This document shows, one piece after another, positions 1 to 64,000 of a stretch of DNA of 64,000 nt (the stretch's first letter is position 1; each line of letters starts with the position of its first letter). Source of the stretch: an uncultured Opitutales bacterium (GTDB taxonomy: Bacteria; Verrucomicrobiota; Verrucomicrobiia; Opitutales; Seribacteraceae). A model generated the notes under the pieces. The model ran no database searches. It saw only the letters and a program-made list of their open reading frames with translations, and was not told the origin of the DNA. The translations under genes and the position numbers were made by a program. The stretch covers positions 62,001 through 126,000 of the forward strand of contig CALSTX010000010.1 of NCBI GenBank assembly GCA_943789375.1, in the 5' to 3' direction.

Positions 1-215
1 ATATTCGAACCGTTCTCCTCCAGTCCTTTCTGTCTCCTAGCAAGAGAGGTGTTTTGCTCAAGGGAACTTGACTCAAAGCTACCGATGATAGGCTCCCCCA
101 CTATAACTGTTGCATCAACCTTCTTGGATGGGGAAGTGGAATTATCACAACCTGTCGTTAATGCGGATATGAATAAGGCTGTATTAAATTGTACGAGAAG
201 AAAAGTTCTGTTCAT
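1..215 (-). CDS. Lipoprotein, N-terminal part, cut by left edge
   Basis: Reading the minus strand from an ATG at 215 gives an open frame of 71 codons to the window edge. It starts with a lipoprotein signal peptide: a basic start (MNRTF), a hydrophobic stretch and a lipobox LTTGC at about residues 20-24. A Ser/Lys-rich linker follows, so the mature protein is probably anchored to a membrane through the acylated Cys. It starts 18 bases after the stop of the FtsX-type permease and is probably the last visible gene of that ABC operon. In related operons of other bacteria this place is often held by a DUF3299-type lipoprotein, but too little of the protein is visible to confirm it. The lipoprotein call is fairly safe; the function is unknown. 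Confidence 0.6.
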   Translation of the reverse strand, partial: MNRTFLLVQFNTALFISALTTGCDNSTSPSKKVDATVIVGEPIIGSFESSSLEQNTSLARRQKGLEENGSN

Positions 216-233
216 CGGGATTCTACCATGAGT

Positions 234-1460
234 CTAAGTGGTTTGTTTCAAATTTTCCGACAATTCTGCTTTGTACACTTGTCGGGCAGGCAAAACTCCG
301 CCGGCAAGTCCGATTAATAATACAGTCCCGAAAACATAGGCCCCCATAATATCAATGGAAAAATCATGCATTAATACACCGGTGTTTTCTCGGATGATAT
401 AAGAAGCCAAAAAGTGAATGATGTATTGAAATAGAAAACCAGAAAACGCACCGCAACAGGCGAGTATAAGGGATTGTAAGACCATAACACTGGATACGAT
501 CTGACGGCTTGCTCCCAAACACCGTAAAATTGCAAATTCTCTTTTTCGCTCATTCATCGAACTTCGTAAAGTTAGAACAATGATGAGGGACCCCACAATT
601 GCAATCATTCCAGCAACTAGTTCCAGCACTTTTTGGAACCAGCTAAACTTATCAAAAAAGCTACTTAAAGTGGACGCAACCGGCCACGCCATAGTTGCTA
701 CATTCCCCTGCTTATTATATTTCATATCCAATGAAAAGCCCGCTGCTCCTTTGAGGGATAAAAGAACGGCACTAAGGGAATGTGACATAGACTGATCGTG
801 CCCATCCATGAATTGAATCCCCTTGATTGGAACCCATATGACTCGATCTGCCGGAGTACCCGTAGCTTCCAAAATACCCACAACCACATAAATGTCTCGA
901 TGCTTATTTTCCTCTTTAAAATTTAAGCCATGGTAAGGATGAAACTGATCCCCAACTTGTAACCCGATTTTGCGAGCAACAAATGAACCAACAACAGCTT
1001 CTTTGGCTAGAGGAGTAAATATTCGGCCACCGGCTTCGGTCTTATAATGGTGGCCTGGTTTCCACTCGTGCTTTAGTAACAAATCTGGTTCTGTCCCAAC
1101 CAAACGATAGCCAAGATAATTATCTCCCACTGCAATAGGATAAGCTTCTTTAACTCCCTTGGTTTTTTTTATAATTTCATACTGCTCCCAGGGAAGATTA
1201 CCCGGAGAAGCTTCTACATGAAAAAGTGAATTAAGAATTATCTGAAGCTTGGAACCTCTTGCTCCCAACACGGCGTCAAAGCCACTCGATGAGTGATTAA
1301 ATGCACGTCGTGTTTCGTCGTTTATTTTCCAGGTGCTTAAAAACAACCCTGCTGCCATAGCTATAGTAAAGATTGCCAAAAAAGAAGAAAAGGCATGTTT
1401 GCGAACTCCTCGTAAGGCAAGGAATAAGGCAATGCTAAGACCAGGCCGTATCATATACAT
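234..1460 (-). CDS. FtsX/MacB-type ABC transporter permease
   Basis: This is a 408-residue inner-membrane protein of the FtsX/LolC/MacB permease family. It has one membrane segment near residues 20-40, a large extracytoplasmic (MacB-PCD-like) domain at about 45-270, and three more segments in the last 140 residues, the last ending near residue 395. The conserved cytoplasmic piece with 'REFAILRCLGAS' is seen at about 309-320. Such permeases work with a LolD-like ATPase in lipoprotein handling, drug export or envelope signalling rather than import. A second ATG at 1454 forms an ATGA overlap with the stop of the upstream ATPase gene and may be the true start. The substrate cannot be told from sequence. 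Confidence 0.88.
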   Translation of the reverse strand: MYMIRPGLSIALFLALRGVRKHAFSSFLAIFTIAMAAGLFLSTWKINDETRRAFNHSSSGFDAVLGARGSKLQIILNSLFHVEASPGNLPWEQYEIIKKTKGVKEAYPIAVGDNYLGYRLVGTEPDLLLKHEWKPGHHYKTEAGGRIFTPLAKEAVVGSFVARKIGLQVGDQFHPYHGLNFKEENKHRDIYVVVGILEATGTPADRVIWVPIKGIQFMDGHDQSMSHSLSAVLLSLKGAAGFSLDMKYNKQGNVATMAWPVASTLSSFFDKFSWFQKVLELVAGMIAIVGSLIIVLTLRSSMNERKREFAILRCLGASRQIVSSVMVLQSLILACCGAFSGFLFQYIIHFLASYIIRENTGVLMHDFSIDIMGAYVFGTVLLIGLAGGVLPARQVYKAELSENLKQTT

Positions 1461-2128
1461 GAACCAGTCTCAGTAACTTGGTTTAAGTCACCCCAGTCAA
1501 ATTGGTTATCAAAGGCATGGATCACATTTGGGTCGTGGCTCACGATAATCATACTTGCTCCAGAAGAGGCACACAATTCCTTGATAAGAGCCAACGAATT
1601 TTCGGTATTTTGGGCATCCAAGTTACCAGTAGGTTCGTCCGCCAGTAATAAGGATGGCTGATTGATTAAAGCACGGGCAAGAGCAACTCTTTGTTGTTGC
1701 CCCACAGACATATCTCCAGGCTTGTGGCTCATGCGGTCTTTTAATCCAACCCGATCTAGCATTTCTTTGGCTTTTGCTTGATTCACTTGACCGCCAAAAC
1801 TCATCGCGATCAATAAATTTTCCAAGGCCGAACAACTTTGTAACAAATGAAAAGATTGGAAAATGTAACCGATAGATGCTGCCCGGAGATAATCTCTTTT
1901 ACTTTCTGACAATTCATGTAAGGCAATACCATCTAAGTGAAGCTCTCCCTCATCTGGAAGTAAGAGGCCTGCAATCAAATTTAAAAATGTTGTTTTTCCT
2001 GAACCGCTTGCTCCATGTATTGCAACCATCTTACTCTTTTCTAATACAAACTCATCAATACCAACCACAGGCAAAATAATTTCACCTCTCAGCTGAAAGC
2101 CTTTCTTTAGATTAGTTATTTGTAACAT
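1451..2128 (-). CDS. ABC transporter ATP-binding protein, LolD/MacB type
   Basis: This 225-residue ABC ATPase powers the permease encoded immediately downstream, whose start overlaps its stop. Visible motifs in order: Walker A GASGSGKTT at 39-47, Q-loop with Gln91, signature at 140-144, Walker B LLLADEP near 160-166 with the TGNLD D-loop region after it, and the switch His in SHD near 197. The signature reads MSVGQ instead of the usual LSGGQ, a modest deviation that keeps the Gly-Gln. Size and motif spacing match the LolD/FtsE/MacB group. The gene is divergent from the Nudix gene; about 165 bases lie between the two starts and should hold both promoters. Confidence 0.9.
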   Translation of the reverse strand: MLQITNLKKGFQLRGEIILPVVGIDEFVLEKSKMVAIHGASGSGKTTFLNLIAGLLLPDEGELHLDGIALHELSESKRDYLRAASIGYIFQSFHLLQSCSALENLLIAMSFGGQVNQAKAKEMLDRVGLKDRMSHKPGDMSVGQQQRVALARALINQPSLLLADEPTGNLDAQNTENSLALIKELCASSGASMIIVSHDPNVIHAFDNQFDWGDLNQVTETGSCI

Positions 2129-2293
2129 TTTCGGCTTTTTATGGTTACTCCTATTTTAAAGAAGAGCAAGAAGTACTGGAATTTTAGATATACTTTTTCT
2201 GTGCTATCCTTTTCTTGTTTTTTTAATTTCCTTGTTTTCAAGCTTCTAACGACTAGTAGTTATTACGGGTGTTGGAATTTCAAAAAAGACGGG

Positions 2294-2680
2294 ATGAAAG
2301 TAACAAAAAAATGGGGCGTAATCCCTTACAGGCAAAATTCACGGGGAAAAGTTGAATTCTTGATCGTATCGACAGCAGGAGGAAAATGGGTTTTTCCAAA
2401 AGGCAACTTAATCAAGCGGCTTGGCCCCACTCGTACAGCTCAACTTGAAGCCTACGAAGAGGCAGGTATTGCTGGGGATATTTCTCCCTCCCCTTACACC
2501 ATAAAAGTGGGAACCACAAAATTTTTCTTCTACCCGCTCCAGGTATCCAAGGTATTCAAAGATTGGCCTGAATCCAACGTTAGGGCAAGAAAGTGGGTGC
2601 GACCCAAAGAAGCAGCAAACTATTTAAGACGGCGACCTTTTAAGCAAATGCTTAGGACTGCGACTATGGAACTCGTTTAG
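2294..2680 (+). CDS. Nudix hydrolase with degenerate Nudix box
   Basis: The frame is open from 2141, but the segment before 2294 encodes a hydrophobic, Cys/Phe-rich leader unlike a Nudix protein, so I take the ATG at 2294 (MKVTKKWGVIPYR), giving 128 residues. The Nudix box spans about residues 37-59. It keeps the initial Gly and the metal-binding EAYEEAG core, but the first Glu and the Arg of the canonical G-x5-E-x7-R-E motif are both Leu here. The family with 'PKG....P...A..EAYEEAG' commonly shows this variant. These enzymes hydrolyse nucleoside diphosphate-linked compounds or diphosphoinositol polyphosphates; the substrate here is unknown. It is followed after 86 bases by the DUF3570 gene, with no clear functional link. 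Confidence 0.8.
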   Translation: MKVTKKWGVIPYRQNSRGKVEFLIVSTAGGKWVFPKGNLIKRLGPTRTAQLEAYEEAGIAGDISPSPYTIKVGTTKFFFYPLQVSKVFKDWPESNVRARKWVRPKEAANYLRRRPFKQMLRTATMELV

Positions 2681-2766
2681 GCTTCTTTATCCTTTTGGGT
2701 GCAAAATTTATCGTGATCCTAGAGTTGAAGGGTTGACCATCTGCTTTTTAGTTCAACAATAAACAA

Positions 2767-3903
2767 ATGCGGGCACTTTGTGTATGTACTTTATTAACCT
2801 TTCATCTGTTTACAGAGAAAGGAAATGGGCAAAATGCAGTACGGACAAAGTACCGTGAGTGGATTGAGGATGACGACCGGGTAGAAGTAAGGTCCTGGTA
2901 TGCCGAAACTGCAATTGCCTTGCAGGACGGATGGTCCGTCGAATTCCTTGGTACAATTGACGCCTGGTCTGGAGCAACTCCCAATGGATTACCGCCTGGA
3001 GAAAGCAAGCCCAGTGACCCCAACGAATGGCTCAACAATGTGTCAGAAGAACTGAGAAAAGCTGGTCAGCTTACCTGCAATAAGGAAACTAAGAGTTACT
3101 CCTTGAGCCTTGAGTATGGTGTCAGTGATGAACCTGATTATTTGTCCAGAAGTTACGCCGTTCAATATGCCCGTAAATTTGCAGCTGATACCTTAATTAT
3201 AAATTCTGGATTTTCTCTCCAGGATGATTCCGTCAAAAATGTAGATGGGCTTTTTGTAAGCAAAAGAAACCCAACAATTTCACTGGGCCTTCAACGTATT
3301 CTGGATAAGTTCACATCCATTTCCCTCAACTTTTCATATTCTACTCCGAGTGGATACCTGAGTGACCCTTACAAAAGAATTCCGGTTGATATGGCACCTG
3401 CCCCGGTTGTAAACCTGGAACCTGAGAACCGTCCCGATGAAAGGCAGATTTTTGTTTTCTATTCTGAAATATCGAGATACCTAGAAAATATCAAGGCGGG
3501 CACTCACATGAGATACAGGTATTTTGAAGATAGCCATGATCTGAACGGACATACCCTTGAACTTGAAGCGGTCAAGAAACTAGGTGACCGCTGGGCATAC
3601 TCAACAAGTTACCGTTATTACAACCAAAACCAGGCATCTTTTTACACCCCACAAATTCAAAAGTTTGAAACTTTTATGATCCGCCCCAACTCTGCAACCG
3701 GACCATACTACTCCGCAGACCACCGATTGTCTTCTTTTGATTCTCAAACTCTATCTCTTAAACTTTCTTATTTCCTCAAAGATGACATGATTATCGATGC
3801 TGGCTTCGACCGATACTTTACGCAGGGAAAAGATGGGATTACTGATCAAAAAGTTTATCCGGATGCAAATGTTTTCACCCTCGGGTTTCAATGGCAGTAT
3901 TAG
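2767..3903 (+). CDS. DUF3570 outer-membrane beta-barrel-like protein
   Basis: This 378-residue protein has a short hydrophobic N-terminus resembling a signal peptide (about residues 1-21) and then DUF3570 hallmarks: YREWIEDDDRVEVRSWY followed by DAWSGATPNG at residues 65-74. The rest is rich in alternating polar/aromatic strands and ends in a final aromatic strand (FTLGFQWQY), as outer-membrane barrels do. The DxxSGAT element matches the motif on which ApbE enzymes attach FMN to Thr, and an ApbE gene starts inside the last codons of this one. DUF3570, ApbE and DUF4266 genes co-occur in other bacteria, from memory. Covalent flavin on this protein is my inference. No enzymatic role is known to me. 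Confidence 0.85.
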   Translation: MRALCVCTLLTFHLFTEKGNGQNAVRTKYREWIEDDDRVEVRSWYAETAIALQDGWSVEFLGTIDAWSGATPNGLPPGESKPSDPNEWLNNVSEELRKAGQLTCNKETKSYSLSLEYGVSDEPDYLSRSYAVQYARKFAADTLIINSGFSLQDDSVKNVDGLFVSKRNPTISLGLQRILDKFTSISLNFSYSTPSGYLSDPYKRIPVDMAPAPVVNLEPENRPDERQIFVFYSEISRYLENIKAGTHMRYRYFEDSHDLNGHTLELEAVKKLGDRWAYSTSYRYYNQNQASFYTPQIQKFETFMIRPNSATGPYYSADHRLSSFDSQTLSLKLSYFLKDDMIIDAGFDRYFTQGKDGITDQKVYPDANVFTLGFQWQY

Positions 3904-4874
3904 TAGAAAAGGCCAAGCCGCACAGCCTGGTCAAAGAAAAGCAACATGCAAGACTCTGCTTTCAGGCATTTGGTACAAATTGTAGCCTCCTGCTTCCATA
4001 TTTTGAGCATCAGAACCTAGACCTTGTTTCCCGGCAAGTCGTCGTATGGGTTAATAATTTCGAGCAGCGCTACTCTCGTTATCTTGAAGATAGCTGGGTC
4101 ACTGAAGTAAATCGTTCAGCAGGAAAGAAAGCTGTTTCCATTACTGCAGAAGATTTTGAAGTTTTGCGTGCTGCCACTTTTACGTTTTTTCAAAGTAAGC
4201 ATGCTATTGATCCATCCTGTTTACCACTGACTCAGTTATGGCAAAAGGCAAAAGCCATCAAAAAAGTGCCAAATGAAGATCAAATCCTTGAGGCTTGTAA
4301 TCTTGTAAACTGGGAATGGGTGGAATACACCCAAACCGAAATTTTCCTGCCCCAGCCGGGAATGGGCTTAGACTTTGGCGGCTTTGGTAAAGAATGGGCT
4401 GTTGATAAGATAGCTGGACTCTTAAAAAGCCATGGTCATGAAAATTTTCTCATCAACTTTGGTGGAGATATTTTTGGATTTGGCAAAGCAGGGGGCAATG
4501 AAACCTGGAAGGTAGGCATCGAGAAACCGGACGGAGAGGGCCAGGCTGCCTATGTAGTAGCCCTCAAAAACCATGCCTTGGCATCATCGGGGAATTACCG
4601 AAAGTTTTTTGATATAAGTAATAAGCGCTATGGCCATACCCTAGACCCCCGTACTGGCTATCCTACCATTCACTCTGATCTAAGTGCATCGATTATTAGC
4701 CCGAGCTGTTTGAAATCTGGCATCCTTTCAACAACCTGTTTACTTAATGAAAGAGAAACAGGAATGCGTATGATTGAAGCAGAATGGGATACAGAAGGCT
4801 GTATCCAATCCATTGATTCCTCCTGTACCAGCAATAAATTTTATGATTATGTAGTGTATGAAAACTGCTCTTAA
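3891..4874 (+). CDS. apbE: FAD:protein FMN transferase (ApbE family)
   Basis: ApbE enzymes cleave FAD and attach FMN to a Thr in target proteins. This 327-residue member shows the family motifs in order: GLDFGGFGKEWAVD (159-172, for the DLGGxxKGxAVD motif), NFGGD (189-193), SSGNYRKFF (232-240, for TSGDYRRYF) and HTLDPRTGYP (249-258). The C-terminal metal site, normally ADALxT, reads SGILST (276-281): the Thr is kept but the Mg-binding Asp is Gly277. No signal peptide or lipobox is visible, unlike many periplasmic ApbE proteins. The start overlaps the DUF3570 stop by 13 bases and the end overlaps the DUF4266 start, so the three genes are translationally linked. Confidence 0.88.
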   Translation: MAVLVEKAKPHSLVKEKQHARLCFQAFGTNCSLLLPYFEHQNLDLVSRQVVVWVNNFEQRYSRYLEDSWVTEVNRSAGKKAVSITAEDFEVLRAATFTFFQSKHAIDPSCLPLTQLWQKAKAIKKVPNEDQILEACNLVNWEWVEYTQTEIFLPQPGMGLDFGGFGKEWAVDKIAGLLKSHGHENFLINFGGDIFGFGKAGGNETWKVGIEKPDGEGQAAYVVALKNHALASSGNYRKFFDISNKRYGHTLDPRTGYPTIHSDLSASIISPSCLKSGILSTTCLLNERETGMRMIEAEWDTEGCIQSIDSSCTSNKFYDYVVYENCS

Positions 4875-5079
4875 GCTAGCACCCGCAGTCTACCTTTTGC
4901 TTGCAGGTTGTTCACCAAAAGTGACTGTCAGCCCATTGGATAGATATCACCATGCAGATTTTGTCATGCAAGCAGATCGCGACAGGCTCTCCCTAAAAAT
5001 GAACGAGCATGCCTACTTTTCAAGAGAAGGGTCAAGAGGAGGCCGCGGAGCAGGCGGTACTGGATGCGGATGTAATTAA
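4858..5079 (+). CDS. DUF4266 small lipoprotein with Gly-rich GCGCN tail
   Basis: This 73-residue protein has a signal peptide ending in the lipobox LLAGC (Cys18), then a short conserved segment (LDRYHHADFVMQADRD) and a Gly/Arg-rich tail ending GTGCGCN. This layout is that of DUF4266 lipoproteins. Its start lies inside the end of the ApbE gene, and the next gene starts one base after its stop. The two C-terminal Cys in GCGC, plus the conserved His pair, could bind a metal or form a disulfide in the periplasm. That is inference; no activity is established. The overlap with ApbE and DUF3570 genes argues that it serves the same envelope redox or flavin-linked process. Confidence 0.8.
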   Translation: MKTALKLAPAVYLLLAGCSPKVTVSPLDRYHHADFVMQADRDRLSLKMNEHAYFSREGSRGGRGAGGTGCGCN

Positions 5080-5080
5080 G

Positions 5081-5860
5081 ATGAAAAAAATCAGGTTATT
5101 TGTTTCCTTTCTTGTTTTGGTTGAAACTCGGTCTGTTTTGCCAAAACTTATCAAATTTTCAGGAGTTTTGCTCAAACCCGTCCCCTGCTTAATCAAATCA
5201 ATCCATGCCTGGCTCCCTGCAACAACAGGGGTGGTTACAACCCATGCATTATCTGGGGCCACCACAGAGGTACAATCAGAGCAGGGAAATTCAATCACCC
5301 TAAAAGTTGGAGAGGAACTCGAATATCAGTTTCACACATCTCGGCATTCTGCTCAAAGCTTTCAGGTTAACGGCTTACCCGAGGGTCTTAGTACGGATTT
5401 AAGCTACGGGTCTGGTAAAGTCTCGGGGAAGGTCTCGCAAGCTGGAAATTATACCATTGAAATTACAGGTTTTCACTACCAAGGCTACTCAGGCAGTGCC
5501 ACTCCGACTTACAAATTAAATGTAAATGTGGAAGCAACAGAAGCATCCATCACAACATATTTTACTCCGAATGAATTAAGTCATCTCGGTAATACATGGT
5601 TTGATTCATCATGGTTTGGCATATTCTATAATCCAGAAAGCACAGGCTGGTTATATCACCATCAATTAGGGTGGCTGTACGGAGAATCTACTGAAGTGGA
5701 CAAATTTTGGTTTTATGACCTAGACCTGCAATGGCTTTACACAACCAAAGAGTTATACCCTTACTTTTTTCGTAATTCTACCCAAAGTTGGCATTACCAC
5801 TTGCAGGATTCATCCAGCTATCGCTTTTGGGATTACTCCTCGAAAACAAAGGTTCCATAA
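5081..5860 (+). CDS. Secreted protein with Ig-like (He_PIG) domain and aromatic-rich tail
   Basis: The start at 5081 (MKKIRLFV) comes one base after the DUF4266 stop and gives 259 residues with a signal-like hydrophobic start; the frame stays open upstream to 5009. Residues 68-155 resemble a putative-Ig (He_PIG) domain: an 'NSITLKVGEELEYQF' strand, then LPEGLS, then GKVSGKVSQAGNYTIEI. The last 80 residues are a Trp/Tyr ladder (GWLY...WFYD...WLYT...WHYH...FWDY), a tail common in secreted proteins of marine Verrucomicrobiota and possibly a surface-anchoring module. Residues 58-62 read SGATT, resembling the ApbE target motif but lacking the usual upstream Asp. The N-terminus before the Ig-like domain is unusual and could hide a frame error. 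Confidence 0.6.
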   Translation: MKKIRLFVSFLVLVETRSVLPKLIKFSGVLLKPVPCLIKSIHAWLPATTGVVTTHALSGATTEVQSEQGNSITLKVGEELEYQFHTSRHSAQSFQVNGLPEGLSTDLSYGSGKVSGKVSQAGNYTIEITGFHYQGYSGSATPTYKLNVNVEATEASITTYFTPNELSHLGNTWFDSSWFGIFYNPESTGWLYHHQLGWLYGESTEVDKFWFYDLDLQWLYTTKELYPYFFRNSTQSWHYHLQDSSSYRFWDYSSKTKVP

Positions 5861-5908
5861 CCTGACTTTAATTGTCCCCCGCTCGGCGCAAAAAGTACGA
5901 ACAGCTAA

Positions 5909-6802
5909 ATGTCTCAAGAGTTTCAAAAGATTTTTAAAACTCCGAAGTACACAGGAATTACCCTGTCGCTGCTCTCTATGTTTGTGCTGGCTTCGATGTT
6001 TGTGGTTTGGGAAAAGATGCCTCAGAAAAAAGACTTCTCCTCTGGTCAATCTCTTCAGGTTTGGGCCGAAGACACGATGCGGAATGCTGTTGATTTAGCT
6101 AAAAATGACTATGAAGCTGAAATGAAAGCATCGGTGAAAATTCAATACTTTTCCGTTTATAAAATGAATGAGATTTTGACCAGTAACTCAAAACCTTGGC
6201 CTGATCTTTTTTTATCCACAGATACCACCCATTCATATAACAAAAGAATTTCAAGTTTATCTGCGGAAAAAATTCCCCTTGCTTATCACCCAAATCGTTC
6301 AGGTCTTACCAAAACCTTCTCGAGATCCGCAATCCATGCACATGTAAGTAAATTATCACAAAGACCGATCGATGCTATTCGCTTTGCTCGCTTTCTTGCA
6401 GCACCTAGCCGCGGACAGTTTTATTTTGCTCAAGATAAGTGGATAGGAGTAGACGGGGATAAATGGAGAGCAACCCCAGAAATTAAAATCCTTTGCGACA
6501 CACAATTCAAAACAAAGATTACACCCGCTTTACAATTATCTAAAACAAGAGAAGGTATAACTTACGATATTCATTTTCAAAAACCCAAAGAAATCGAAAG
6601 TTCGCTAGCTATCTTACACGAAAGCCAAGCAAGGCAATACCTTCCCGATATTATCATTAGTCATGTCCCTCTACTACTTCCCCAAGACACATTTAATTTC
6701 TATTCTGCAGATGAAGAAAATTTACGACTTTATTATCTAGTGAAAGGAACAAGTTCCCATTTGTGTAAACGAACCCTTTCCACTCTCAATTTAAAACCCT
6801 GA
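5909..6802 (+). CDS. Membrane-anchored ModA-like substrate-binding protein
   Basis: This 297-residue protein has one N-terminal membrane anchor (about residues 16-34) and then a domain resembling periplasmic molybdate-type (ModA/SBP class II) binding proteins: LQVWAEDTMRNAV near the start of the domain, a PWPDLFLS segment, and the cluster AIRFARFLAAPSRGQFYF typical of the second lobe. The last third looks like the start of a second, partial ModA-like lobe. No permease or ATPase gene is adjacent, so a normal import role is doubtful; it may be a sensor or scaffold. Neighbours are the aromatic-rich secreted protein (48 bases upstream) and an HtrA-type protease (46 bases downstream). Confidence 0.55.
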   Translation: MSQEFQKIFKTPKYTGITLSLLSMFVLASMFVVWEKMPQKKDFSSGQSLQVWAEDTMRNAVDLAKNDYEAEMKASVKIQYFSVYKMNEILTSNSKPWPDLFLSTDTTHSYNKRISSLSAEKIPLAYHPNRSGLTKTFSRSAIHAHVSKLSQRPIDAIRFARFLAAPSRGQFYFAQDKWIGVDGDKWRATPEIKILCDTQFKTKITPALQLSKTREGITYDIHFQKPKEIESSLAILHESQARQYLPDIIISHVPLLLPQDTFNFYSADEENLRLYYLVKGTSSHLCKRTLSTLNLKP

Positions 6803-6848
6803 AATAATAAAATTTGCGAGTTATTCCATTGGTAGCTTATTGAGAACT

Positions 6849-7823
6849 ATGCCTTTACCTTTCCAACACATCCTGCTTACTTTCTTTTTATCCGGAGTTA
6901 TCGGATTTTCTGAGGTTGTTGATCAACAGGCTTGGGAAAAAAAAGTACCGAAAAACAGGGACGATCTAGCTGCCATTCAGGCAAGATTACAAGAGCTCAT
7001 ACCCATGGCTCAAAAAGCGTTAGTTTCTATTGAAGCAAATGATGGTGCAGGTAGTGGGGTGATTGTTTCACCTGATGGTCTTATTCTCTCTGCGGCCCAT
7101 GTCATTGGACAAACCGGAGTTGACATGGAAGTTCGACTTCTTGATGGAAGGCGGGCTAAAGCAGTCACCTTAGGGGGCTCAGAAATTTCAGATGCCGGCA
7201 TGCTCCAAATTAAGGAAGCCGGTCCTTGGCCTTATGTTGAGTTACCTAAGCACCATGCGTCAAAGGTTGGCGACTGGTGCTTTGGCCTTGGTCATCCTGG
7301 TGGCTTCGATCTCGAAAGAGGTATGGTCGTTAGGATTGGTCGCATCATCGAAAAACAAGATGAAACTATGCAGACTGATAGCCGACTACTTGGGGGAGAC
7401 TCAGGTGGGCCTTTATTTAACTTCGAAGGCAAAGTTATTGCCATTCATAGTAGGATTTCTAAAGAATCCGATCAAAATTTTCACGTTCCAATAGAGTCTT
7501 TCCAGGAAAATTGGGATTTTTTTCAAAATCAGGATTTACTCACTTACGAGAATATTGAACGAGGAGGATTTCTTGGCATAGCTTGTGAAGAAACTGAACA
7601 CGGGCTTGTGATCCAATCGGTTATTCCGGGAACAGCGGCCGAAAAAGCTGGTTTTCAAGAAAATGACATTATCCTAAAGGTGGATGACGTAGTTATTAAA
7701 AATAGAGAAAAACTAACCATTTTCATTTCGGGTAAAGATCCTGATGACGAAATTAAAATTGAGTACCAACGACAAATGTCCGTGGCTACACTCAAGCTTA
7801 AGCTCGGCTCCAGGTTAGAATAA
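6849..7823 (+). CDS. S1C (HtrA/Deg-type) serine protease with one PDZ domain
   Basis: The start is taken as ATG 6849, giving 324 residues with a signal peptide (hydrophobic to about residue 20); a TTG at 6840 is less likely. The trypsin-like catalytic triad is complete: His84 in SAAHV, Asp115 in EISDAGML and Ser185 in GGDSGGPL. A single PDZ domain follows, with the carboxylate-binding GFLGI near residue 235 and AAEKAGFQENDIIL after it. Such periplasmic proteases or chaperones handle misfolded envelope proteins. A damaged paralogue starts 4 bases after its stop, so this is a tandem pair of which only the first copy reads through. Confidence 0.88.
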   Translation: MPLPFQHILLTFFLSGVIGFSEVVDQQAWEKKVPKNRDDLAAIQARLQELIPMAQKALVSIEANDGAGSGVIVSPDGLILSAAHVIGQTGVDMEVRLLDGRRAKAVTLGGSEISDAGMLQIKEAGPWPYVELPKHHASKVGDWCFGLGHPGGFDLERGMVVRIGRIIEKQDETMQTDSRLLGGDSGGPLFNFEGKVIAIHSRISKESDQNFHVPIESFQENWDFFQNQDLLTYENIERGGFLGIACEETEHGLVIQSVIPGTAAEKAGFQENDIILKVDDVVIKNREKLTIFISGKDPDDEIKIEYQRQMSVATLKLKLGSRLE

Positions 7824-7827
7824 AGTA

Positions 7828-8864
7828 ATGCATTTAAATTCTCTATATACAGCTACCCTCTTTTTTTTAATTTGGTGCACTCCATCTTTTTGTGAAGATA
7901 AAAATCAAACCAATTCCCTCGCCCCTGCTTTTCGGCTTAATGGTACCAAAACACAAGATGCGTTTGGCACAGGGAAATTAGCAAAGGCCCTGCACTTCAA
8001 CCGTCACGTTTGCTGCGGAATAACAAACTCATTGCCCTGGGTACTTTGATTCACCCCAGAAGGGTACGTCGATCACCAAAGCCAGCTCCTGCGTTGGGGC
8101 AAGAGAAGCCACCCTCCAAAACGGTTCATCTTTTTCACTCAAGATTCGTAAGCGCTTTGAAGAAATTGACTTAGCCCTCTATCGAGTTGATTGCAGAAAT
8201 AGAAAATACCTTTGCGTGCGTTGAATGGGTTGATGGACAACCTTACCTCTGCCAGCATCTCTTGGGTTTTTTCTCCCCTTATCTCGGGCTTCGAAGAAAT
8301 TCGAATCGGTCATAAGCCAGCGGTAACCCTACGGACGATTGGCCGGGAGGGTGGCGTCATGGGTGTGTATGCTCGGCCGAGATGGCAAAAAGCTCGGGGG
8401 GGTGGAAATTAATGAGGTTGTCCCCCAGGCTGCTGCCGACCGGGCTGGGCTTACTCGCTCAAGACCTCATCCTTTCCGTCGACGGCAAAAGAGTATTAAA
8501 AAAAGATCAAGTGATTGAAATTGTTTCATCCAAAGATCCAGGTGATATGGTAATCTTGGAAATTTTGCGAAAAAACAAAAAGAAACAGCTAAAGGTAACC
8601 TTAGGACATAACTCGGTAACTTTTGAATTATTTAATCGAAACCTACAAATGAGTGGACCTGTATCAAAAAGGAAAGATAATTTCCCTCTCATTCTTCAAC
8701 ATGACCTCCCCCTCCCCAAAGAAGGAATGGGAGGACCTTTGTTTAACTTAGAAGGAAAATGTATTGGTATCAATATTGCAAGAGTTGACCGGGTCACGAC
8801 TTTTGCCCTACCCGTTTCAACCATAAAACCTTATCTTAAAGATTGGCTTTCCTCTCCTGACTAG
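7828..8864 (+). pseudogene. Frame-shifted second HtrA/PDZ-type protein
   Basis: An ATG at 7828 begins a good signal peptide (MHLNSLYTATLFFLIWCTPS) and an intact start, but the frame stops at 8049. Continuing in other frames gives family-like sequence: LRNNKLIALGTLIHP, then ITKASSCVGAREATLQNG, then RKRFEEIDLALYRVD, and from about 8410 a PDZ domain (DLILSVDGKRVLKKDQVIEI) followed by a protease-like GMGGPLFNLEGKCIGIN. At least four single-base shifts are needed between about 7990 and 8460. The catalytic Ser position reads GMGGP, so even a repaired protein would be a protease-dead homologue. Because neighbouring genes on the other strand show the same damage, sequence error is as likely as true decay. 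Confidence 0.7.
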
Positions 8865-8868
8865 AAAT

Positions 8869-10072
8869 TTACCTTAGAGGGTATCCTAAGACCACACGGA
8901 AACCGATTTCAGAACCCCTCCACGAAGGCTCCAGGCTTTCCCTGCAAGCTGAGCGAGCAGCTTGTGCGGAACGAAGGAAACTACCACCGCGTATCACGCG
9001 CTTAACTCCACGAATTGGTCCAATGGGGTCAACATGGGCTTCTGCTGGATAGTCAGCGTAGAAATCATAGCACCATTCCTTTACATTACCGTGCATATCG
9101 TAAATCCCCCAAGCATTAGGAGAAAATTTAGGTGCTTTAGGTAAGACTGGAGTAAGCTTATTTCGATTAATCAAAGCGGTTACTTTACCAATATTATCAC
9201 TTTGGCTTCCTCCATTGATATTGGCAATCAAGCCTGATAATTGATTGCCCTCTTCCAATCCGCTGACCCCCTTGTTTCCTGAGCGGCATGCGTACTCCCA
9301 TTCAGCCTCTGTAGGGAGGCGAAAGATTAATCGATGAGGAAGTGTCCCATGCTCACGAGCAAGTGAGGTTTTCTTGTAACAATACTGCAAGGCTTGGGTG
9401 TAAGAGATATCCGTCACGGGTAAACTGATATGGGTTTTCCACAGCCTTTTTAAAATTTGTAACTTATAGGTTATTTCCTGTTTTGATAGTGCACGATCTG
9501 TATGTCTTGGGGTTTTAGTTGGTCAAATACCTTTATCACTGATCCTAATTCCTGTGTATCCAGAATCATTTTATTTTTTTTATTTTTCTTAAATGTCTCA
9601 AATTTAGAAATAAAACTGGAAACTTGTTCTACATTAGTAATCTTATCCAAGATCAAATCCTTCAATGGCGTATTTTTTCTGTTATTAAAAAACCATTCTA
9701 AAAGATGATCATGTTCCTCGGGTACAAAAAACTGTGCTTCCCTTCGGTGATACTCCCCAAGGATCTGATTCCACTCTCGAATTGTAATCTCAAATTTAGA
9801 AATGAAAAATTCTTTTGTTATTTGAACGCGGTGTTGTTTTTCATTTTGTCTCCTACCACTTTCGTTAGCAGGGACTACCCATGAGAAACTCACCCGGTTT
9901 GACTGTGTGACAAAATACTTTAAGTCTATTTTTTTTTCTTCCTTCTGGAGATAAGACCTGGAACGGTCTAGAGGTGCAAAGGCGAGGTACGGTGGCTGGT
10001 GCACTATTCTCTTGTCTCACCTGGCTCCGAACAGGCTAGTAAGAAGAATAAGGGGCTTAGTAGAAGCCCCAA
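8869..10072 (-). pseudogene. SUMF1/formylglycine-generating-enzyme-like lipoprotein, frame-shifted
   Basis: The 3' part (9417 to 8869) encodes the second half of a SUMF1/FGE-type domain: LPTEAEWEYACR, WGIYDMHGNVKEWCYDFY and VIRGGSF...ACRE...GFRVV. The first half lies in another frame (10004 to 9471) with NESGRRQNEKQHRVQI and FEITIREWNQIL, and the junction near 9420-9480 needs frame changes. Upstream, a third frame gives a lipoprotein signal ending LFFLLACSEP, possibly from TTG 10072, before a stop near 10010. Between the two FGE halves lies a roughly 100-residue Lys-rich insert not typical of the family. The domain is often used for sulfatase activation or, as here with a lipobox, for envelope functions in two-component operons. 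It follows the histidine kinase gene by about 36 bases. Confidence 0.7.
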
Positions 10073-10108
10073 CTCAATAAACTGTAGAACGGCAACGGTA
10101 CACAGGCA

Positions 10109-11787
10109 TCAGAACTCCCTCAGCTCGACGCTTCTTGTTCCATTGGGAAGCTTGATGTAAAACACCGTGCCTTGCCCATCTTGTAGAGTCAAACCACAGT
10201 TGGCCTTTGTGAGACTTAACGACTACATTATGGGCAATGGCAAGGCCCTGCCCGGTACCCACGCCCACTTCCTTGGTTGTAAAAAATGGCTCGAAAGATC
10301 CTGAGTTTTTACCTTCTCCGGTATCCCCCCCCCATTGTCAGCGATGGAAATGATGACCACACACTTCGCATCTGGGTAATGCTGGCTTTTCACAACCAGT
10401 GTGCCCTTCTGGCCCTCCTGGAAAGCGATCCCTGATGGCATGGGCCCCATTAACAATTAAGATTTAAAACTACTTGATTGATCTCTCCGACATTGCAGGG
10501 CACTAAGCGGTAAATTCTCATCTAATTGAAGTTGTAGATCAGCGTGATATTTCCACTCATTGGTTGCCACTACGGTTGTCGATTGAATTGCTTGGTTAAG
10601 ATCGTTTGGCCTTTTTGCAGATTCAGCATCTCGATAAGCAAAATTCTTCATTGATTTTACGATGGTCGTAATTCGAGAAATACCCTCTTTAGCTTGGGCA
10701 ACTGCTTCAGGTGCATTTTCTTTTAAAAAGAAATTTCTTTGTCATCAGGAGAATCTTCAGATTGATTAATTTTGGAAATAAAACCATCTACAGCATCTTT
10801 TAAAAATAGGATGTTATCATTGGCAAATTGGGATGGAGAATTGATTTCATGAGCAATACCTGAGGCTAATTGCCCAACCGCTTCCATTTTTTGAGCATGA
10901 ACAAGTTGTGTCTCTAGCTCTATTCTTTGTTTCATTTCGGCCTGTAGCTTCAGATTGGTTGATTCAAGCGCGGCAGTCCTTTGCTTAACAGTTCCTTCGA
11001 GGCCAACAATGAGCCCCTTCAATTGTCTTGTAACTGAACGGACCTCATAAGGCCCAGACTCTTTGTGAGTAAATGGTTTTTGAAAGTCAATCGACCGCCT
11101 TGCAGCATCTTCCAGTTTTTTGATCGGGCTGGCAAAGCCCTTGTAAGTAACGAATGCTAAAAAACAAACAAAAATGAAGTATATTAATCCGGTAAAAATA
11201 AGAACGAGCTTCCCGCTATCTTCACTCGCACGTAACTCTTCCCACTTGGTGGTCATAGCTTGTTCAGATTTTATTTTAACTTCTTCCGCAACTAGTTCCA
11301 GGTTGTCCAGACTTCTTTTTAATTCATCCCTCGTTTTCTCATAGCCTGCTCGAGCTTTTACATTGCGTTCATTCCAGCCCGAGTCTTGTATCCAAGGTGA
11401 AAGTTTTTCCATCTTCATTATATTCTGTTCAATACTTTGAAGATCTTTTGTAATGGGCTCCAATAATTTCCTTTCATAATTGGGGTACTGACCAATTCTA
11501 TTCAACCCCTCCTTGGCCAGAACCATGTTTTCTTTCGCCACATTAAAGACACCAGGATAATTCTTGGGATAAATCTCAAGGGCTACAAAAATCCCTCGAG
11601 TCGTTTGTAAAAATGCCTGCACATCTGAATACTCTTCAGAGGAGTCTCCTGTTTTCTTTGATTCCTCCTGCAATTCACTCGTGGCTTGCTTTAAACCAGA
11701 AAATGTAAACCACCCAAGTAATCCAATAAAAACTGCCCCCCCTAGGCTTCCAGCAGTTAGAAGGGCTATATATGATCGAACTTTCAA
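10109..11787 (-). pseudogene. Membrane sensor histidine kinase, frame-shifted C-terminal half
   Basis: The first 354 residues read cleanly from 11787: a membrane segment at about 8-28, a helical extracytoplasmic sensor region, a second membrane segment near 195-215, a HAMP-like linker, a coiled coil, and the phosphoacceptor box with SGIAHEINSP. From about 10735 downward the kinase continues in changing frames: [47 protein letters not shown] (N and G1 boxes), [25 protein letters not shown], and [11 protein letters not shown] close to a stop at 10109-10111. At least five single-base shifts are needed. The response regulator gene lies 10 bases upstream, so the pair forms a two-component system. 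The damage may be sequence error. Confidence 0.75.
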
Positions 11788-11797
11788 ACTATAAGCA

Positions 11798-12943
11798 TCA
11801 GACTTTCAGTAAGGGTACAGTCACTTGAATTTTATTGGGAAATGGACTTTCTTCATAACAGGAATCATAATTTCGAATAACCTTTAACAATTGTCTATCA
11901 ATATCTGCTCCTGAGGAAGCAACAAGAAAGCCGTCAGCCAATCTTAGGTCCTGAGCCAATCTCATTCCGATGTCTAGCTTCTTAATAGAGATCTCTTCCA
12001 GTTGGTATGACTGTTCGGAAATTAAGAGAAGTTCGGAAAGTGATTCTGTAATTGTAGGATCGTATTCGTTCGTACGACTTGCTAACGTTTGTAAGATTAA
12101 ACTTTTTTCATGACCCTGCTGTTCATAGTAATCGTAATCAAGAGCAACTTTTAAAATCGAGGCTGATAATCGAAGCCCTTCGCTGTCAGGGGTTTCAAAT
12201 CGATATTGAATATCGAGTTTGTTCAGGATTTCGCCGACTTCTTCAAGGCCAGGTATTTTTTGTATAATTTTTTTTGTATCTTCAGGAAGTTTTTTGACCA
12301 TCTCCTTGACCTCAGCGCTCAGCTTACGGTTATGATAGACATCTTCGCTAACAGTTTCAGGAATGGAAATGTAGGCAAGTTGAGAAAAAACAGCTGCAAC
12401 ATCTATCCTCCAAATGTTTGGTATTTTTAATTTCTCCCCAATTTCCTTGGCAATACGCCTTATTCTTTGTGCTCTTCCAAAAAATAATGGCTTAGCTGTA
12501 CTTAGTGATTGAGCCAAAGCATCCACCGCTCCGCGTAAAGTTTGATCTAATAAAATTCTTTTACTGATTATTAGGTCATGTTGAGCTAAGCCATCCTTTA
12601 AAACTTTTATTAGAGTATCTGGAGGACAAGGCTTGGAGAGCATTCGAAAAACATTTCCTTCATTAACCGCTGCCATGGCTGATTCGAAGTCAGTATGTCC
12701 AGTTAGAAGTACTGTAACCACTTCAGGATCGATTGCTTTAATCTTACTGAGCATTGTGGCACCATCCATTTCTGGCATTCTCATATCGGAAAGAACAAGT
12801 GCAAAACCCTTCTCTTGATTAAAAACCTCCAGCCCTTCTCGCCCATTGGCAGCAATGTGCAATTCAAAATCTTTTCTAAGATTTAACTGGAACCCGCGAA
12901 GGATTGACTCTTCGTCATCTACGCAAAGAATTTTATTATTCAT
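11798..12943 (-). CDS. Response regulator with degenerate HD-GYP-like output domain
   Basis: This 381-residue regulator has a receiver domain at 1-120 with acidic pair Asp9-Asp10, phosphoacceptor Asp53 in LVLSDMRMPEMDG, Thr in LLTGH and Lys in LSKPCP. The C-terminal region follows the layout of HD-domain phosphohydrolases (RpfG type), with VAAVFSQLAYISIPETV where LLHDIGKIxIP is expected and SASILKVALDYD where the later arILxVADxYD segment lies. The metal-binding His-Asp pair is replaced (SQ), so cyclic-di-GMP hydrolysis is unlikely and the domain may act as a protein-interaction module. It is the first gene of the operon with the histidine kinase and the SUMF1-like lipoprotein. Confidence 0.85.
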   Translation of the reverse strand: MNNKILCVDDEESILRGFQLNLRKDFELHIAANGREGLEVFNQEKGFALVLSDMRMPEMDGATMLSKIKAIDPEVVTVLLTGHTDFESAMAAVNEGNVFRMLSKPCPPDTLIKVLKDGLAQHDLIISKRILLDQTLRGAVDALAQSLSTAKPLFFGRAQRIRRIAKEIGEKLKIPNIWRIDVAAVFSQLAYISIPETVSEDVYHNRKLSAEVKEMVKKLPEDTKKIIQKIPGLEEVGEILNKLDIQYRFETPDSEGLRLSASILKVALDYDYYEQQGHEKSLILQTLASRTNEYDPTITESLSELLLISEQSYQLEEISIKKLDIGMRLAQDLRLADGFLVASSGADIDRQLLKVIRNYDSCYEESPFPNKIQVTVPLLKV

Positions 12944-13260
12944 CCGTTTAAGAAATTAAAAATTTGGTTATGATTATAGCTAAATGCTAAACTTACAGTT
13001 TATAAAGTGAGCAAAATAAAAGAATCTCATAATAATCATTATGATTTCAATGAAATTATTCACTATACATAATCTTTACATATACGATTTTGCATAAACT
13101 CAAAAGATTGAAGGTTTGTCTCCTTACATTCAAAGCATCAGAAAAACTGTATTTCCTGAGAGTACTGCATAGCAACTAGGTTTTATTTGCCACAAAAAAA
13201 TCCTATCTAAAGAAACATTATACTTTGCAAAACATTCGTTTAAATTTAAATCTTGTATCC
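12944..13260. promoter_or_regulatory. Divergent AT-rich intergenic region
   Basis: This stretch of about 317 bases separates the starts of the response regulator (minus) and the Gfo/Idh/MocA oxidoreductase (plus), so both promoters must lie here. It is clearly more AT-rich than the flanking genes and has no convincing small open frame or RNA gene. I could not pick out a promoter pair with good spacing, and no strong inverted repeat was found. Confidence 0.45.
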
Positions 13261-14541
13261 ATGAATTCCCAAAATGAAACCCGTAGAAGATTCGTTAAAT
13301 CCAGTTCACTATTAACCGCTGGAGCCATGATATCTGCTCCATACTTAAGTAAGGCAGCAACGAATGATAAGATTATTAAAATTGGATTAGTGGGAATTGG
13401 CGGAAGGGGCAGCGGGGCTGCAGCACAAGCGATGAATGCTGATCCTCATGTTGCACTGACGGCTGTAGGCGATCTTTTTGAGGATAGGATCAAATTAAGA
13501 AGTAGAATTTTAAAATCTCGCGGCCGTGAAAAATATCAAGTGACGCCCGAAACTACTTTTGTTGGGTTTGATGCTTACAAAAAAGTTATAGACTCCGGAG
13601 TCGATGTGGTCATTTTGACATCACCGCCAAATTTCCGGCCGCAACACCTAGAATACGCGATTGAAAAAGGCGTTCATTGCTTCTTCGAAAAACCTGTTGC
13701 TGTAGATGCCCCGGGTGTTCGAAAAGTCATCCAACTAGCCAAGAAAGCCAAAGAAAAAAATTTAAGCTTCATGTCTGGCTTCTGCTGGCGACATCATCAC
13801 CCAAAGCAAGAAGTCTTCAAGAGAATATTAGACGGTGGTGTGGGAGATTTAAGCTCCATGTACAGCACTTACAATGGGGGTGAAATCTGGAAGAAAAAGA
13901 GGGAGAATGGGTGGAGTGATCTCGAAGCTCAGATAAGAAATTGGAATGCCCACCTCTGGCTATCTGGTGATTCTATTGTTGAGCAAGCTGTTCATTGTAT
14001 AGACATGATGCAGTGGGCCATGGGGGACATAGCACCCACCAGCGCAGAAGGATCAGGCGGAAGGCAGGTTTACAATGACCCAGATAAATACGGAAATATT
14101 TACGATCATTTTGCCTGTGTTTATCAATGGGAAACAGGAGCTAGAGGCTATCATTTTTCAAGACAGCAAAATGGTGCCGTTGCGAGTTACGAAGTTGAAG
14201 TCATTGGCTCTAAGGGGTCATGTTCGGCCAAGAATCGCCATGCGATCATGGCAGATGAAAATTCTTGGAGATATCGCGGTGAAAATAATGATATGTACCA
14301 AACCGAGCATAATACTTTATTCAAATCCATTCGTGATGGTATTGCATTTAATGATGGTGAAAAAGCTGCCAGAAGTACAATGGTCGCGATCATGGGGAGA
14401 ATGGTGGCTTACACGGGGCAAAAAATCACTTATCAAGATGCCCTGAATTCAAAAGAAGACCTGGCACCTCCACATTTGAATTGGGATCAGCCCTTGACTG
14501 TACCTAACCCTCCTGTCCCTGGAGTTAGCAGATTTATATAA
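13261..14541 (+). CDS. Tat-exported Gfo/Idh/MocA family oxidoreductase
   Basis: The ATG at 13261 (MNSQNETRRRFVKSSSLL) gives 426 residues; an in-frame TTG 36 bases upstream is unlikely. The start is a twin-arginine signal (NETRRRFVKSS, hydrophobic core, cleavage near SKAAT), so the protein is exported folded. The Rossmann fold follows with GLVGIGGRGSG at about 42-52, and the family motif EKPVAVDAPGVRK lies near 150. Residues around 240-260 (EQAVHCIDMMQW) correspond to the substrate-binding His region. Such enzymes oxidise or reduce sugars, inositols or their derivatives with bound NAD(P); Tat-exported members are common in Planctomycetes and Verrucomicrobiota. The substrate is unknown. It is monocistronic, converging on the next gene. 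Confidence 0.9.
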   Translation: MNSQNETRRRFVKSSSLLTAGAMISAPYLSKAATNDKIIKIGLVGIGGRGSGAAAQAMNADPHVALTAVGDLFEDRIKLRSRILKSRGREKYQVTPETTFVGFDAYKKVIDSGVDVVILTSPPNFRPQHLEYAIEKGVHCFFEKPVAVDAPGVRKVIQLAKKAKEKNLSFMSGFCWRHHHPKQEVFKRILDGGVGDLSSMYSTYNGGEIWKKKRENGWSDLEAQIRNWNAHLWLSGDSIVEQAVHCIDMMQWAMGDIAPTSAEGSGGRQVYNDPDKYGNIYDHFACVYQWETGARGYHFSRQQNGAVASYEVEVIGSKGSCSAKNRHAIMADENSWRYRGENNDMYQTEHNTLFKSIRDGIAFNDGEKAARSTMVAIMGRMVAYTGQKITYQDALNSKEDLAPPHLNWDQPLTVPNPPVPGVSRFI

Positions 14542-14549
14542 GCTTTGGC

Positions 14550-15926
14550 TTAGTTAAAAGGAGATTCCTGAACCTCACTTAGAGAATTATAAAATCTTAA
14601 AAATAAAGGGTCTTTCTTGCCAATTTTCTCTAGCACTTCCTCTCCCATTTGCTCAAAACCCAGCCCTAATTTAAGAACCAAATCTCGATTTGAGACCTTT
14701 TGAAGATTACGGTCATCAGCATGTATTTGCCTGTACCCACGAATAATTTCGCAGTCGAATGTTGCAAATTTAACAAGTGAAATCTCGTCGCTCTCTTCCA
14801 TTTCCTGCATTTTTTCTTCCAGCGTAAATAAATCAAAGTCTCGGTCTGCTTTTTGACCAAATGACTTTTTAACTAGTTTGCTCTCTGTTTCCGCCAACCC
14901 TTCAATCAACTGAACGGGAGCAACCCGAGGAGATTGGGAGTGATCGAAATATTCCAGACTTTCAAAAAGGTAAGGAATGGCAAAAGATTCAAAATCGGAT
15001 CTATTCTCTTTCTCTGAGATCTTAAGTAAACCACCAAGCCTTGAAGGATACAGCTTATCTGCATCACGGCCTCGATCGAGCCATGAAAGAAATCCTAAAA
15101 GTTTTTCATCTGTATATTCATTGGTTGAAGGAACACCCAATAGAATCCAGGGCATGCCTTTTACCCTAGGAGCAGGAATAGCTTCCGGATTATGTACCAT
15201 TAAAGCCTGAAATAGTCCAGGATCAGCTTGAGTAACCTCTAAAATAATATCGGCTGCCTCATCATCCCCCCAAACATATAAATCCCGAGCAATCATTGGG
15301 TTTTCCCGGGTCAGGTTTCTAGAAATACTCATGAGCTCTTGGGGAGAAGATGCCGAGATCACGGCACAGGCAAGTCCTTTATCGAGGACAAATTTAAAAA
15401 CAATTTCTAATCGGGTAAATTCTTCTTCTATAATGTGTTTCTCCTTCGAAGTAACTACTCGCAAAAGCATACCCTTTGCGTACTCCATTGGGTCCCCTAC
15501 TCTCCGAGCCATCTTTTTCTTTACTTCATGTAAAGTCGCCGTTGTTTGCAGTCCTGGAAAAATTACATGTTTGGCAACGCCAATATCTTTTATTTCAAAA
15601 GCGGCAAGGGGATCGACTGATGTCTCAAGTTCTTCTTGCAAACGATCCCGTGTCGCCCGACCAAAACTCATTAGGGAAGTTGCATACCGATCTTCCAAGC
15701 GGATTCTGTCTGATGGTGGTAAAAGTGGACTGGGTGGGGAAATAAAATGATCCAAAGGTATCTTTTTCAGGACGGAATGAAACTTTCCTTGCCCGGGTTT
15801 ACCCCAAGCAAGTTCCAACCTTGATTTTGCATAATTCTCAACAAGACGAAAACAGGCTCCTTCTAAAATGAGTAAGGTCAAAATGAGTAAGGTTAATCCA
15901 AATAAACTAGAAATAAACGATTTCAT
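14550..15926 (-). CDS. Unrecognised membrane-anchored protein (458 aa)
   Basis: I do not recognise a family. The protein begins with a hydrophobic segment (about residues 5-25) suiting a signal anchor. The remainder is soluble, of mixed charge and predicted alpha/beta by eye. A stretch near 185-245 (ACAVISASSPQEL, then DLYVWGDDEAADIILE and FQALMVHNPEAI) faintly resembles alpha/beta-hydrolase topology, but no catalytic motif such as GxSxG is seen. The C-terminal third is Glu/Lys-rich and helical. Its start is 8 bases after the stop of the acidic-tail membrane protein upstream, so the two are probably cotranscribed and may act together. It ends tail-to-tail with the Gfo/Idh/MocA gene. Confidence 0.7.
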   Translation of the reverse strand: MKSFISSLFGLTLLILTLLILEGACFRLVENYAKSRLELAWGKPGQGKFHSVLKKIPLDHFISPPSPLLPPSDRIRLEDRYATSLMSFGRATRDRLQEELETSVDPLAAFEIKDIGVAKHVIFPGLQTTATLHEVKKKMARRVGDPMEYAKGMLLRVVTSKEKHIIEEEFTRLEIVFKFVLDKGLACAVISASSPQELMSISRNLTRENPMIARDLYVWGDDEAADIILEVTQADPGLFQALMVHNPEAIPAPRVKGMPWILLGVPSTNEYTDEKLLGFLSWLDRGRDADKLYPSRLGGLLKISEKENRSDFESFAIPYLFESLEYFDHSQSPRVAPVQLIEGLAETESKLVKKSFGQKADRDFDLFTLEEKMQEMEESDEISLVKFATFDCEIIRGYRQIHADDRNLQKVSNRDLVLKLGLGFEQMGEEVLEKIGKKDPLFLRFYNSLSEVQESPFN

Positions 15927-15934
15927 TCCAAATA

Positions 15935-16933
15935 TTAATTAGGTTTTCCGGCTGTCCCTGGACTTTCTTTGACTAGTTCAGTTATCACATCATCCACATC
16001 TCCAAGGGATTCTTTTTGAGGAAGAGCTTCTTCGCTTTGCACAGAAGATTCCAGCGGTGGAAGAATAGAGCCGCTGGGGAGATCTATGTCTTCGGGTGGT
16101 AGAACATTTTCGACTTCTTGCAGTACTTCTTCCTCAGTCCCACCTTCAGCATTGTGCTCCGTCTCATCCTGATCGCCTGAATCTTCCTGTAAGCCTTCGG
16201 GAATCACACCTTCTAATGTATGATCATTTCCCTCTTCATTCGAAGGTTCGGAAGTATTTCCTGGGATTGAAATTTCCTCGGGTACGCCCCCACTTCCTTC
16301 GGTAGACTCCTGTTTCAAATCTTCCTCAGCAACGGTCTCATTATTATCATTTAATGTGGTATCCGTAGAAGGTGGATCTGTCTTACCTACCGAAGCCGGA
16401 GAAAGATTCTCAATTTTCTTTTGGGGTGTAGACTGAACTTTTTTATGTTTTTTACTTTTAGGTTTTCGGAGACCGATAAAAAAACAACAGGTTGTTGCAA
16501 TGATAAGAATGTAGGTAAATTGGAAAAGTTGCTGTTTTTCAAATGTACCGATAATGTGGTCATCGTTGATAAACTTTATCCATAAACCAAAAAGTATAAT
16601 AAGAAGAGGAAAACCAAGAGATAATGAAAATAGTTTCCACCTTTTGGCTGATGACGTTACATAGCTTATAGAAATTAGGAAAGTGCCGTAAAAAGAAAGA
16701 AGGCTAACAAAAACATTTTTAAATCGAGATACGTTTTCCTCCAGCGGAATCTGATTACTAGACCCAACAAGTTCAGGTATGGGATAGCCCACAAATTTAG
16801 ATGACGTCAGCTGAACAATAAAATTCTCAAAGGCAATATAATCTAAAAAATGAACTGCTCCCCAAAAAAATGGAATCAAAATAAGACAAAAGATTCCAGA
16901 AGATAAAAAAAATACTCGATTTAAATTATACAC
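15935..16933 (-). CDS. Membrane protein with long acidic Pro/Glu-rich tail
   Basis: This 332-residue protein has about four membrane segments in the first 155 residues (near 7-30, 75-95, 101-120 and 137-155), a basic stop-transfer patch (RKPKSKKHKKVQS) at about 156-168, and then a low-complexity tail of some 165 residues rich in Glu, Ser, Pro, Gly and Thr. By the positive-inside rule the basic patch and acidic tail should be cytoplasmic. No family is recognised. It precedes the unknown 458-residue protein with an 8-base gap and is likely the first gene of that two-gene unit. About 140 bases without a recognised gene lie upstream. Confidence 0.7.
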   Translation of the reverse strand: MYNLNRVFFLSSGIFCLILIPFFWGAVHFLDYIAFENFIVQLTSSKFVGYPIPELVGSSNQIPLEENVSRFKNVFVSLLSFYGTFLISISYVTSSAKRWKLFSLSLGFPLLIILFGLWIKFINDDHIIGTFEKQQLFQFTYILIIATTCCFFIGLRKPKSKKHKKVQSTPQKKIENLSPASVGKTDPPSTDTTLNDNNETVAEEDLKQESTEGSGGVPEEISIPGNTSEPSNEEGNDHTLEGVIPEGLQEDSGDQDETEHNAEGGTEEEVLQEVENVLPPEDIDLPSGSILPPLESSVQSEEALPQKESLGDVDDVITELVKESPGTAGKPN

Positions 16934-17072
16934 GCGAAATTCTTATTTATACAAAATTCCGCTGCTTTTAGAAAGCATGAAATATTTATCAACCAACCCA
17001 GAAATATAGTTTTTGAAAGACCGCAAAATTCCTTTAGCTATAAATCCTGCATTTTAAAAATACGGGACTTTT

Positions 17073-17822
17073 TTACTTTGAGAAAATAGCGATGTCGTCA
17101 AATAAAATGGATGTGCCGGCATAAGGAAAGCCCCACAAGGCACACTTCCCACCTTTGTACTCAACTTTAAAAAACTCATCAATTAACCAGCTCACCGGTT
17201 CTGGTTCGACTGATGGCCATAACTTAACCTTTGTTTGAACTCCACCTGAAGGGAGGGCTTGAAAACGAACCGACCACCACTGGTTTCCCCTCCAAGTGAA
17301 TGGAATTTCTTTAAGAAATACTTCGTCCAAGGACAAAGTAAAGTTACGGGCGGCAGGGTTAAGGCGGAACCGGAGTCCCCGAACACCGCCAACACTTGCA
17401 GCCACAGAAGGCATACGACGACCTTGTGAGGTAGAGAAAAATGAAAAACGCAATTCAAGTGCCTTTTCTTTGATCTTTCGCCCGAAAAGTATTCCGAAAT
17501 CTCTCGTGGGTGTACCAGGTAAAGCCAAGACCCTTTCTCCATTCTTGTCATTCTGAACGGTGTAAGCTCCATCTAAGATGAAGAGAGATACAGGCTCTTC
17601 TCCTATTACGGTGTTAGAAAAATCCTCATTAAATTCAAGTTTCCACCCTTCCTGGCTCGCAGTGGACATTTTTTCCATGGATGGCGTATTTTGCACAGGG
17701 CCAAGCGGAAAAACTTTTACGCGTTCAATCGGTTGGCTGCCTGCATGTCCAGCCAACAAATAGAGGGCAAAAAGTGGCCATCTTACTAAGCCAAAAAAAT
17801 GCTGGAACCCAAATTTACTCAT
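17073..17822 (-). CDS. Secreted LamG/concanavalin-like protein
   Basis: This 249-residue protein has a signal peptide (cleavage near the AGHAGS segment, about residue 25-29) and a single beta-sandwich-like domain. Features resembling concanavalin-A-like lectin/glucanase folds are an opening EFNEDFSN strand near 60, FGILFGRKIKEKALELRFSF in the middle, and a closing ILFDDIAIFSK strand, as in many DUF1080/LamG-like proteins of this phylum. No catalytic residues can be assigned. Its ATG overlaps the last codons of the giant permease gene (ATGAGTAA), so it is translationally coupled to the ABC exporter, suggesting an envelope or secreted accessory role. Confidence 0.65.
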   Translation of the reverse strand: MSKFGFQHFFGLVRWPLFALYLLAGHAGSQPIERVKVFPLGPVQNTPSMEKMSTASQEGWKLEFNEDFSNTVIGEEPVSLFILDGAYTVQNDKNGERVLALPGTPTRDFGILFGRKIKEKALELRFSFFSTSQGRRMPSVAASVGGVRGLRFRLNPAARNFTLSLDEVFLKEIPFTWRGNQWWSVRFQALPSGGVQTKVKLWPSVEPEPVSWLIDEFFKVEYKGGKCALWGFPYAGTSILFDDIAIFSK

Positions 17823-20800
17823 TTCTCAAAAATTGAAGCTGACTTACCCGCAAGGTCAAGAAAACCGCTATCCTAATCCATAAAAAGGCAAGACACGCCA
17901 AAGCCGCAAAAAACCACAGGAAACTAAAATCTGGGCCTTCCATTCCACCGCCTATTAAAGCTGGGGCAATCCCTATGACTGCTGAAAATGAACCTAATGC
18001 TATCCCCCAAAAAGCAAGTTTGGCGTGCTCATAAAATACTTGTTTACGAATCTCCATAAGCTCGAACCCAAGAGCTTCAAAAAGTGCAAATTCCTGGCTT
18101 CTTTCCATAAGGTTTCGTACGACTACAAGACCAAGGCCACATGTACCAATGAGCATGCCCAAACCACCAAGACCTTGAAAAATTGAAAGGTAGGTGTTTT
18201 CCACTCTTTGTAATTCCGCCAACTTTTCTCCCGACTCACGAAACTCAATACCATACTGGTACATCCTATCTTCCAAATGGCGGGCTACTTTATTGGCATC
18301 TTCTTTTTTACCGGCTAACAAGAAACTTCGATATCCCCCCTGCTGGGTAAATTTATTGAGAAAATCCTCCTCCTTTATGAGAAGAGCACCTTGTAACATA
18401 GAACCTTTTAGTGAACCAACTAGTTCAACTTCAAACGGAATGCCTTCACCATTGGTAAATTGTATTCGATCTCCAAGGCTCTTCTTCAGAGCCCACAACA
18501 ATGTATTTTGGTCAACAATGGCTGGGACTACACCATCACTTATTGGACGATTCAAACTCGACCAATTTCCGTCTGCAAATTGAAAGCGATTTTTGAAATC
18601 ACTTAGGTTCACGCCAAAAATCTTAGGTCGAAGGGCTTTGTTTAAATTCAGACAGCTGGCATCATCGCCATCTCGTAAGCGAAGGGGAATAATTTTGGTA
18701 TCCTTTACAAGACTCTTATTCAAATCATAAAGCTCGATAGCCCCGACCCCATTTAGGTCGTCGTAAATTGGAGTGGCACTTTCCCCCCAATATGCAAACC
18801 CGCCAGTGCCTGAATCGAAATCTTCTGTCGATATATTATCAGCCTTGCGAAATGCCCCTGTGCTTACCACTAGAAATGTTCCTGCTGCCATAGCACCGAC
18901 GGTTACAAGACTGCGCCCCATTCTTCTACCCATATTCCTACGGTTTAGTTCAGCGATTCCTGAAATTCCTCTTGGACTTGGAGCCTTGCCGGCTAGCTGT
19001 GCTCTCACCAAGAAAAGGCCACCCAGTAAAACTAAGGCACCAGCCCCAAAAAATGCCATGGATGCTAGACTGCTGGAGAAGCCAATTGTATACACAAGCA
19101 AAACCGAAAGTAATAGGCATAATAGACCTGCCCAGCGATACCTTTTCCACCGAATAGCAATACCTGTGGAGCTTGGGCTCCGGATTTCGGCTCCAGGCTG
19201 TAAAAGCTCTCTCGGCTCAAGTTTAAATAATTTTCTGGTTGAGCCTACCATGGCCAGAAAACAAATAAGGGTGGCGGAAATTCCCCCAATCATCATAGAA
19301 AATAGGGTGGCATCATATATAAAACTGGTACCGGAAACTGCACCACTCCACTGCCCGCTCAATAAGTTTAAAATTATTTTACCATAGCTAGAGGCCAGGA
19401 AAACCCCTAGTGCTGCCCCCATTATTGAAATAAGTAAGCCTTCTCCCAGAAAAATGAATCGGATTGTCCTCGTTCGTAAACCAAGTGCTTGAAGAAGTCC
19501 AATTTGCTGGCTTCGCTGCTCCATGGAAAAGGTAAAAATCATCCCTGTAATCGCCAAGGCTGCAAGAATAACAAAAAAACTAAAGCCAATAAAAAGTTGA
19601 CCAAAGTCAACCGGTGATTCTGTAGAATCTAAGGCATCCGCCTTGAGGTCTCGAATAATCAGACCAGCATCTTCTGGCCCCAAGACCTTTCGAAGACGGC
19701 CCGCAATTTCTTCCTGCGACCCTTCGCTTTTACTGATCCTAAGCCCGGTTAATGAGCCCCAACGGTTTCCCCACATTTCCTGACCTGCTTGGAGGGAGAC
19801 AAATCCCTTGGGGGTGCCTCGGAACTCATCCCAATAATCCTCATCCTCGGTCCGAACCTCATGAACAATTGGAATTCCCGTATCCCACTCGCCACAGGAC
19901 TCAGCATCCCTTAAACCCGGGAAACGGGGAGTCCAATCACTTTCCTGGTTTTCAGCAATGAGATCTGGCATTGGCAGAATTTTTTTCAAAATAAATTCCC
20001 TGGAAGATTCCACCAGTTTTCGTCTTTCCCCAACTGTGTAATAAGACAAGCTTATAGAGTCCCCAAGAGACGCATTTAAGTCATGAGCTGCCCATTGATT
20101 TAAGGCAATGGAATCGTCTTCCCAATCACCCTGTAAAAAGTCTACACTTTGGGGCTCCACCGCGCTTATCATTGAGTATGGAATCAAGGCACTCTCATTC
20201 TTGTCTTTCTTTTTTTCGATCGCATTGACCAGATAAGTTAAGACACCCGCGGATTTTTTGCTTACTCTTTTTGCCTGGCTTACTAATCGATCAGAAAGAA
20301 AAACCTGTCGGGTGCGGATGCTCCATTCAGCCATGGTAGGTAATTCTTTAATTTCGATACCAGCATCGCTGAGGGACCAGCATTTATTCATTACCTCTTT
20401 TGCCAGTATAATATCCACCTCACTCTGATCAGTTCCGCCTATCAATAAGAAATTAGCGAACCTGACATTTCCGCTTACTTCATCCAAGGATCTAAATAAT
20501 TTCTTTTGTAATGCTTGCAGGGAAACAAAAACAGTAAGAGGCTCATTCTGATTCCCCTGAAGACCAAAACTACCAAATCCATCCGCCGCTATGATTTCCC
20601 CCAATTCTTGGTTCATGGAAATAAACTTATTATCCCTCTCTCCAGATAAAGGGGCATCTCTTGAAAACAGGCTGGGTTCTTCCATTCTTAGAATAAGCCG
20701 AGCCTGACTGGCATGGTTTAATCTCTTACCCAATCTTTGATTTACAAAAAAAGTATCAGGATTCCACGAGGAAGAATTAATTTGGGCACCCTCTTTGCCA

Positions 20801-21189
20801 ATCGGGGTATCTTTCAAGTTTGGTGCTAATCTCCAAAACCTTTCATCAACCCCAAGTACTTGAACATTGGATACTCGAATGGAACCATCTGGACTGGAAA
20901 GTGTACCCCGGGTTAAAACTAGTGGGGCCACTGAAACCTTCTTGTTTTTGAAATTTCCCTGTATCCTAACCGCCAAATTTTCCTGAAAAAACCCATCGGG
21001 GAAAAGTATGGCCACCTCCCCCTTCCCTATACGCTTCTCTGCGATGTCACGCAAAGTGGAGCGAACTGAATCACCAATGGTCAAAGCACCGGTTAACACA
21101 ACGGCACATAAAACCGCAGCTAACAAAACACCTAAATTTGGCCGACGAAAGAAAAGTAGGTTTCTACAAATTATCTTCCTAAGGCTCAT
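17815..21189 (-). CDS. Giant FtsX/MacB-type ABC permease (1124 aa)
   Basis: This protein is a fused double permease: one membrane segment near residues 20-40, a large extracytoplasmic region, a block of three segments at about 530-665, further segments around 690-740, another extracytoplasmic domain, and a terminal block of three segments at about 1010-1115. The FtsX core signature QIGLLQALGLR lies in the first block and EFALFEALGFE in the last. Proteins of this layout are annotated as FtsX-like or MacB-PCD permeases. The start overlaps the stop of the ATPase gene (TAATG), so stoichiometric expression is likely. The cargo is unknown; such systems move lipids, lipoproteins or peptides within or across the envelope. 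Confidence 0.88.
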   Translation of the reverse strand: MSLRKIICRNLLFFRRPNLGVLLAAVLCAVVLTGALTIGDSVRSTLRDIAEKRIGKGEVAILFPDGFFQENLAVRIQGNFKNKKVSVAPLVLTRGTLSSPDGSIRVSNVQVLGVDERFWRLAPNLKDTPIGKEGAQINSSSWNPDTFFVNQRLGKRLNHASQARLILRMEEPSLFSRDAPLSGERDNKFISMNQELGEIIAADGFGSFGLQGNQNEPLTVFVSLQALQKKLFRSLDEVSGNVRFANFLLIGGTDQSEVDIILAKEVMNKCWSLSDAGIEIKELPTMAEWSIRTRQVFLSDRLVSQAKRVSKKSAGVLTYLVNAIEKKKDKNESALIPYSMISAVEPQSVDFLQGDWEDDSIALNQWAAHDLNASLGDSISLSYYTVGERRKLVESSREFILKKILPMPDLIAENQESDWTPRFPGLRDAESCGEWDTGIPIVHEVRTEDEDYWDEFRGTPKGFVSLQAGQEMWGNRWGSLTGLRISKSEGSQEEIAGRLRKVLGPEDAGLIIRDLKADALDSTESPVDFGQLFIGFSFFVILAALAITGMIFTFSMEQRSQQIGLLQALGLRTRTIRFIFLGEGLLISIMGAALGVFLASSYGKIILNLLSGQWSGAVSGTSFIYDATLFSMMIGGISATLICFLAMVGSTRKLFKLEPRELLQPGAEIRSPSSTGIAIRWKRYRWAGLLCLLLSVLLVYTIGFSSSLASMAFFGAGALVLLGGLFLVRAQLAGKAPSPRGISGIAELNRRNMGRRMGRSLVTVGAMAAGTFLVVSTGAFRKADNISTEDFDSGTGGFAYWGESATPIYDDLNGVGAIELYDLNKSLVKDTKIIPLRLRDGDDASCLNLNKALRPKIFGVNLSDFKNRFQFADGNWSSLNRPISDGVVPAIVDQNTLLWALKKSLGDRIQFTNGEGIPFEVELVGSLKGSMLQGALLIKEEDFLNKFTQQGGYRSFLLAGKKEDANKVARHLEDRMYQYGIEFRESGEKLAELQRVENTYLSIFQGLGGLGMLIGTCGLGLVVVRNLMERSQEFALFEALGFELMEIRKQVFYEHAKLAFWGIALGSFSAVIGIAPALIGGGMEGPDFSFLWFFAALACLAFLWIRIAVFLTLRVSQLQFLRNE

Positions 21190-21887
21190 TATCTATCCTG
21201 CAACAAACTTCCCTCATGGAAATGATAAGCTTGTTTCATTAAATTGGCGCCTTCGGTCGAGTGGGTAACCATCAGCAAGGTTACCCCTTTTCCCTCATTC
21301 ATTTGCTTTAATAAGTTCATCAATTTGTCGGAGTTTTTTTTATCCAGTGCACCCGTTGGTTCATCGGCCAACAACACAGATGGTTCATTGATCAAAGCTC
21401 TTGCCACTGCCACCCTTTGTCTTTCTCCACCAGATATTTGGCTAGGTAAATGAGACATCCTGTGACCGAGCCCCACCTCCTCCAAAAGTGTAGCCGCCCG
21501 ATTCCGTAGAGTATCCTTGGTGAGTTTACCAAAGCCCGCAAGAGCCGGTATCATAACATTCTCCAGCACCGTACAGGATGGTAACAAATGATGAGACTGA
21601 AAAACAAAACCAACTTTTTGATTTCTGTATTCTGCCACTTCTCGTTCCGATAAAGAAGATAGGTCCTTTTCGCCGACCAAAATCTTGCCACTTGTTGGCT
21701 TATCCAGCAGGCCAATCACATTAAGCAAGGTACTCTTGCCCGAGCCTGATGGCCCCAGGATGGCAACCGATTCTCCCTGCTCAAGCACGAAGTTTACCCC
21801 GGAAAATACATTCACTTTTTCTTCACCACCTGGGGACGGAAATGATTTGGAAAGATTAGAAATTTCGATCATTTTTTTCATACACAA
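21189..21887 (-). CDS. ABC transporter ATP-binding protein, LolD/MacB type
   Basis: This ATPase (232 residues from 21887; ATG 21881 or 21872 are alternative starts) pairs with the giant permease downstream. Motifs: Walker A GPSGSGKST, Q-loop FQSHHLL, signature ISGGERQRV, Walker B VLLADEP, D-loop GALD and switch His in THS. Unlike the ATPase at 1451-2128, it has a near-canonical signature. Its start lies only a few bases after the stop of the PaaK-like ligase gene, so a lipid- or acyl-modifying enzyme and an exporter are encoded in one operon. Confidence 0.92.
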   Translation of the reverse strand: MCMKKMIEISNLSKSFPSPGGEEKVNVFSGVNFVLEQGESVAILGPSGSGKSTLLNVIGLLDKPTSGKILVGEKDLSSLSEREVAEYRNQKVGFVFQSHHLLPSCTVLENVMIPALAGFGKLTKDTLRNRAATLLEEVGLGHRMSHLPSQISGGERQRVAVARALINEPSVLLADEPTGALDKKNSDKLMNLLKQMNEGKGVTLLMVTHSTEGANLMKQAYHFHEGSLLQDR

Positions 21888-21891
21888 AAAT

Positions 21892-23175
21892 TTACTTCGA
21901 TTTGATCCATCTATTTGCTTTCATCTCAGGGCGAGGCAGGCTCCCTTTTTCCATGACAGTTACCGGTATACGAAGGGAAAATGCTTCCTGTAAGACTTGT
22001 TCCAATTGGCGAGAAATGTCATCCCTTACCTCAACCCTAATTTCTACCTCTACCATCGATGAATGATTGGTGAAGACGACCTGATACTCCAGGATCTCAG
22101 GAAATTTAGCCAGTATGGCATCGATGGCAGACGGATATAGATTCACTCCACGGACCACAACCATATCATCCACTCGTCCTAAAATACCCCCGAGTAAATC
22201 AAAGGTCGGCAACCCCATTTCATCGGTTCCACTCTTGGCCTGGACCAAATCTCCAGTACGGTACCGGAAAACGGGACAGCCTACTCGGCCCAGGGTCGTG
22301 AGTACCAATTCTCCCTGCTCTCCCTCTCCTACTGGATCCGTACTATCTGGATCAATGACCTCGGGAAAATAACTATCGAGAATAATTCGTAACCCACCTC
22401 GATACCCCGGAGTTTCATAAGCAACTGGGCCCACTTCGGTCATCCCATAATGGTCATGGATGTGCAGCCCATTCCCCCAGCTTCCTATGATTTGTTCCCG
22501 TAGTGGAAGAAGGCTACCTCCGGTTTCACCCGCAACAATCATTGCCTTGAGCCCATGCCTGGAAAGATCCACCCCATTCTCTTCGGCTACACCAGTTAAT
22601 CGCTTCGCATAAGTGGGAGTACAAAATAAATATTCAGCCTGTTGGTCTAATATTGTATGTAAACGGTTTTGCGTACTTTGACCACCACCTGGGATACAAA
22701 TGCAACCTCTCTGAGTGGCCGCGTCATAAGCGGTCCAAAAACCTAAGAATGGGCCAAACGAGAAAGCAAAATAACAACGACTTCCCGACTGCACCCCGGC
22801 TGCTTCCAGCACTCGATCCCAATTCCCCAACATCCAACGCCAATCTTCGATGGTATCCATCCATGTCATGGGCCGTCCACGTGTGCCACTGGTTTGATTA
22901 CATTTTTTATATTCCGATATAGGGAAAGTTAAGTTTGTTCCATAAGGATTATTTTCTTCCCGATCTCTGGCCAGATCTTCTTTGGTCGTAAAAGGGCAGG
23001 CATTTATAAAATCACCAAGTTCAAACCACTGATTACGATCTCTAAGAGAAGAAACATGTGCTTGCTGAAAAGGATTGGATGCTGCCACTTGGTCAAGATT
23101 TTCCGCAAAGCTTGCCCAACGCTTACGCTCCCATCTGTCTCTCACTTCCTGGTTCCCGGACGAGTCCATCATCAC
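21892..23175 (-). CDS. PaaK-like adenylate-forming ligase
   Basis: This 427-residue enzyme belongs to the phenylacetate-CoA ligase (PaaK) branch of adenylate-forming enzymes, which activate an acid as acyl-AMP and transfer it to CoA or another thiol. Visible motifs: the P-loop-like QTSGTRGRP near 94-102, HDHYGMTEVGP near 240-250, YRTGDLV near 305, a hinge GRVDDMVVVRG near 330, and the C-terminal MKANRWIK, containing the likely catalytic Lys. The length is close to the usual 430. Context is odd: it sits between an EamA-like membrane protein and an ABC exporter, with no aromatic degradation genes next to it. The true acid substrate is unknown. Confidence 0.82.
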   Translation of the reverse strand: MMMDSSGNQEVRDRWERKRWASFAENLDQVAASNPFQQAHVSSLRDRNQWFELGDFINACPFTTKEDLARDREENNPYGTNLTFPISEYKKCNQTSGTRGRPMTWMDTIEDWRWMLGNWDRVLEAAGVQSGSRCYFAFSFGPFLGFWTAYDAATQRGCICIPGGGQSTQNRLHTILDQQAEYLFCTPTYAKRLTGVAEENGVDLSRHGLKAMIVAGETGGSLLPLREQIIGSWGNGLHIHDHYGMTEVGPVAYETPGYRGGLRIILDSYFPEVIDPDSTDPVGEGEQGELVLTTLGRVGCPVFRYRTGDLVQAKSGTDEMGLPTFDLLGGILGRVDDMVVVRGVNLYPSAIDAILAKFPEILEYQVVFTNHSSMVEVEIRVEVRDDISRQLEQVLQEAFSLRIPVTVMEKGSLPRPEMKANRWIKSK

Positions 23176-23194
23176 CCTCCCCTTTTGATGAAGT

Positions 23195-23710
23195 TCAGGA
23201 ATCAGACACAGCTACCGGGGGAGAAGAATTTGGAGGTTTTGGTGCATACTTGGTGGCCAAGTACCCCCCCACTGCAGCCAGAGCGATACCGAGGACAAAA
23301 GGCAATTTTACAAACGACCAATTACCCTCTTTCGTTGTACTTACAATCGCATTCACAATGGGAGCCCCCGCAAAAATAACCGACATGATTACGGGCACAT
23401 ACGCAGGGGATGGCATTTTTCCAAAAGCCAGCAATACACCCAACGCACCAATGGCACCAAGGGTGCCCGCGAACAAAGACCACTGCCATCCCTTGGTCGG
23501 AAATGTCCAAAAGGCAATATTACCCCCCTTGAATTTTAAAATAATAAGAGGTGCCACCACAGCTGTGAGAAAATAAGCCAGGCCCACCCAGAGAAAAGCC
23601 ATGATTCTCCCGTTTTCCTTGTCACCCATATTACTGGAACCAATGTGCATACAAACCCCATAGGTTCCCCAACAGGCGACAGTCAATAATGCGTAGTGTA
23701 AATAGTGCAT
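23195..23710 (-). CDS. Short EamA/DMT-like membrane transporter
   Basis: This 171-residue protein has about five membrane segments and motifs of the drug/metabolite transporter superfamily: WGTYG near the start (residues 14-18), and GTLGAIGALGVLLAF. It corresponds to about half of a classic ten-segment DMT protein, so it may work as a dimer, as small members do. A short Pro/Ser-rich tail follows the last segment. It is the first gene of the five-gene minus-strand operon, 19 bases ahead of the PaaK-like ligase. The substrate is unknown. Confidence 0.7.
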   Translation of the reverse strand: MHYLHYALLTVACWGTYGVCMHIGSSNMGDKENGRIMAFLWVGLAYFLTAVVAPLIILKFKGGNIAFWTFPTKGWQWSLFAGTLGAIGALGVLLAFGKMPSPAYVPVIMSVIFAGAPIVNAIVSTTKEGNWSFVKLPFVLGIALAAVGGYLATKYAPKPPNSSPPVAVSDS

Positions 23711-23794
23711 AGATTTACTATCTATATATGCCGATGCTCAGGCAAATGGAAATTCGGTAGAAATTTCTTTTTATAAAGCGACTCTAGAAAATAT

Positions 23795-26700
23795 TTAATC
23801 TACAGAGTAGTGCTTCCACTCGTCCGCATTAGCATTCCAATATATCATGCCTGGAATACCAACTTTATCTCGGGCTAAACCGAAATACAACCAATCGGTC
23901 TGGTCTTGCGAATAGGCCCAGGGAAAATAATTTGCCCACATCCAGCCTTGGGGGTGAGTCGGTTTTTTCAAGACCTGTACGCTTTCAAATTCAAAGGCAT
24001 ATGAATCCCGCTGATCATGAAAGGCACCAACCCCAATCATGTCAGGGTTAAAATTCGAGGTTTCAATATTCTTGAGTTGGTCTCCATCGAGCCAAAAAGA
24101 AATTTTATCTCCAATATAGGTTACAGCCAATGTACGCTTGCCTGTCATCATAGCGGTTCCATTTATCTTCTCATCGGAACCTTCCACCTCGAGGTAGAGC
24201 ATTGGAGCCTGGGGTTCAATCATTACTTCCGCAGCAACACCCGGATGTCCTGAGCCTGAAGTATTTAGCATAAAAATTTGAAACGCTGCCCCAGGGGACG
24301 CCGAGATGCTGAAATCAATCGTTGCCTCAATACCATAAACTCCTTCTGTATTTTTAATGATTGCTAGATTTTCAGGATCTTTTTCTTCGGCTAAGTCAAA
24401 GAGAGCATGAATTGAAGCACCACCAGATGGTACGGAAGTATTTTCATCTGCTTCTTCAGTACTTAGTATCAACTTCCCTTGATAAACCTCGGGGATGTCC
24501 GCACCATAAAAATTATAGGATAACCAGTGAGATTGATTTAAATCCTCATCGTTTGAATATTGGGTAAAGTCATCATATTCCCGCCAACCAAAATCCTGGA
24601 TGGTCTCCCTCGCCATCGGCTTTGATAAAACAGTGAAGGTTCCATTAATTTCGCTTTTTAATGTATAATCTATGCTGTTCCTTTCCTGCCTCGTAATAAG
24701 TCCAGATGTGGGGGTATGAAAATAATACTTATCCTCATAAAATAGAGAATCAGGGGCAGGGCCAGACATTTGGAGGTACACAATACCGGACTCCCCAAGA
24801 CTGTTTTGCAACTCATATCCCCATTCCTCATCGGTCGAACCCGTGCGGATAGTTACCGAATTATTTTGGTCTTCATGGCTAAAGGATAAGCTGTAGCTCG
24901 AAGTGTCGTTCAAAGTAAATTCAGTTTCCCATCCTCTAACATTATCCGGCGCATAATCCGTCAAATAAGATTCAGGCCCATAAGCCCGGTTCCAATTTTT
25001 AGTTTTGGCATTATAAAACTGAAGGCCTAAGTCCTCTTCTCCATTGATTGCCATCACTTGGAAATAGTACCAGTTTTCATTTTTCGAGGACCATACCCAG
25101 GGATATTCATTATACCATAGCCAACCCTCAAGAATTTCTTCCGATGTTTTGGAAAGTTCATCTAAATAATAGGCCTCTGCTTCTTCTTTACTAAAAAAAA
25201 CCTTTTGAATACTTGAGGTCGAGCCAACAAACTGAGTCTCAATCCAGCTACCATTGGCATCCCAGGTAAGAACAGATATCAATTGAGTTTCTTGCTCAGT
25301 AGAAAGTTGCAGGTTTCCAAAAGCATCCACCGAAAAATTCGATTCACTTGGAGGCGCGACCTCCCGACCATTTCCCACTTGGGTCAAAGCACCGTCCTTA
25401 GATAAATCAAGATGTCCATCTTGATTATACCCCTTATCTCCACTTATTTGTAAGGTGCCTTGGGTTAAAACACTAGCAATTTCTCCAACTGTCCACAGGG
25501 TTAAACTGGTATTGGCTTCGTCTAAATTGTCCGCCCAAAAATACCCGTTACCATATTGAACAACCAAAGCACTGCCATCCTGTGGATTGGTGAATACAAC
25601 CTCTGGACTGGCAACCAAGTCTGCATCCAGCATTTCTTCCTTTACCCTTCTTTGATTCCAATCAGGTAGTAAACCACCCATGGTGGGATCATCTACGATA
25701 AAAGTCTCAAATTTATCTCCATCATTGACAGGTAACAATTTGGCTAAATTCACCTTTCCTGAAAACAATGAATTCAGGTCCAAATATTCATCGTCATCCA
25801 GTTCCATCATTCCAGCCATTGCCTCCTCCATTTCAAGAAGAGATTCAAGGAAGTCGGATTCGTCTTCAAGATCACCCACCGACAAGGTAAAAAGCCGGTC
25901 ATGGGAACGATTTTGGTCCCGCAGAAGTGGAGAAGCTTTTTCGTATTGATTAATGGTGATAGAAAGAAAATTCCTCGCCTTGGCTAATTGCCCCGCACTT
26001 CGAATACCCGCAAAATTTGAGTTTAACCCACGCAAAGATTCAACGGAAACATTATCGTCCGCATCAAGCCCATCCACTGCTTCAGCCTTAAGATCCCAGT
26101 CATAACCAGATTGAATAGAGGCGAAAGCAGCAGCTAAATTTGCTATGGCTCTCAAAACATAAATATCAGCCTGGTCAACTCTTGTGACCTCATCCGACCC
26201 AGTAAGTCCTTGCTCCAAAATAATGGTTCCATTTGTGTTTATTTGCGAAAAAGCAGAGTCCGCTCTTTCCAGCGCAGGTATAAAAGAATTTTGAAAATAT
26301 TCGGCTAACTCACGGGATTGTAGGTTCATCTCCAAATCTGCGTCGTAGGAATCAATAGCGGAAAAATCACTGAGTAAAAATCCACGCACCGATTCTTCCA
26401 CACCAATACTAATTGCAAATTCCTGTAGGCTATTCGCTCCCGTACTCTCAAAAATTCCTAAAAGTTCATAGATCCCCCGCATTAGTATATCCCCAGAATC
26501 GCTTGATGTGCTGACCCGCGACTTCTCTACCGCGAGATTTTGAAATCCTTTAGGAAGCATCGATTCGGCATCAATATATCCAAATGGCGATATGGAAGAC
26601 TTTAAGCCTTCCAGGTCCGATAAAATTTGAGAATTATTAAGGTCAAAATAATTATCCTCTAGATCAAGGTAATTGAGATTGGAAAAATTATTGTCCAAAA

Positions 26701-27118
26701 GAAAATCAACCGTGGTTAATTTATTCCCCCCGAGTCCAAGGGTGTAAAGGATTGGCATATCGGTAATACCAGCAAGCCGGGTTGGCGAGGAGCCACTAAT
26801 CTCCAAGATTCTCAAGTTTTCACTCAATCCCCAAACCGGGGACAAATCGAGGTCCCCGACATAATCCAAATACAAATTCTGCAGGCTGGTAAACTTGGAC
26901 AAATCACTCAGGGATTGAGGCTTGCCATCATCCACTAAACTTAGGGTTCTAATTCCCTGAATTTGAGCCTCGGTAATGTTCTGATCCGCAGATACTCCCA
27001 GTTCGAAACGGGCTGACTTTTCAATCACAGGATCCACAAAGGTAACGGATTGAGCGAGAACAGATAGGACTCCACCCAAATAAGGGGTAAGGATAACAAG
27101 AAGGGATATTTTTTTCAT
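23795..27118 (-). CDS. Giant secreted LRR protein with aromatic-rich modules
   Basis: This 1107-residue protein has a signal peptide (MKKISLLVILTPYLGGVLSVLAQS). Residues about 50-165 carry leucine-rich repeats (SLQNLYLD, NLRILEIS, LYTLGLGGNKL, NLNYLDLEDN). A helical region follows to about 480. Two aromatic modules of the type GWLWYNEYPWVW...WYYF and GWMWANYFPWAY...WLYF lie near 665 and at the extreme C-terminus, and a LamG-like module beginning WREYDDF lies near 835. The aromatic module and the YDDF module are shared with the two genes upstream, so the three are paralogous in part. A surface-adhesion or matrix role is inferred; no enzymatic residues are recognised. Confidence 0.8.
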   Translation of the reverse strand: MKKISLLVILTPYLGGVLSVLAQSVTFVDPVIEKSARFELGVSADQNITEAQIQGIRTLSLVDDGKPQSLSDLSKFTSLQNLYLDYVGDLDLSPVWGLSENLRILEISGSSPTRLAGITDMPILYTLGLGGNKLTTVDFLLDNNFSNLNYLDLEDNYFDLNNSQILSDLEGLKSSISPFGYIDAESMLPKGFQNLAVEKSRVSTSSDSGDILMRGIYELLGIFESTGANSLQEFAISIGVEESVRGFLLSDFSAIDSYDADLEMNLQSRELAEYFQNSFIPALERADSAFSQINTNGTIILEQGLTGSDEVTRVDQADIYVLRAIANLAAAFASIQSGYDWDLKAEAVDGLDADDNVSVESLRGLNSNFAGIRSAGQLAKARNFLSITINQYEKASPLLRDQNRSHDRLFTLSVGDLEDESDFLESLLEMEEAMAGMMELDDDEYLDLNSLFSGKVNLAKLLPVNDGDKFETFIVDDPTMGGLLPDWNQRRVKEEMLDADLVASPEVVFTNPQDGSALVVQYGNGYFWADNLDEANTSLTLWTVGEIASVLTQGTLQISGDKGYNQDGHLDLSKDGALTQVGNGREVAPPSESNFSVDAFGNLQLSTEQETQLISVLTWDANGSWIETQFVGSTSSIQKVFFSKEEAEAYYLDELSKTSEEILEGWLWYNEYPWVWSSKNENWYYFQVMAINGEEDLGLQFYNAKTKNWNRAYGPESYLTDYAPDNVRGWETEFTLNDTSSYSLSFSHEDQNNSVTIRTGSTDEEWGYELQNSLGESGIVYLQMSGPAPDSLFYEDKYYFHTPTSGLITRQERNSIDYTLKSEINGTFTVLSKPMARETIQDFGWREYDDFTQYSNDEDLNQSHWLSYNFYGADIPEVYQGKLILSTEEADENTSVPSGGASIHALFDLAEEKDPENLAIIKNTEGVYGIEATIDFSISASPGAAFQIFMLNTSGSGHPGVAAEVMIEPQAPMLYLEVEGSDEKINGTAMMTGKRTLAVTYIGDKISFWLDGDQLKNIETSNFNPDMIGVGAFHDQRDSYAFEFESVQVLKKPTHPQGWMWANYFPWAYSQDQTDWLYFGLARDKVGIPGMIYWNANADEWKHYSVD

Positions 27119-27185
27119 ACTTGAAAGGGGTAATTCAATAACTGATCGACCCGCATTATTGGAATTCGATCAGCAAGGACAAGGG

Positions 27186-27230
27186 AAAAACCTCGTCTAT
27201 ATCAGGGATAAGAAAAACGCGGAGGTTTTT
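27186..27230 (-). terminator. Possible hairpin terminator after the frame-shifted LamG gene
   Basis: An inverted repeat AAAAACCTC (27186-27194) and GAGGTTTTT (27222-27230) lies just past the repaired stop at 27235-27237. The loop is long (27 bases), but the U-rich right arm as read on the minus strand suits an intrinsic terminator. It could work in both directions. Confidence 0.4.
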
Positions 27231-27234
27231 TTGT

Positions 27235-27496
27235 CTACTGGCTAAATTCCCGCCATGCTTGGTTCTTATTACTGTAGTACAAAAGCTTGCTGCCGGAGGG
27301 ATAAAAATAGAGCCATTCCTGCATCTCGTTGGAATAGACCCAGGGGTAGTGGTCGAACCACATCCAATCCTTGGGGTTTACCTTGGAATAATAATATTCC
27401 TCGGCTGCGGCCCGGGTGGTGAAGAACCGGCTGGTATCGGAAAGTGGAAAGGAACTATCATCCGCCGCTGTAACAATAACTCCATTTTCAACTGCA
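27235..27496 (-). pseudogene. Out-of-frame C-terminal end of the 27488-30046 gene
   Basis: Past the stop at 27488 the minus strand continues in the next frame without interruption to a stop at 27235-27237. The translation reads AVENGVIVTAADDSS, then FFTTRAAAEEYYYSKVNPKD, then an aromatic module WMWFDHYPWVY...EWLYFYPSG...QAWREF. This is the same tail as that of the adjacent paralogue (30058-32913). One extra or missing base between about 27490 and 27500 explains the break, by comparison with the paralogue, where QYYNPVSVEDG continues in frame. Either a recent mutation removed the tail or the sequence has a single-base error. Confidence 0.8.
27360..27427. repeat. Near-identical DNA shared with 30181-30248
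   Basis: About 68 bases here match 30181-30248 with only a handful of differences by eye. Both encode the FFTTRxAAEEYYYSKVNPKDW segment ahead of the aromatic tail in the two adjacent secreted-protein genes. Another matching stretch lies near 27735-27785 and 30575-30625 (the VVSDPNGQAVVVQVG segment). The DNA-level identity points to a recent duplication or to gene conversion between the two genes. Confidence 0.75.
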
Positions 27497-30046
27497 CGTT
27501 ACCTGGTAATATTGAAAAGCAGTAGCCTCGGTGACCTTGATCATGCCATTTTCATCGATGATGTAAGGGTGATTAACTTCTAAATTTGTGCCTAATTCAT
27601 CCGTTAGACCAATGCTGGCTTTTTGCATGCCATTTTCATATTGAAGGGTCGCACCAATCCAGCCATCCTCGTAGTCTTCCCAAACTCCCCATAGGGTCAC
27701 ACCGTCTAGTGTATCATTCCACTTATACTCATCCCCCACCTGCACAACCACTGCCTGGCCATTCGGGTCGGATACCACAGTCACAGGATCGGGCTCTGTC
27801 GATGTCTGGTTCCGGCGCAAAACGCGAACATTTTTTACATAGGTTTCATAAGGCAGTCCATCATCATTGAAGGCGGCAAACCCAATGGTGTCAGGAGAAA
27901 AGCCAGCAGAAGAAAATTCCTCGATAAGCTCTCCATTCAAATACATCGAATTGGTCGAGTCCGTATGGATGAGGGACATCTTATAATAGGTGTCAAACTG
28001 AGCAGACCTGGTTAATTGCTCGTCTACACCTGTATCAGGATCAGTCCAAGCAAACTCGGTGCGCAATCCGCTATTCAGTCTGTACTCGAGCTCGGGTCCA
28101 AATCCATTTTTGGATCCATCACTTGCCCAGTCAAAAAATATAAAATTTAAGCCCGTATCATCCGATGGGTTGGAAGGAATCATGAATTCCGCCTGCATGC
28201 CATAGATGTCATCCTGATTGATTAAGGCAACCGAATGCTTGCTGGGGAGATCCGCGGTGTATGTTAAATCATCTGGTATTACCGAACTGGCTGGATAAAC
28301 TTCATTTCCGGTGCCAGACAATTTCAATGCACCATTGGACACGACCGGCAACTCTCCTCCCGCACCCCACCAAACATCCCATTTGCTGGAATCAAGCGAG
28401 CCGCTGCTAAAGTCATCATAGTCCTCCCAGTCATGTCGTTCAAAAGTGAAACTCCATGTCCCCTGTGTATCGATCACTCCATTTTCATAATCGACCAAGG
28501 AACCGGTACCCGTGGCTTCGTTAAATTCATAAGTATCTCCCTCATCCAGAATGATTTTAAAAATATCATCGGAAACTTGGTCCAAGGTGTAGCTTTTATC
28601 TGTATCCACAAAAGTTCCTTCTTCCGGATCGATAAAGGTGGAAGTAAAGGTACCATTTTCGAAGGACAAAGTCTCGCTGACTCCATCCGTGCTGGAAAGG
28701 ATTAAAACCGACCCATCAACTGTGGTGGCGTTAGCTCGACGAAGGACACGCACATTATCGGCTTCTACTGCAAATCCCTGTTGATTTTCGTTATAGGCAC
28801 TTAAACTAATCAAGTTCGGTTGAAAATTAAAAAAACTGATTTGCCCAACTTGCTCTTCATTTAAAAAGATAGAGCACATGTCGCCTCTCCTGATAATAGA
28901 AACGCTGTACATTTGCCCAAGATTCGCTGAAATCGGCTCTTCGGTAAAAGTTTCCCCCTCAGACTCCATAACTATTTTGGTATTTCCATTTTCCTGAGAC
29001 AAACCAATTCCGATTCCCCTAGAGGTTAATTCCTGTCCACTTGAATCGACCTCATGAAAGGATAAATCGAAAAAAGTTCCATTTGTTGTTCCAGCAGGCA
29101 TCAAAATTGAAGCCTCAACCCCAACAATATCTGTGTCCCTAATAACATAAAAAACTTCCGGATCCCCCCATTGCTTATAATCTACTACTAATTCATTCCA
29201 CTCAGATTCGTTCTGGGAGACGGCGTCAAGGTCTTGTCCATTAGATGAAAGAATCAAACTGCCATCTTGATGATATGGTTCTATTCCACCATTAAATGTA
29301 ATGATTCCCCATTTAGTTGAATCGAGGCTTGTCCCACTAAAATCATCATAGTCTTCCCAGTCACTGATCACGCGAACATTGTCAATGTACCCGTCCCAAG
29401 GTAAATCTTCGTCATGATATCCACCAAAGACAAAGAATAGCAATTCTCCCCTTACAGGATATTCCCCTATCAGTTCACTGTCCAAGAAGAGTTGATACGC
29501 ACTCTCACCTTTCACTACTGAAACCTTATAGCTCTGCTCAAGGCTGGCTGGCTTGTCACCCAAAGTTGACTCCAGTGTTTCGGTTCCGTTTTCATAGACC
29601 GTATTTGAAAATTCCAAACTTGGTCCCGATTGCTTCCAGGAATTCAGCTCAATACCAGCATAGGCAGAACCTCCTTCAACAGATTCCATTATTCCCAGGT
29701 ATATTCCCGAGTAAGTGGAATCCAAACTAATCTCTGCCTCAACCCCGCTAATAAGGTCATCCTTTAAAAACAGAAAAGATTGGTTGGTACCATTTTGGGG
29801 CATACCAACCAGTTCATCAAATGAAGGTGGGACGATGCTACCAACCCCAACCCCTGTTCCGTAAAGGTGTGCTTTGCCATTCTCTATATTGGGAGCTTGG
29901 GCACCATCCCAATAACCAATTTCCCACTTTCTTGTATCCAGGCTCGAGCCACTGAAATCATCATAATCCTGCCAAACATAGGGGTCGGAAAATCCGGCAT
30001 GAAAGATAAAGGATGAAATAATTAACCAGAGTATAGGTTTTTTCAT
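27488..30046 (-). CDS. Giant secreted protein with three LamG-like YDDF modules, tail frame-shifted
   Basis: This 852-residue frame has a signal peptide (MKKPILWLIISSFIFHAGFS) and three copies of a module of about 200 residues opening with W-[EQ]-DYDDFS near residues 25, 232 and 542 and closing with DNVRV or KNVRVLRR. The spacing and strand pattern resemble LamG/concanavalin-like beta-sandwich domains. Between the second and third is a short lipocalin-like stretch, and after the third a VVSDPNGQAVVVQVGDEYKWN segment shared with the paralogue upstream. The frame ends prematurely at 27488; the aromatic tail lies in the next frame (27496-27235). Only 11 bases separate it from the 30058-32913 gene. 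Confidence 0.78.
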   Translation of the reverse strand: MKKPILWLIISSFIFHAGFSDPYVWQDYDDFSGSSLDTRKWEIGYWDGAQAPNIENGKAHLYGTGVGVGSIVPPSFDELVGMPQNGTNQSFLFLKDDLISGVEAEISLDSTYSGIYLGIMESVEGGSAYAGIELNSWKQSGPSLEFSNTVYENGTETLESTLGDKPASLEQSYKVSVVKGESAYQLFLDSELIGEYPVRGELLFFVFGGYHDEDLPWDGYIDNVRVISDWEDYDDFSGTSLDSTKWGIITFNGGIEPYHQDGSLILSSNGQDLDAVSQNESEWNELVVDYKQWGDPEVFYVIRDTDIVGVEASILMPAGTTNGTFFDLSFHEVDSSGQELTSRGIGIGLSQENGNTKIVMESEGETFTEEPISANLGQMYSVSIIRRGDMCSIFLNEEQVGQISFFNFQPNLISLSAYNENQQGFAVEADNVRVLRRANATTVDGSVLILSSTDGVSETLSFENGTFTSTFIDPEEGTFVDTDKSYTLDQVSDDIFKIILDEGDTYEFNEATGTGSLVDYENGVIDTQGTWSFTFERHDWEDYDDFSSGSLDSSKWDVWWGAGGELPVVSNGALKLSGTGNEVYPASSVIPDDLTYTADLPSKHSVALINQDDIYGMQAEFMIPSNPSDDTGLNFIFFDWASDGSKNGFGPELEYRLNSGLRTEFAWTDPDTGVDEQLTRSAQFDTYYKMSLIHTDSTNSMYLNGELIEEFSSAGFSPDTIGFAAFNDDGLPYETYVKNVRVLRRNQTSTEPDPVTVVSDPNGQAVVVQVGDEYKWNDTLDGVTLWGVWEDYEDGWIGATLQYENGMQKASIGLTDELGTNLEVNHPYIIDENGMIKVTEATAFQYYQVTCS

Positions 30047-30057
30047 GATGCAGAAAT

Positions 30058-32913
30058 TTAGTTAAACTGACGCCAAGCCTGGCCCTTATTGCTCCAGTAC
30101 ATCAGGGTGCCGCCCGAGGGATAAAAGTATAGCCAGTCCCCTTCTTCTTCCGAGTAGACCCATGGATAATGATCAAACCACATCCAATCCTTCGGATTTA
30201 CCTTGGAATAATAATATTCTTCGGCTGCGGAGCGGGTGGTGAAGAACCATTGATCAACTTGATTGATTCCATTATTAGCAACCGAATCCACGCCCTCATC
30301 GTTTTGAATGGTTCCAATCACGCCATCTTCTACGCTTACTGGATTGTAATATTGATAATTCCCGTCGTCCTCCAAACTCTTGATATATCCATTTTCATCA
30401 ACTTCGAACAAAACATCGTAAGGCTGCGGCTGAGCAATTGCATCATAGAAGCCTTCGCTTCCAAAATTACGTCCATTTTCAAAACGCATGGTTGTGGCTG
30501 TCCAACCATCACTGGATTGCTCCACTCCCCAGAGTGTCACCCCACCCAAGGAACTATTCCAATTATATTTCTCCCCCACCTGCACCACCACTGCCTGGCC
30601 ATTGGGATCAGAAACTACGGTTACTGGGGTAGTATCAACTATGACAACATCTACCGCAGTTACCGCTCGGGCGGTTGTGATGAGAAGGGGTTGTAAGGTA
30701 TTGGTTCCAGTTTGGTGTTCAAAGCCTGTAGGGTTTTCCGATTCCAAGACTTTATGAAATGCAACATATAAGATGTATTTTTTACCGCTTTCAAAAAGGC
30801 TACTTGGAAATTCATAACTTGTGGCTGTAACTGGCAAACTGGTGCTTCCCATAACTTCAATTTCATTATCACCCACCAACTCTTCTACCGAAACGGTTAT
30901 AAAATCATCTGAACTTGCTAAAGAAAAAGTATCCCAAGTTAAAGTTACAGAGTTGCCAACCCTAGCCTCTTGATATTCGTACCCATCACTATCTGTCTTC
31001 CAGCCCAAACTTTCAGCAAAGGAGGTATTGGGGGTACTTGGCAATGATGATTCGGCGGGGAGATTGTGAGCGTAAGAATAAGTAATACCATCAACCGTGA
31101 TATTAAAGTTAAAAGCCTTCCCATTAATATACGGGTCCCAATCAGATTCGCTTGAACTTTCAACATCAAATAATTCATCATCAAAAGAACTATATCCGTA
31201 ATTGGTTCGAAAAGCAGAAGGAGCCTGAAAACTCGCTAAGTCGTAAGTCACACTATCTACAGTCATGGTAGCAGCAGAGACCGTTGGCTGGCCGATTAAT
31301 TGTAAATCAAAATTTATTTCACTGGCCCCATCTATTTCAACTGGCCCATTTTGGCCTTGCAAACAAACCTTATCCCGAAAAGCACTCAAAGCCAATGGGG
31401 CAACCTTGATCGACGGAGAACCGGAGCTTCGGCGAAGGACACGAACATTATCAAGGTAGACGGAAAAGGGTTGATTGATTTCATTCATAGCCCGGACAAT
31501 GAAATATTCACCCACATCCGAGTAGGGAAATTCCCCGACCAACTCGCCATCCATGTAAAAAGAGATTTGGGACTCTCCTCGAATGAATGAAACCCGGTAA
31601 GAGGAATCAAAAGAAATGCTTTTGTCGATTCCCTGCTCAATTCCAGTAGTCGGGTCCTTTGCATCAAATTCGAGGGTCGCTGCTAATGAATTGTCAGCCC
31701 ATAAGTCCATATTAAAAGGAATGGCACTTTCTTCTTCACTATCACTTTGTGAATTAAACATTGCTTGGTAATTCGTTGCATATAAACCAAAGCCCATTTG
31801 GCTGGGCACGCCCGACGGAATCGAGAAAGTCAGCTCAATTCCTTTCAGATTTTGAGAATCCTTAAATTCCAAAATACTGTGCGGGCTCGTACTGCTTGAA
31901 GAACCGACAGAAACATTAAAAGAGGAAGCCAGCATCGCACTGGTTGCAACATTTACGCTGCTTGAAGAATTTGGTTGGCCGGTAAATTTAAGTTTACCAC
32001 CATCAAGTATTGGAGACTCTCCTCCATCCCACTTGCTAATATCCCATTTGCTCGCATCCAAACTCGTCCCACTAAAATCATCATAATCTTCCCAGTCAAA
32101 TTGCTCGGGAACTGCCACGCCACTTAAAGAAAAGGGTCCGGTTGTTATGTCAGTTGTGCCACCTCCATAATCAGCAAACTTTGTGTAAATACCTGCATTC
32201 TCTCCAGTGAATTGCAAAGCATATTCAAAAGTAATGCCTGCTCCATCAATGGTATAAGAAAGGCTTGCGGAATTGGTCCCTGTTGTGGAATAAGAATAAC
32301 TACCTGAACCAGTGGGGTTATCATCGTCGTTGGTAATATTTACTGATAAAGTTCCGGGACTAGTGAAACTAATGCTTTCATTGTATACGGGCCAATAACT
32401 ATCCTGGGCACTTAAGGTGCCTCCGGAAATTGATGTTGGCGATAAGTCAGTTGTTAAAATATTTGGCTGATTTGCTGAAGGTATTTCAGAAATTTGCAAA
32501 TCAAATACGCTCACATCAGCCGTTCCTGTCCATTCTACTTCTCCATTTGTTCCATAGCCACTAATTGTAGAACTTGCGAAATTTGAACTCGTAAATGAAA
32601 GCACAATATCTACCCATCCGCCGTCACTCGAAATAATTCGTACAGTAGCATCTGTACTAGTGGTTTTTCGATAATGGTAAAGTTCAGATAACCAAAAAGG
32701 TGAGTCACTCGAATCGTTTGATGTTTTAAAATAATAACTTGTAGAGTTTACCGCATCGATTAGGAAAAATTCATGAATTCCTATCGCATTATTTGCTGGG
32801 ACATTAAAACTCACGGAGAGCTTTTTGGATAAAAGATTATCTGGAGCACTCGCAAAGACATTAATAATTAAGCTTAGTAGACTAAACACGGAAAGTCCTA
32901 AGATTCGCTTCAT
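30058..32913 (-). CDS. Giant secreted protein with LamG-like module and aromatic tail
   Basis: This 951-residue protein has a signal peptide (MKRILGLSVFSLLSLIINVFAS) and several beta-rich parts. Residues about 25-270 are Ser/Thr-rich. A WEDYDDFSGTSLD module lies near 273-495 and closes with DNVRVLRRSS. A fibronectin-like region with LTWDTFSLASSDDFITVSV lies near 650-760. The VVSDPNGQAVVVQVG segment follows near 775, then the FFTTRSAAEEYYYSKVNPKDW and aromatic module ending QAWRQFN. It is the intact version of the tail seen broken in the gene downstream. It is the first of three similarly oriented paralogues, with its promoter probably in 32914-33048. Function is unknown; extracellular binding is inferred. 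Confidence 0.8.
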   Translation of the reverse strand: MKRILGLSVFSLLSLIINVFASAPDNLLSKKLSVSFNVPANNAIGIHEFFLIDAVNSTSYYFKTSNDSSDSPFWLSELYHYRKTTSTDATVRIISSDGGWVDIVLSFTSSNFASSTISGYGTNGEVEWTGTADVSVFDLQISEIPSANQPNILTTDLSPTSISGGTLSAQDSYWPVYNESISFTSPGTLSVNITNDDDNPTGSGSYSYSTTGTNSASLSYTIDGAGITFEYALQFTGENAGIYTKFADYGGGTTDITTGPFSLSGVAVPEQFDWEDYDDFSGTSLDASKWDISKWDGGESPILDGGKLKFTGQPNSSSSVNVATSAMLASSFNVSVGSSSSTSPHSILEFKDSQNLKGIELTFSIPSGVPSQMGFGLYATNYQAMFNSQSDSEEESAIPFNMDLWADNSLAATLEFDAKDPTTGIEQGIDKSISFDSSYRVSFIRGESQISFYMDGELVGEFPYSDVGEYFIVRAMNEINQPFSVYLDNVRVLRRSSGSPSIKVAPLALSAFRDKVCLQGQNGPVEIDGASEINFDLQLIGQPTVSAATMTVDSVTYDLASFQAPSAFRTNYGYSSFDDELFDVESSSESDWDPYINGKAFNFNITVDGITYSYAHNLPAESSLPSTPNTSFAESLGWKTDSDGYEYQEARVGNSVTLTWDTFSLASSDDFITVSVEELVGDNEIEVMGSTSLPVTATSYEFPSSLFESGKKYILYVAFHKVLESENPTGFEHQTGTNTLQPLLITTARAVTAVDVVIVDTTPVTVVSDPNGQAVVVQVGEKYNWNSSLGGVTLWGVEQSSDGWTATTMRFENGRNFGSEGFYDAIAQPQPYDVLFEVDENGYIKSLEDDGNYQYYNPVSVEDGVIGTIQNDEGVDSVANNGINQVDQWFFTTRSAAEEYYYSKVNPKDWMWFDHYPWVYSEEEGDWLYFYPSGGTLMYWSNKGQAWRQFN

Positions 32914-33048
32914 AATTTTAAAAGAAAGAGGATTCTGTAACTAAAAAATCTAATCATTATTACACCTTAAGCTTTGGTGCAAATCTTATCCTCTTACTTA
33001 GTTCACATTAAACTACAAAATTGTGAAGCAATAAGAGAATCGGCGTAT

Positions 33049-33077
33049 AAAAAATACACCCTGCAGTTCAGGGTGTA
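33049..33077 (-). terminator. Rho-independent terminator closing the 33-49 kb operon
   Basis: A perfect 9-base inverted repeat, TACACCCTG (33055-33063) and CAGGGTGTA (33069-33077), with a 5-base loop is followed on the minus strand by TTTTTTATA (33054 downward). It lies 18 bases past the stop of the thioesterase gene and is the best intrinsic terminator seen in the window. Confidence 0.85.
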
Positions 33078-33094
33078 GCAAAGCTTTTCTAAAG

Positions 33095-33520
33095 CTATAT
33101 GGCTAGCTTGGAGGTCACCACTTCGGGGATCATGATTGGGGACATAGTTTCTTTGACCGGGTCAAAACGAACACAGGCCGCAACAACTTCGCCCACTGCT
33201 GCTTTAACTCGCTCACCATCCTCTTCCTTCCAGAACTGAAATGCATAAGTGATCGAGCGATCCCGGATTTCAGTGATGATCAACTTCACTTCCACTTCCT
33301 CTTCAAAACGCAATGGTCGTTTAAATCGGCAGGATGTTTTGACCCTCGGCCATCCAAAGCGGCCATTCTCATCTTCCATATCCACGGACAGGCCCAGGCT
33401 GCGAAGGAATTCATGTTCGCAGATTTCCATCCAGCGATAAAAGTTGGTAAAGTGCATAATGCCGGCTAGGTCAGTCTCGCTAAATTCAACGCGTCGTGTA
33501 ATCGAAAATTCAGTAGTCAT
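33095..33520 (-). CDS. YbgC/4HBT-type hotdog thioesterase
   Basis: This 141-residue protein is of the 4-hydroxybenzoyl-CoA thioesterase/YbgC hotdog family, which hydrolyses acyl-CoA or acyl-carrier thioesters. The active-site segment is VEFSETDLAGIMHFTNFYRWME, in two parts: residues about 11-19 with the catalytic Asp (ETDLAG) and the following helix with Glu32. A SCRFKRPLRFEEEVEV strand pair follows, as in YbgC. It is the last gene of the long operon, 16 bases after the GT4 gene, with the terminator right behind it. It may release the product acid from a thioester made by the operon's ligase-like enzyme; that link is inference. Confidence 0.85.
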   Translation of the reverse strand: MTTEFSITRRVEFSETDLAGIMHFTNFYRWMEICEHEFLRSLGLSVDMEDENGRFGWPRVKTSCRFKRPLRFEEEVEVKLIITEIRDRSITYAFQFWKEEDGERVKAAVGEVVAACVRFDPVKETMSPIMIPEVVTSKLAI

Positions 33521-33536
33521 AATAAGATAAAAAAGG

Positions 33537-34844
33537 TTAAGTTTTTAAAGCACGGATGCTGGTAAAGGGCGTCAGTATATTTTCAACAAGGGATTGAGCC
33601 AGTACCTCATTGGCATATTTTTGAGTGACCAAGCAATGAGCATGAGTCCCAATTTTATGGGCTTCGGCTCGATCACTGAGCAACTCATCCAGGGTATCGG
33701 TAAACGCACCTAATTGTCCAGCATCATAAAGCCTACCACCCTGGGTGGTATTTATAATTTCAGGAAAAGCACCTGCGTCTGGCAAGACCACAGGTACGCC
33801 GGCTGCCATCGCTTCAATCACATAAAGGCCAAAAGCTTCAGGGTAACGAACAGGGACGGACAATACGGTCAATCTTTTGAGGAAATCAAGTTTTTGAGCA
33901 CGGGTAAGGTTGGGGCGAATAGAGAAACAATTCTCAAATCCAGCTTGGACAAGTTTTCTTTCTTGCTCCTCCACATAGGGCTCATCATCTGCGGTCATGC
34001 CTCCAGCGACCTCCAGTCGAAGATTGGAAAACTTATCCAACTCTTTTAATTCGATAAAAGAATCAACAAGCAAATCCAGACCTTTTAGCGGGCACAGCCT
34101 AGCCAAATACCCTACTGTCGGAACAGAAGTGGGTTTGCCGGGAGGTTCAAAGCCTTCAAGGGTTATTCCATTGGGGTGGTGCAAGACATCGCGCACATGA
34201 ATATTTAAACGATCGGCCATCAAGTTTCCAAAATATGTACTGGGTGCAATACATCCATCCAACTGCTTGGCATCGGCGGAGAGTAACCGCCACGCTTCTA
34301 AACGGTACTGAGGGAGAAGAGAATCGAGAAAGGAATCTTCTCCCTGTAAAAAACCCAGCACAGGAACTTTAAGCTCCCGCTTCAGCACTTTGCCAATACC
34401 AGCGAGCATAATTGTGGAAAGCAAAATAATATCAGGCACACCATGGGTCTTAAACCATTGCACGACTTTTTTTACTTCTTTGGCAAGCGGGCCATTTTCT
34501 CCGCGGAAGGTGGAAATGGTAATTTCTCCCAAGTCTTTGCTTGATGTCATCCCACTGCGTGCTGCAGCTTTTCGGAGGAGCCATTTATTGTCTAATGCTT
34601 TATCCACCCAGCTTGGAGTTTTTCGAAATATGGAAAACTTGTGCTGGAGGTATACATTGATACCACCAAAGAATATAGGTTCATCTCCAGTGGCGGCTTC
34701 CTCATCCAAAAAGTGGGGTAGATAAGTAGGCAACATGGTAACCTCATGGCCTTGAACGATCAACTGCTTTGCGAGAGAATTATCCCGCATGCACACCCCG
34801 CAATAATAATTGCCGGTGCCAGGTGTTAAAAAAGCAAGCTTCAC
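33537..34844 (-). CDS. GT4-family glycosyltransferase
   Basis: This 435-residue enzyme has the GT-B layout. The N-terminal half starts MKLAFLTPGTGNYYCGVCMRDN with a glycine-rich loop, and the C-terminal half contains VGYLARLCPLKGLDLLVDS and the donor-binding E-x7-E motif in EAFGLYVIEAMAAGVPVV. Such retaining glycosyltransferases move a sugar from a nucleotide donor to a lipid, polysaccharide or small-molecule acceptor. The GNYYCGxCMRDN opening is typical of a subgroup found in Planctomycetes and Verrucomicrobiota. Its start overlaps the stop of the FAD oxidoreductase by 4 bases. The acceptor could be the aromatic or acyl product of the operon; this is not established. Confidence 0.88.
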   Translation of the reverse strand: MKLAFLTPGTGNYYCGVCMRDNSLAKQLIVQGHEVTMLPTYLPHFLDEEAATGDEPIFFGGINVYLQHKFSIFRKTPSWVDKALDNKWLLRKAAARSGMTSSKDLGEITISTFRGENGPLAKEVKKVVQWFKTHGVPDIILLSTIMLAGIGKVLKRELKVPVLGFLQGEDSFLDSLLPQYRLEAWRLLSADAKQLDGCIAPSTYFGNLMADRLNIHVRDVLHHPNGITLEGFEPPGKPTSVPTVGYLARLCPLKGLDLLVDSFIELKELDKFSNLRLEVAGGMTADDEPYVEEQERKLVQAGFENCFSIRPNLTRAQKLDFLKRLTVLSVPVRYPEAFGLYVIEAMAAGVPVVLPDAGAFPEIINTTQGGRLYDAGQLGAFTDTLDELLSDRAEAHKIGTHAHCLVTQKYANEVLAQSLVENILTPFTSIRALKT

Positions 34845-36112
34845 GGAGAAGCCTGAGCCAAACCATGTTCCACAGGCTCTGGTAATTTTGCCAAGACGGA
34901 CATGGAATCAAATAATTCCTGGAAATCCTGATCGTCGACATTACCAATCAAGCAATCAGTCAAAGCGGACCGGAGATGATCCCCCCGTTTTACCAAGTCG
35001 CCGAAGCTGAATTCGGGATCATAGAATGCATAGACAATTTTACGCATAGTCTCGATGGAGGATTGCATACGCTTTCCATAATTTTCAAAATTTTTAGATG
35101 TAACCGGTTGGCCAGATTTCAAGGCTTGATCAATTTCATCGGCAAGCATCACACCACTCTTCAACGCCAGAAACACACCGGATGAAAAAACCGGATCTAA
35201 AAAACCGAGAGCGTCGCCAGCGAGAACGAGACCATCCGAGGAGCAGTAGCGATTACGGTAAGAATATTCCCCAGTAGTACGGTATTCACCAGTTTGTTCC
35301 CCTTCAGCCAGGTGTTCTTTTATCCATTCATTTTTTTGCACTTCGCGCTGGAAAATTTCGGCATGGTCCTTGGTGGAACCGTTAAACAAATAATCCCGTT
35401 CCGCGACAATGCCCACACTTACCATATCTCCACGAAGGGGGATGTACCAAAACCATCCTTTATCGGGAAGGTAGGCAACCGTTGTTGCACCCTCATCTAG
35501 ACCAGGGTCTCTTTTGGCCTTTTTATAATAAGTCCACAATGCTACCTTTTTTAACTCCGGGTCCCGCACCATCCAATTTTCCTTGTGAGCGGCAAAACAA
35601 TCTCGCCCTGAGGCGTCTACAACAATGGGGGCCCGTAATTCAAGTTCTCCCAAATCTTTGGATAAAACTTTCACTCCTTTTACTTTTCCATCCGAGGACT
35701 TGATCAAGTTTTTAGCTTTGGTTTCTTCCATCACTGAGGCTCCATGCTCCCGGGCTTTGTCCATGATCATCTGGTCAAATTCAGAACGCCAGACTTGCCA
35801 TGTCGTGGATGATGGGTGGTCAAAGTGTTGGAAAAAATAAAAAGGCTGGGAAAGGAAACCATCTTCCCTAACGAACTGAACGCAGTATTTTCGGGGATTA
35901 CCTGATTCCATTAGCGTGTCAACGAGCCCAAGTCGTTCCAAGGGAAAGTAACAAAAAGGCATCAAAGACTCCCCAACATGATAGCGGGGAAATTTTTCTT
36001 TTTCGACAATAAGTACATCGTGTCCTTTCTCGGCAAGCAGAGCAGCGGTTGTGGAACCAGCCGGGCCTCCACCGACGACGATGGCATCATAGTTGGATTT
36101 TGGGGATATCAT
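34841..36112 (-). CDS. Flavin-dependent halogenase-like oxidoreductase
   Basis: This 423-residue FAD enzyme has the dinucleotide motif GGGPAGS (14-20) and the FPRYHVGESLMP motif (41-52) shared by flavin-dependent halogenases and geranylgeranyl reductases. It also carries W-F-W-Y-I-P at 220-225, matching the halogenase motif WxWxIP, and a Lys at 75 (PRKYC) close to the catalytic Lys79 position of tryptophan halogenases. GDALGFLDPVFSSG follows near 300. These features favour a halogenase-type enzyme (chlorination or bromination of a phenolic or pyrrolic substrate), though family members with other oxidative roles exist. It follows the UbiC-like gene by 42 bases and overlaps the GT4 gene by 4. 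Confidence 0.8.
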   Translation of the reverse strand: MISPKSNYDAIVVGGGPAGSTTAALLAEKGHDVLIVEKEKFPRYHVGESLMPFCYFPLERLGLVDTLMESGNPRKYCVQFVREDGFLSQPFYFFQHFDHPSSTTWQVWRSEFDQMIMDKAREHGASVMEETKAKNLIKSSDGKVKGVKVLSKDLGELELRAPIVVDASGRDCFAAHKENWMVRDPELKKVALWTYYKKAKRDPGLDEGATTVAYLPDKGWFWYIPLRGDMVSVGIVAERDYLFNGSTKDHAEIFQREVQKNEWIKEHLAEGEQTGEYRTTGEYSYRNRYCSSDGLVLAGDALGFLDPVFSSGVFLALKSGVMLADEIDQALKSGQPVTSKNFENYGKRMQSSIETMRKIVYAFYDPEFSFGDLVKRGDHLRSALTDCLIGNVDDQDFQELFDSMSVLAKLPEPVEHGLAQASP

Positions 36113-36154
36113 ACCTGTTTATACATTCAATGTTCGATCGGCTGGTTCACAAGC

Positions 36155-36703
36155 TTAATTCAATACAAGAGTGGGTAAAATTTCCACGATTCTGGCAATA
36201 ATGTCTCCATTAAAACCAGTGATTTGATTACTACGGCCATACAATTCGTCAGATTCTACCGAGCCAAAAGCTTCAACAATGGGACCATCAGGAATAATTT
36301 TCAAAAAAGCACGAGGTGAACTGGAGTAAGGTATACGGTATTGATTTAAAAGACCACCCAAGGGTTGTTTTGCCTCAATTACAAGAGGGCGCACTTCTTC
36401 GGGTAAATGCTTCAAGGTAATCTCAATCGCACCATACTCTACAGGTTGATCATTTTCCGTTGTGGTCAACAACACTTCACGGAAATAAGACTTCCCATCA
36501 TTGGAGGATCGAAGAGGACTGACACTCAAGGCTGACTCATGGTATGCTTCGAGTCGGGATGTCATATCACCATCATGGACAAGCAGAGAGGCGTAAGGCT
36601 CTGGTATTTGACTGGCGTCCAGTTCACTAAAATTTAACTTTGGCAATTTGCGAGTCATTCGCATAAAGCTCAGGGGATACAAAAGGTCTGGGAAGGTCGG
36701 CAT
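36155..36703 (-). CDS. UbiC-like (chorismate lyase fold) protein
   Basis: The frame is open from 36781, but the ATG at 36703 lies 5 bases after the stop of the radical SAM gene and gives 182 residues, so I take it. Aligned by eye to E. coli UbiC: DGDMTSRLE for EDSMTKRFE, YFREVLL for YWLREILL (Arg75 here for Arg76 of UbiC), PLGGLL for PLGRYL, and YGRSNQITGFNGD...VEILP for WGRRSRLRLSGKP...TELFLP (Glu174 for Glu155). The third active-site residue, Arg91 of UbiC (AGRTVVP), is Ala92 here (YGAIEIT). It may therefore be a lyase with altered substrate, a relative such as a chorismatase, or a non-catalytic ligand binder. Context with a halogenase-like enzyme is notable. Confidence 0.6.
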   Translation of the reverse strand: MPTFPDLLYPLSFMRMTRKLPKLNFSELDASQIPEPYASLLVHDGDMTSRLEAYHESALSVSPLRSSNDGKSYFREVLLTTTENDQPVEYGAIEITLKHLPEEVRPLVIEAKQPLGGLLNQYRIPYSSSPRAFLKIIPDGPIVEAFGSVESDELYGRSNQITGFNGDIIARIVEILPTLVLN

Positions 36704-36707
36704 AAGT

Positions 36708-38045
36708 CTAAACGTAACGAGAGTCTTGGTGCTGAGGAAGGAAGAGGTCGTGCAGCATAGAGTCAACCCGGAGAAGTGCATCCCTGGAAAGCATTAATTC
36801 ATCTCCATTTTCTACCAAATCACCTGCTTTCTTCCACCTCTTAAAGAGCTTATCATAACGCTCTGATACATTGATCTTAAACTTTTTATCAAAATAACTA
36901 CGGCTTACTTTTCCTATCTTCCATTGCAGAATGAATTCCCGAATAAATCGCTCTTCTTCCGTGGTCATCAGAGCTCGTCGAATTATAGGACTATCGGACT
37001 CCATGGCTTCACAGTATTGATCAAAATGGGTGAGGTTTTGATAATGAATTCCTCCCAGGTGGCCAAAAGAGGCAACTCCGAGAGCAATCATATCTGCACC
37101 TGCCCAGAGGCGGTCACGATAAATAAATTTGGTGGTGGCAGGGTTTTTTACCGCCGTGCAGGTACTGGTAATCGTATACCCTGCCTCCTCCAAACGAGCG
37201 AAGGCCTCTGAAACCCATTGCCTTTTTTTAGGCCACTCCGCAACGGGCGCAGAAAGCTTACCCTCTTGCTTCATATTTTTATAAATCGTGGTGTTAAAGG
37301 GAACTTCCATCTGGTAAATGGTCACGCAATCAGGCTCAAGTTCGAGGGTGCGATCAATGCATGCCGACCAGTTCTCATCCGTTTCCTCAAGCATGCCGGC
37401 AATCAAATCAATATTTATATTTTCAAAGCCAAGTTTGCGGGCAAATTCATAGGCCTTAAAAACTTCTCCTGATCGATGAGCCCGACCGTTTATATCTAGT
37501 ATATGATCATCAAAGTTTTCTACTCCCAGACTCAAACGGGTAACTCCAAAATTTTTGATCGCTTCCAGCTTTTTTTCAGTAAGGGTGCCGGGCTCGCATT
37601 CAAAGGTTACCTCTTCAGCTTCATCCCAAGGGATGATAGATTTCATCTGATCAGTTAAATCAGTAAGTTGTTGAGCGGATAAGTAGGAGGGAGTACCTCC
37701 ACCAAAATAGACAAATTTTGGCTTACGGCCCTGCAGATAAGAAGCGTCCGCATAATTTTTGAGTTCCTTCATGGTCGCGGATAAATACCTGCGAACATCG
37801 TTGGAGTTTTTATCGGTGTAGACACGGAAATAACAGAAATGGCAGCGCTTCCGGCAAAAGGGCACATGGTAATAAATCCCCAAGGGCTCAGTTCCCGGAC
37901 TTGGGCTATTGAGCATACTATCAACACAGGGTATATCGGACTCATTCCAAAAAGAAAACGGAGGATAATTAGAAACAAAATAATTCCCCACTTTTGTTTT
38001 TTCTTTGGTTTCTCGGTCTGGTTTAATTTCTTTGGTTTCTGTCAT
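36708..38045 (-). CDS. HemW/HemN-like radical SAM protein
   Basis: This 445-residue radical SAM enzyme carries the cluster-binding C-x3-C-x2-C at Cys64, Cys68 and Cys71 (PFCRKRCHFCYF), followed by KFVYFGGGTPS and a typical ECEPGTL stretch. The fourth Cys found in HemN oxidases (CxxxCxxCxC) is Phe here, as in HemW, so it is probably not a coproporphyrinogen oxidase. The C-terminal half includes the HemN_C-like REFILQWKIGKVSRSYFDKKF. HemW-like proteins bind heme or act as methyltransferases or chaperones. The start overlaps the PQQ-propeller stop by 4 bases, placing it firmly in the operon. The specific reaction is unknown. Confidence 0.82.
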   Translation of the reverse strand: MTETKEIKPDRETKEKTKVGNYFVSNYPPFSFWNESDIPCVDSMLNSPSPGTEPLGIYYHVPFCRKRCHFCYFRVYTDKNSNDVRRYLSATMKELKNYADASYLQGRKPKFVYFGGGTPSYLSAQQLTDLTDQMKSIIPWDEAEEVTFECEPGTLTEKKLEAIKNFGVTRLSLGVENFDDHILDINGRAHRSGEVFKAYEFARKLGFENINIDLIAGMLEETDENWSACIDRTLELEPDCVTIYQMEVPFNTTIYKNMKQEGKLSAPVAEWPKKRQWVSEAFARLEEAGYTITSTCTAVKNPATTKFIYRDRLWAGADMIALGVASFGHLGGIHYQNLTHFDQYCEAMESDSPIIRRALMTTEEERFIREFILQWKIGKVSRSYFDKKFKINVSERYDKLFKRWKKAGDLVENGDELMLSRDALLRVDSMLHDLFLPQHQDSRYV

Positions 38046-39193
38046 TCTTTGCTTTCGGTTCGAAAGGCATAAACTTTTCCATCTTCACACCCAACGATAA
38101 TTTTACCGTTAAGCACTGCAGGCGTGGAGGATATAGACTCCCCAATCTCATAAGATGTTATCTCTTTTCCGGTAGCGGCGGACAACAAATAAAGTTTACC
38201 GTCCATCGAGCCAAAGACCACCAATTCCTCGGTGATCACTGGGGAGCTATCAATTCTACCCCGGGATGAAAATCTCCATTTTTGCTTACCAGAAAGCCTG
38301 TCAATTGCATGGAGACCTTTATCACGGCCACCAATAAAAACGGTATCCTGACTCACAGCTGGTGAAGAGAAATAAGGAAAGCTTTTTGGTTGATAGCTCC
38401 AGACTTTTTTTCCTGACAACAGATTAAATGCCATCACTGCCCGATCCATATTCCCCACATACCCCACCCCATCAGACACTGCAACAGAAGCAGCAATCGG
38501 GGCCTCCACTTCCACGGCGGACACTTCCTCTCCGTCTTCTAAATTAATCACATAAAGCATAGAGTCACAGCCACCGAAGACCACATATTGTTGATCAAAA
38601 ATGGTGGGCACGCCATTAACATAATTCTGGGTTTCAAACTTCCACAGGTTCTTACCAGTTTTTGCATCCAGGCAATGGACAAAATTATCATAACTCCCTA
38701 CCACAATTACGGAGTCTTTGGATTCCGGCCGAATCGCTTGGTTGGCCGCTCCCATAATCTCTCCTTCGGTTTCATATTTCCAGAGTAATTTACCTGACCG
38801 AGAGTCGAGTGCATAAAGATAACTATCTGTCGACCCGGCATATAAAATACCATTATGCAGCAAGGGGGGTGCTTCAATGGCCATTTCAGCCTTAAACCTC
38901 CACTGTTCTTTCCCATCTTTTAACTTTATCGCATGAAGCACGCCACGGTCTGAACCGATGTATGCATGAGTGATGGATGTAACCACCGAGGATTTCAGGA
39001 AGTCACCGGTATCAAATACCCAATCCAGGGTAAGCTTAGTACCAAGGGTAGCAGTAGATTTTCCCTGCAAGGCGGCATCGCCTCTGTGCCGATGCCAGCC
39101 ACTGCTTTCCACAGAGTTTGCCGGATTTACAATTAAGCAAAGTGCCATTGTACCAAGCAGGTAGAAAGAACCGGGTGAAATGAAGCGGGACAT
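38042..39193 (-). CDS. PQQ-type beta-propeller protein (BamB-like)
   Basis: The start is ATG 39193 (MSRFISPGSFYLLG), 5 bases after the alcohol dehydrogenase stop; a TTG at 39202 is less likely. The 383-residue protein has a signal peptide and seven or eight propeller blades, each with a motif of the type DGKEQWRF, SGKLLWKYE, TGKNLWKFE, SGKKVWSY, SGKQKWRF. This is the PQQ-repeat/BamB propeller. Real PQQ dehydrogenases need further active-site residues that are not evident, so a structural or PQQ-less role is more likely. It lies between the iron alcohol dehydrogenase and the radical SAM genes. Three further propeller genes lie at 45021, 46557 and 49400. Confidence 0.85.
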   Translation of the reverse strand: MSRFISPGSFYLLGTMALCLIVNPANSVESSGWHRHRGDAALQGKSTATLGTKLTLDWVFDTGDFLKSSVVTSITHAYIGSDRGVLHAIKLKDGKEQWRFKAEMAIEAPPLLHNGILYAGSTDSYLYALDSRSGKLLWKYETEGEIMGAANQAIRPESKDSVIVVGSYDNFVHCLDAKTGKNLWKFETQNYVNGVPTIFDQQYVVFGGCDSMLYVINLEDGEEVSAVEVEAPIAASVAVSDGVGYVGNMDRAVMAFNLLSGKKVWSYQPKSFPYFSSPAVSQDTVFIGGRDKGLHAIDRLSGKQKWRFSSRGRIDSSPVITEELVVFGSMDGKLYLLSAATGKEITSYEIGESISSTPAVLNGKIIVGCEDGKVYAFRTESKE

Positions 39194-39198
39194 ATAAA

Positions 39199-40440
39199 TC
39201 AATCCCTTACCTTTCCCTCGAGTGAAGAGAAATCGTAACCAATCCCAGCTAAAAGTTGAGAATAAAGGTTTTCAAAATCAGAAGTGGTGACAGACCTGGG
39301 ATTAAAATTTGCCGTCCATTGCTCAGCGGCATCACGAGCAAGGGTTGGAACATCGCTGGAGGAAAACCCAAGTTCCACCAAAGATTTTGGAAGCCCTGCC
39401 AAATCAAGAAGTTTATGGACTCTTCGGATTAAAGCATGAGCCGCCTTGTCCTCAGAATCATCCGTTGTGGCAAGATTGGCCAAGCATGCGAGGTGAGCAT
39501 AAATCGAGCATACTTCTTCATCCTCAGCATTGTATGCCATCACCCCAGGAAGAGAAATCCCCACGGCAACTCCATGAACGATCCCTTTCTGAGCAGTCAG
39601 AGGATTCGCCATGGAATGAGCGGCACCCAACATACTTCTTTCAATCGCAGCACCGGCGTGGGAAGCACCCACCAAAACCTGCCCGCGGGCATCAAGGTCA
39701 TGAGGAAAGGATAATACTTGGGGGAGATTTTTTTCAAGGAGTTGAAAGGCTATTCTTGCATGCCTGAATGAGGCACTATTTCTCTTTGAGCTTACGGCGG
39801 ACTCTAGGGCATGAGCCAAGGCATCCACCCCAGTACAGGCGGTTACCCGATGGGGTTGGGAAACTGTAAGCTCCGGGTCTAAGACTGTTAAAGATGGTAG
39901 TGCCTTGGAGTCGCCACAGGCCATCTTCTGGTGGGTGAGATCATCGGATATAAGGGCGAAGGATTGGCATTCACTCCCTGTGCCAGCGGTTGTGGGAATA
40001 GCCACAAAAGGAAGCATAGCTTTAGATGCTTTGTCCACTCCCCAGTAATCAGCCATCTTTCCACCATTGGTAAGAAGAAAATTACAACCTTTGGCCGTAT
40101 CCATCGAGCTCCCGCCCCCAAGTCCAATAATAAGATCGACTTCCAATGGGCGGGCAAATTGTACGCATGCTTGGACGCTTGAATCCGTTGGGTTTTCTAT
40201 GGATTGGTCGTAGGTAAAAACTTCTATCCCATGAAGAGCCAGGCTTTCTCGGATAGGATCTACATGGCCGGCTTGTGTAAGGCCGTCATCGGTAACAAGT
40301 AAGGCCCGATTCCCAAACCCTTTTATTTTTTCACCAACATGAGAACTTGAACCAATACCAAAAATTACTTCTTGGTGCGATGGATCACCTTCCGCAAAAA
40401 AAGGAAACGGTGATTCTTGGCCCGAAGTTGCAAGTTGCAT
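39199..40440 (-). CDS. Iron-containing alcohol dehydrogenase
   Basis: This 413-residue enzyme is of the group III (iron-dependent) alcohol dehydrogenase family, which interconverts alcohols and aldehydes with NAD(P)H. Motifs: GGGSSMDTAKG near 109, IPTTAGTGSEC near 147, and the metal-binding residues in CTGVDALAHALE (Asp and His) and the two downstream His in GAAHSMANP and GIVHGVAVG. It starts 23 bases after the aldehyde dehydrogenase-fold gene and precedes the PQQ propeller. With the acyl-activating enzyme and the reductase before it, it forms a plausible acid to aldehyde to alcohol series. The direction and substrate are inferred. Confidence 0.9.
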   Translation of the reverse strand: MQLATSGQESPFPFFAEGDPSHQEVIFGIGSSSHVGEKIKGFGNRALLVTDDGLTQAGHVDPIRESLALHGIEVFTYDQSIENPTDSSVQACVQFARPLEVDLIIGLGGGSSMDTAKGCNFLLTNGGKMADYWGVDKASKAMLPFVAIPTTAGTGSECQSFALISDDLTHQKMACGDSKALPSLTVLDPELTVSQPHRVTACTGVDALAHALESAVSSKRNSASFRHARIAFQLLEKNLPQVLSFPHDLDARGQVLVGASHAGAAIERSMLGAAHSMANPLTAQKGIVHGVAVGISLPGVMAYNAEDEEVCSIYAHLACLANLATTDDSEDKAAHALIRRVHKLLDLAGLPKSLVELGFSSSDVPTLARDAAEQWTANFNPRSVTTSDFENLYSQLLAGIGYDFSSLEGKVRD

Positions 40441-40463
40441 TTGTGAGAGAAGAAAAGTAAACC

Positions 40464-41897
40464 CTACGCCGCCATTCCAATGGACCGGCGCTTGTAAAGA
40501 AATTCAAACATATTGCCTTCATGTGGTTGATCCCAAGAAATTTTCATGGTGGAGATCGGACCGATATTGAGTCGCTCAATGTTACTTGCTCCCAAAAGTT
40601 GCTTCTTAAAACATGCATCTTTTGTTATGGCGGTTACAACAAGAGTGGGACCAATAGCCGACAGCATGTGGTTTTGGTTTACCTCCACAACACTTGCGTA
40701 TGGGCATAAAAATTCTCGGTTGGAAAGTACATGGTCCATCGACTCACAGTAAGCAATTGTCGGGCGAAGATAAGTGCCTCCTTCTGCTTTCACCAAACGG
40801 TCACCATCCCGGTACGGAGCCGTCATATCAGACGCCCCTTTTTCCGAAAAATCTGATGTTAAGGTTTGGTCTATCCATTCCCCCATTTTCGGGTTGGCAA
40901 AGCCGGAAAGTACAGCCTGAGGATCGGTGACAGGCAGGGGCTTCAATGGACCGAGCCTTTGACCGAGAGCGTCCGCTATTTCCTTTGCATATTTTGGGAC
41001 GATAACGGCAGAAGCGTTCACACAGCTTCTCCCCCCATTGTCTGCAATAGAGGAAACCATAACATCAAGGTATTTTTCCCAATTTTCAATCTCGTCATCC
41101 CCAATCAAAATTTTACTAAATCCTGGGCCATGTACCTGAACACCGGGATCACCCGAGTATTGATCTGTGGTTGTCTTGTCCCCAAAAATAAGAGCACGCC
41201 CACAGTGCTTAAGTATATCCCCAGCCCCTTCATGGTCTGTTGGATAAAAACCAAAGGCTTCTTTGGGTGCACCGGCTGCAATAAACGCCTGTATCAACCG
41301 ATAGGGTGTCCAAGGTTCATCCCTTCCGGGTTTCATAACGATTGGTATTTTAAGGGCGATCGAAGGGAGCCAAAGTGAGTTAACCGCTGGTGAATTGCTG
41401 GGCATCACAAGGCCAAGCGCATGGGTGGTCGGGAAAAAGCATACAGGAGAGTCGCCGTGTTTTCCGTATCCTTGATCTAAAACGGAAAAATCAATCCCGC
41501 GGGTCAAACCGTTGAGAATAAGTTCCAGGTGCGTAAGAGCGTAATGAATCTTATCCATATTTTTTCTAACCATCACATGCGGCAATCCACTGGTGGATGA
41601 AAGAGTCTCCACATAATCCTGAGCGGATTGTATGGACCCATCCTCTCCGATGGGCAAATCTCCTTGAAGGAATAGTTCGCCTGCTTTGGCGCTTATATCC
41701 ATAAGCTCCTTGGTTGAAAATTTTTGCAGGGATTCCCGTGCTTGGTTGATGGTTTTTAAATCTCGACGTATGACGCCGGCATTCACTTGGCTCAAGGTCG
41801 CTTTTACCGAACCATCGCGATAATCTTTAACCTCAGATTGATTCAAGCTTCGGTATGGCACTCCAAACCGCAAGCAGGGTATATGTGGTGTACTCAT
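40464..41897 (-). CDS. Aldehyde dehydrogenase-fold (acyl-reductase-like) enzyme
   Basis: The ATG at 41897 lies 2 bases after the stop of the LuxE/PaaK-like gene and gives 477 residues; the open frame upstream to 41969 overlaps that gene and looks spurious. The fold is aldehyde dehydrogenase: VMPSNSPAVNSLW near 164-176, a KPGRDEP segment near 189 and the catalytic Cys292 in NGGRSCVNAS. The usual ELGGK motif with the general-base Glu is absent (FSKILIGDD in its place), as in CoA-acylating and LuxC-type reductases. It is therefore more likely to reduce an activated acyl group to aldehyde than to oxidise an aldehyde. The tight link with an acyl-activating gene supports this. Confidence 0.8.
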   Translation of the reverse strand: MSTPHIPCLRFGVPYRSLNQSEVKDYRDGSVKATLSQVNAGVIRRDLKTINQARESLQKFSTKELMDISAKAGELFLQGDLPIGEDGSIQSAQDYVETLSSTSGLPHVMVRKNMDKIHYALTHLELILNGLTRGIDFSVLDQGYGKHGDSPVCFFPTTHALGLVMPSNSPAVNSLWLPSIALKIPIVMKPGRDEPWTPYRLIQAFIAAGAPKEAFGFYPTDHEGAGDILKHCGRALIFGDKTTTDQYSGDPGVQVHGPGFSKILIGDDEIENWEKYLDVMVSSIADNGGRSCVNASAVIVPKYAKEIADALGQRLGPLKPLPVTDPQAVLSGFANPKMGEWIDQTLTSDFSEKGASDMTAPYRDGDRLVKAEGGTYLRPTIAYCESMDHVLSNREFLCPYASVVEVNQNHMLSAIGPTLVVTAITKDACFKKQLLGASNIERLNIGPISTMKISWDQPHEGNMFEFLYKRRSIGMAA

Positions 41898-41899
41898 CT

Positions 41900-42976
41900 T
41901 TAATAAACTCCTTCTACAATATTTTTTTCCATAGCACCAAATGGTCGAACTTCCGCAACTCCATCCCAAGGTGCTTCAGTCCATGGTCTACGGCGCCTCG
42001 CCTCGTCCCGCTCAAGAAAGCGGGGCATAAAAAATTCTTTGGTCAGGGTGGAAAGCTCTACCCTGCCCCAAGTATCATAGGCCACAGGTTGATTATTTTC
42101 TGTGTTAATGACACGAAGGACAGCTCTTGGCTGGGGCGCATAATAGGCAATTGAGTAATCGTTTTCCCGACTTATTGGGTGATGCCTCGCAAGCCCCATC
42201 AAGGTATTTCCATAAGTTGGAACGAAACCAATTTTACCACCCTCGCAAACCTCTTCCACAAGAAACCGGGCATATTGCTTATCCATGGTTGTGCCACCAC
42301 AAAATACTCCCTTGATTCCAGCCCGTACTAAATCTTTTCTCTCGGCTAAAGCCTCCAATAATTTTGGTGTTGTAAATAAGGCACTAACTTCACGGTTTTT
42401 CAGGATGGTTAAAGCTTGGTCTACGACATGGTCCATGTAGGCACGAGCTTGGTCAAACTGCTTGTTGGCAATCAGCCGCTTCACCCAACGGGGATCGAGG
42501 TCTACAAAATAACAGGAACACCCCCGCTCGTTTGCCAAATGTTCAATGGCTAAGCGTAAACGCCTTGGCCCGGTTGGTCCCACCATCATCCAATAGTGAT
42601 TTCTTGGGAAATGCTCATCGGAAAGAGTTTCAGAAAAGGCAGTGTAATCAATCCTGAAATCCTCCCATCCAATTCGCTGTTTTGGCATTCCCGTCGTGCC
42701 ACCGGTTTCAAATATGTTAAAGGGACGATCTTTGTAAGCTTTGGGTACCCATACTTTATTTGGTAGATCACGAAGCCATTCATCCTGAAAATTGGGAAAT
42801 TTATTACATAGATCCTCAAAAGTTTTGACTTCCTCAAGCGGATCCCATGATTGATCCCTAGCCCAGTCTAGCCAGAAAGGTGAACCGGTTTCATCTGAAA
42901 AATGCCACTTAATGATCTCAGCAACATGGGTGTCTAAGTCTGCTGCTGCTTGTTGGGTCTGGTTTTCAATTGCCAT
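41900..42976 (-). CDS. LuxE/PaaK-like acyl-activating enzyme
   Basis: This 358-residue protein belongs to the PaaK/LuxE branch of adenylate-forming enzymes. The AMP-binding loop reads FETGGTTGMPKQR at about 89-101, with MMVGPTGPRRL near 125-135 and VPTYGNTLMGLARHHP near 240-255 in the place of the A5 motif. It lacks the long C-terminal domain of full PaaK ligases, being closer to LuxE acyl-protein synthetase in size, though no acyl-Cys site can be assigned with certainty. Its gene stops 2 bases before the reductase start. The pairing is reminiscent of LuxE-LuxC fatty-acid reductases. The acid substrate is unknown; an aromatic acid is plausible given the neighbouring UbiC-like gene. Confidence 0.8.
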   Translation of the reverse strand: MAIENQTQQAAADLDTHVAEIIKWHFSDETGSPFWLDWARDQSWDPLEEVKTFEDLCNKFPNFQDEWLRDLPNKVWVPKAYKDRPFNIFETGGTTGMPKQRIGWEDFRIDYTAFSETLSDEHFPRNHYWMMVGPTGPRRLRLAIEHLANERGCSCYFVDLDPRWVKRLIANKQFDQARAYMDHVVDQALTILKNREVSALFTTPKLLEALAERKDLVRAGIKGVFCGGTTMDKQYARFLVEEVCEGGKIGFVPTYGNTLMGLARHHPISRENDYSIAYYAPQPRAVLRVINTENNQPVAYDTWGRVELSTLTKEFFMPRFLERDEARRRRPWTEAPWDGVAEVRPFGAMEKNIVEGVY

Positions 42977-43045
42977 ATAAAAAGTTGTTTAAAAAGGTTG
43001 AATGAGATAATGGTATAACGAAACTCTCGAAGAAAAAGTTCAGCT

Positions 43046-44752
43046 TTAAGAATTATTTTCTGGAAAGAATCTAGCCACTGTTTGAGGGGGGGGAGGATTC
43101 GTTGCCAGAGAAACAACAACCATGGCAACTGAAGCGGCCACAAAGCATATAGCTGCAGGCACAATACCCGGTCCAACCAGATATTCCCCACCATACCCTG
43201 AAAGGTGGAAAAAATAGAGCCAACTCAAAACGGCAGCCACAATACTTGCGATGGCACCATACTTGGTGGCTCGCTTCCAATAAAGAGCGGAAAATACTAA
43301 AGGGAAAAGAGCGGAAAATCCACTGAAGCACCAAATTGCCAAATCAAAAACATTGGCGTCTTTTGCAAGCATAGCCAGAAAATAGGTTAGAGATACAATA
43401 CAAATAATAAAAATACGGGCTATGGAAATAATTTGTTTATCTGTAAATCTTTTCTTTCCCGCACGATGTACAACAATATCATTTGTAAAAATTGTGCCAA
43501 GACAGAGAAATTGAGAATCAAGAGAAGACATAATAGCAGCCAATATCCCAGCGGTTAACAGGCCAATCAAGATGGGATCTCCAACCAAAAGGTTTAGCAT
43601 TGCAGACAATACCGCTGGTGGTGGAATTCCTGGTTGTAAGACTCCGCTGGCCCACGCACCCACTAATACGCAAGGTACCCATACAATCATGATACACAGG
43701 GGATGAGCAATGACGGTGAGCCGGAAAGACTTCGCACTTTTCGCGGTCAGCCAATGTTGAAATAAATGAGGAAACATTCCAACACTCAAAGGAATAAATA
43801 AATAAGTAACAAAAGTTATGAAAGAGAATCCGAGTTCTCTCTCAAAAAAAGAAACCTCTCCTGATTTCAGGTTCTTTTTTTTGAATTCAACCCGGGTAGC
43901 TTCTCTCCAAAGATGAGGTTGCTTATTTACAATATCGTCGCTCTCTGATGAGAGTACTTTACCGATTACTCTAGGTGGTTCATTGGCCACAATTGTAGCC
44001 TGTTTTTTATCAAAACGATAGTCTTGTACAATGATAGACTGTTCCGTGATACGAGCAGGGATTTTGCCTGCATTCTCAATCCCGCCCAAAGCCTTTATTA
44101 TAAAGACAAAAGCGACCAATCCCATAAACATAAAAACAATGGTTTGGAAAGTGTTGGCAAAAGCCGCACCGCGAGAGCCTCCCATGAACACATAACTTAG
44201 CACAACCAGGCATACCACAAGCCCTGTCAACCAAGGTGGAATTCCCCCAAGCCATGGAGGTGCACTTGGGTTCGTAAAAAAAGTTGGAAAAGCTCCTGCC
44301 GTTACCGGTTCTATTGTCTTACCTGCACCAATGATACCAATGAGTAAATAAGGAACGACCAGCAATACCAGGATCGGAAAAAGTAAGTACCCCAACTTAT
44401 CTGAATCAAAGCGGTCACGAAAAAACTGAATCTGCGTGATATAGCCATACTTTTTACCAAAAGCCCACAACCTTATCCCAATAAGGAAAAAAATGCCCGC
44501 ATGTACCAGGCCACTAATCGATGCCATCAACCCGTAGGTTCCGATACCACGCTCAAAAGATTTTCCAGTCGAACCGACTAAGGCAAATGCAGTCATGGTG
44601 GTGCCGAAGACACTCATGAGTAAAAGAAAGGGGCCTATGCTATGACTGGCCACGAAATAATCCTTACTGGTGCCACGAAATAACCGATTACTAAAAAAAC
44701 CAAGGGTTAACAGCAGGCAAAGATAACAGGCAATTACAATGAGTGTCGTCAT
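43046..44752 (-). CDS. Sodium:solute symporter (SSS/SLC5 family)
   Basis: This 568-residue transporter has about 13 membrane segments and the SSS-type motifs RGTSKDYFVASHSIGP near 29-44, STGKSFERGIGTYG near 62-75, and an opening tract matching solute:sodium symporters. A cytoplasmic or periplasmic insert of about 80 residues, highly charged (near 232-308, DYRFDKKQAT to FKKKNLKSGEV), interrupts the core and is longer than usual. It is preceded by a small membrane protein (26 bases upstream), a pairing known for several SSS transporters. It likely imports an organic acid or related compound by sodium coupling; the substrate could be that used by the acyl-activating enzyme downstream. Confidence 0.88.
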   Translation of the reverse strand: MTTLIVIACYLCLLLTLGFFSNRLFRGTSKDYFVASHSIGPFLLLMSVFGTTMTAFALVGSTGKSFERGIGTYGLMASISGLVHAGIFFLIGIRLWAFGKKYGYITQIQFFRDRFDSDKLGYLLFPILVLLVVPYLLIGIIGAGKTIEPVTAGAFPTFFTNPSAPPWLGGIPPWLTGLVVCLVVLSYVFMGGSRGAAFANTFQTIVFMFMGLVAFVFIIKALGGIENAGKIPARITEQSIIVQDYRFDKKQATIVANEPPRVIGKVLSSESDDIVNKQPHLWREATRVEFKKKNLKSGEVSFFERELGFSFITFVTYLFIPLSVGMFPHLFQHWLTAKSAKSFRLTVIAHPLCIMIVWVPCVLVGAWASGVLQPGIPPPAVLSAMLNLLVGDPILIGLLTAGILAAIMSSLDSQFLCLGTIFTNDIVVHRAGKKRFTDKQIISIARIFIICIVSLTYFLAMLAKDANVFDLAIWCFSGFSALFPLVFSALYWKRATKYGAIASIVAAVLSWLYFFHLSGYGGEYLVGPGIVPAAICFVAASVAMVVVSLATNPPPPQTVARFFPENNS

Positions 44753-44778
44753 ATAAATCCGAATTTAAAAGATGGTAT

Positions 44779-45003
44779 TTATTTGGATTGATCAGGTGAG
44801 TCTGCAAATTTTTCTAATTCGGCTGGCCAAGCAAACCTTATGGCAAGCCAGCCAAGGATAGCACAGGCGATAGAAAATGTGGCATGGTAGGCCAACCCGA
44901 TTGGCAAGAATCCCAATACAAGAAAAGATTGATCCCACCACCAAAAGTCCTGGTGTAGAAAAAACATCAGAACAAATAAAAACCAAACCATTCGCTTTCC
45001 CAT
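44779..45003 (-). CDS. Small SSS-associated membrane protein
   Basis: This 74-residue protein has two membrane segments (about 7-15 joined with 25-40, and 42-58) and the sequence DFWWWD and FLPIGLAYHATFS typical of the short DUF3311/YhdT-like proteins encoded just ahead of sodium:solute symporters. Such partners are thought to support the symporter as a small subunit. It lies 17 bases after the PQQ-propeller stop and 26 bases before the symporter. The family assignment is from memory of the pattern; the subunit role is inferred. Confidence 0.7.
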   Translation of the reverse strand: MGKRMVWFLFVLMFFLHQDFWWWDQSFLVLGFLPIGLAYHATFSIACAILGWLAIRFAWPAELEKFADSPDQSK

Positions 45004-45020
45004 AATTTTCTGGTTCAGGG

Positions 45021-46538
45021 TTATTGGCCGATCGCGTATAAATGGGTTTGAGTAGCCACATATAGAGTACCATTTGCCACAACGGGGGAACTGTAAACAG
45101 GAGCACCCATATTGACTGTTTTTACTTCTGGTTCTTTTTTCCCATGATCCAAAATGAGCAGGTCTCCGTCTTCATTGCCTAGAAGAACCTTACCTGCAAC
45201 CACAAGAGTTGATCCCCATATTCTACTAAAGGAGTCATAAGACCAATAAAGTTTTCCAGAATTTGCGTCGAGGCAATGAATAATGCCGGCGTATTCTGCA
45301 ACATAGACCAGATCATCCAATACCGAAACCGTAGATATCGTTCTTCCGACATCGGTGTATTTCCAGAGAACTTCACCACTTTTGGCATCAATACAAGAAA
45401 GCCTTCCTACCCCATCGCCATGCTCTGGATCCTGCCCGATCGCGCAATACACTTTCCCTTTGTACAAAACAGGTGTCCCAATCAATTCACTGGCCCCTGG
45501 TGGGGTAGCATACGGTACTTTCTTACCGTTTTTATCAATTCTGTAATGGGGCTCATTACAATCAACCTTCCATCTTGGATTGAAAAGATCATATCCATCC
45601 TCATCTTTGTTTGTTTGGGTAGAGTAACCATAGCAGAACCCATCGGTCCCACCCCAAATTAAAGTTTCCTCCCCTCCTACAACCCCATAAGTTAATGATG
45701 ACCATGCTGCATGAAGAGCATGAGCACTGGCATCTGAACCATCCTCGCCAATCAGTTCTCCAGTATTTTTGTCGAGTGCAACCCAGCTTGGAGAAAGAGG
45801 ACTTGGAATATTTGTATGAGACCAATCCACGCCGTTCGAGGTGGCCACATAAACCCGATCCCCCACGATCAATGCCGATGAGCTTGTGACATTATGGGGG
45901 AATACGCCAAGTTCATCCCTCATATCGTACATCCAAAGAATATCAGCATCCATTTTGGGATTGAGTGGGTCGTCCATACCTTTTGGCTTTATGTACTCAG
46001 CCTCATTCTTGAAGGGTCCATTATTTCCATCTGCCAAGCCATGAATGTCTAAGCAGACGACCTCACAGCGGTTGGTCACAACATATACCTTATCGCCATC
46101 AATGGCAGGGGATGAGCAAACTCCGATATATTCCCAATCACTTACTTTTCCGGCACCAAGTTTAGGAATTACCAGTTGCCACTTCAATTCCCCCGTTTTT
46201 TCATCTAGGCATAAGACAACCCCTCGATCCCCCTTTTTTTGAGAATCTCGGGGGGATTCATTATTTGTTCCTACAAAAACACATCCGTTGGCAATGGTGA
46301 CATTCCCGTATGCCTGAGAGCCTAACTTGGCAACCCACTTTACGTTTTTAGTAGTTTTCAGGTCTACTTTTTCATCCTCACCCATCTCACCGGGCATAAA
46401 ATCAAATGTAACTTTCTTTTCAAAAGAGACCATATTGCGGGATCCATTGCCACCCCAAACCGGCCAGTCACTGGCCTGTGAAAAAGAAAAGGATGCAATG
46501 CATACCAGGTAAGGAACTAAAAGCTTTATTATATTCAT
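45021..46538 (-). CDS. PQQ-type beta-propeller protein
   Basis: This 505-residue secreted protein has a signal peptide (MNIIKLLVPYLVCIASFSFSQA) and a WPVWGGNGSRN opening typical of outer-membrane or periplasmic PQQ-repeat proteins of this phylum. Blades show TGELKWQL, GKVYCAIG, SGEVLWKY, SGKLYWSYD. A long variable loop (IHGLADGNNGPF to MDADILWMYD) interrupts the middle. The first part of each blade resembles quinoprotein alcohol dehydrogenases, but the Ca-binding and catalytic Asp are not recognisable by eye. It is the second gene of the large operon, 18 bases after the 769-residue propeller gene and 17 before the small membrane protein. Confidence 0.85.
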   Translation of the reverse strand: MNIIKLLVPYLVCIASFSFSQASDWPVWGGNGSRNMVSFEKKVTFDFMPGEMGEDEKVDLKTTKNVKWVAKLGSQAYGNVTIANGCVFVGTNNESPRDSQKKGDRGVVLCLDEKTGELKWQLVIPKLGAGKVSDWEYIGVCSSPAIDGDKVYVVTNRCEVVCLDIHGLADGNNGPFKNEAEYIKPKGMDDPLNPKMDADILWMYDMRDELGVFPHNVTSSSALIVGDRVYVATSNGVDWSHTNIPSPLSPSWVALDKNTGELIGEDGSDASAHALHAAWSSLTYGVVGGEETLIWGGTDGFCYGYSTQTNKDEDGYDLFNPRWKVDCNEPHYRIDKNGKKVPYATPPGASELIGTPVLYKGKVYCAIGQDPEHGDGVGRLSCIDAKSGEVLWKYTDVGRTISTVSVLDDLVYVAEYAGIIHCLDANSGKLYWSYDSFSRIWGSTLVVAGKVLLGNEDGDLLILDHGKKEPEVKTVNMGAPVYSSPVVANGTLYVATQTHLYAIGQ

Positions 46539-46556
46539 ATAAATAGTTTTTATAAA

Positions 46557-48866
46557 TTAGCGGTTTTGAAAAATTTTAATATTATCTATGTATACCTTTT
46601 TTTTACTCTGAGGGGACATAGCGTAGAGACCTGGCGCACCCTGCACATGAGGAATCTTGTGAGGTATTTCTAATGTCCATGCTTCTGGTTCATCCTGGTC
46701 TTTGGGCCATGCCTTAGCCTGAATTAGACCGGTTCCATCCTCCAGTATATCAATTTTAGTTTTTAGGCGGTACCAACTCTTCGTTTCAATAGTAAAAGGA
46801 ACTGAGTGCCTAAACCGGTCATAGTTTGAAACGACCTCTAATATTTGACTATTGCCAACAAGTACAAAAATATACCGTTGGTTTATCAACCCAATATTTG
46901 ATTTGGTTCTTCTGTCACCATCAGTCATGACATCAGCCTCCATGGTGTAATTGGTCATATTTTTGTGGCCAATAAAATTAATCGCTCTCTGGAAAAGCAC
47001 GCGGTCTAAAGTATTTCCTGCCACATGGTTTTCTCCGGCAAGCTGTACCTGCCATCTCATTCGAGCTCCAAGCCATGGTAGAGGCGGGTAGGAAAATGAT
47101 ATATCGCCCGTTCCTGTATTTGTTAAATCAAAATTTGTCTCAAAATCCTCCGTGTAGGGGAGTTCCTGCAATATACGCCCTCGAGTAAACCCAAAAAAAT
47201 CACGATACTTTACTCGCAAAGCACCGGCTGAAAGTTGTGCTTTCTTTTCCGCTGTAAGAACCCCATTATCACTAATATAAGCATCGACTTTTGATTTTAC
47301 TTTGGCGACAGGGGGAATCCATTTTTCCCAGGTCATTCCTTCCTTAATTTGGGCAATACGATTTCCCTTACTGTCCAATGTAAATACAGAGAAAATCTGG
47401 CTTTGCCCTGATCGCAATGTAAATTCTGCGGGAATAACTTGTAAAGATTTTGCAGCCCCCTTTCCTGCTTCTACTTGAGAGGGTTGAGCAACAAATGCCG
47501 GAGCAGGTGCTGCTGATCCAAAACAAAAGAGTTTGCGTTTTGTTTGTACAAATACACGCCCATGAGCAACCGAAGGAGCGGCAAGGCAAGCAGAACCCAA
47601 GTCCAATTCGCTTATAATTTTTCCCTCACCTCCTCGATCGGCTACCACAAAAAGTTTTCCGTTAAACATGGGCACATATAGTTTTCCATCCGCCCAAGTA
47701 GGTGAAGCATGCACTTGGTCGGGAGCTAATTTAAGCACCCAATGTTCTTCTCCGGATTCAGCATCCAGGCAAACAAGTTCACCACGCTTGATGGTTGCAT
47801 ACAATTTACCATCCTTATAAACAGGTGTGCTTGTAAATGCCTCCATAGCCGAATTTCTCCACGCCTCATGCTCTTTTCCAAGAATGAGGGTATCTTCTCC
47901 GTAAACAGGCAGGTTAGCAGGTTTCTTGATTGCGACCATTCTTCCAATCACAGAACTGTCTAGATTTTCTTTACCATGAATCGCAATGACTTTGTTACCG
48001 TGCAAGACGACCCCTGAATTTACACCACCATGTGACATTTGAAAACGCCATAAAGGTTGCCCAGTCCGGGCATCTATACACACAACATTCCCACAACCTG
48101 TACCACTGTAAAATACCCGTCTTCCATCAGCTAGGTCTTCAAAAATGAGTGGAGAAAAGGAACTATCTTTTGGGGTAATTCCTGGTGTTGAAGACCAAAC
48201 AAGTTCACCGGAAGATTTGTCAAAAGCATAAAAACGGTCACGGGCAGGACCATGCTTTCCCCAGCTTGCCGTAATCGCATGAATAATCACTAGGTTCTCA
48301 TCGATACAAGGCCCTCCAGTTCGACCATTGGGAAAGGTTAAACGGGCATACTCTTCCATGAGGGACCTTTCCCAAAGCTTCTCCCCATTTGGGTCGTAGC
48401 CGATGAGTAAACCAGGACTTGTCTGGAAATACACATTTCCAGTTGTTGGGTCAACGCAGGGTGCACCCACGCCATAGCGGTTATATACAATATCGCTTAC
48501 AAAATCGCTATGCCTGCGGTCCCATAAAACCTTCCCATTGCGGGCGTCAAAACAAACCAAAGCTTCCTGGAGATCATCCCCTACCCCATAGTAACCAAAT
48601 TGATAGACACGACCACCTGCTATCACTGGTACCCCTCCTCCTTGAATTTCATGAGTCCAAAGAAGACTGTTACCTAAATCACTAGGCAAATGGGTTTGGG
48701 TCGATACACCCGAGCCATCCTTACCTCGCCAATACAACCAATCCGAATGTAAAGGAAGACTGGGTTTGATTTCATTCGAACCAATATTAGTAGTAACCGT
48801 TTTAGATGAGAGGAGAAAAACGCCAGCTAAAAAATAAGGCAGAAAAAAGAAATATTTTGGGATCAT
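46557..48866 (-). CDS. PQQ-type propeller fused to a LamG-like domain
   Basis: This 769-residue protein starts with a signal peptide (MIPKYFFFLPYFLAGVFLLS) and carries propeller blades with NGKVLWDR, TGQPLWRFQ, SGELVWSS and SGEEHWVL in residues about 45-445. A short Pro/Ala-rich linker and an Ig-like stretch (about 475-560) are followed by a C-terminal beta-sandwich (about 575-769) with NYTMEADVMTDGD and ending VYIDNIKIFQNR, resembling LamG/DUF1080-type domains. It is the first gene of the large operon, starting at 48866 opposite the divergent MarR gene 96 bases away. The fusion of a propeller with a sugar-binding-like domain suggests a cell-surface role. Confidence 0.82.
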   Translation of the reverse strand: MIPKYFFFLPYFLAGVFLLSSKTVTTNIGSNEIKPSLPLHSDWLYWRGKDGSGVSTQTHLPSDLGNSLLWTHEIQGGGVPVIAGGRVYQFGYYGVGDDLQEALVCFDARNGKVLWDRRHSDFVSDIVYNRYGVGAPCVDPTTGNVYFQTSPGLLIGYDPNGEKLWERSLMEEYARLTFPNGRTGGPCIDENLVIIHAITASWGKHGPARDRFYAFDKSSGELVWSSTPGITPKDSSFSPLIFEDLADGRRVFYSGTGCGNVVCIDARTGQPLWRFQMSHGGVNSGVVLHGNKVIAIHGKENLDSSVIGRMVAIKKPANLPVYGEDTLILGKEHEAWRNSAMEAFTSTPVYKDGKLYATIKRGELVCLDAESGEEHWVLKLAPDQVHASPTWADGKLYVPMFNGKLFVVADRGGEGKIISELDLGSACLAAPSVAHGRVFVQTKRKLFCFGSAAPAPAFVAQPSQVEAGKGAAKSLQVIPAEFTLRSGQSQIFSVFTLDSKGNRIAQIKEGMTWEKWIPPVAKVKSKVDAYISDNGVLTAEKKAQLSAGALRVKYRDFFGFTRGRILQELPYTEDFETNFDLTNTGTGDISFSYPPLPWLGARMRWQVQLAGENHVAGNTLDRVLFQRAINFIGHKNMTNYTMEADVMTDGDRRTKSNIGLINQRYIFVLVGNSQILEVVSNYDRFRHSVPFTIETKSWYRLKTKIDILEDGTGLIQAKAWPKDQDEPEAWTLEIPHKIPHVQGAPGLYAMSPQSKKKVYIDNIKIFQNR

Positions 48867-48962
48867 TTTTTTAACGGAGTGTGTATTTTCATTGCAATAA
48901 AAATTAGTACTTGTACGTAGTATTTTGTCAATCTTTCAACTTTCTTTTGAATTAACAATTTT
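48867..48962. promoter_or_regulatory. Divergent promoter region between MarR and the long operon
   Basis: These 96 bases hold the promoters of the MarR gene (plus) and of the thirteen-gene minus operon. The region is AT-rich. The sequence GTACTTGTAC at 48907-48916 is a symmetric half-site pair with a 2-base spacer, followed by GTAGTA, and could be a MarR binding site, since MarR proteins commonly bind short inverted repeats in their own divergent promoter. The promoter hexamers were not assigned with confidence. Confidence 0.45.
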
Positions 48963-49403
48963 ATGCAAAGAGTAAAAACCCGCAGGCTTCCTCCGCTTCT
49001 CAGATCGTGCTGGATTACATTAAATGCAACCTTCCAAAAGCGTTTGCTACCCTTCGAAATTACACCAGATCAATACATCGTCTTACGCTGGCTTTACGAG
49101 CGTGGGGATATGGAAACCAACCAGGTTACACTTGCCACTTTAATGTTTACCGATGCAAATAATATATCGAGCTTAATTGACCGAATGATGAAATCTGGCC
49201 TCCTCCACAGAAAAGCCTCGAGCAAGGACAGCAGAATGAAATGCTTAAGTCTTACTGAAACCGGTAGAGAAAAGTTTAAAAAAACAAGCCCTATTGCCCG
49301 ATCTTTGGAAAAAGAAGTTCTTAAAGATCTAAAGGTGGAAGAAAAAGAAATCTTTCTCCAATTACTGAGTCGACTAAGCTCTTTCCTTAATCAATCAGCT
49401 TAA
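48963..49403 (+). CDS. MarR-family transcriptional regulator
   Basis: This 146-residue protein has the MarR winged-helix fold: an N-terminal helix LRSCWITLNATFQKRLLPFEIT, the recognition region TLATLMFTDANNISSLIDRMMKSGLL, and the wing RKASSKDSRMKCLSLTETGREKF, with the conserved D-x-R and TxxG residues. MarR regulators usually repress a divergent or adjacent gene set and release DNA on binding a phenolic or other small ligand. Divergence from the thirteen-gene operon makes that operon the prime candidate target, and the ligand may be an intermediate of its pathway. Its stop overlaps tail-to-tail with the PQQ-propeller gene at 49400. Confidence 0.9.
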   Translation: MQRVKTRRLPPLLRSCWITLNATFQKRLLPFEITPDQYIVLRWLYERGDMETNQVTLATLMFTDANNISSLIDRMMKSGLLHRKASSKDSRMKCLSLTETGREKFKKTSPIARSLEKEVLKDLKVEEKEIFLQLLSRLSSFLNQSA

Positions 49404-50626
49404 TTGACTTTCCCCATAGCAAGACAAACCCAGCTTCCCTGACTCCCTCTTGCATGCATTCTTCCTTTTGAATAGGTCAGAGGAGTCCAGTTATTCTTAC
49501 CGGATAAGACTTGGAAACTTTCTATTTCTTCAAATTTATCTTCTCTCGCTTCTGCGATCGTGAGAGCTCCGCTGTCACTAAGAATGACTAAGTGTTGATC
49601 AACTAAGATTAATGTTCCAACACCAAAACCTTTCTCTTCCCATTCTTTCCTACCAGAAGCAATATCCACACAAAAAAGAGTTGCTTGCTTGGATCTTGCA
49701 CCGGCTTGCCCGTGAATTCCAAAAGCATAATCACCTCTTCTTACCAAACTCGCCATTTGACATGAAATTGCATCCGACTCCCATACAGATTGCATGCTTG
49801 TTTTACTGCTGTCTACCAGAGCAGCTCCTTTTCCATACGCACTGGATATAAGAAAAAAATCTTTGTATTCCAGTGGTTGGGCTGCATTGATACCGTACCT
49901 TGTTTTATGCTGATACCTTTTAAGTTCAGTTCCATTAGCTAACTCATGTAAAACCAACCCAAACTGATTAAAAACAACAATTTGATTTTGATTTGATCGC
50001 CGGATAAACGGGGAAGCATACCCAGCTTCGTCACTTCCGCTCTTCCATATAACTTCTCCATTCGATGGATTCAGTGCAACTAAGGAGCCTGTACTGGAAC
50101 CCGTTTGTAGAATAAGTTTGTTATCGACTACTAAGGGTGCTCCCGCGAAGCCCCATTGGGGCCTTTTCCCTCCAAGTTTTCTCACAATATTGAAGCTCCA
50201 AAGAATTTTCCCCGTTGCTGCATCAAGTGAATAGAGATCCCCTTCATGGCTTTGCAGAAAAATTTTACCGTTATGAGCTGTTGGGGTCGAACGACTTCCT
50301 CCCTGGAAATAGTCGGGTGCTTTTTTACAAGGATACTGATGCTGCCAAATAATATTTCCCTTTTGGACGTCTACACAACGTAAGGTATTTTTCCCATTAT
50401 TATACCCTTGGCAATAAGCTCTGCCTTTATATTCGATGACGCTGGAATACCCCAAGCCAATATCCTGTTTCCAAAGAATGTCGGGCTCATGATTTTCCCA
50501 CTCTATTCTTAAAGATTCTTCTTCTGAGGTATGCGAGCGTAACTGTCCACCAAAAGTCGGCCAATCATCTGCTGACACATGGGATACTATTATCAGTGAA
50601 ACCAATAGCAAAAATTTTTGAACCAT
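49400..50626 (-). CDS. PQQ-type beta-propeller protein
   Basis: This 408-residue secreted protein has a signal peptide (MVQKFLLLVSLIIVSHVSA) and WPTFGG opening. Blades show KGNIIWQH, TGKILWSF, NGEVIWKS and GRKEWEE. It is the fourth PQQ-propeller in this part of the window but lies outside the 33-49 kb operon, being separated from it by the MarR gene with which it converges. It may be an independent duplicate of the propeller genes in the operon. No active-site residues for PQQ catalysis are seen. Confidence 0.85.
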   Translation of the reverse strand: MVQKFLLLVSLIIVSHVSADDWPTFGGQLRSHTSEEESLRIEWENHEPDILWKQDIGLGYSSVIEYKGRAYCQGYNNGKNTLRCVDVQKGNIIWQHQYPCKKAPDYFQGGSRSTPTAHNGKIFLQSHEGDLYSLDAATGKILWSFNIVRKLGGKRPQWGFAGAPLVVDNKLILQTGSSTGSLVALNPSNGEVIWKSGSDEAGYASPFIRRSNQNQIVVFNQFGLVLHELANGTELKRYQHKTRYGINAAQPLEYKDFFLISSAYGKGAALVDSSKTSMQSVWESDAISCQMASLVRRGDYAFGIHGQAGARSKQATLFCVDIASGRKEWEEKGFGVGTLILVDQHLVILSDSGALTIAEAREDKFEEIESFQVLSGKNNWTPLTYSKGRMHARGSQGSWVCLAMGKVN

Positions 50627-50666
50627 GGGGTCACGCTTTCAATTCAGAAAAAAAAGTCAATCCAAA

Positions 50667-50703
50667 CTGACTTTTAAAAGCCCCTTGAGGCTTAATAAGT
50701 CAG
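50667..50703 (-). terminator. Hairpin terminator after the anti-sigma-like gene
   Basis: CTGACTT (50667-50673) pairs with AAGTCAG (50697-50703), and inside it AAGCC (678-682) pairs with GGCTT (689-693), giving a long, nearly perfect hairpin 5 bases past the stop at 50708. On the minus strand a run of Ts follows after about 11 bases. It could end transcription of the sigma/anti-sigma-like pair. Confidence 0.6.
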
Positions 50704-50707
50704 CCGG

Positions 50708-51760
50708 CTATCGTACTACCGTAGAAAGATTTACGCGGAAGGAGTCAGCATAATTCCCAGATGGATTGGGGAGTAAAGACTCAGGTCCTTCAATTCGTGC
50801 AGTTAAGGATACAACCAAAAAATCAGCTCCCTCTGGAACTACAAAACTAGAAGTGAGACTTTCCCATGTTGCGTGATCAGCATCCGCAATTAAAGAATTT
50901 GTAGAGTATCCCAAGGAATATTTATCTTGGCCCTCCTGCCCTTTGAGGGCTTCGACTGAAAGCTCAAATTCGGTCGTTTGAGGATAAGCGGTTGCTCCTT
51001 TATTCAAAGAAATTTCAGCATCAATTGATGAGGCCGTCCTGGGAGAAAGGTCACGAATATCCACAACCTGTAAGGTTTCCTGGACTTCTGCAGTTTGCGT
51101 GTCCACATTTACAACCATCCCCGAAAGTTTTATCATCCCTATCCCTTCCATAGGTAGAATACCATTTTCTGCGGGAACAGAGAGGTGCTCAGTCCTATCC
51201 AAGGAAACAAATTTTTCTTCCACTTTCACGATCGCACCATCATCAAATCTCTTTCCGCTCTCCAATAACTCAATGGCAGAGACAGTAACTGCTTTATTAC
51301 GAATCTCTGATAATACCTCTGCCTCCATTGTAAAAGGCAATTGCGGGGAATTACTTGGTGAATCGAAGGTATTTCCTTTTTGGGCGAAAACAGCTTTTAC
51401 GGCAGGTTGATTGCTTTCAAAATTATCCGAGGCAATTTGCGAGGGATTGGTACCTTGGAGAAATTGCTTGCTCAAGCCCCAAGCACTTAAAAGTGCGACA
51501 ATGGCCGCGGCCGCAGATGCAAAAAGGGGGAAGTTGATTATTTTCTTCTCCGCTTTGGTCTCTTCAACAAAATCTGTTACCTCTCCAGTCTCCCAATGCA
51601 GTAAGGATTCTTGCATGACTAAAGAGGCATAACGCTTACGCATAGACTTACTCATTTTTATGAGTTCTTCTAACCTCTCTAGGTCTGCTGGCGTTGCTAC
51701 TTCATCTAATGTTTTCGAAGTGAGACAATCGAGTTCTTCGTATAATTGCGGTGTATTCAT
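50708..51760 (-). CDS. Membrane anti-sigma-like regulatory protein
   Basis: The ATG at 51760 (MNTPQLYEELDCLTS) gives 350 residues; an upstream in-frame ATG at 51787 adds an unlikely 9-residue leader. The first 90 residues (ADLERLEELIKMSKSMRKRYASL, then LLHWETGEV) resemble the cytoplasmic part of FecR/anti-sigma proteins of Planctomycetes and Verrucomicrobiota. One membrane segment lies near 85-100 (INFPLFASAAAAIVALLSAW), and an extracytoplasmic beta-rich domain follows. It starts 63 bases after the ECF sigma factor gene, the usual arrangement for a sigma factor and its membrane-bound inhibitor. The sensed signal is unknown. Confidence 0.7.
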   Translation of the reverse strand: MNTPQLYEELDCLTSKTLDEVATPADLERLEELIKMSKSMRKRYASLVMQESLLHWETGEVTDFVEETKAEKKIINFPLFASAAAAIVALLSAWGLSKQFLQGTNPSQIASDNFESNQPAVKAVFAQKGNTFDSPSNSPQLPFTMEAEVLSEIRNKAVTVSAIELLESGKRFDDGAIVKVEEKFVSLDRTEHLSVPAENGILPMEGIGMIKLSGMVVNVDTQTAEVQETLQVVDIRDLSPRTASSIDAEISLNKGATAYPQTTEFELSVEALKGQEGQDKYSLGYSTNSLIADADHATWESLTSSFVVPEGADFLVVSLTARIEGPESLLPNPSGNYADSFRVNLSTVVR

Positions 51761-51823
51761 GGTGGGGTATGCACAGGGTATTAGCACTTATTCCCAATTT
51801 AATACATTAATCTCAAAAATACT

Positions 51824-52357
51824 TTAGGCATCCATTTCTGCCTCCACACCGGGGGTTTTTCGTTGCACACAATTAACAAGGTTTTGACGAATACGGTGTA
51901 AGGTAGCTGAAACCGATCCCAGAGGGCGATTTACAAGGGAAGAAATATCTCTCAGTGTTTTATCCTCCTTAAACCTCAAGCGGGCAATTAATTGCATGTG
52001 CTCTGGAAGTAGATCATAACAAATCTGGAGTGCTTTTTGGGTTATATTGAGGTTTGTGGAATCAAAATCTTCCTCAGCCATTGCATCAACCAGTTCATTA
52101 CTAAAATGAATTTTACTGCGTCTGGATTTTGTCATGTGAGCCATAATCTGATAACGAGCAATCCGAAAAGCCCACCCTTGAAAATGACCATCTTGTTTAT
52201 ATTCTCTGGCCTTCTTACAAAGTATAAGGTTTGTTTCTTGAAGAATATCCTCTGCATCTGATCGATGGGGAAGCAAAGAAAGTATGTAGGCATAGAGAGA
52301 CCTCTGGATAGCAGTCAATTTACGAGAATATTCAAATGGAATGGTATTTTCTTCCAC
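51824..52357 (-). CDS. ECF RNA polymerase sigma factor (sigma-70 family)
   Basis: This 177-residue protein has a region 2 core (AYILSLLPHRSDAEDILQETNLIL, then FQGWAFRIARYQIMAHMTKSRR) and a region 4 helix-turn-helix (DKTLRDISSLVNRPLGSVSATLHRIRQNL). The length and motifs fit the ECF sigma factors common in Rhodopirellula/Verrucomicrobium-type bacteria. It is followed by the membrane anti-sigma-like gene with which it should be co-regulated. The genes it activates are not known; targets may include the secreted aromatic-rich proteins nearby, but no promoter motif was tested. Confidence 0.9.
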   Translation of the reverse strand: MEENTIPFEYSRKLTAIQRSLYAYILSLLPHRSDAEDILQETNLILCKKAREYKQDGHFQGWAFRIARYQIMAHMTKSRRSKIHFSNELVDAMAEEDFDSTNLNITQKALQICYDLLPEHMQLIARLRFKEDKTLRDISSLVNRPLGSVSATLHRIRQNLVNCVQRKTPGVEAEMDA

Positions 52358-52466
52358 AATCTAAGTGGAATTGGTGCCTTCATCATTGTCAATTCTCTTG
52401 TTGCGAAAGAGTACCCTGCATGAACACAAAGGTTGCAATCCTCTCCATTCTCTTTTCATATAATGT

Positions 52467-53654
52467 ATGCAAGCATGGCATTGCATTGCGATCATTGCAG
52501 TTTCAATACTGCTTTTCATTTATGGAACATTCCGAAATGAAATTGAAGATCATGTGTATAAACAAGAAGTCGTCTGGGTATCCACCAATGCTCAAGCGTC
52601 AGAAAAAGGGGCAAGAAACGAAATGGCTGAAAGCAGTACTTCATCGAAGAAACGAAAGGTTTTAGATTCCCCAGCATGGGCGAAATATGAGGTGACCCTG
52701 AAATGTAAAAACTCAAAGCAAGCCCAGCTCCACGCTCAGACGATTAAGGGGGCATCTTTTTTAAAGTTTTTTTTAAGCCAGATTCGATCTTCCGCCACTG
52801 CTTCTGAACTTATTTTTAGCCCATTTAAAAGTGAATTTTTCTCTGAGGATGAATATAGTATTCTGCAATCTCTTTTCTCTGCCCATTCCACTTTAGAAGA
52901 TGATACCGTCATTCATTTAACATGCCGTGGACACACATCTAAAAGTACAAAGCTTCTAGCTACATTGATTCTCGACTCCTACAAACTTGCAAGGCAACAG
53001 GAAGAAAAAAGCCAACCGCTTGCGTCCTCTCTACTGGTTCAACACCAAGAAATTTCTTTACTTGAGGAACAAATCATGTCGTTAAAAGAAGAAATTTCTA
53101 CCGAAACCCATATCAGTTCCTCTATTAATGTTGAAGCCATTGCCCTACATTCAGAAATGATGATGCTGGAACAGGAACTAGTTCAGTTTAAGAAAATACT
53201 TCTTGAAATCGATAAACTTTTTAAAGCTGGCAAGCCAATAGATGAATACCTCAAGATTGAATCTTTTTCCCAATTTGGCATGATCGAAGAATTGAAAAAT
53301 ACCAGTAATCAATTGCGCAGCATGCTTGTAAATCAAGAATTGGAAGAAGTGGTTTCCATCGAAGTAAAAAAGAATATAGAAGCGAACGAACTTTTGTTAA
53401 AAAATGAGGTGGCAAATGCGATAGAAGTCCTAAAAGCAAAAACTATTCAGGGAATGAAAAGGAAAAAAACATTATCCTTTCGATTGGTCGACTTACGAAA
53501 AAATGAAGGCTTAAAAGACGGCAGGCATCCAAAAATTTCACTTCTTCAAGGGTTGGAAAAAAAACTGCAATCCCTGTCTCCCCAATACCAAAAAGCTTTT
53601 ACCGATTGGAAGCAAAGTTCGTTTGATATTGTTAGGTCATCTTTTGTTGAGTGA
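52467..53654 (+). CDS. Unrecognised coiled-coil membrane protein
   Basis: This 395-residue protein has one N-terminal membrane segment (about residues 5-21, CIAIIAVSILLFIYGTF), a beta/alpha stretch to about 190, a long heptad-rich coiled coil (about 195-350), and a short basic end. The architecture recalls Wzz/PCP-type chain-length regulators or other envelope coiled-coil proteins, but no second membrane segment is seen at the C-terminus. I do not assign a family. It diverges from the sigma factor gene with about 109 bases between starts, and the SulP transporter follows 117 bases later on the same strand. Confidence 0.6.
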   Translation: MQAWHCIAIIAVSILLFIYGTFRNEIEDHVYKQEVVWVSTNAQASEKGARNEMAESSTSSKKRKVLDSPAWAKYEVTLKCKNSKQAQLHAQTIKGASFLKFFLSQIRSSATASELIFSPFKSEFFSEDEYSILQSLFSAHSTLEDDTVIHLTCRGHTSKSTKLLATLILDSYKLARQQEEKSQPLASSLLVQHQEISLLEEQIMSLKEEISTETHISSSINVEAIALHSEMMMLEQELVQFKKILLEIDKLFKAGKPIDEYLKIESFSQFGMIEELKNTSNQLRSMLVNQELEEVVSIEVKKNIEANELLLKNEVANAIEVLKAKTIQGMKRKKTLSFRLVDLRKNEGLKDGRHPKISLLQGLEKKLQSLSPQYQKAFTDWKQSSFDIVRSSFVE

Positions 53655-53771
53655 GATTGCCAGAGCCTTATTTCTCCCCAGAGCAGACCCTAACGACTGA
53701 AATATCTCTAGTAGATATAATCTCCTTTACCCCATAATTGGATTTCTTAACGTAGGCTAGTTTGTACTCTA

Positions 53772-55577
53772 ATGGATAAATTCTCACCACGTCTGAAAAA
53801 CTTGTTCGATATCAATCAATTTCGACCACCCATTCTCCAGACTCTCGCTCAATACGACTCCCAAAAATGGTCCGGTGATTGGAGGGCAGGTATTAATGTA
53901 GCCCTTTTAGCGATCCCCCAAGGTATGGCCTACGCCTTGGTAGCCGGTCTGCCTATAAGTTACGGATTGTTGGGCTCAGCGATTGCCGCGATTATCGGAG
54001 GTATTTTCGGAGGGGGACGATTCGTGACACTCGGTCCCACTAATGCCACCGCTGTTCTCCTCTTTGGAGTTTTTGCCAGTATCGGATTAATCAAATCAAA
54101 TGGAATGGGTTCTGAAGAATCTCTTTCACTGCTTCCCTGGATCTTAGTTTTTACATCTGTTTTTTTGATTATTGCCAGTATTTTAAGGATCTCCTTCATG
54201 ATTCAATTTATCTCAAGAACGGTGATTACTGCCTATGTAACCGCAGCTGCCTGTTTGATTATTGCCAATCAAAGTAAGCATCTATTGGGCTTACAAAATA
54301 CCAGTGGTGATATACCTACGACTTTTTGGGAGATTATCATTCATACTTTATCAAATCTCAACCTCTTCTCTCTCCCTGCCCTTCTTCTTTCGCTCCTGAC
54401 TGCTTTTTTTTATGTGCTTCTTCAACGGAAATTTCCTTCTTTGCCCAATGTTGCAATAACCCTCGTCATTAGCTCGTTGATAGCCGTTGGGTATGAACAA
54501 ATCAATTGGAGGGTTACCTGCCTTGATAGCTTTAGCTTGGCTGGATCTTTTTTGACAATCCCAAAAGTTTCAACTTTTGCAACCCAATGGGAAACCATTC
54601 TTTCATCCGCCTTTGCTGTTTCTCTTTTGTGTTTACTCGAGGGACTTTCTATTGGGAAGTCTCTAGCAGCTCGAGCAGGTTCTCGCATTAATACAAACCA
54701 AGAAACCATGTCCATTGGGTTGGGTAATCTTGGTTGCGCCCTTTTTTCTGGAATGCCCGCGTCAGGTTCCCTCACCCGTTCTACCCTGAATGTGGAATCT
54801 GGAGCTACGACTAGTGTAGCCAATTTAGTCGCAGGTTTATTGATCTTATTAGGATCTCTGGTGCTGGGAAATCTCATTGCATTTGTCCCCTTGTGTGCGC
54901 TTGCCACCCTCGTTGTATTTATCGGGACTTCCTTAATAAAAGCCCGCCAGATTAAAACTGTGTCTCGGGCGACCGGGTCTGACGCGGTAACCTTTATCGT
55001 GACCATCACCGTCGGTCTTCTTTTCTCGCTTCAAGTTGCAATTTTTGCGGGTATGATAACATCCATCATTCTGTTTTTGAAGAAAGTAGCTGAACCCGAA
55101 TTAAGAGAGTATGGCTTCAATGAAGAAGGTGAATTGGCGGAAATGTCACTCAAAAGCAAACGCCCTGAACCTGAAGTATCCATTGTTCATGTCGAAGGGG
55201 AGCTCTTTTTTGCAGCGGCCGAACTCTTTTACGAACAGATCCGTCGTGTGGGAGACGACGAAAACTTACGTGTTCTCGTTTTAAAGTTGCTGAACGCACA
55301 CCACCTTGATGCGACATCAGTGCTCGCACTCGAAGAATTACTAGAGTACCTAAAAGAAAAAAACTGTCATGTGCTTCTTTGTGAAGTGCGAAGGGATGCC
55401 CTAAGGATTCTTAAAAACTCTGGAGTACTTGAGAGGATCAATCGAAAAAATGTGTTTCCACATACGGCGAGTAATCCAACCCTCTCAACAGCTAAGGCCA
55501 TTAAAAGAGCAAAGTTTTTGGTAGACGGAGAGAAAGCTAAAGTCACAATTTTTGCAGATTCACAAAAAAAACTTTAA
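53772..55577 (+). CDS. SulP-family anion transporter with STAS domain
   Basis: This 601-residue protein has the SulP/SLC26 layout: about 11-13 membrane segments in residues 30-430 with GINVALLAIPQGMAYALVAGLPISYGL near 40-66, and GNLGCALFSGMPASGSLTRSTLN near 318-340. A STAS domain follows, from about 465 (VSIVHVEGELFFAAAELFY) to 570. Members carry sulfate, bicarbonate or C4-dicarboxylates, usually with sodium or proton coupling; the substrate cannot be assigned. The gene stands alone on the plus strand and meets the 228-residue coiled-coil gene tail-to-tail at 55577-55583. Confidence 0.9.
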   Translation: MDKFSPRLKNLFDINQFRPPILQTLAQYDSQKWSGDWRAGINVALLAIPQGMAYALVAGLPISYGLLGSAIAAIIGGIFGGGRFVTLGPTNATAVLLFGVFASIGLIKSNGMGSEESLSLLPWILVFTSVFLIIASILRISFMIQFISRTVITAYVTAAACLIIANQSKHLLGLQNTSGDIPTTFWEIIIHTLSNLNLFSLPALLLSLLTAFFYVLLQRKFPSLPNVAITLVISSLIAVGYEQINWRVTCLDSFSLAGSFLTIPKVSTFATQWETILSSAFAVSLLCLLEGLSIGKSLAARAGSRINTNQETMSIGLGNLGCALFSGMPASGSLTRSTLNVESGATTSVANLVAGLLILLGSLVLGNLIAFVPLCALATLVVFIGTSLIKARQIKTVSRATGSDAVTFIVTITVGLLFSLQVAIFAGMITSIILFLKKVAEPELREYGFNEEGELAEMSLKSKRPEPEVSIVHVEGELFFAAAELFYEQIRRVGDDENLRVLVLKLLNAHHLDATSVLALEELLEYLKEKNCHVLLCEVRRDALRILKNSGVLERINRKNVFPHTASNPTLSTAKAIKRAKFLVDGEKAKVTIFADSQKKL

Positions 55578-55582
55578 CCTTT

Positions 55583-56269
55583 TTACTGAAGTTGGCTTCT
55601 TCGCCTGGATTTTATCCCCTGTAGGTTTTGAAGAAATTCTTCATGGGTAAAATTTTCGATCGCTTCTTTTTCAAGTTCCAGCATGTGCAACTCTTCTCTA
55701 GATAAACCGATATCGTCATTCGGAATGCTGGCTTCTTGCTCTGCTATTTTTTCTCTGATTGCATTAATTTTTTCTTCAACTTCTTTTAGTTTCTCATCCT
55801 GTTCATTCTCTTTCCCCTGGATCTGTTGAGAACCTAGGAAGCGGGTGTGATTAAAATCTTTTACCGCATTCAGTTCTAGATTAAGGTCTTTCAAATCCTC
55901 AGAAAATTTCGCGATTTTCACACTGATCGCATTTTTTTGATTTGGATCCTTACCGGTACTGTCTAAATCTTTTCGTAAAGATTTAAGCCTTATTTCTATG
56001 TGTTTTCTTTTCCACGCGATCTTTTTCTCTTTTTGCGAAAGTTCTTTTTTAGGTTCGAGCATTTTTTTTGCTGAAATAAAAACGGTGTGACCGCTATCCT
56101 CAATTGATTTTAATTCTTTGCGAATAACATCTATCTCACCCTCATTGGCCTCAATGTCAGACTTGGCTGCATTTTCTCTTTGAAGTTTTTTTCTTTGATT
56201 AATGAGTTGGGCGAGTTCTACCCTAAGCTTTGATCTTAATGCTCTATCTTTTGAACTAAAATTATTCAT
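55583..56269 (-). CDS. Unrecognised coiled-coil protein, Lys/Glu-rich
   Basis: This 228-residue protein is almost entirely charged helix, with repeated units of about 70 residues. Similar phrases recur three times: AIENFTHEEFL, AVKDFNHTRFL and SIEDSGHTVFI, each at the end of a helical segment. No signal peptide or membrane segment is visible. The triple recurrence suggests internal duplication. It lies 43 bases downstream of the TatD-family gene on the same strand and may be cotranscribed with it. I do not recognise a family. Confidence 0.6.
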   Translation of the reverse strand: MNNFSSKDRALRSKLRVELAQLINQRKKLQRENAAKSDIEANEGEIDVIRKELKSIEDSGHTVFISAKKMLEPKKELSQKEKKIAWKRKHIEIRLKSLRKDLDSTGKDPNQKNAISVKIAKFSEDLKDLNLELNAVKDFNHTRFLGSQQIQGKENEQDEKLKEVEEKINAIREKIAEQEASIPNDDIGLSREELHMLELEKEAIENFTHEEFLQNLQGIKSRRRSQLQ

Positions 56270-56312
56270 TATTTATCTTGTACAACCAAATAAGTTTAAG
56301 AATTAAGTGCAT

Positions 56313-57104
56313 TTAGCAACCATAGAAATTATTTGAATTTATCATCATTCGTTCCGCAAACTCTATTTCAGAAGAATTGAGAATTTCTGCAGCAAATGCA
56401 CCCAAAAAGGGAAGATAAGAAGGCTCGTTTTCTTTGCCTCTTTTCGGAACTGGTGCTAAATAAGGGCTGTCAGTTTCAATCATCACCTTCTCTTGATCTG
56501 AAAGTTTAAATACATGCTGAAGTGATTGATTGGCTTTAAAAGTTAGAATCCCAGTAAAAGAAACCCAACCTCCACGTGACTGAATTTGCTTTAATTCTTT
56601 TATCCCTTCTGAAAAACAGTGGAAGACAACTTTGCTCCAATCTACCCCACTTTGGTCAATTATTTTCACACAGTTCTCAAATGCACTTCTGGAATGAATA
56701 ATGATAGCACAATTTAATTCCAAGGCCTGCCTTAGTTGATACCGTAAAGCTTCTTCTTGCAACTTCACTATTTTTTGGGCTTCAGTTCGATCATGAGGTA
56801 AGCGAAAATAATCGAGTCCTACTTCTCCCAAAGCCTTCGGTTTTACTCCCTCTTCCCAATAACTTTTAAGTTTGGAAACTTGGATCTCCCAAGAACAATC
56901 AACATAAGAAGGATGTAGCCCTACACTGTAAAATATATCCGAAGAAAATTGCTTCGATAAAGTTGCATAAAGATCCCAATCATCTGAACTTGTACCAACT
57001 GTTACCATTTTACTGATTCCGCATTCTTGGGATCGAGATAAAACTCTTTCCAATTCCCCTCGATCGTAAAATTTTTGGAGATGACAATGTGTATCAAACC
57101 ACAT
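56313..57104 (-). CDS. TatD-family metal-dependent hydrolase
   Basis: This 263-residue enzyme is of the TatD/YcfH family of TIM-barrel nucleases and hydrolases. Metal ligands are seen in DTHCHL (residues 4-9), GEVGLDY near 91-97, HSRSAF near 130, HCFSEG near 152 and ETDSPYLAP near 207-215, with the KRGKENEPSY segment after it. Length is as usual for the family (about 260). Members are linked to DNA repair or general hydrolase roles. It is divergent from the thioredoxin reductase gene, with 78 bases between the starts. Confidence 0.9.
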   Translation of the reverse strand: MWFDTHCHLQKFYDRGELERVLSRSQECGISKMVTVGTSSDDWDLYATLSKQFSSDIFYSVGLHPSYVDCSWEIQVSKLKSYWEEGVKPKALGEVGLDYFRLPHDRTEAQKIVKLQEEALRYQLRQALELNCAIIIHSRSAFENCVKIIDQSGVDWSKVVFHCFSEGIKELKQIQSRGGWVSFTGILTFKANQSLQHVFKLSDQEKVMIETDSPYLAPVPKRGKENEPSYLPFLGAFAAEILNSSEIEFAERMMINSNNFYGC

Positions 57105-57182
57105 CTACTCGACGAATGATAAAAGAATTGTCATTATAGCTCTTTTAAAACGTAAGAACATATTATTCCCAACACTAATTTT

Positions 57183-58109
57183 ATGGAAAACATTATTATT
57201 ATAGGCACTGGATGTGCAGGTTTTACCGCTGGCATTTATACCGCAAGAGCAAACCTAAACCCCCTAATTCTTGAAGGCAAACAACCCGGGGGACAGCTTA
57301 CCACTACATCAGAAGTTGAAAATTTTCCCGGCTTTCCTGAAGGAGTGGATGGGTTCTCACTCATGGACCAATTAAGAAGGCAGGCTATTAAATTTGGTGC
57401 TCGTGTTGAAAATGCTTTCATTGACCGAGTCGACTTTAGTGGAGAAACAAAACTTCTTTTTTCTGGAGATAAAAAAATTGAGGCAAAGGCTGTAATTATT
57501 GCCACCGGGGCAGCCCCCCGCCTACTTGGTATTCCCGGAGAACAAGAAATGTACGGCGGAAAAGGGGTAACGACTTGTGCCACCTGCGATGGAGCTTTTT
57601 ACCGCGATATGGATGTCGTTGTGATTGGTGGTGGGGATTCAGCTTGTGAAGAAGCCCTCTTTCTCACTCGATTTTGCAAAAAAGTTACCTTAGTTCACCG
57701 AAGAGACGAGCTTCGAGCATCCCGCATTATGGCAGAGCGTACCATAGCCCACGAAAAAATTGAGTTACTTTGGGATTCAGGAGTGGAAGAGGTTTTACCG
57801 GATGAGGATGGAAAGGCTCGGGCCATTAAAGTAAGAAACCTCAAAACGAACGAAGAAAGTGAAATTTCTTGTAAAGGTGTATTTATTGCCATAGGCCACG
57901 TTCCGAACACCAGTCCATTTCAAGGTGTACTCGAACTTGACGAAAACGGCTATTTAATCCCCCGAGGAAAGAGTATGGTAAAGACCGACCTAGATGGCGT
58001 TTATGTAGCTGGTGATTGTGCTGACCATGTATACCGTCAAGCTATTACGGCGGCTGGTATGGGTTGCCAGGCCGCTATTGAAGCCGAACGCTGGTTGGCT
58101 GAAGGATAA
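57183..58109 (+). CDS. trxB: Thioredoxin-disulfide reductase
   Basis: This 308-residue flavoenzyme transfers electrons from NADPH to thioredoxin. It has the FAD-binding [16 protein letters not shown] (8-23), [17 protein letters not shown] (37-53), the redox pair Cys132-Ala-Thr-Cys135, the NADPH-binding [14 protein letters not shown], and the C-terminal [19 protein letters not shown]. The first loop has Cys-Ala where most TrxB proteins read GPAG, a small deviation. The length and order of motifs match TrxB. The oleC gene starts 9 bases past its stop, so oleCD may be transcribed from the trxB promoter. Confidence 0.92.
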
Positions 58110-58118
58110 TATTTAGGC

Positions 58119-59774
58119 ATGCCAGATCGCTTTGTTTTTAAAAACCTTGTTTCCCACCTCGCGGAAACTGCCAAGCGTTCTCCTAATCAAACTGCCATAT
58201 TTTCCGCTTCCAACGACAATGTTACAAAACGAAATTTCAAAGAACTTAATGAGGATGTCTCTCAATGTGCGACCTACCTGCAAGCAAAAGGTCTCATCAA
58301 AGGGCAGAAAGCCCTGCTTTTTGTAAAGCCTGGCTATGAGCTCACGGTGCTTGCATTCTCAGCCATTTATCTTGGCGTAATTCCAGTCATTATTGACCCA
58401 GGTATGGGCTTTCGTTCAGTTTTGTCCTGTATTCGATCGACCAAGCCAGATATTTTGATCGGGGTGCCCCTAGTGGTGTGGATGAGCTTCTTTTTTAAAA
58501 ATTCATTCAAGACAGTCCATACGAAGATTCGAATTAGTAAAAATTTCCTTCACCAACATATTTTCTCAGCAACATCCAGGGACTATTGCCCGCAAGCAAG
58601 TACGAAGGAAGAGGAGCTTGCCGCGATTGTCTTCACATCGGGCTCAACTGGCACACCCAAAGGAGTAAAGTACCTTCACAAAAATTTTAACTCCCAAGTC
58701 ATCTCCCTCCAGGATAATTTTAATATTACTCATGGAGAAATTGATCTTGCTACACTCCCTATCTTTTCCCTTTTTAATCCAGCGTTGGGAGTAACTACGG
58801 TTATTCCCATAATGAATCCACGAAAACCCGCATCTGCCGATGCCAGGGGTTTGGTTGAGACGATCAAAAGCCATGGAGTCACAACTGCTTTTGCATCTCC
58901 GGTTATTGGAAAGAAAATTGCTGATTATTGTACCAGGCAGGATGAGCTATTACCCTCCCTCCAAAGAATTTTTCTCGCGGGTGCTCCTTCTCCTCCCAGC
59001 TTGATTGATGATCTGAGTAAGATCTTGGTAAATGGAGAAGTCATTGTTCCATACGGAGCTACAGAAGCTCTTCCTGTTTCTTTTGCAAAAGCCAAACAGA
59101 TTATTCAAAGCCAAAAAAGTATACTCGCGGGTGAGGGGTCGTATCTGGGAAATCCGGCTCCGGGAGTTTCTGTAAAGATCTTTCCTTCTATGGCCCCTGC
59201 CTTGTCTGCTAGGTTAGCAGAACATGGGGAGCTTGCTCATGGGGAAATAGGAGAGATTTGCGTCGCAGGAGATATTGTTACCGATGGCTATTACCGGATG
59301 CCAGGAGCTTCGATCGACGCCAGATTTTCCTATGAAAACAAAACTTTTCACAGGATGGGGGATCTTGGTTATTTTGATCACGATCATTGCCTCCGATTCT
59401 TGGGCCGAAAGGCTGAATGCATTCAAACAAAAAATGGCCTTCTTGAAACCGAGCGCTGCGAGCCTATGATCAATGCCATCCTCTGTGTAAAAAAATCGGC
59501 TTTAATTGGAATCGGTAACCCCAAGGAACAAGAACCATGCATGGTGGTCGAACCAGTAAGGCAAGACCTTACTGAAAAAGAAAAGCAAGAGCTCACCCAC
59601 AAAATTATTTCCATTCTTTCTAGTTCGTTTCCCCAGTTTAATTTCATGCGAGTTTTTTGGGAACAAACCATTCCAGTTGATGCAAGACATAATGCGAAGA
59701 TTCATCGCCTTTCTCTTTCCAAAAAATGGGGCCGAATCGTTCAAGGGCAAAGTAAGGCAGGACTCTGTCCATGA
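58119..59774 (+). CDS. oleC: OleC-like AMP-dependent ligase (beta-lactone synthetase)
   Basis: This 551-residue enzyme matches OleC, which converts 2-alkyl-3-hydroxyacids to beta-lactones in long-chain olefin synthesis. The AMP-binding loop FTSGSTGTPKGVKYLH is at 172-187, followed by the OleC-like SQVISLQDNFNITHGEIDL and TLPIFSLFNPALG segments and the PIMNPRKPA motif. The A5 region YGATEALP follows near 313-320. The overlap of its end with the OleD-like gene (ATGA) is the classic arrangement. OleA (thiolase-type) and OleB (lactone decarboxylase) genes are not found in this window. The oleC call is a family-level inference from motifs. Confidence 0.82.
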   Translation: MPDRFVFKNLVSHLAETAKRSPNQTAIFSASNDNVTKRNFKELNEDVSQCATYLQAKGLIKGQKALLFVKPGYELTVLAFSAIYLGVIPVIIDPGMGFRSVLSCIRSTKPDILIGVPLVVWMSFFFKNSFKTVHTKIRISKNFLHQHIFSATSRDYCPQASTKEEELAAIVFTSGSTGTPKGVKYLHKNFNSQVISLQDNFNITHGEIDLATLPIFSLFNPALGVTTVIPIMNPRKPASADARGLVETIKSHGVTTAFASPVIGKKIADYCTRQDELLPSLQRIFLAGAPSPPSLIDDLSKILVNGEVIVPYGATEALPVSFAKAKQIIQSQKSILAGEGSYLGNPAPGVSVKIFPSMAPALSARLAEHGELAHGEIGEICVAGDIVTDGYYRMPGASIDARFSYENKTFHRMGDLGYFDHDHCLRFLGRKAECIQTKNGLLETERCEPMINAILCVKKSALIGIGNPKEQEPCMVVEPVRQDLTEKEKQELTHKIISILSSSFPQFNFMRVFWEQTIPVDARHNAKIHRLSLSKKWGRIVQGQSKAGLCP

Positions 59775-60775
59775 AGATCGCAATTACTGGAGGACTTGGT
59801 TTTGTGGGCAACCAAGTGGCTCGGCATTTTGCAAAATCCTTCCCTCTTGCCAACATCATCGCGATTGGCAGAACAGTCTCTCCTCATCCTTCGAAACTAT
59901 TTCCAAACTTAGTATATTTATCTTCTGATCTTACCAAGCGGAATGGTTCTTTTTCATGGTTGAAAGGTGTGGGTTGTGTCTTCCATGTGGCGGCAAAAGC
60001 TGGAATTGGAGGAAAGTTTGATGACTATAACTTGGCAAACTTTCAAGCTACCAGTGATTTATTAGATGCCTCTCAAAAGTTTGGTGTCCAACAATTCATC
60101 TACACCAGCACCCCCAGCGTGGTGTTTAATAATCAAAATATTCAAAACGGGGATGAGTCTTTACCTTACCTAAAGTCTCGGGTCTCTCCTTACGCCTTTA
60201 CAAAAGCAAAGGCAGAAAAACTCGTATTAGAAGCCCACTGCCCAAAGAAGTTTCAGACGATTTCGCTGCGACCCCATTTAGTTTGGGGAAAAGATGACCC
60301 CCACCTCCTTCCACGTATTCTTAGTAGACACCGCGAAAAGAAACTTAAGATTATTGGAAACGGAAAGAATATGATGGATGTTACCCATGTATCAAATGTG
60401 GCTCATGCTCATATTTGTGCCTTCAAGGCGATGTTACAAAATCAGCAGTTTGGCGGGAAAGCTTACTTCATTGGTCAAAATGAACCCGTACAAATCTGGT
60501 CTTGGTTAAACGAAATTTTCAAAGAACTTCAACTTCCGAGCCTCACCCAAAAAGTTTCTTTTCGGAATGCCTACTCTATTGGTTTTGTTGTCGAAAAAAT
60601 TTGGCGTTTAGCCCAAATAACCAGCGATCCTCCAATGACCCGTTTTGTCGCATCCCAACTCGCCCATGATCATTGGTTTTCAAACAAAGCAGCCGAGCAA
60701 GACCTAGGCTATCAACCCATAATTTCAATGAGTGCAGCAATGGATGAAACATTGCCTTGGTTGCGTACCCTCTAA
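59771..60775 (+). CDS. oleD: OleD-like NAD(P)-dependent reductase
   Basis: This 334-residue short-chain/epimerase-family enzyme fits OleD, which reduces 2-alkyl-3-ketoacids to hydroxyacids before OleC acts. The Rossmann motif GGLGFVG is at residues 7-13, VFHVAAKAG near 70-78, the catalytic Ser in YTSTPSVVF near 112, and the YAFTKAKAEK motif (Y-x3-K) near 141-150. Its start overlaps the oleC stop by 4 bases. Its stop overlaps the RNA methyltransferase gene tail-to-tail. 3-beta-hydroxysteroid dehydrogenase-like proteins share the fold, so the name rests on pairing with oleC. Confidence 0.8.
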   Translation: MKIAITGGLGFVGNQVARHFAKSFPLANIIAIGRTVSPHPSKLFPNLVYLSSDLTKRNGSFSWLKGVGCVFHVAAKAGIGGKFDDYNLANFQATSDLLDASQKFGVQQFIYTSTPSVVFNNQNIQNGDESLPYLKSRVSPYAFTKAKAEKLVLEAHCPKKFQTISLRPHLVWGKDDPHLLPRILSRHREKKLKIIGNGKNMMDVTHVSNVAHAHICAFKAMLQNQQFGGKAYFIGQNEPVQIWSWLNEIFKELQLPSLTQKVSFRNAYSIGFVVEKIWRLAQITSDPPMTRFVASQLAHDHWFSNKAAEQDLGYQPIISMSAAMDETLPWLRTL

Positions 60776-61584
60776 AACTTTCCCACGCTTCGGTTATAAT
60801 CGCTTAAAATACAACCTACACTTACATTCAAGTTTAGAGAGCTTGCTTCCCCAAACATCTTTAGAGAAACCCAGTTATCTACTTTTTGTTTCCAAAAATC
60901 CCCAAGACCTGTGTGCTCGTTTCCGAAGATTATAGCCGTGTCTTGATCATATGTAAAACGGTGAGAAAATTGGGGTGCCTTGGAACTTGTGGCAACACAG
61001 GGCAAGCCTTGCTCCTGTAACCAGCTGTAGATTTCTTCCTTGCTCCCGGATCTTACTTTTACTTTTCCCATGAGGCCTCGAGATGAACGAATGACGTTTG
61101 GATTAAAATAGTCAATTTTTGGCTCAGAAAGTAGTAGTAAGCCCGACCCCAGTGCCTCGCTTGTTCGCAAGATAGCGCCAAGGTTTCCTGGCTTTTCTAT
61201 TTCATCAAAGATAAGCACTGGTGTATCGGTTTTGTTCATCTTTGTATTTGGCATGGACAGATCCCATGACTTAACCACTCCGAGAACACCATCGGAAGTT
61301 TTTCTGTAGGAAGCTTTAAGTAATGCTTCTTTGCCGAGTTCCCGTAATGTAAGAGCCGGATTTTCTTGCCAATGCAAAAAATATCGGGATGCCGATGAGG
61401 TAGAAACCAAATCCTCATTAAAATAAATTTCAAGGACTTCCCGGTTCGCATCAATCAATGTCTGTAAATCTTGAGCTCCTTCCACCACAAAGCATTGCCG
61501 CTCTCGCCTTCTTCGTGGAGATTCACGAAGCTTAACCAATTCTTTAACGGCTGTATTCGTTGGGCTTTGGATTATATCTGTCAC
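60772..61584 (-). CDS. TrmH/SpoU-family RNA 2'-O-methyltransferase
   Basis: A GTG at 61584 (VTDIIQSPTNTAVKEL) gives 270 residues and fits the usual length; the open frame to 61692 overlaps the divergent methyltransferase gene and adds unlike sequence. The N-terminal substrate-binding part shows RERQCFVVEGAQDLQTLI. The SPOUT knot has the three motifs: EKPGNLGAILRTSEALG, AIIFGNEHTGLGD and SLNLNVSVGCILSDYNR near the end. These enzymes methylate ribose in tRNA or rRNA with S-adenosylmethionine. The specific site is unknown. Only 54 bases separate its start from that of the divergent gene. Confidence 0.88.
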   Translation of the reverse strand: MTDIIQSPTNTAVKELVKLRESPRRRRERQCFVVEGAQDLQTLIDANREVLEIYFNEDLVSTSSASRYFLHWQENPALTLRELGKEALLKASYRKTSDGVLGVVKSWDLSMPNTKMNKTDTPVLIFDEIEKPGNLGAILRTSEALGSGLLLLSEPKIDYFNPNVIRSSRGLMGKVKVRSGSKEEIYSWLQEQGLPCVATSSKAPQFSHRFTYDQDTAIIFGNEHTGLGDFWKQKVDNWVSLKMFGEASSLNLNVSVGCILSDYNRSVGKF

Positions 61585-61638
61585 AATTTTATAAAAAGGG
61601 TTTTGCCAGAAAAGGGCGAGCTCGTTACGAACAATTCG

Positions 61639-62853
61639 ATGACAAAACAGGAGCCAAAAGGATTTACCCCCCACCCGTACCCTTATCATCACGAACTAGA
61701 ACTGCGTATTGAAAGCGTAACCAATCTAGGCTTGGGAATTGCCCGGGACAATGGCTGGGTCATTCAAGTGCCCTTTGTCATACCTGGTGAATTAATCCTG
61801 GCTAGAATTTACCGTAATCATAAAAACTATTCAGATGCTGATTGTATAAAAATTCTGACTTCATCCCCAGACCGTGTTGAAGCAAAATGCGACCTCTTTG
61901 GCACCTGTGGCGGATGTCAATATCAGTCGGTTGCATATGAAAAACAATTGGAATGGAAAGGTGCCCAAGTCAAAGAATGCTTTGAAAAAATTGGGGGCCT
62001 CGAGCTTCAAGTGCAACCAGTTATTCCTTCCCCAAAAACTTATGGGTATCGCTCAAAGCTAACCCCTCATTATGAAAAAAACCGTGAGGGTGTCCCGCGA
62101 AAGCTCGGTTTCTTAAAGTATGGATCCAGAAGGATACTCGTCGATGTTCCACACTGCCCTATAGCAACCAGTGCCATTGGTCATGCCCTTCCATCAGCAA
62201 GAGAAGAACTTTTTGAAACAGCCAAAAAAAATAAAGGGGGTACTCTTCTCCTCAGAGACACCCAAGAGGGTGTGATTACCAACCCAAATCAGCTTGCGAC
62301 CGAACGAGTGAGAGATTTAGTCTTTCAATTTAAGGCAGGAGAATTTTTTCAAAATAACCCTTTTATTCTACCGCAGCTTGTTGATTATGTAATTGAACAG
62401 GCAAGTCCGAGTGCTTCAAAAACTTTAATTGATGCATACTGTGGAGGTGGCTTATTTAGTCTGTCAGCAGCCCAGAAATTTCAAAAAGTCGCTGGAATTG
62501 AAATTAGCCGTGAAGGATTTGAAGGTGCTCGGACTAATGCATTACTTAATAAAATTGAAAATGCTACATTTTATTTCGGAGATGCTCACTCTATATTTTC
62601 TGAATTACAAGACTTACCCAAACCATTCTCCTTAATTATCGATCCTCCCCGCAAGGGATGTGACCCAAACTTTATTGAACAAACCTTAGAGTTTCGCCCT
62701 GATAAAATTGTTTATGTCTCCTGTGATCCATCAACCCAGGCTAGAGATGCCAAGATGCTTATTGCAGGCGGTTACAAAATTCTTGCTGTTCAGCCATTTG
62801 ATTTATTTCCGCAGACCAGGCATATTGAAAATGTCTTAACCCTGGGAATTTAA
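61639..62853 (+). CDS. RlmD/TrmA-type RNA m5U methyltransferase
   Basis: The ATG at 61639 (MTKQEPKGF) gives 404 residues; the open frame upstream to 61471 overlaps the divergent methyltransferase and looks spurious. A TRAM domain (about residues 17-75, LRIESVTNLGLGIARDNG) is followed by the iron-sulfur motif CDLFGTCGGCQYQ, the S-adenosylmethionine motif DAYCGGGLFSLSAA, IDPPRKGCD and the catalytic Cys in VYVSCDPSTQARD. This is the RumA/RlmD/TrmA family, forming 5-methyluridine in rRNA or tRNA. The exact target nucleotide is not assigned. Confidence 0.9.
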   Translation: MTKQEPKGFTPHPYPYHHELELRIESVTNLGLGIARDNGWVIQVPFVIPGELILARIYRNHKNYSDADCIKILTSSPDRVEAKCDLFGTCGGCQYQSVAYEKQLEWKGAQVKECFEKIGGLELQVQPVIPSPKTYGYRSKLTPHYEKNREGVPRKLGFLKYGSRRILVDVPHCPIATSAIGHALPSAREELFETAKKNKGGTLLLRDTQEGVITNPNQLATERVRDLVFQFKAGEFFQNNPFILPQLVDYVIEQASPSASKTLIDAYCGGGLFSLSAAQKFQKVAGIEISREGFEGARTNALLNKIENATFYFGDAHSIFSELQDLPKPFSLIIDPPRKGCDPNFIEQTLEFRPDKIVYVSCDPSTQARDAKMLIAGGYKILAVQPFDLFPQTRHIENVLTLGI

Positions 62854-63560
62854 ATCCGTTCCCGATTCTTTCGCCAAGCAGAACTCTTAAATTGCTCGCA
62901 GAATACTTGCCTCTCTTTCAAAAATTCCGCTGGCCATTCTACCTTTTGAAGATCTTGCTCCAAAAGAACAAGTAATTGTTCCTGAAACTCTTGGTAAAAT
63001 ATTTTTGAATTAAAGGTAGAAAGTTTTACAATCTCCAAAGTCCCTTGCATTAGAATAGCAGACCGTGTCCTCTTCATTGCCGCACCTGCAATTTTTAATT
63101 CTTCTTTCCCCGTCATTAAATCCTTTCCAACAGGTTCATGAAAACAATCACCTGGAATACCTGTCTTTTTCTCGACCTCACAAGGTTGCAGAAAAGTGGT
63201 AATAGATTGGTTGGCGAGTGCCCTCCCCATGGCAGCATGAACAAACTCATAAAGGTCTAGGGATGGAATTTCATACGAGGGGTGTCCTTTCGGTAGTACA
63301 AGACAATAAGTCCAGTCGTTGCCATGTCTTACCAGGCCCCCTCCTGTTGGTCTCCGAATCAAGTTGTCAATAGATTCGCCTGTTTCCCCCTCAACCCATT
63401 GCCATTTTTGCCCATATCCAAAACTGATCTCCGGCTTCGCCCATTCGTAATGACGAAATAAAGGGAGACTGACATTCACGGCTTGCTGCATGAGCCACCA
63501 GTCGGAGGCCATATTTTCAACCCCTGTTTCAAGTAACGATGGATAAACAAGTAAACTCAC
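62850..63560 (-). CDS. Lipoate ligase/octanoyltransferase-family (BPL/LPL) protein
   Basis: This 236-residue protein has the biotin/lipoate-protein ligase catalytic fold: RRPTGGGLVRHGNDWTYCL near 68-86, PGDCFHEPVGKDL near 153-165, KIAGAAMKRTR near 172-182 and LMQGTLEI after it. The Lys in KIAG is the usual active-site Lys of LplA/LipM-type enzymes, and the Cys in PGDC sits where LipM-type enzymes have their acyl-Cys. It could be a lipoate-protein ligase or an octanoyltransferase; sequence alone does not decide. Its stop overlaps the RlmD-type gene tail-to-tail by 4 bases. The next minus gene (RmlD-like) ends 12 bases before its start. Confidence 0.82.
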   Translation of the reverse strand: MSLLVYPSLLETGVENMASDWWLMQQAVNVSLPLFRHYEWAKPEISFGYGQKWQWVEGETGESIDNLIRRPTGGGLVRHGNDWTYCLVLPKGHPSYEIPSLDLYEFVHAAMGRALANQSITTFLQPCEVEKKTGIPGDCFHEPVGKDLMTGKEELKIAGAAMKRTRSAILMQGTLEIVKLSTFNSKIFYQEFQEQLLVLLEQDLQKVEWPAEFLKERQVFCEQFKSSAWRKNRERI

Positions 63561-63572
63561 GAATAAATAATC

Positions 63573-64000
63573 TTAGAACTTATGAACATAAACATTTGGC
63601 TTATCAGCGTTTTGTCGGTGCCACCTAAAAAGGTCCTCCGGAAGTAATAACTCTTCAATCTGTTCTTTAACTGACAACGGATTGGTAGTCAGTTTTCCAA
63701 CCAAAGGTGCTAGTTCAAAACCAAGATGCTGGGGCCTAGAATCCCTGGCATGATAGCCCTCCATCGAGCCTTTTTTAATTCGATTTCGAGAAAAACCAAA
63801 ATAATCAAGAATTTGAATACCTAGTTCGTATCTACTTATTTCCTCTGATCCAGCCCAATGAAATAAGCCATTTAAATTTGGTCTTTCTAAAAGCTCAACT
63901 ACGGCAGACGCCACATTTTCAGAAGAACAAGGCTGCCTAATTTCATCGTCAAACAGCGTGAGCGAAGTTCCGTCCTGTATGCTTCGCAAAATCTTTTCAT
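63573..64000 (-). CDS. RmlD-like NAD(P)-dependent sugar reductase, cut by right edge
   Basis: The minus-strand frame is open to the window edge, so this is the C-terminal 142 residues or so of a longer protein. It matches the substrate-binding end of dTDP-4-dehydrorhamnose reductases (RmlD) or related short-chain reductases: LTLFDDEIRQPCSSENVASAVVELL (in two parts), GLFHWAGSEEISRYELG, and RDSRPQHLGFE near the end. The Rossmann half lies outside the window. The family normally works in nucleotide-sugar synthesis, but other extended short-chain dehydrogenases with the same end exist. Its stop is 12 bases before the start of the lipoate ligase-like gene. Confidence 0.75.
   Translation of the reverse strand, partial: EKILRSIQDGTSLTLFDDEIRQPCSSENVASAVVELLERPNLNGLFHWAGSEEISRYELGIQILDYFGFSRNRIKKGSMEGYHARDSRPQHLGFELAPLVGKLTTNPLSVKEQIEELLLPEDLFRWHRQNADKPNVYVHKF

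Follow-up and report, generated by a model that had tools for sequence, protein, structure and literature searches.

We have found that five enzyme families encoded by a minus-strand gene block of an uncultured Opitutales bacterium are co-inherited without linkage in two phyla, Planctomycetota and Verrucomicrobiota, among the sampled genomes. These families are an EhpF-like adenylating enzyme, an EhpG-type aldehyde dehydrogenase (ALDH), a radical SAM protein, a halogenase-like flavoenzyme and a UbiC-like protein, and since they occur together while often being unlinked, a shared product is predicted, which can be tested directly. In the reading we prefer, to which we give a probability of about 0.55, the block represents most of a conserved pathway from chorismate through 4-hydroxybenzoate and tailoring steps to an aldehyde and an alcohol, with import of an aromatic acid. 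The pathway of this gene set looks undescribed, and a fair guess for its product is an aromatic alcohol or aldehyde that carries a sugar and possibly a halogen.

Organization of the gene block

The block lies in a window of 64,000 nucleotides, the whole stretch of DNA that was analysed. Its 13 open reading frames, from 48866 to 33095, have no internal stop in any of them (Table 1). With start codons picked from relatives, the intergenic gaps are 18, 17, 26, 69, 2, 23, -4, -4, 4, 42, -4 and 16 bp. An earlier note on this DNA had described a same-strand unit with gaps of at most about 70 bp, a divergent MarR gene at its head and a closing hairpin terminator, and each of these features has been recovered. 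The MarR gene starts 96 bp from the block, and it diverges beside the same gene set in many relatives. The hairpin, 17 bp beyond the last stop, is a well-placed terminator candidate, although the pattern alone is weak evidence because shuffled sequence also gives 19.5 +/- 4.4 such sites, compared with 31 in the window. Sigma-70-like promoter sites show no enrichment in the window scan (21 vs 29.5). The small symporter partner is taken as 45003-44779, not as the longer mechanical reading frame, and the UbiC-like gene probably starts at 36703, not 36781.

Table 1 Features of the gene block, its divergent regulator and the displaced members, in window coordinates.
Feature	Position	Strand	Evidence
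MarR-family regulator, divergent	48963..49403	+	Pfam MarR E=2.8e-10
pqqA, secreted beta-propeller, 769 aa	46557..48866	-	PQQ_2 E=1e-30
pqqB, secreted beta-propeller, 505 aa	45021..46538	-	PQQ_2 E=2.7e-23
Small symporter partner, DUF3311-like, 74 aa	44779..45003	-	PF11755 E=1.1e-5
Sodium:solute symporter	43046..44752	-	PF00474 E=4.6e-32
Predicted EhpF/GriC-type aryl-acid adenylating enzyme, 358 aa	41900..42976	-	PDB EhpF match
Predicted EhpG/GriD-type aldehyde dehydrogenase-fold reductase, 477 aa	40464..41897	-	Aldedh E=7e-10
Iron-type alcohol dehydrogenase	39199..40440	-	PF00465 E=3.4e-48
pqqC, secreted beta-propeller, 386 aa, TTG start	38042..39202	-	PF13360 E=8e-55
HemN-like radical SAM protein	36708..38045	-	Radical_SAM E=1.8e-25
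UbiC-like protein (chorismate lyase fold), 182 aa	36155..36703	-	Predicted structure
Flavin-dependent-halogenase-like enzyme	34841..36112	-	PF04820 E=5e-28
GT4-type glycosyltransferase	33537..34844	-	PF00534 E=5.6e-23
Hotdog thioesterase	33095..33520	-	PF13279 E=7.5e-12
Terminator-like hairpin and T run	33055..33077	-	9-pair stem then six T
EamA-like small membrane protein, 171 aa	23195..23710	-	Displaced member of set
PaaK-like CoA ligase	21892..23175	-	Displaced member of set
ABC ATPase (21189-21887) and FtsX-type permease (17815-21189)	17815..21887	-	PF00005, PF02687

Of 509 relatives found for the EhpF-like protein, the loci of the best 80 (L051-L130) were compared in gene order, with 12 genes scored and the symporter partner left out. 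Many of these loci end at contig ends, and the fetched stretches are a selection from longer match lists; loci L031-L050 share content with them, and the order counts take in only the 80. All 12 scored genes are present in 17 of the 80 loci, two of which are titled Planctomycetota, and all 17 have the window's gene order. The genes are thus conserved together, and the earlier note's reading passes the refuting condition that it had set on this point. A chance neighbourhood is rejected by this shared order and by the co-inheritance described below. Actually, the block is two modules that are separated in many relatives. Module A consists of the MarR, propeller, symporter, EhpF, ALDH and dehydrogenase genes, and pqqC accompanies the radical SAM and UbiC-like genes where module B stands separate.

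The set does not end at 33095, where the earlier note had closed it, since EamA-like, PaaK-like and ABC members lie 9 kb downstream, at 23710-17815. The EamA-like protein is up to 93% identical to that of the gene directly after the thioesterase in relatives; its EamA match is below the cut-off (E=0.015) and its structure model is poor (pLDDT 66, pTM 0.43). In relatives it is followed by the PaaK-like gene, whose product matches the phenylacetate-CoA ligase 4r1l (E=7e-42) and scores 125 bits on FlxY against a cut-off of 520. The ABC ATPase and permease form a possible exporter; relatives of the permease occur in 14 of the searched loci, and several adjoin the PaaK-like gene.

The Pfam scan covered 29 distinct window translations, at about 13.2-53.7 kb. 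No ketosynthase or carrier protein gene is among them, in agreement with the earlier note, and for this lack an aryl polyene/flexirubin cluster is rejected; a phenazine cluster is rejected as well, with no phz-type family among the scanned proteins.

Predicted aryl-acid reductase and companion enzymes

The adenylating enzyme matches EhpF (PDB 3l2k/3hgu) with E=3.4e-42 over residues 13-358, in an alignment that reaches the last residue of the EhpF chains (366 and 369 aa), and it is 34% identical to the E. coli plasmid EhpF copy. EhpF is devoid of the ANL C-terminal domain, and no Pfam match to an AMP-binding C-terminal domain is found in the window protein. Of the LuxE/PaaK-type label given to this gene previously, the acyl activation stands and the LuxE identity falls in favour of the EhpF/GriC type, as no LuxE family matches in Pfam or NCBIfam. 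LuxE carries an acyl-accepting Cys near its C-terminus; the last 100 residues of this translation contain none.

The ALDH gene follows EhpF after 2 bp in the window and within 400 bp in 65 of the best 80 of 509 relatives, and the two are unlinked in some genomes. When the catalytic columns are located by alignment to KauB, the catalytic Cys is invariant and the general-base column is without Glu in all 8 aligned proteins, among them the ALDH neighbours of EhpF from the phenazine clusters of E. coli and Burkholderia; the fold lacking its general-base motif had been recognized correctly. Judged from these features, the pair is predicted to belong to the EhpF/EhpG (GriC/GriD) class of aryl-acid reductases made of two proteins, which is in line with the acid activation and reduction claimed earlier and would explain the lack of a carrier protein gene. 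EhpF would adenylate the aryl acid; the ALDH, following the mechanism of its family, would accept the acyl group on Cys and use NAD(P)H to turn it into the aldehyde. No carrier protein would be needed, and the loss of the general base would prevent deacylation. The iron dehydrogenase would then yield the benzylic alcohol. Its D206, H275 and H289 are present in 33/33 sequences and H210 in 32/33 (one unread), columns which we take to be the metal site.

Similar pairs are found near pabB in Streptomyces goshikiensis and, in E. coli and Burkholderia, within clusters of phenazine genes. The acid of EhpF/EhpG is phenazine-1,6-dicarboxylate, and in the D-alanylgriseoluteic acid system of Pantoea the adenylating enzyme likewise adjoins an ALDH-fold protein; phenazine genes surround the EhpF/EhpG pairs in the records examined, whereas none surround the window pair. 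For grixazone of Streptomyces, an AMP-binding protein, GriC, is described as forming the acyl-AMP and a partner, GriD, as reducing an aminohydroxybenzoate to the aldehyde (PMC10179220). That acid derives from aspartate semialdehyde and dihydroxyacetone phosphate and not from chorismate lyase. The described acyl-AMP and aldehyde logic is like that predicted here.

For the UbiC-like protein, no Pfam or NCBIfam family is found at E<=0.001, and phmmer against the PDB gives only a chance match (E=1). Its AlphaFold model (pLDDT 91.5) retrieves by Foldseek the DUF98 structure 2nwi (E=1.1e-8) and 1fw9, the chorismate lyase of E. coli (E=2.5e-5, 18% identity in the structural match), so the earlier UbiC-like label is upheld by the fold. 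Several GntR/HutC-type regulator effector domains outrank the E. coli enzyme in this search, and since they share the UbiC/DUF98 fold, the fold does not prove a chorismate lyase. The catalytic residues of chorismate lyase are presumably R76 and E155. In the family, an Arg aligned with the E. coli Arg is present in 39/39 sequences and a Glu in 37/39, one column off the E. coli Glu in the MAFFT alignment; a profile comparison with E. coli UbiC ended before the Glu. Besides the fold and this Arg, the protein has the MT and PLG motifs in common with UbiC/DUF98, but it differs in having no Pfam match and no ubiquinone genes seen alongside. Fold and residues suggest that it may convert chorismate to 4-hydroxybenzoate.

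The radical SAM protein is nearer to HemN (1olt, E=1.5e-32) than to the methyltransferase NocN (E=1.3e-26) and reaches no NCBIfam cut-off; C64, C68 and C71 of its CxxxCxxC motif are kept at at least 97% in 40 sequences. The GT4 and thioesterase assignments hold, the latter matching 5wh9, named 4-hydroxybenzoyl-CoA thioesterase (E=2e-16).

Flavin-dependent halogenases are marked by GxGxxG, WxWxIP and a catalytic Lys. The flavoenzyme scores above the Pfam Trp_halogenase cut-off, matches the halogenase 8zop (E=5e-55), and keeps W-x-W-x-I-P in 32/32 sequences, Lys75 in 31/32, aligned with the Lys of solved halogenases, and each GxGxxG Gly in 31/32, which supports the earlier label of a halogenase-like flavoenzyme. 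Bromophenol (bmp) and dibromo-p-anisic acid pathways combine a 4-hydroxybenzoate-type phenolic with a flavin halogenase, and the kept motifs and halogenases as closest solved relatives would suit a defensive compound of this sort, in which 4-hydroxybenzoate is halogenated and the remaining enzymes dress the product. We consider this unlikely. On NCBIfam CmlS the flavoenzyme reaches only 198 bits against a cut-off of 900, and it is also matched by the models of QhpG and LodB, which are not known to halogenate; and scattered genes with strict co-inheritance seem to us unusual for a defence metabolite. Beyond what the bmp and dibromo-p-anisic acid pathways contain, the block encodes the predicted aryl-acid reductase and a radical SAM protein, along with a symporter and propellers.

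Co-inheritance across genomes

A strong EhpF is found in 74 of 292 Planctomycetota genomes. All 74 have the radical SAM gene (vs 1/218 others), the flavoenzyme gene (vs 2/218) and the ALDH (vs 0/6 controls), and 58 have UbiC (vs 0/218); as UbiC was not found in 16 genomes with the other four genes, another source of the acid may exist. Among 240 Verrucomicrobiota, strong EhpF and UbiC occur in the same 10 genomes, on different contigs in 6 of them. In a separate set of chosen genomes, the ALDH is present in 16/16. UbiC lies elsewhere in 29 of 31 genomes whose EhpF locus is without it, and the flavoenzyme is found in 27/31 of these genomes and in 9/9 of a further set, compared with 0/20 EhpF-less controls. 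On some chromosomes these genes are megabases apart. The trait is patchy, since EhpF is found in only 2/20 genomes from other families of the window's own order. The P values of co-occurrence (7e-18, 7e-47, 2e-69 and 9e-68) treat genomes as independent and are descriptive only, as the counts were made without a species tree and related species are not independent; the searches scored limited first-look candidates per genome, and misses are possible.

These counts also bear on a quite unlikely alternative, namely that the symporter imports an environmental aromatic acid, which EhpF, the ALDH and the iron dehydrogenase convert to a less harmful alcohol for detoxification or salvage, the rest being neighbours. 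The uptake genes are as described earlier (symporter plus small partner, the DUF3311 score of the latter being 25.8 bits, below the Pfam cut-off of 30). In favour of this alternative, module A often stands apart from module B, and a symporter-EhpF-ALDH arrangement occurs in the haloarchaeon Halalkalicoccus. In addition, an MFS family is found in 15 loci, in 14 of them directly upstream of EhpF with no symporter match there. The best model for two scanned MFS proteins is an aromatic acid/H+ symporter, and the nearest NCBIfam models of MarR are BilQ, Saro_0803 and HpaR, resembling aromatic-acid systems, all below cut-off. On the other hand, the same genomes mostly have UbiC and the flavoenzyme elsewhere, every strong EhpF in Planctomycetota is accompanied by the ALDH as well as by the flavoenzyme and the radical SAM protein, and a chorismate lyase would be superfluous in pure uptake.

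Proposed pathway and the secreted propellers

In the preferred chorismate-derived pathway, the radical SAM protein and flavoenzyme would act on the aromatic ring, or on a derivative of it, C-methylation, halogenation or hydroxylation being the obvious choices, with steps and order guessed. The PaaK-like ligase, thioesterase and GT4 enzyme may add or remove CoA or sugar, the symporter may bring the aromatic acid in, or back in, MarR probably senses it, and the propellers would be secreted partners. The Halalkalicoccus arrangement and the MFS proteins in the symporter's place, with their below-cut-off aromatic acid/H+ matches, count for this reading as well. Gastrodin-type routes lead from 4-hydroxybenzoate to the glucoside of 4-hydroxybenzyl alcohol and have in common the logic of chorismate lyase, acid reduction, alcohol dehydrogenase and glycosyltransferase; the window differs in its two-protein instead of carrier-dependent reductase, GT4 instead of GT1, and extra ring-modifying enzymes. 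In the open-licence literature, we found no paper joining chorismate lyase with radical SAM in Verrucomicrobi- or with halogenase in Planctomycet-, which is a weak absence. Such a pathway would escape searches keyed on a ketosynthase, on a carrier protein or on linked genes. If the reading is true, aryl aldehydes could be made with a biocatalyst that needs no carrier, and a UbiC-like family missed by all Pfam models would gain a function. The genetic origin of hydroxybenzoate-type metabolites in Planctomycetota might be found as well.

Of the three PQQ propellers proposed previously, the propeller families are retained and the use of PQQ is not supported by their sequences. The nearest NCBIfam model of pqqA is BamB (below cut-off), the nearest PDB relative of pqqB is also BamB, and PQQ_enz_alc_DH is below cut-off for all three; signal peptides of pqqA and pqqB were called by eye. 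In 82 clustered loci, pqqA is found in 62 and pqqB in 65, counted from clustering since locus match counts can include cross-matches between propellers. PqqE above cut-off is found in 0/16 genomes (weak matches in 12) and likewise in 0/14 control genomes, which leaves the search with no positive control.

It is conceivable, if very unlikely, that the five-enzyme core makes a new cofactor or shuttle for redox reactions, diffusible and derived from 4-hydroxybenzoate, either a quinone or a benzylic alcohol. It would leave the cell, return as the acid and serve the co-encoded propellers instead of PQQ. In both phyla, propeller genes accompany those of the pathway, co-inheritance without linkage resembles core metabolism, and the PqqE result would agree with it. 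Against this, PQQ could be scavenged and the weak PqqE-like matches remain, no cofactor-binding site is identified in the propellers, and BamB, nearest to the propeller compared with the PDB, is not known to have a cofactor. Such a redox core would be present in about one quarter of the sampled Planctomycetota and patchily in Verrucomicrobiota.

Layout and extent of the operon

The thirteen minus-strand genes (see the table) are separated by gaps of no more than 69 bp, with three overlaps of 4 bp. The unit ends in a hairpin followed by a T run, and MarR is encoded divergently at its head. This agrees with the single tight run, terminator and divergent regulator described in an earlier note. 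The thirteen genes listed there hold as well, but not the extent given to the set, since the gene order of relatives shows that further genes belong to it. In relatives, the thioesterase gene is followed by genes for an EamA-like membrane protein and for a PaaK-like ligase, with which several also carry an ABC ATPase and an FtsX-type permease. All four have counterparts on the same strand of the window. Between these and the operon lie three large genes whose products have signal-like N-termini (judged by eye) and, in one case, a LamG domain; this block has the look of an insertion within the cluster.

Next to MarR, a fourth PQQ-type propeller gene lies together with genes for a sigma factor (regions 2 and 4) and for a 359-aa protein that no Pfam model matches, and this group recurs beside MarR in relatives. 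In Chthoniobacteraceae-titled loci, a relative of the fourth propeller comes after the UbiC-like gene.

Features of the operon and its surroundings (window positions)
Feature	Position	Strand
Operon, in order: propeller, propeller, DUF3311-like small protein, sodium:solute symporter, adenylating enzyme, ALDH-fold protein, iron alcohol dehydrogenase, third propeller, HemN-like radical SAM, UbiC-like, halogenase-like flavoenzyme, GT4, hotdog thioesterase	48866-33095	-
EhpF/GriC-type adenylating enzyme (EhpF)	41900-42976	-
EhpG/GriD-type ALDH-fold protein (ALDH)	40464-41897	-
HemN-like radical SAM	36708-38045	-
UbiC-like	36155-36703	-
Halogenase-like flavoenzyme	34841-36112	-
Three large genes	23795-32913	-
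EamA-like, PaaK-like, ABC ATPase, FtsX-type permease	23710-17815	-
Fourth propeller, 359-aa protein, sigma factor	49400-52357	-

Co-inheritance and modules

An EhpF match is present in 35 of 57 relatives, namely 33/37 within the family and 2/20 in the order's other families; the four family genomes without a match are 57-69% complete. The Verrucomicrobiota set, filtered at 90% completeness, comprised 240 genomes, among them the window's own. EhpF at E<=1e-20 was found in 12; for ten the match is stronger still (E<1e-140), and the 10 genomes with UbiC are identical to these ten. Six of the ten carry EhpF and UbiC on different contigs, and in one the two genes are about 30 kb apart.

The Planctomycetota set, filtered at 85% completeness, comprised 292 genomes, and 105 have EhpF at E<=1e-15: 74 are strong cases (E<1e-90), the remaining 31 weak ones (E>1e-50). 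The radical SAM gene (E<=1e-80, 75 genomes) and the flavoenzyme gene (E<=1e-60, 76 genomes) each cover all 74 strong genomes, and ALDH (E<=1e-60) occurs in 74/74 of them versus 0/6 controls. UbiC (E<=1e-5) is present in 58 genomes, every one among the 74, and was not detected at this threshold in the other 16. The joint presence of UbiC-, halogenase-, LuxE-like and ALDH-fold genes, for which the earlier note had suggested a search, is thus borne out, with counts that treat related genomes as if independent, without a tree, and that take a restricted number of candidates from each genome into account. The 16 genomes without a UbiC match count against joint inheritance of the full set; in some of them (G473, G511), radical SAM directly adjoins the flavoenzyme gene, leaving no space for UbiC between the two. 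The genes of the set can be megabases apart, as seen in three single-contig Planctomycetota (G366, G345, G547).

Beyond these two sets, UbiC was found in 31/33 genomes chosen from 80 loci, the best of 509 EhpF relatives; since two of the 33 had UbiC beside EhpF already, the fair figure is 29/31 (one titled Planctomycetaceae). The flavoenzyme occurs in 27/31 of these locus genomes, in 9/9 further strong-EhpF genomes and in 0/20 EhpF-less controls, and ALDH in 16/16 chosen genomes.

By gene order, the set falls into two modules. Module A comprises MarR, two propellers, the symporter, EhpF, ALDH and the dehydrogenase, while module B comprises the third propeller, radical SAM, UbiC, flavoenzyme, GT4, thioesterase, EamA-like and PaaK-like genes. 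The window's family has the two joined, as do other Opitutales-type genomes and eight stretches fetched from Planctomycetota (L213, L236, L237, L242, L246-L249). Stretches L194-L212 surround the UbiC gene of genomes in which it is missing from the EhpF locus; they contain parts of module B, and EhpF is absent from them. In one class, EhpF is a lone gene in three genomes (L162, L163, L165), and radical SAM is paired with UbiC separately. In one genome of the phylum (L164:7400-10600), ALDH and EhpF flank an EamA-like gene, a link between module A and the membrane protein of module B.

The weaker EhpF-like group (31-36% identity; G340, G348, G367 and 28 others among the 292 Planctomycetota) has a UbiC match in none of its 31 genomes, where EhpF-like enzymes perhaps serve a second, separate purpose. 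The loci of four public MAGs titled Akkermansia muciniphila (L106, L115, L123, L130) resemble those of environmental Verrucomicrobiota, in the case of L106 the Chthoniobacteraceae-titled loci, and the species labels of these MAGs look doubtful.

Proposed source, modification and transport of the acid

No Pfam or NCBIfam model matched the UbiC-like protein. Its predicted structure (pLDDT 91.5, built from 14 sequences) best matches the DUF98 protein AF1396 (E=1.1e-8) and also matches E. coli chorismate lyase with product (E=2.5e-5), which upholds the UbiC-like label; regulator effector domains of the GntR/HutC type are matched as well, some ranking above chorismate lyase. Within the family, Arg101 is kept in 39/39 and Glu200 in 37/39 proteins; in the alignment to the E. 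coli enzyme the Arg columns coincide and the Glu is one column apart.

The closest solved structures of the flavoenzyme are halogenases (8zop, 3e1t and others), but it is also matched by QhpG and LodB models. Its family keeps W-x-W-x-I-P in 32/32 and Lys75 in 31/32 proteins. For the radical SAM protein, HemN is closest and the methyltransferase NocN next.

An MFS family occurs in 15 loci, in 14 of them just upstream of EhpF, without a symporter match there; in 11 of the 14 a propeller gene flanks it on the side away from EhpF. In two MFS proteins scanned, the aromatic acid/H+ symport family scored best among NCBIfam models, at 68 and 75 bits versus a cut-off of 419, with PcaK and MhpT models likewise listed. 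As the MFS gene takes the symporter's slot, these scores, though under the cut-off, point to an aromatic acid as the cargo.

The EhpF-ALDH pair and the proposed pathway

The activating enzyme had been taken as LuxE/PaaK type. Against the PDB it matches EhpF (3l2k, 3hgu) over residues 13-358 with E=3.4e-42, and the next match has E=0.24, so this assignment should be replaced. As the earlier note had proposed, the ALDH fold lacks the general base: in 8/8 aligned proteins, including those paired with EhpF in a Burkholderia phenazine cluster and on an E. coli plasmid, the column placed via alignment to KauB is occupied by His, Gln, Arg, Tyr or Leu rather than Glu, and the catalytic Cys (C291, alignment A2) is kept in 8/8. 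In grixazone formation, the acyl-AMP is produced by GriC and then reduced to the aldehyde by GriD (PMC10179220), the same division over two proteins. Together, these features lead us to read EhpF and ALDH as a putative two-protein, carrier-free aryl-acid reductase.

Family resemblance, gene order, conserved residues and co-occurrence form the sequence-based ground for a candidate pathway. Chorismate would be converted to 4-hydroxybenzoate, whose ring may be modified; adenylation and reduction would give the aldehyde, further reduction the alcohol, and CoA and sugar tailoring may follow. Aromatic acid would also be imported, with MarR as its probable sensor. PQQ itself is conceivable but doubtful as the propeller cofactor, since PqqE was above the cut-off in 0/16 genomes, 12 of which gave weak matches, in a search that had no positive control. 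The enzyme types are known, while literature searches on this gene combination and related terms gave no match, so that the combination and its distribution are without a counterpart in the literature searched.

The pair also occurs elsewhere. In Streptomyces goshikiensis it lies near pabB. In the haloarchaeon Halalkalicoccus jeotgali (plasmid NC_014299.1, L134), symporter, EhpF and ALDH genes stand in a row, indicating that the uptake-reduction trio exists outside Bacteria as well. On an E. coli plasmid (NZ_CP076707.1, L131), an annotated phenazine-type cluster with EhpF-like and ALDH genes is located near a gene named clbA.
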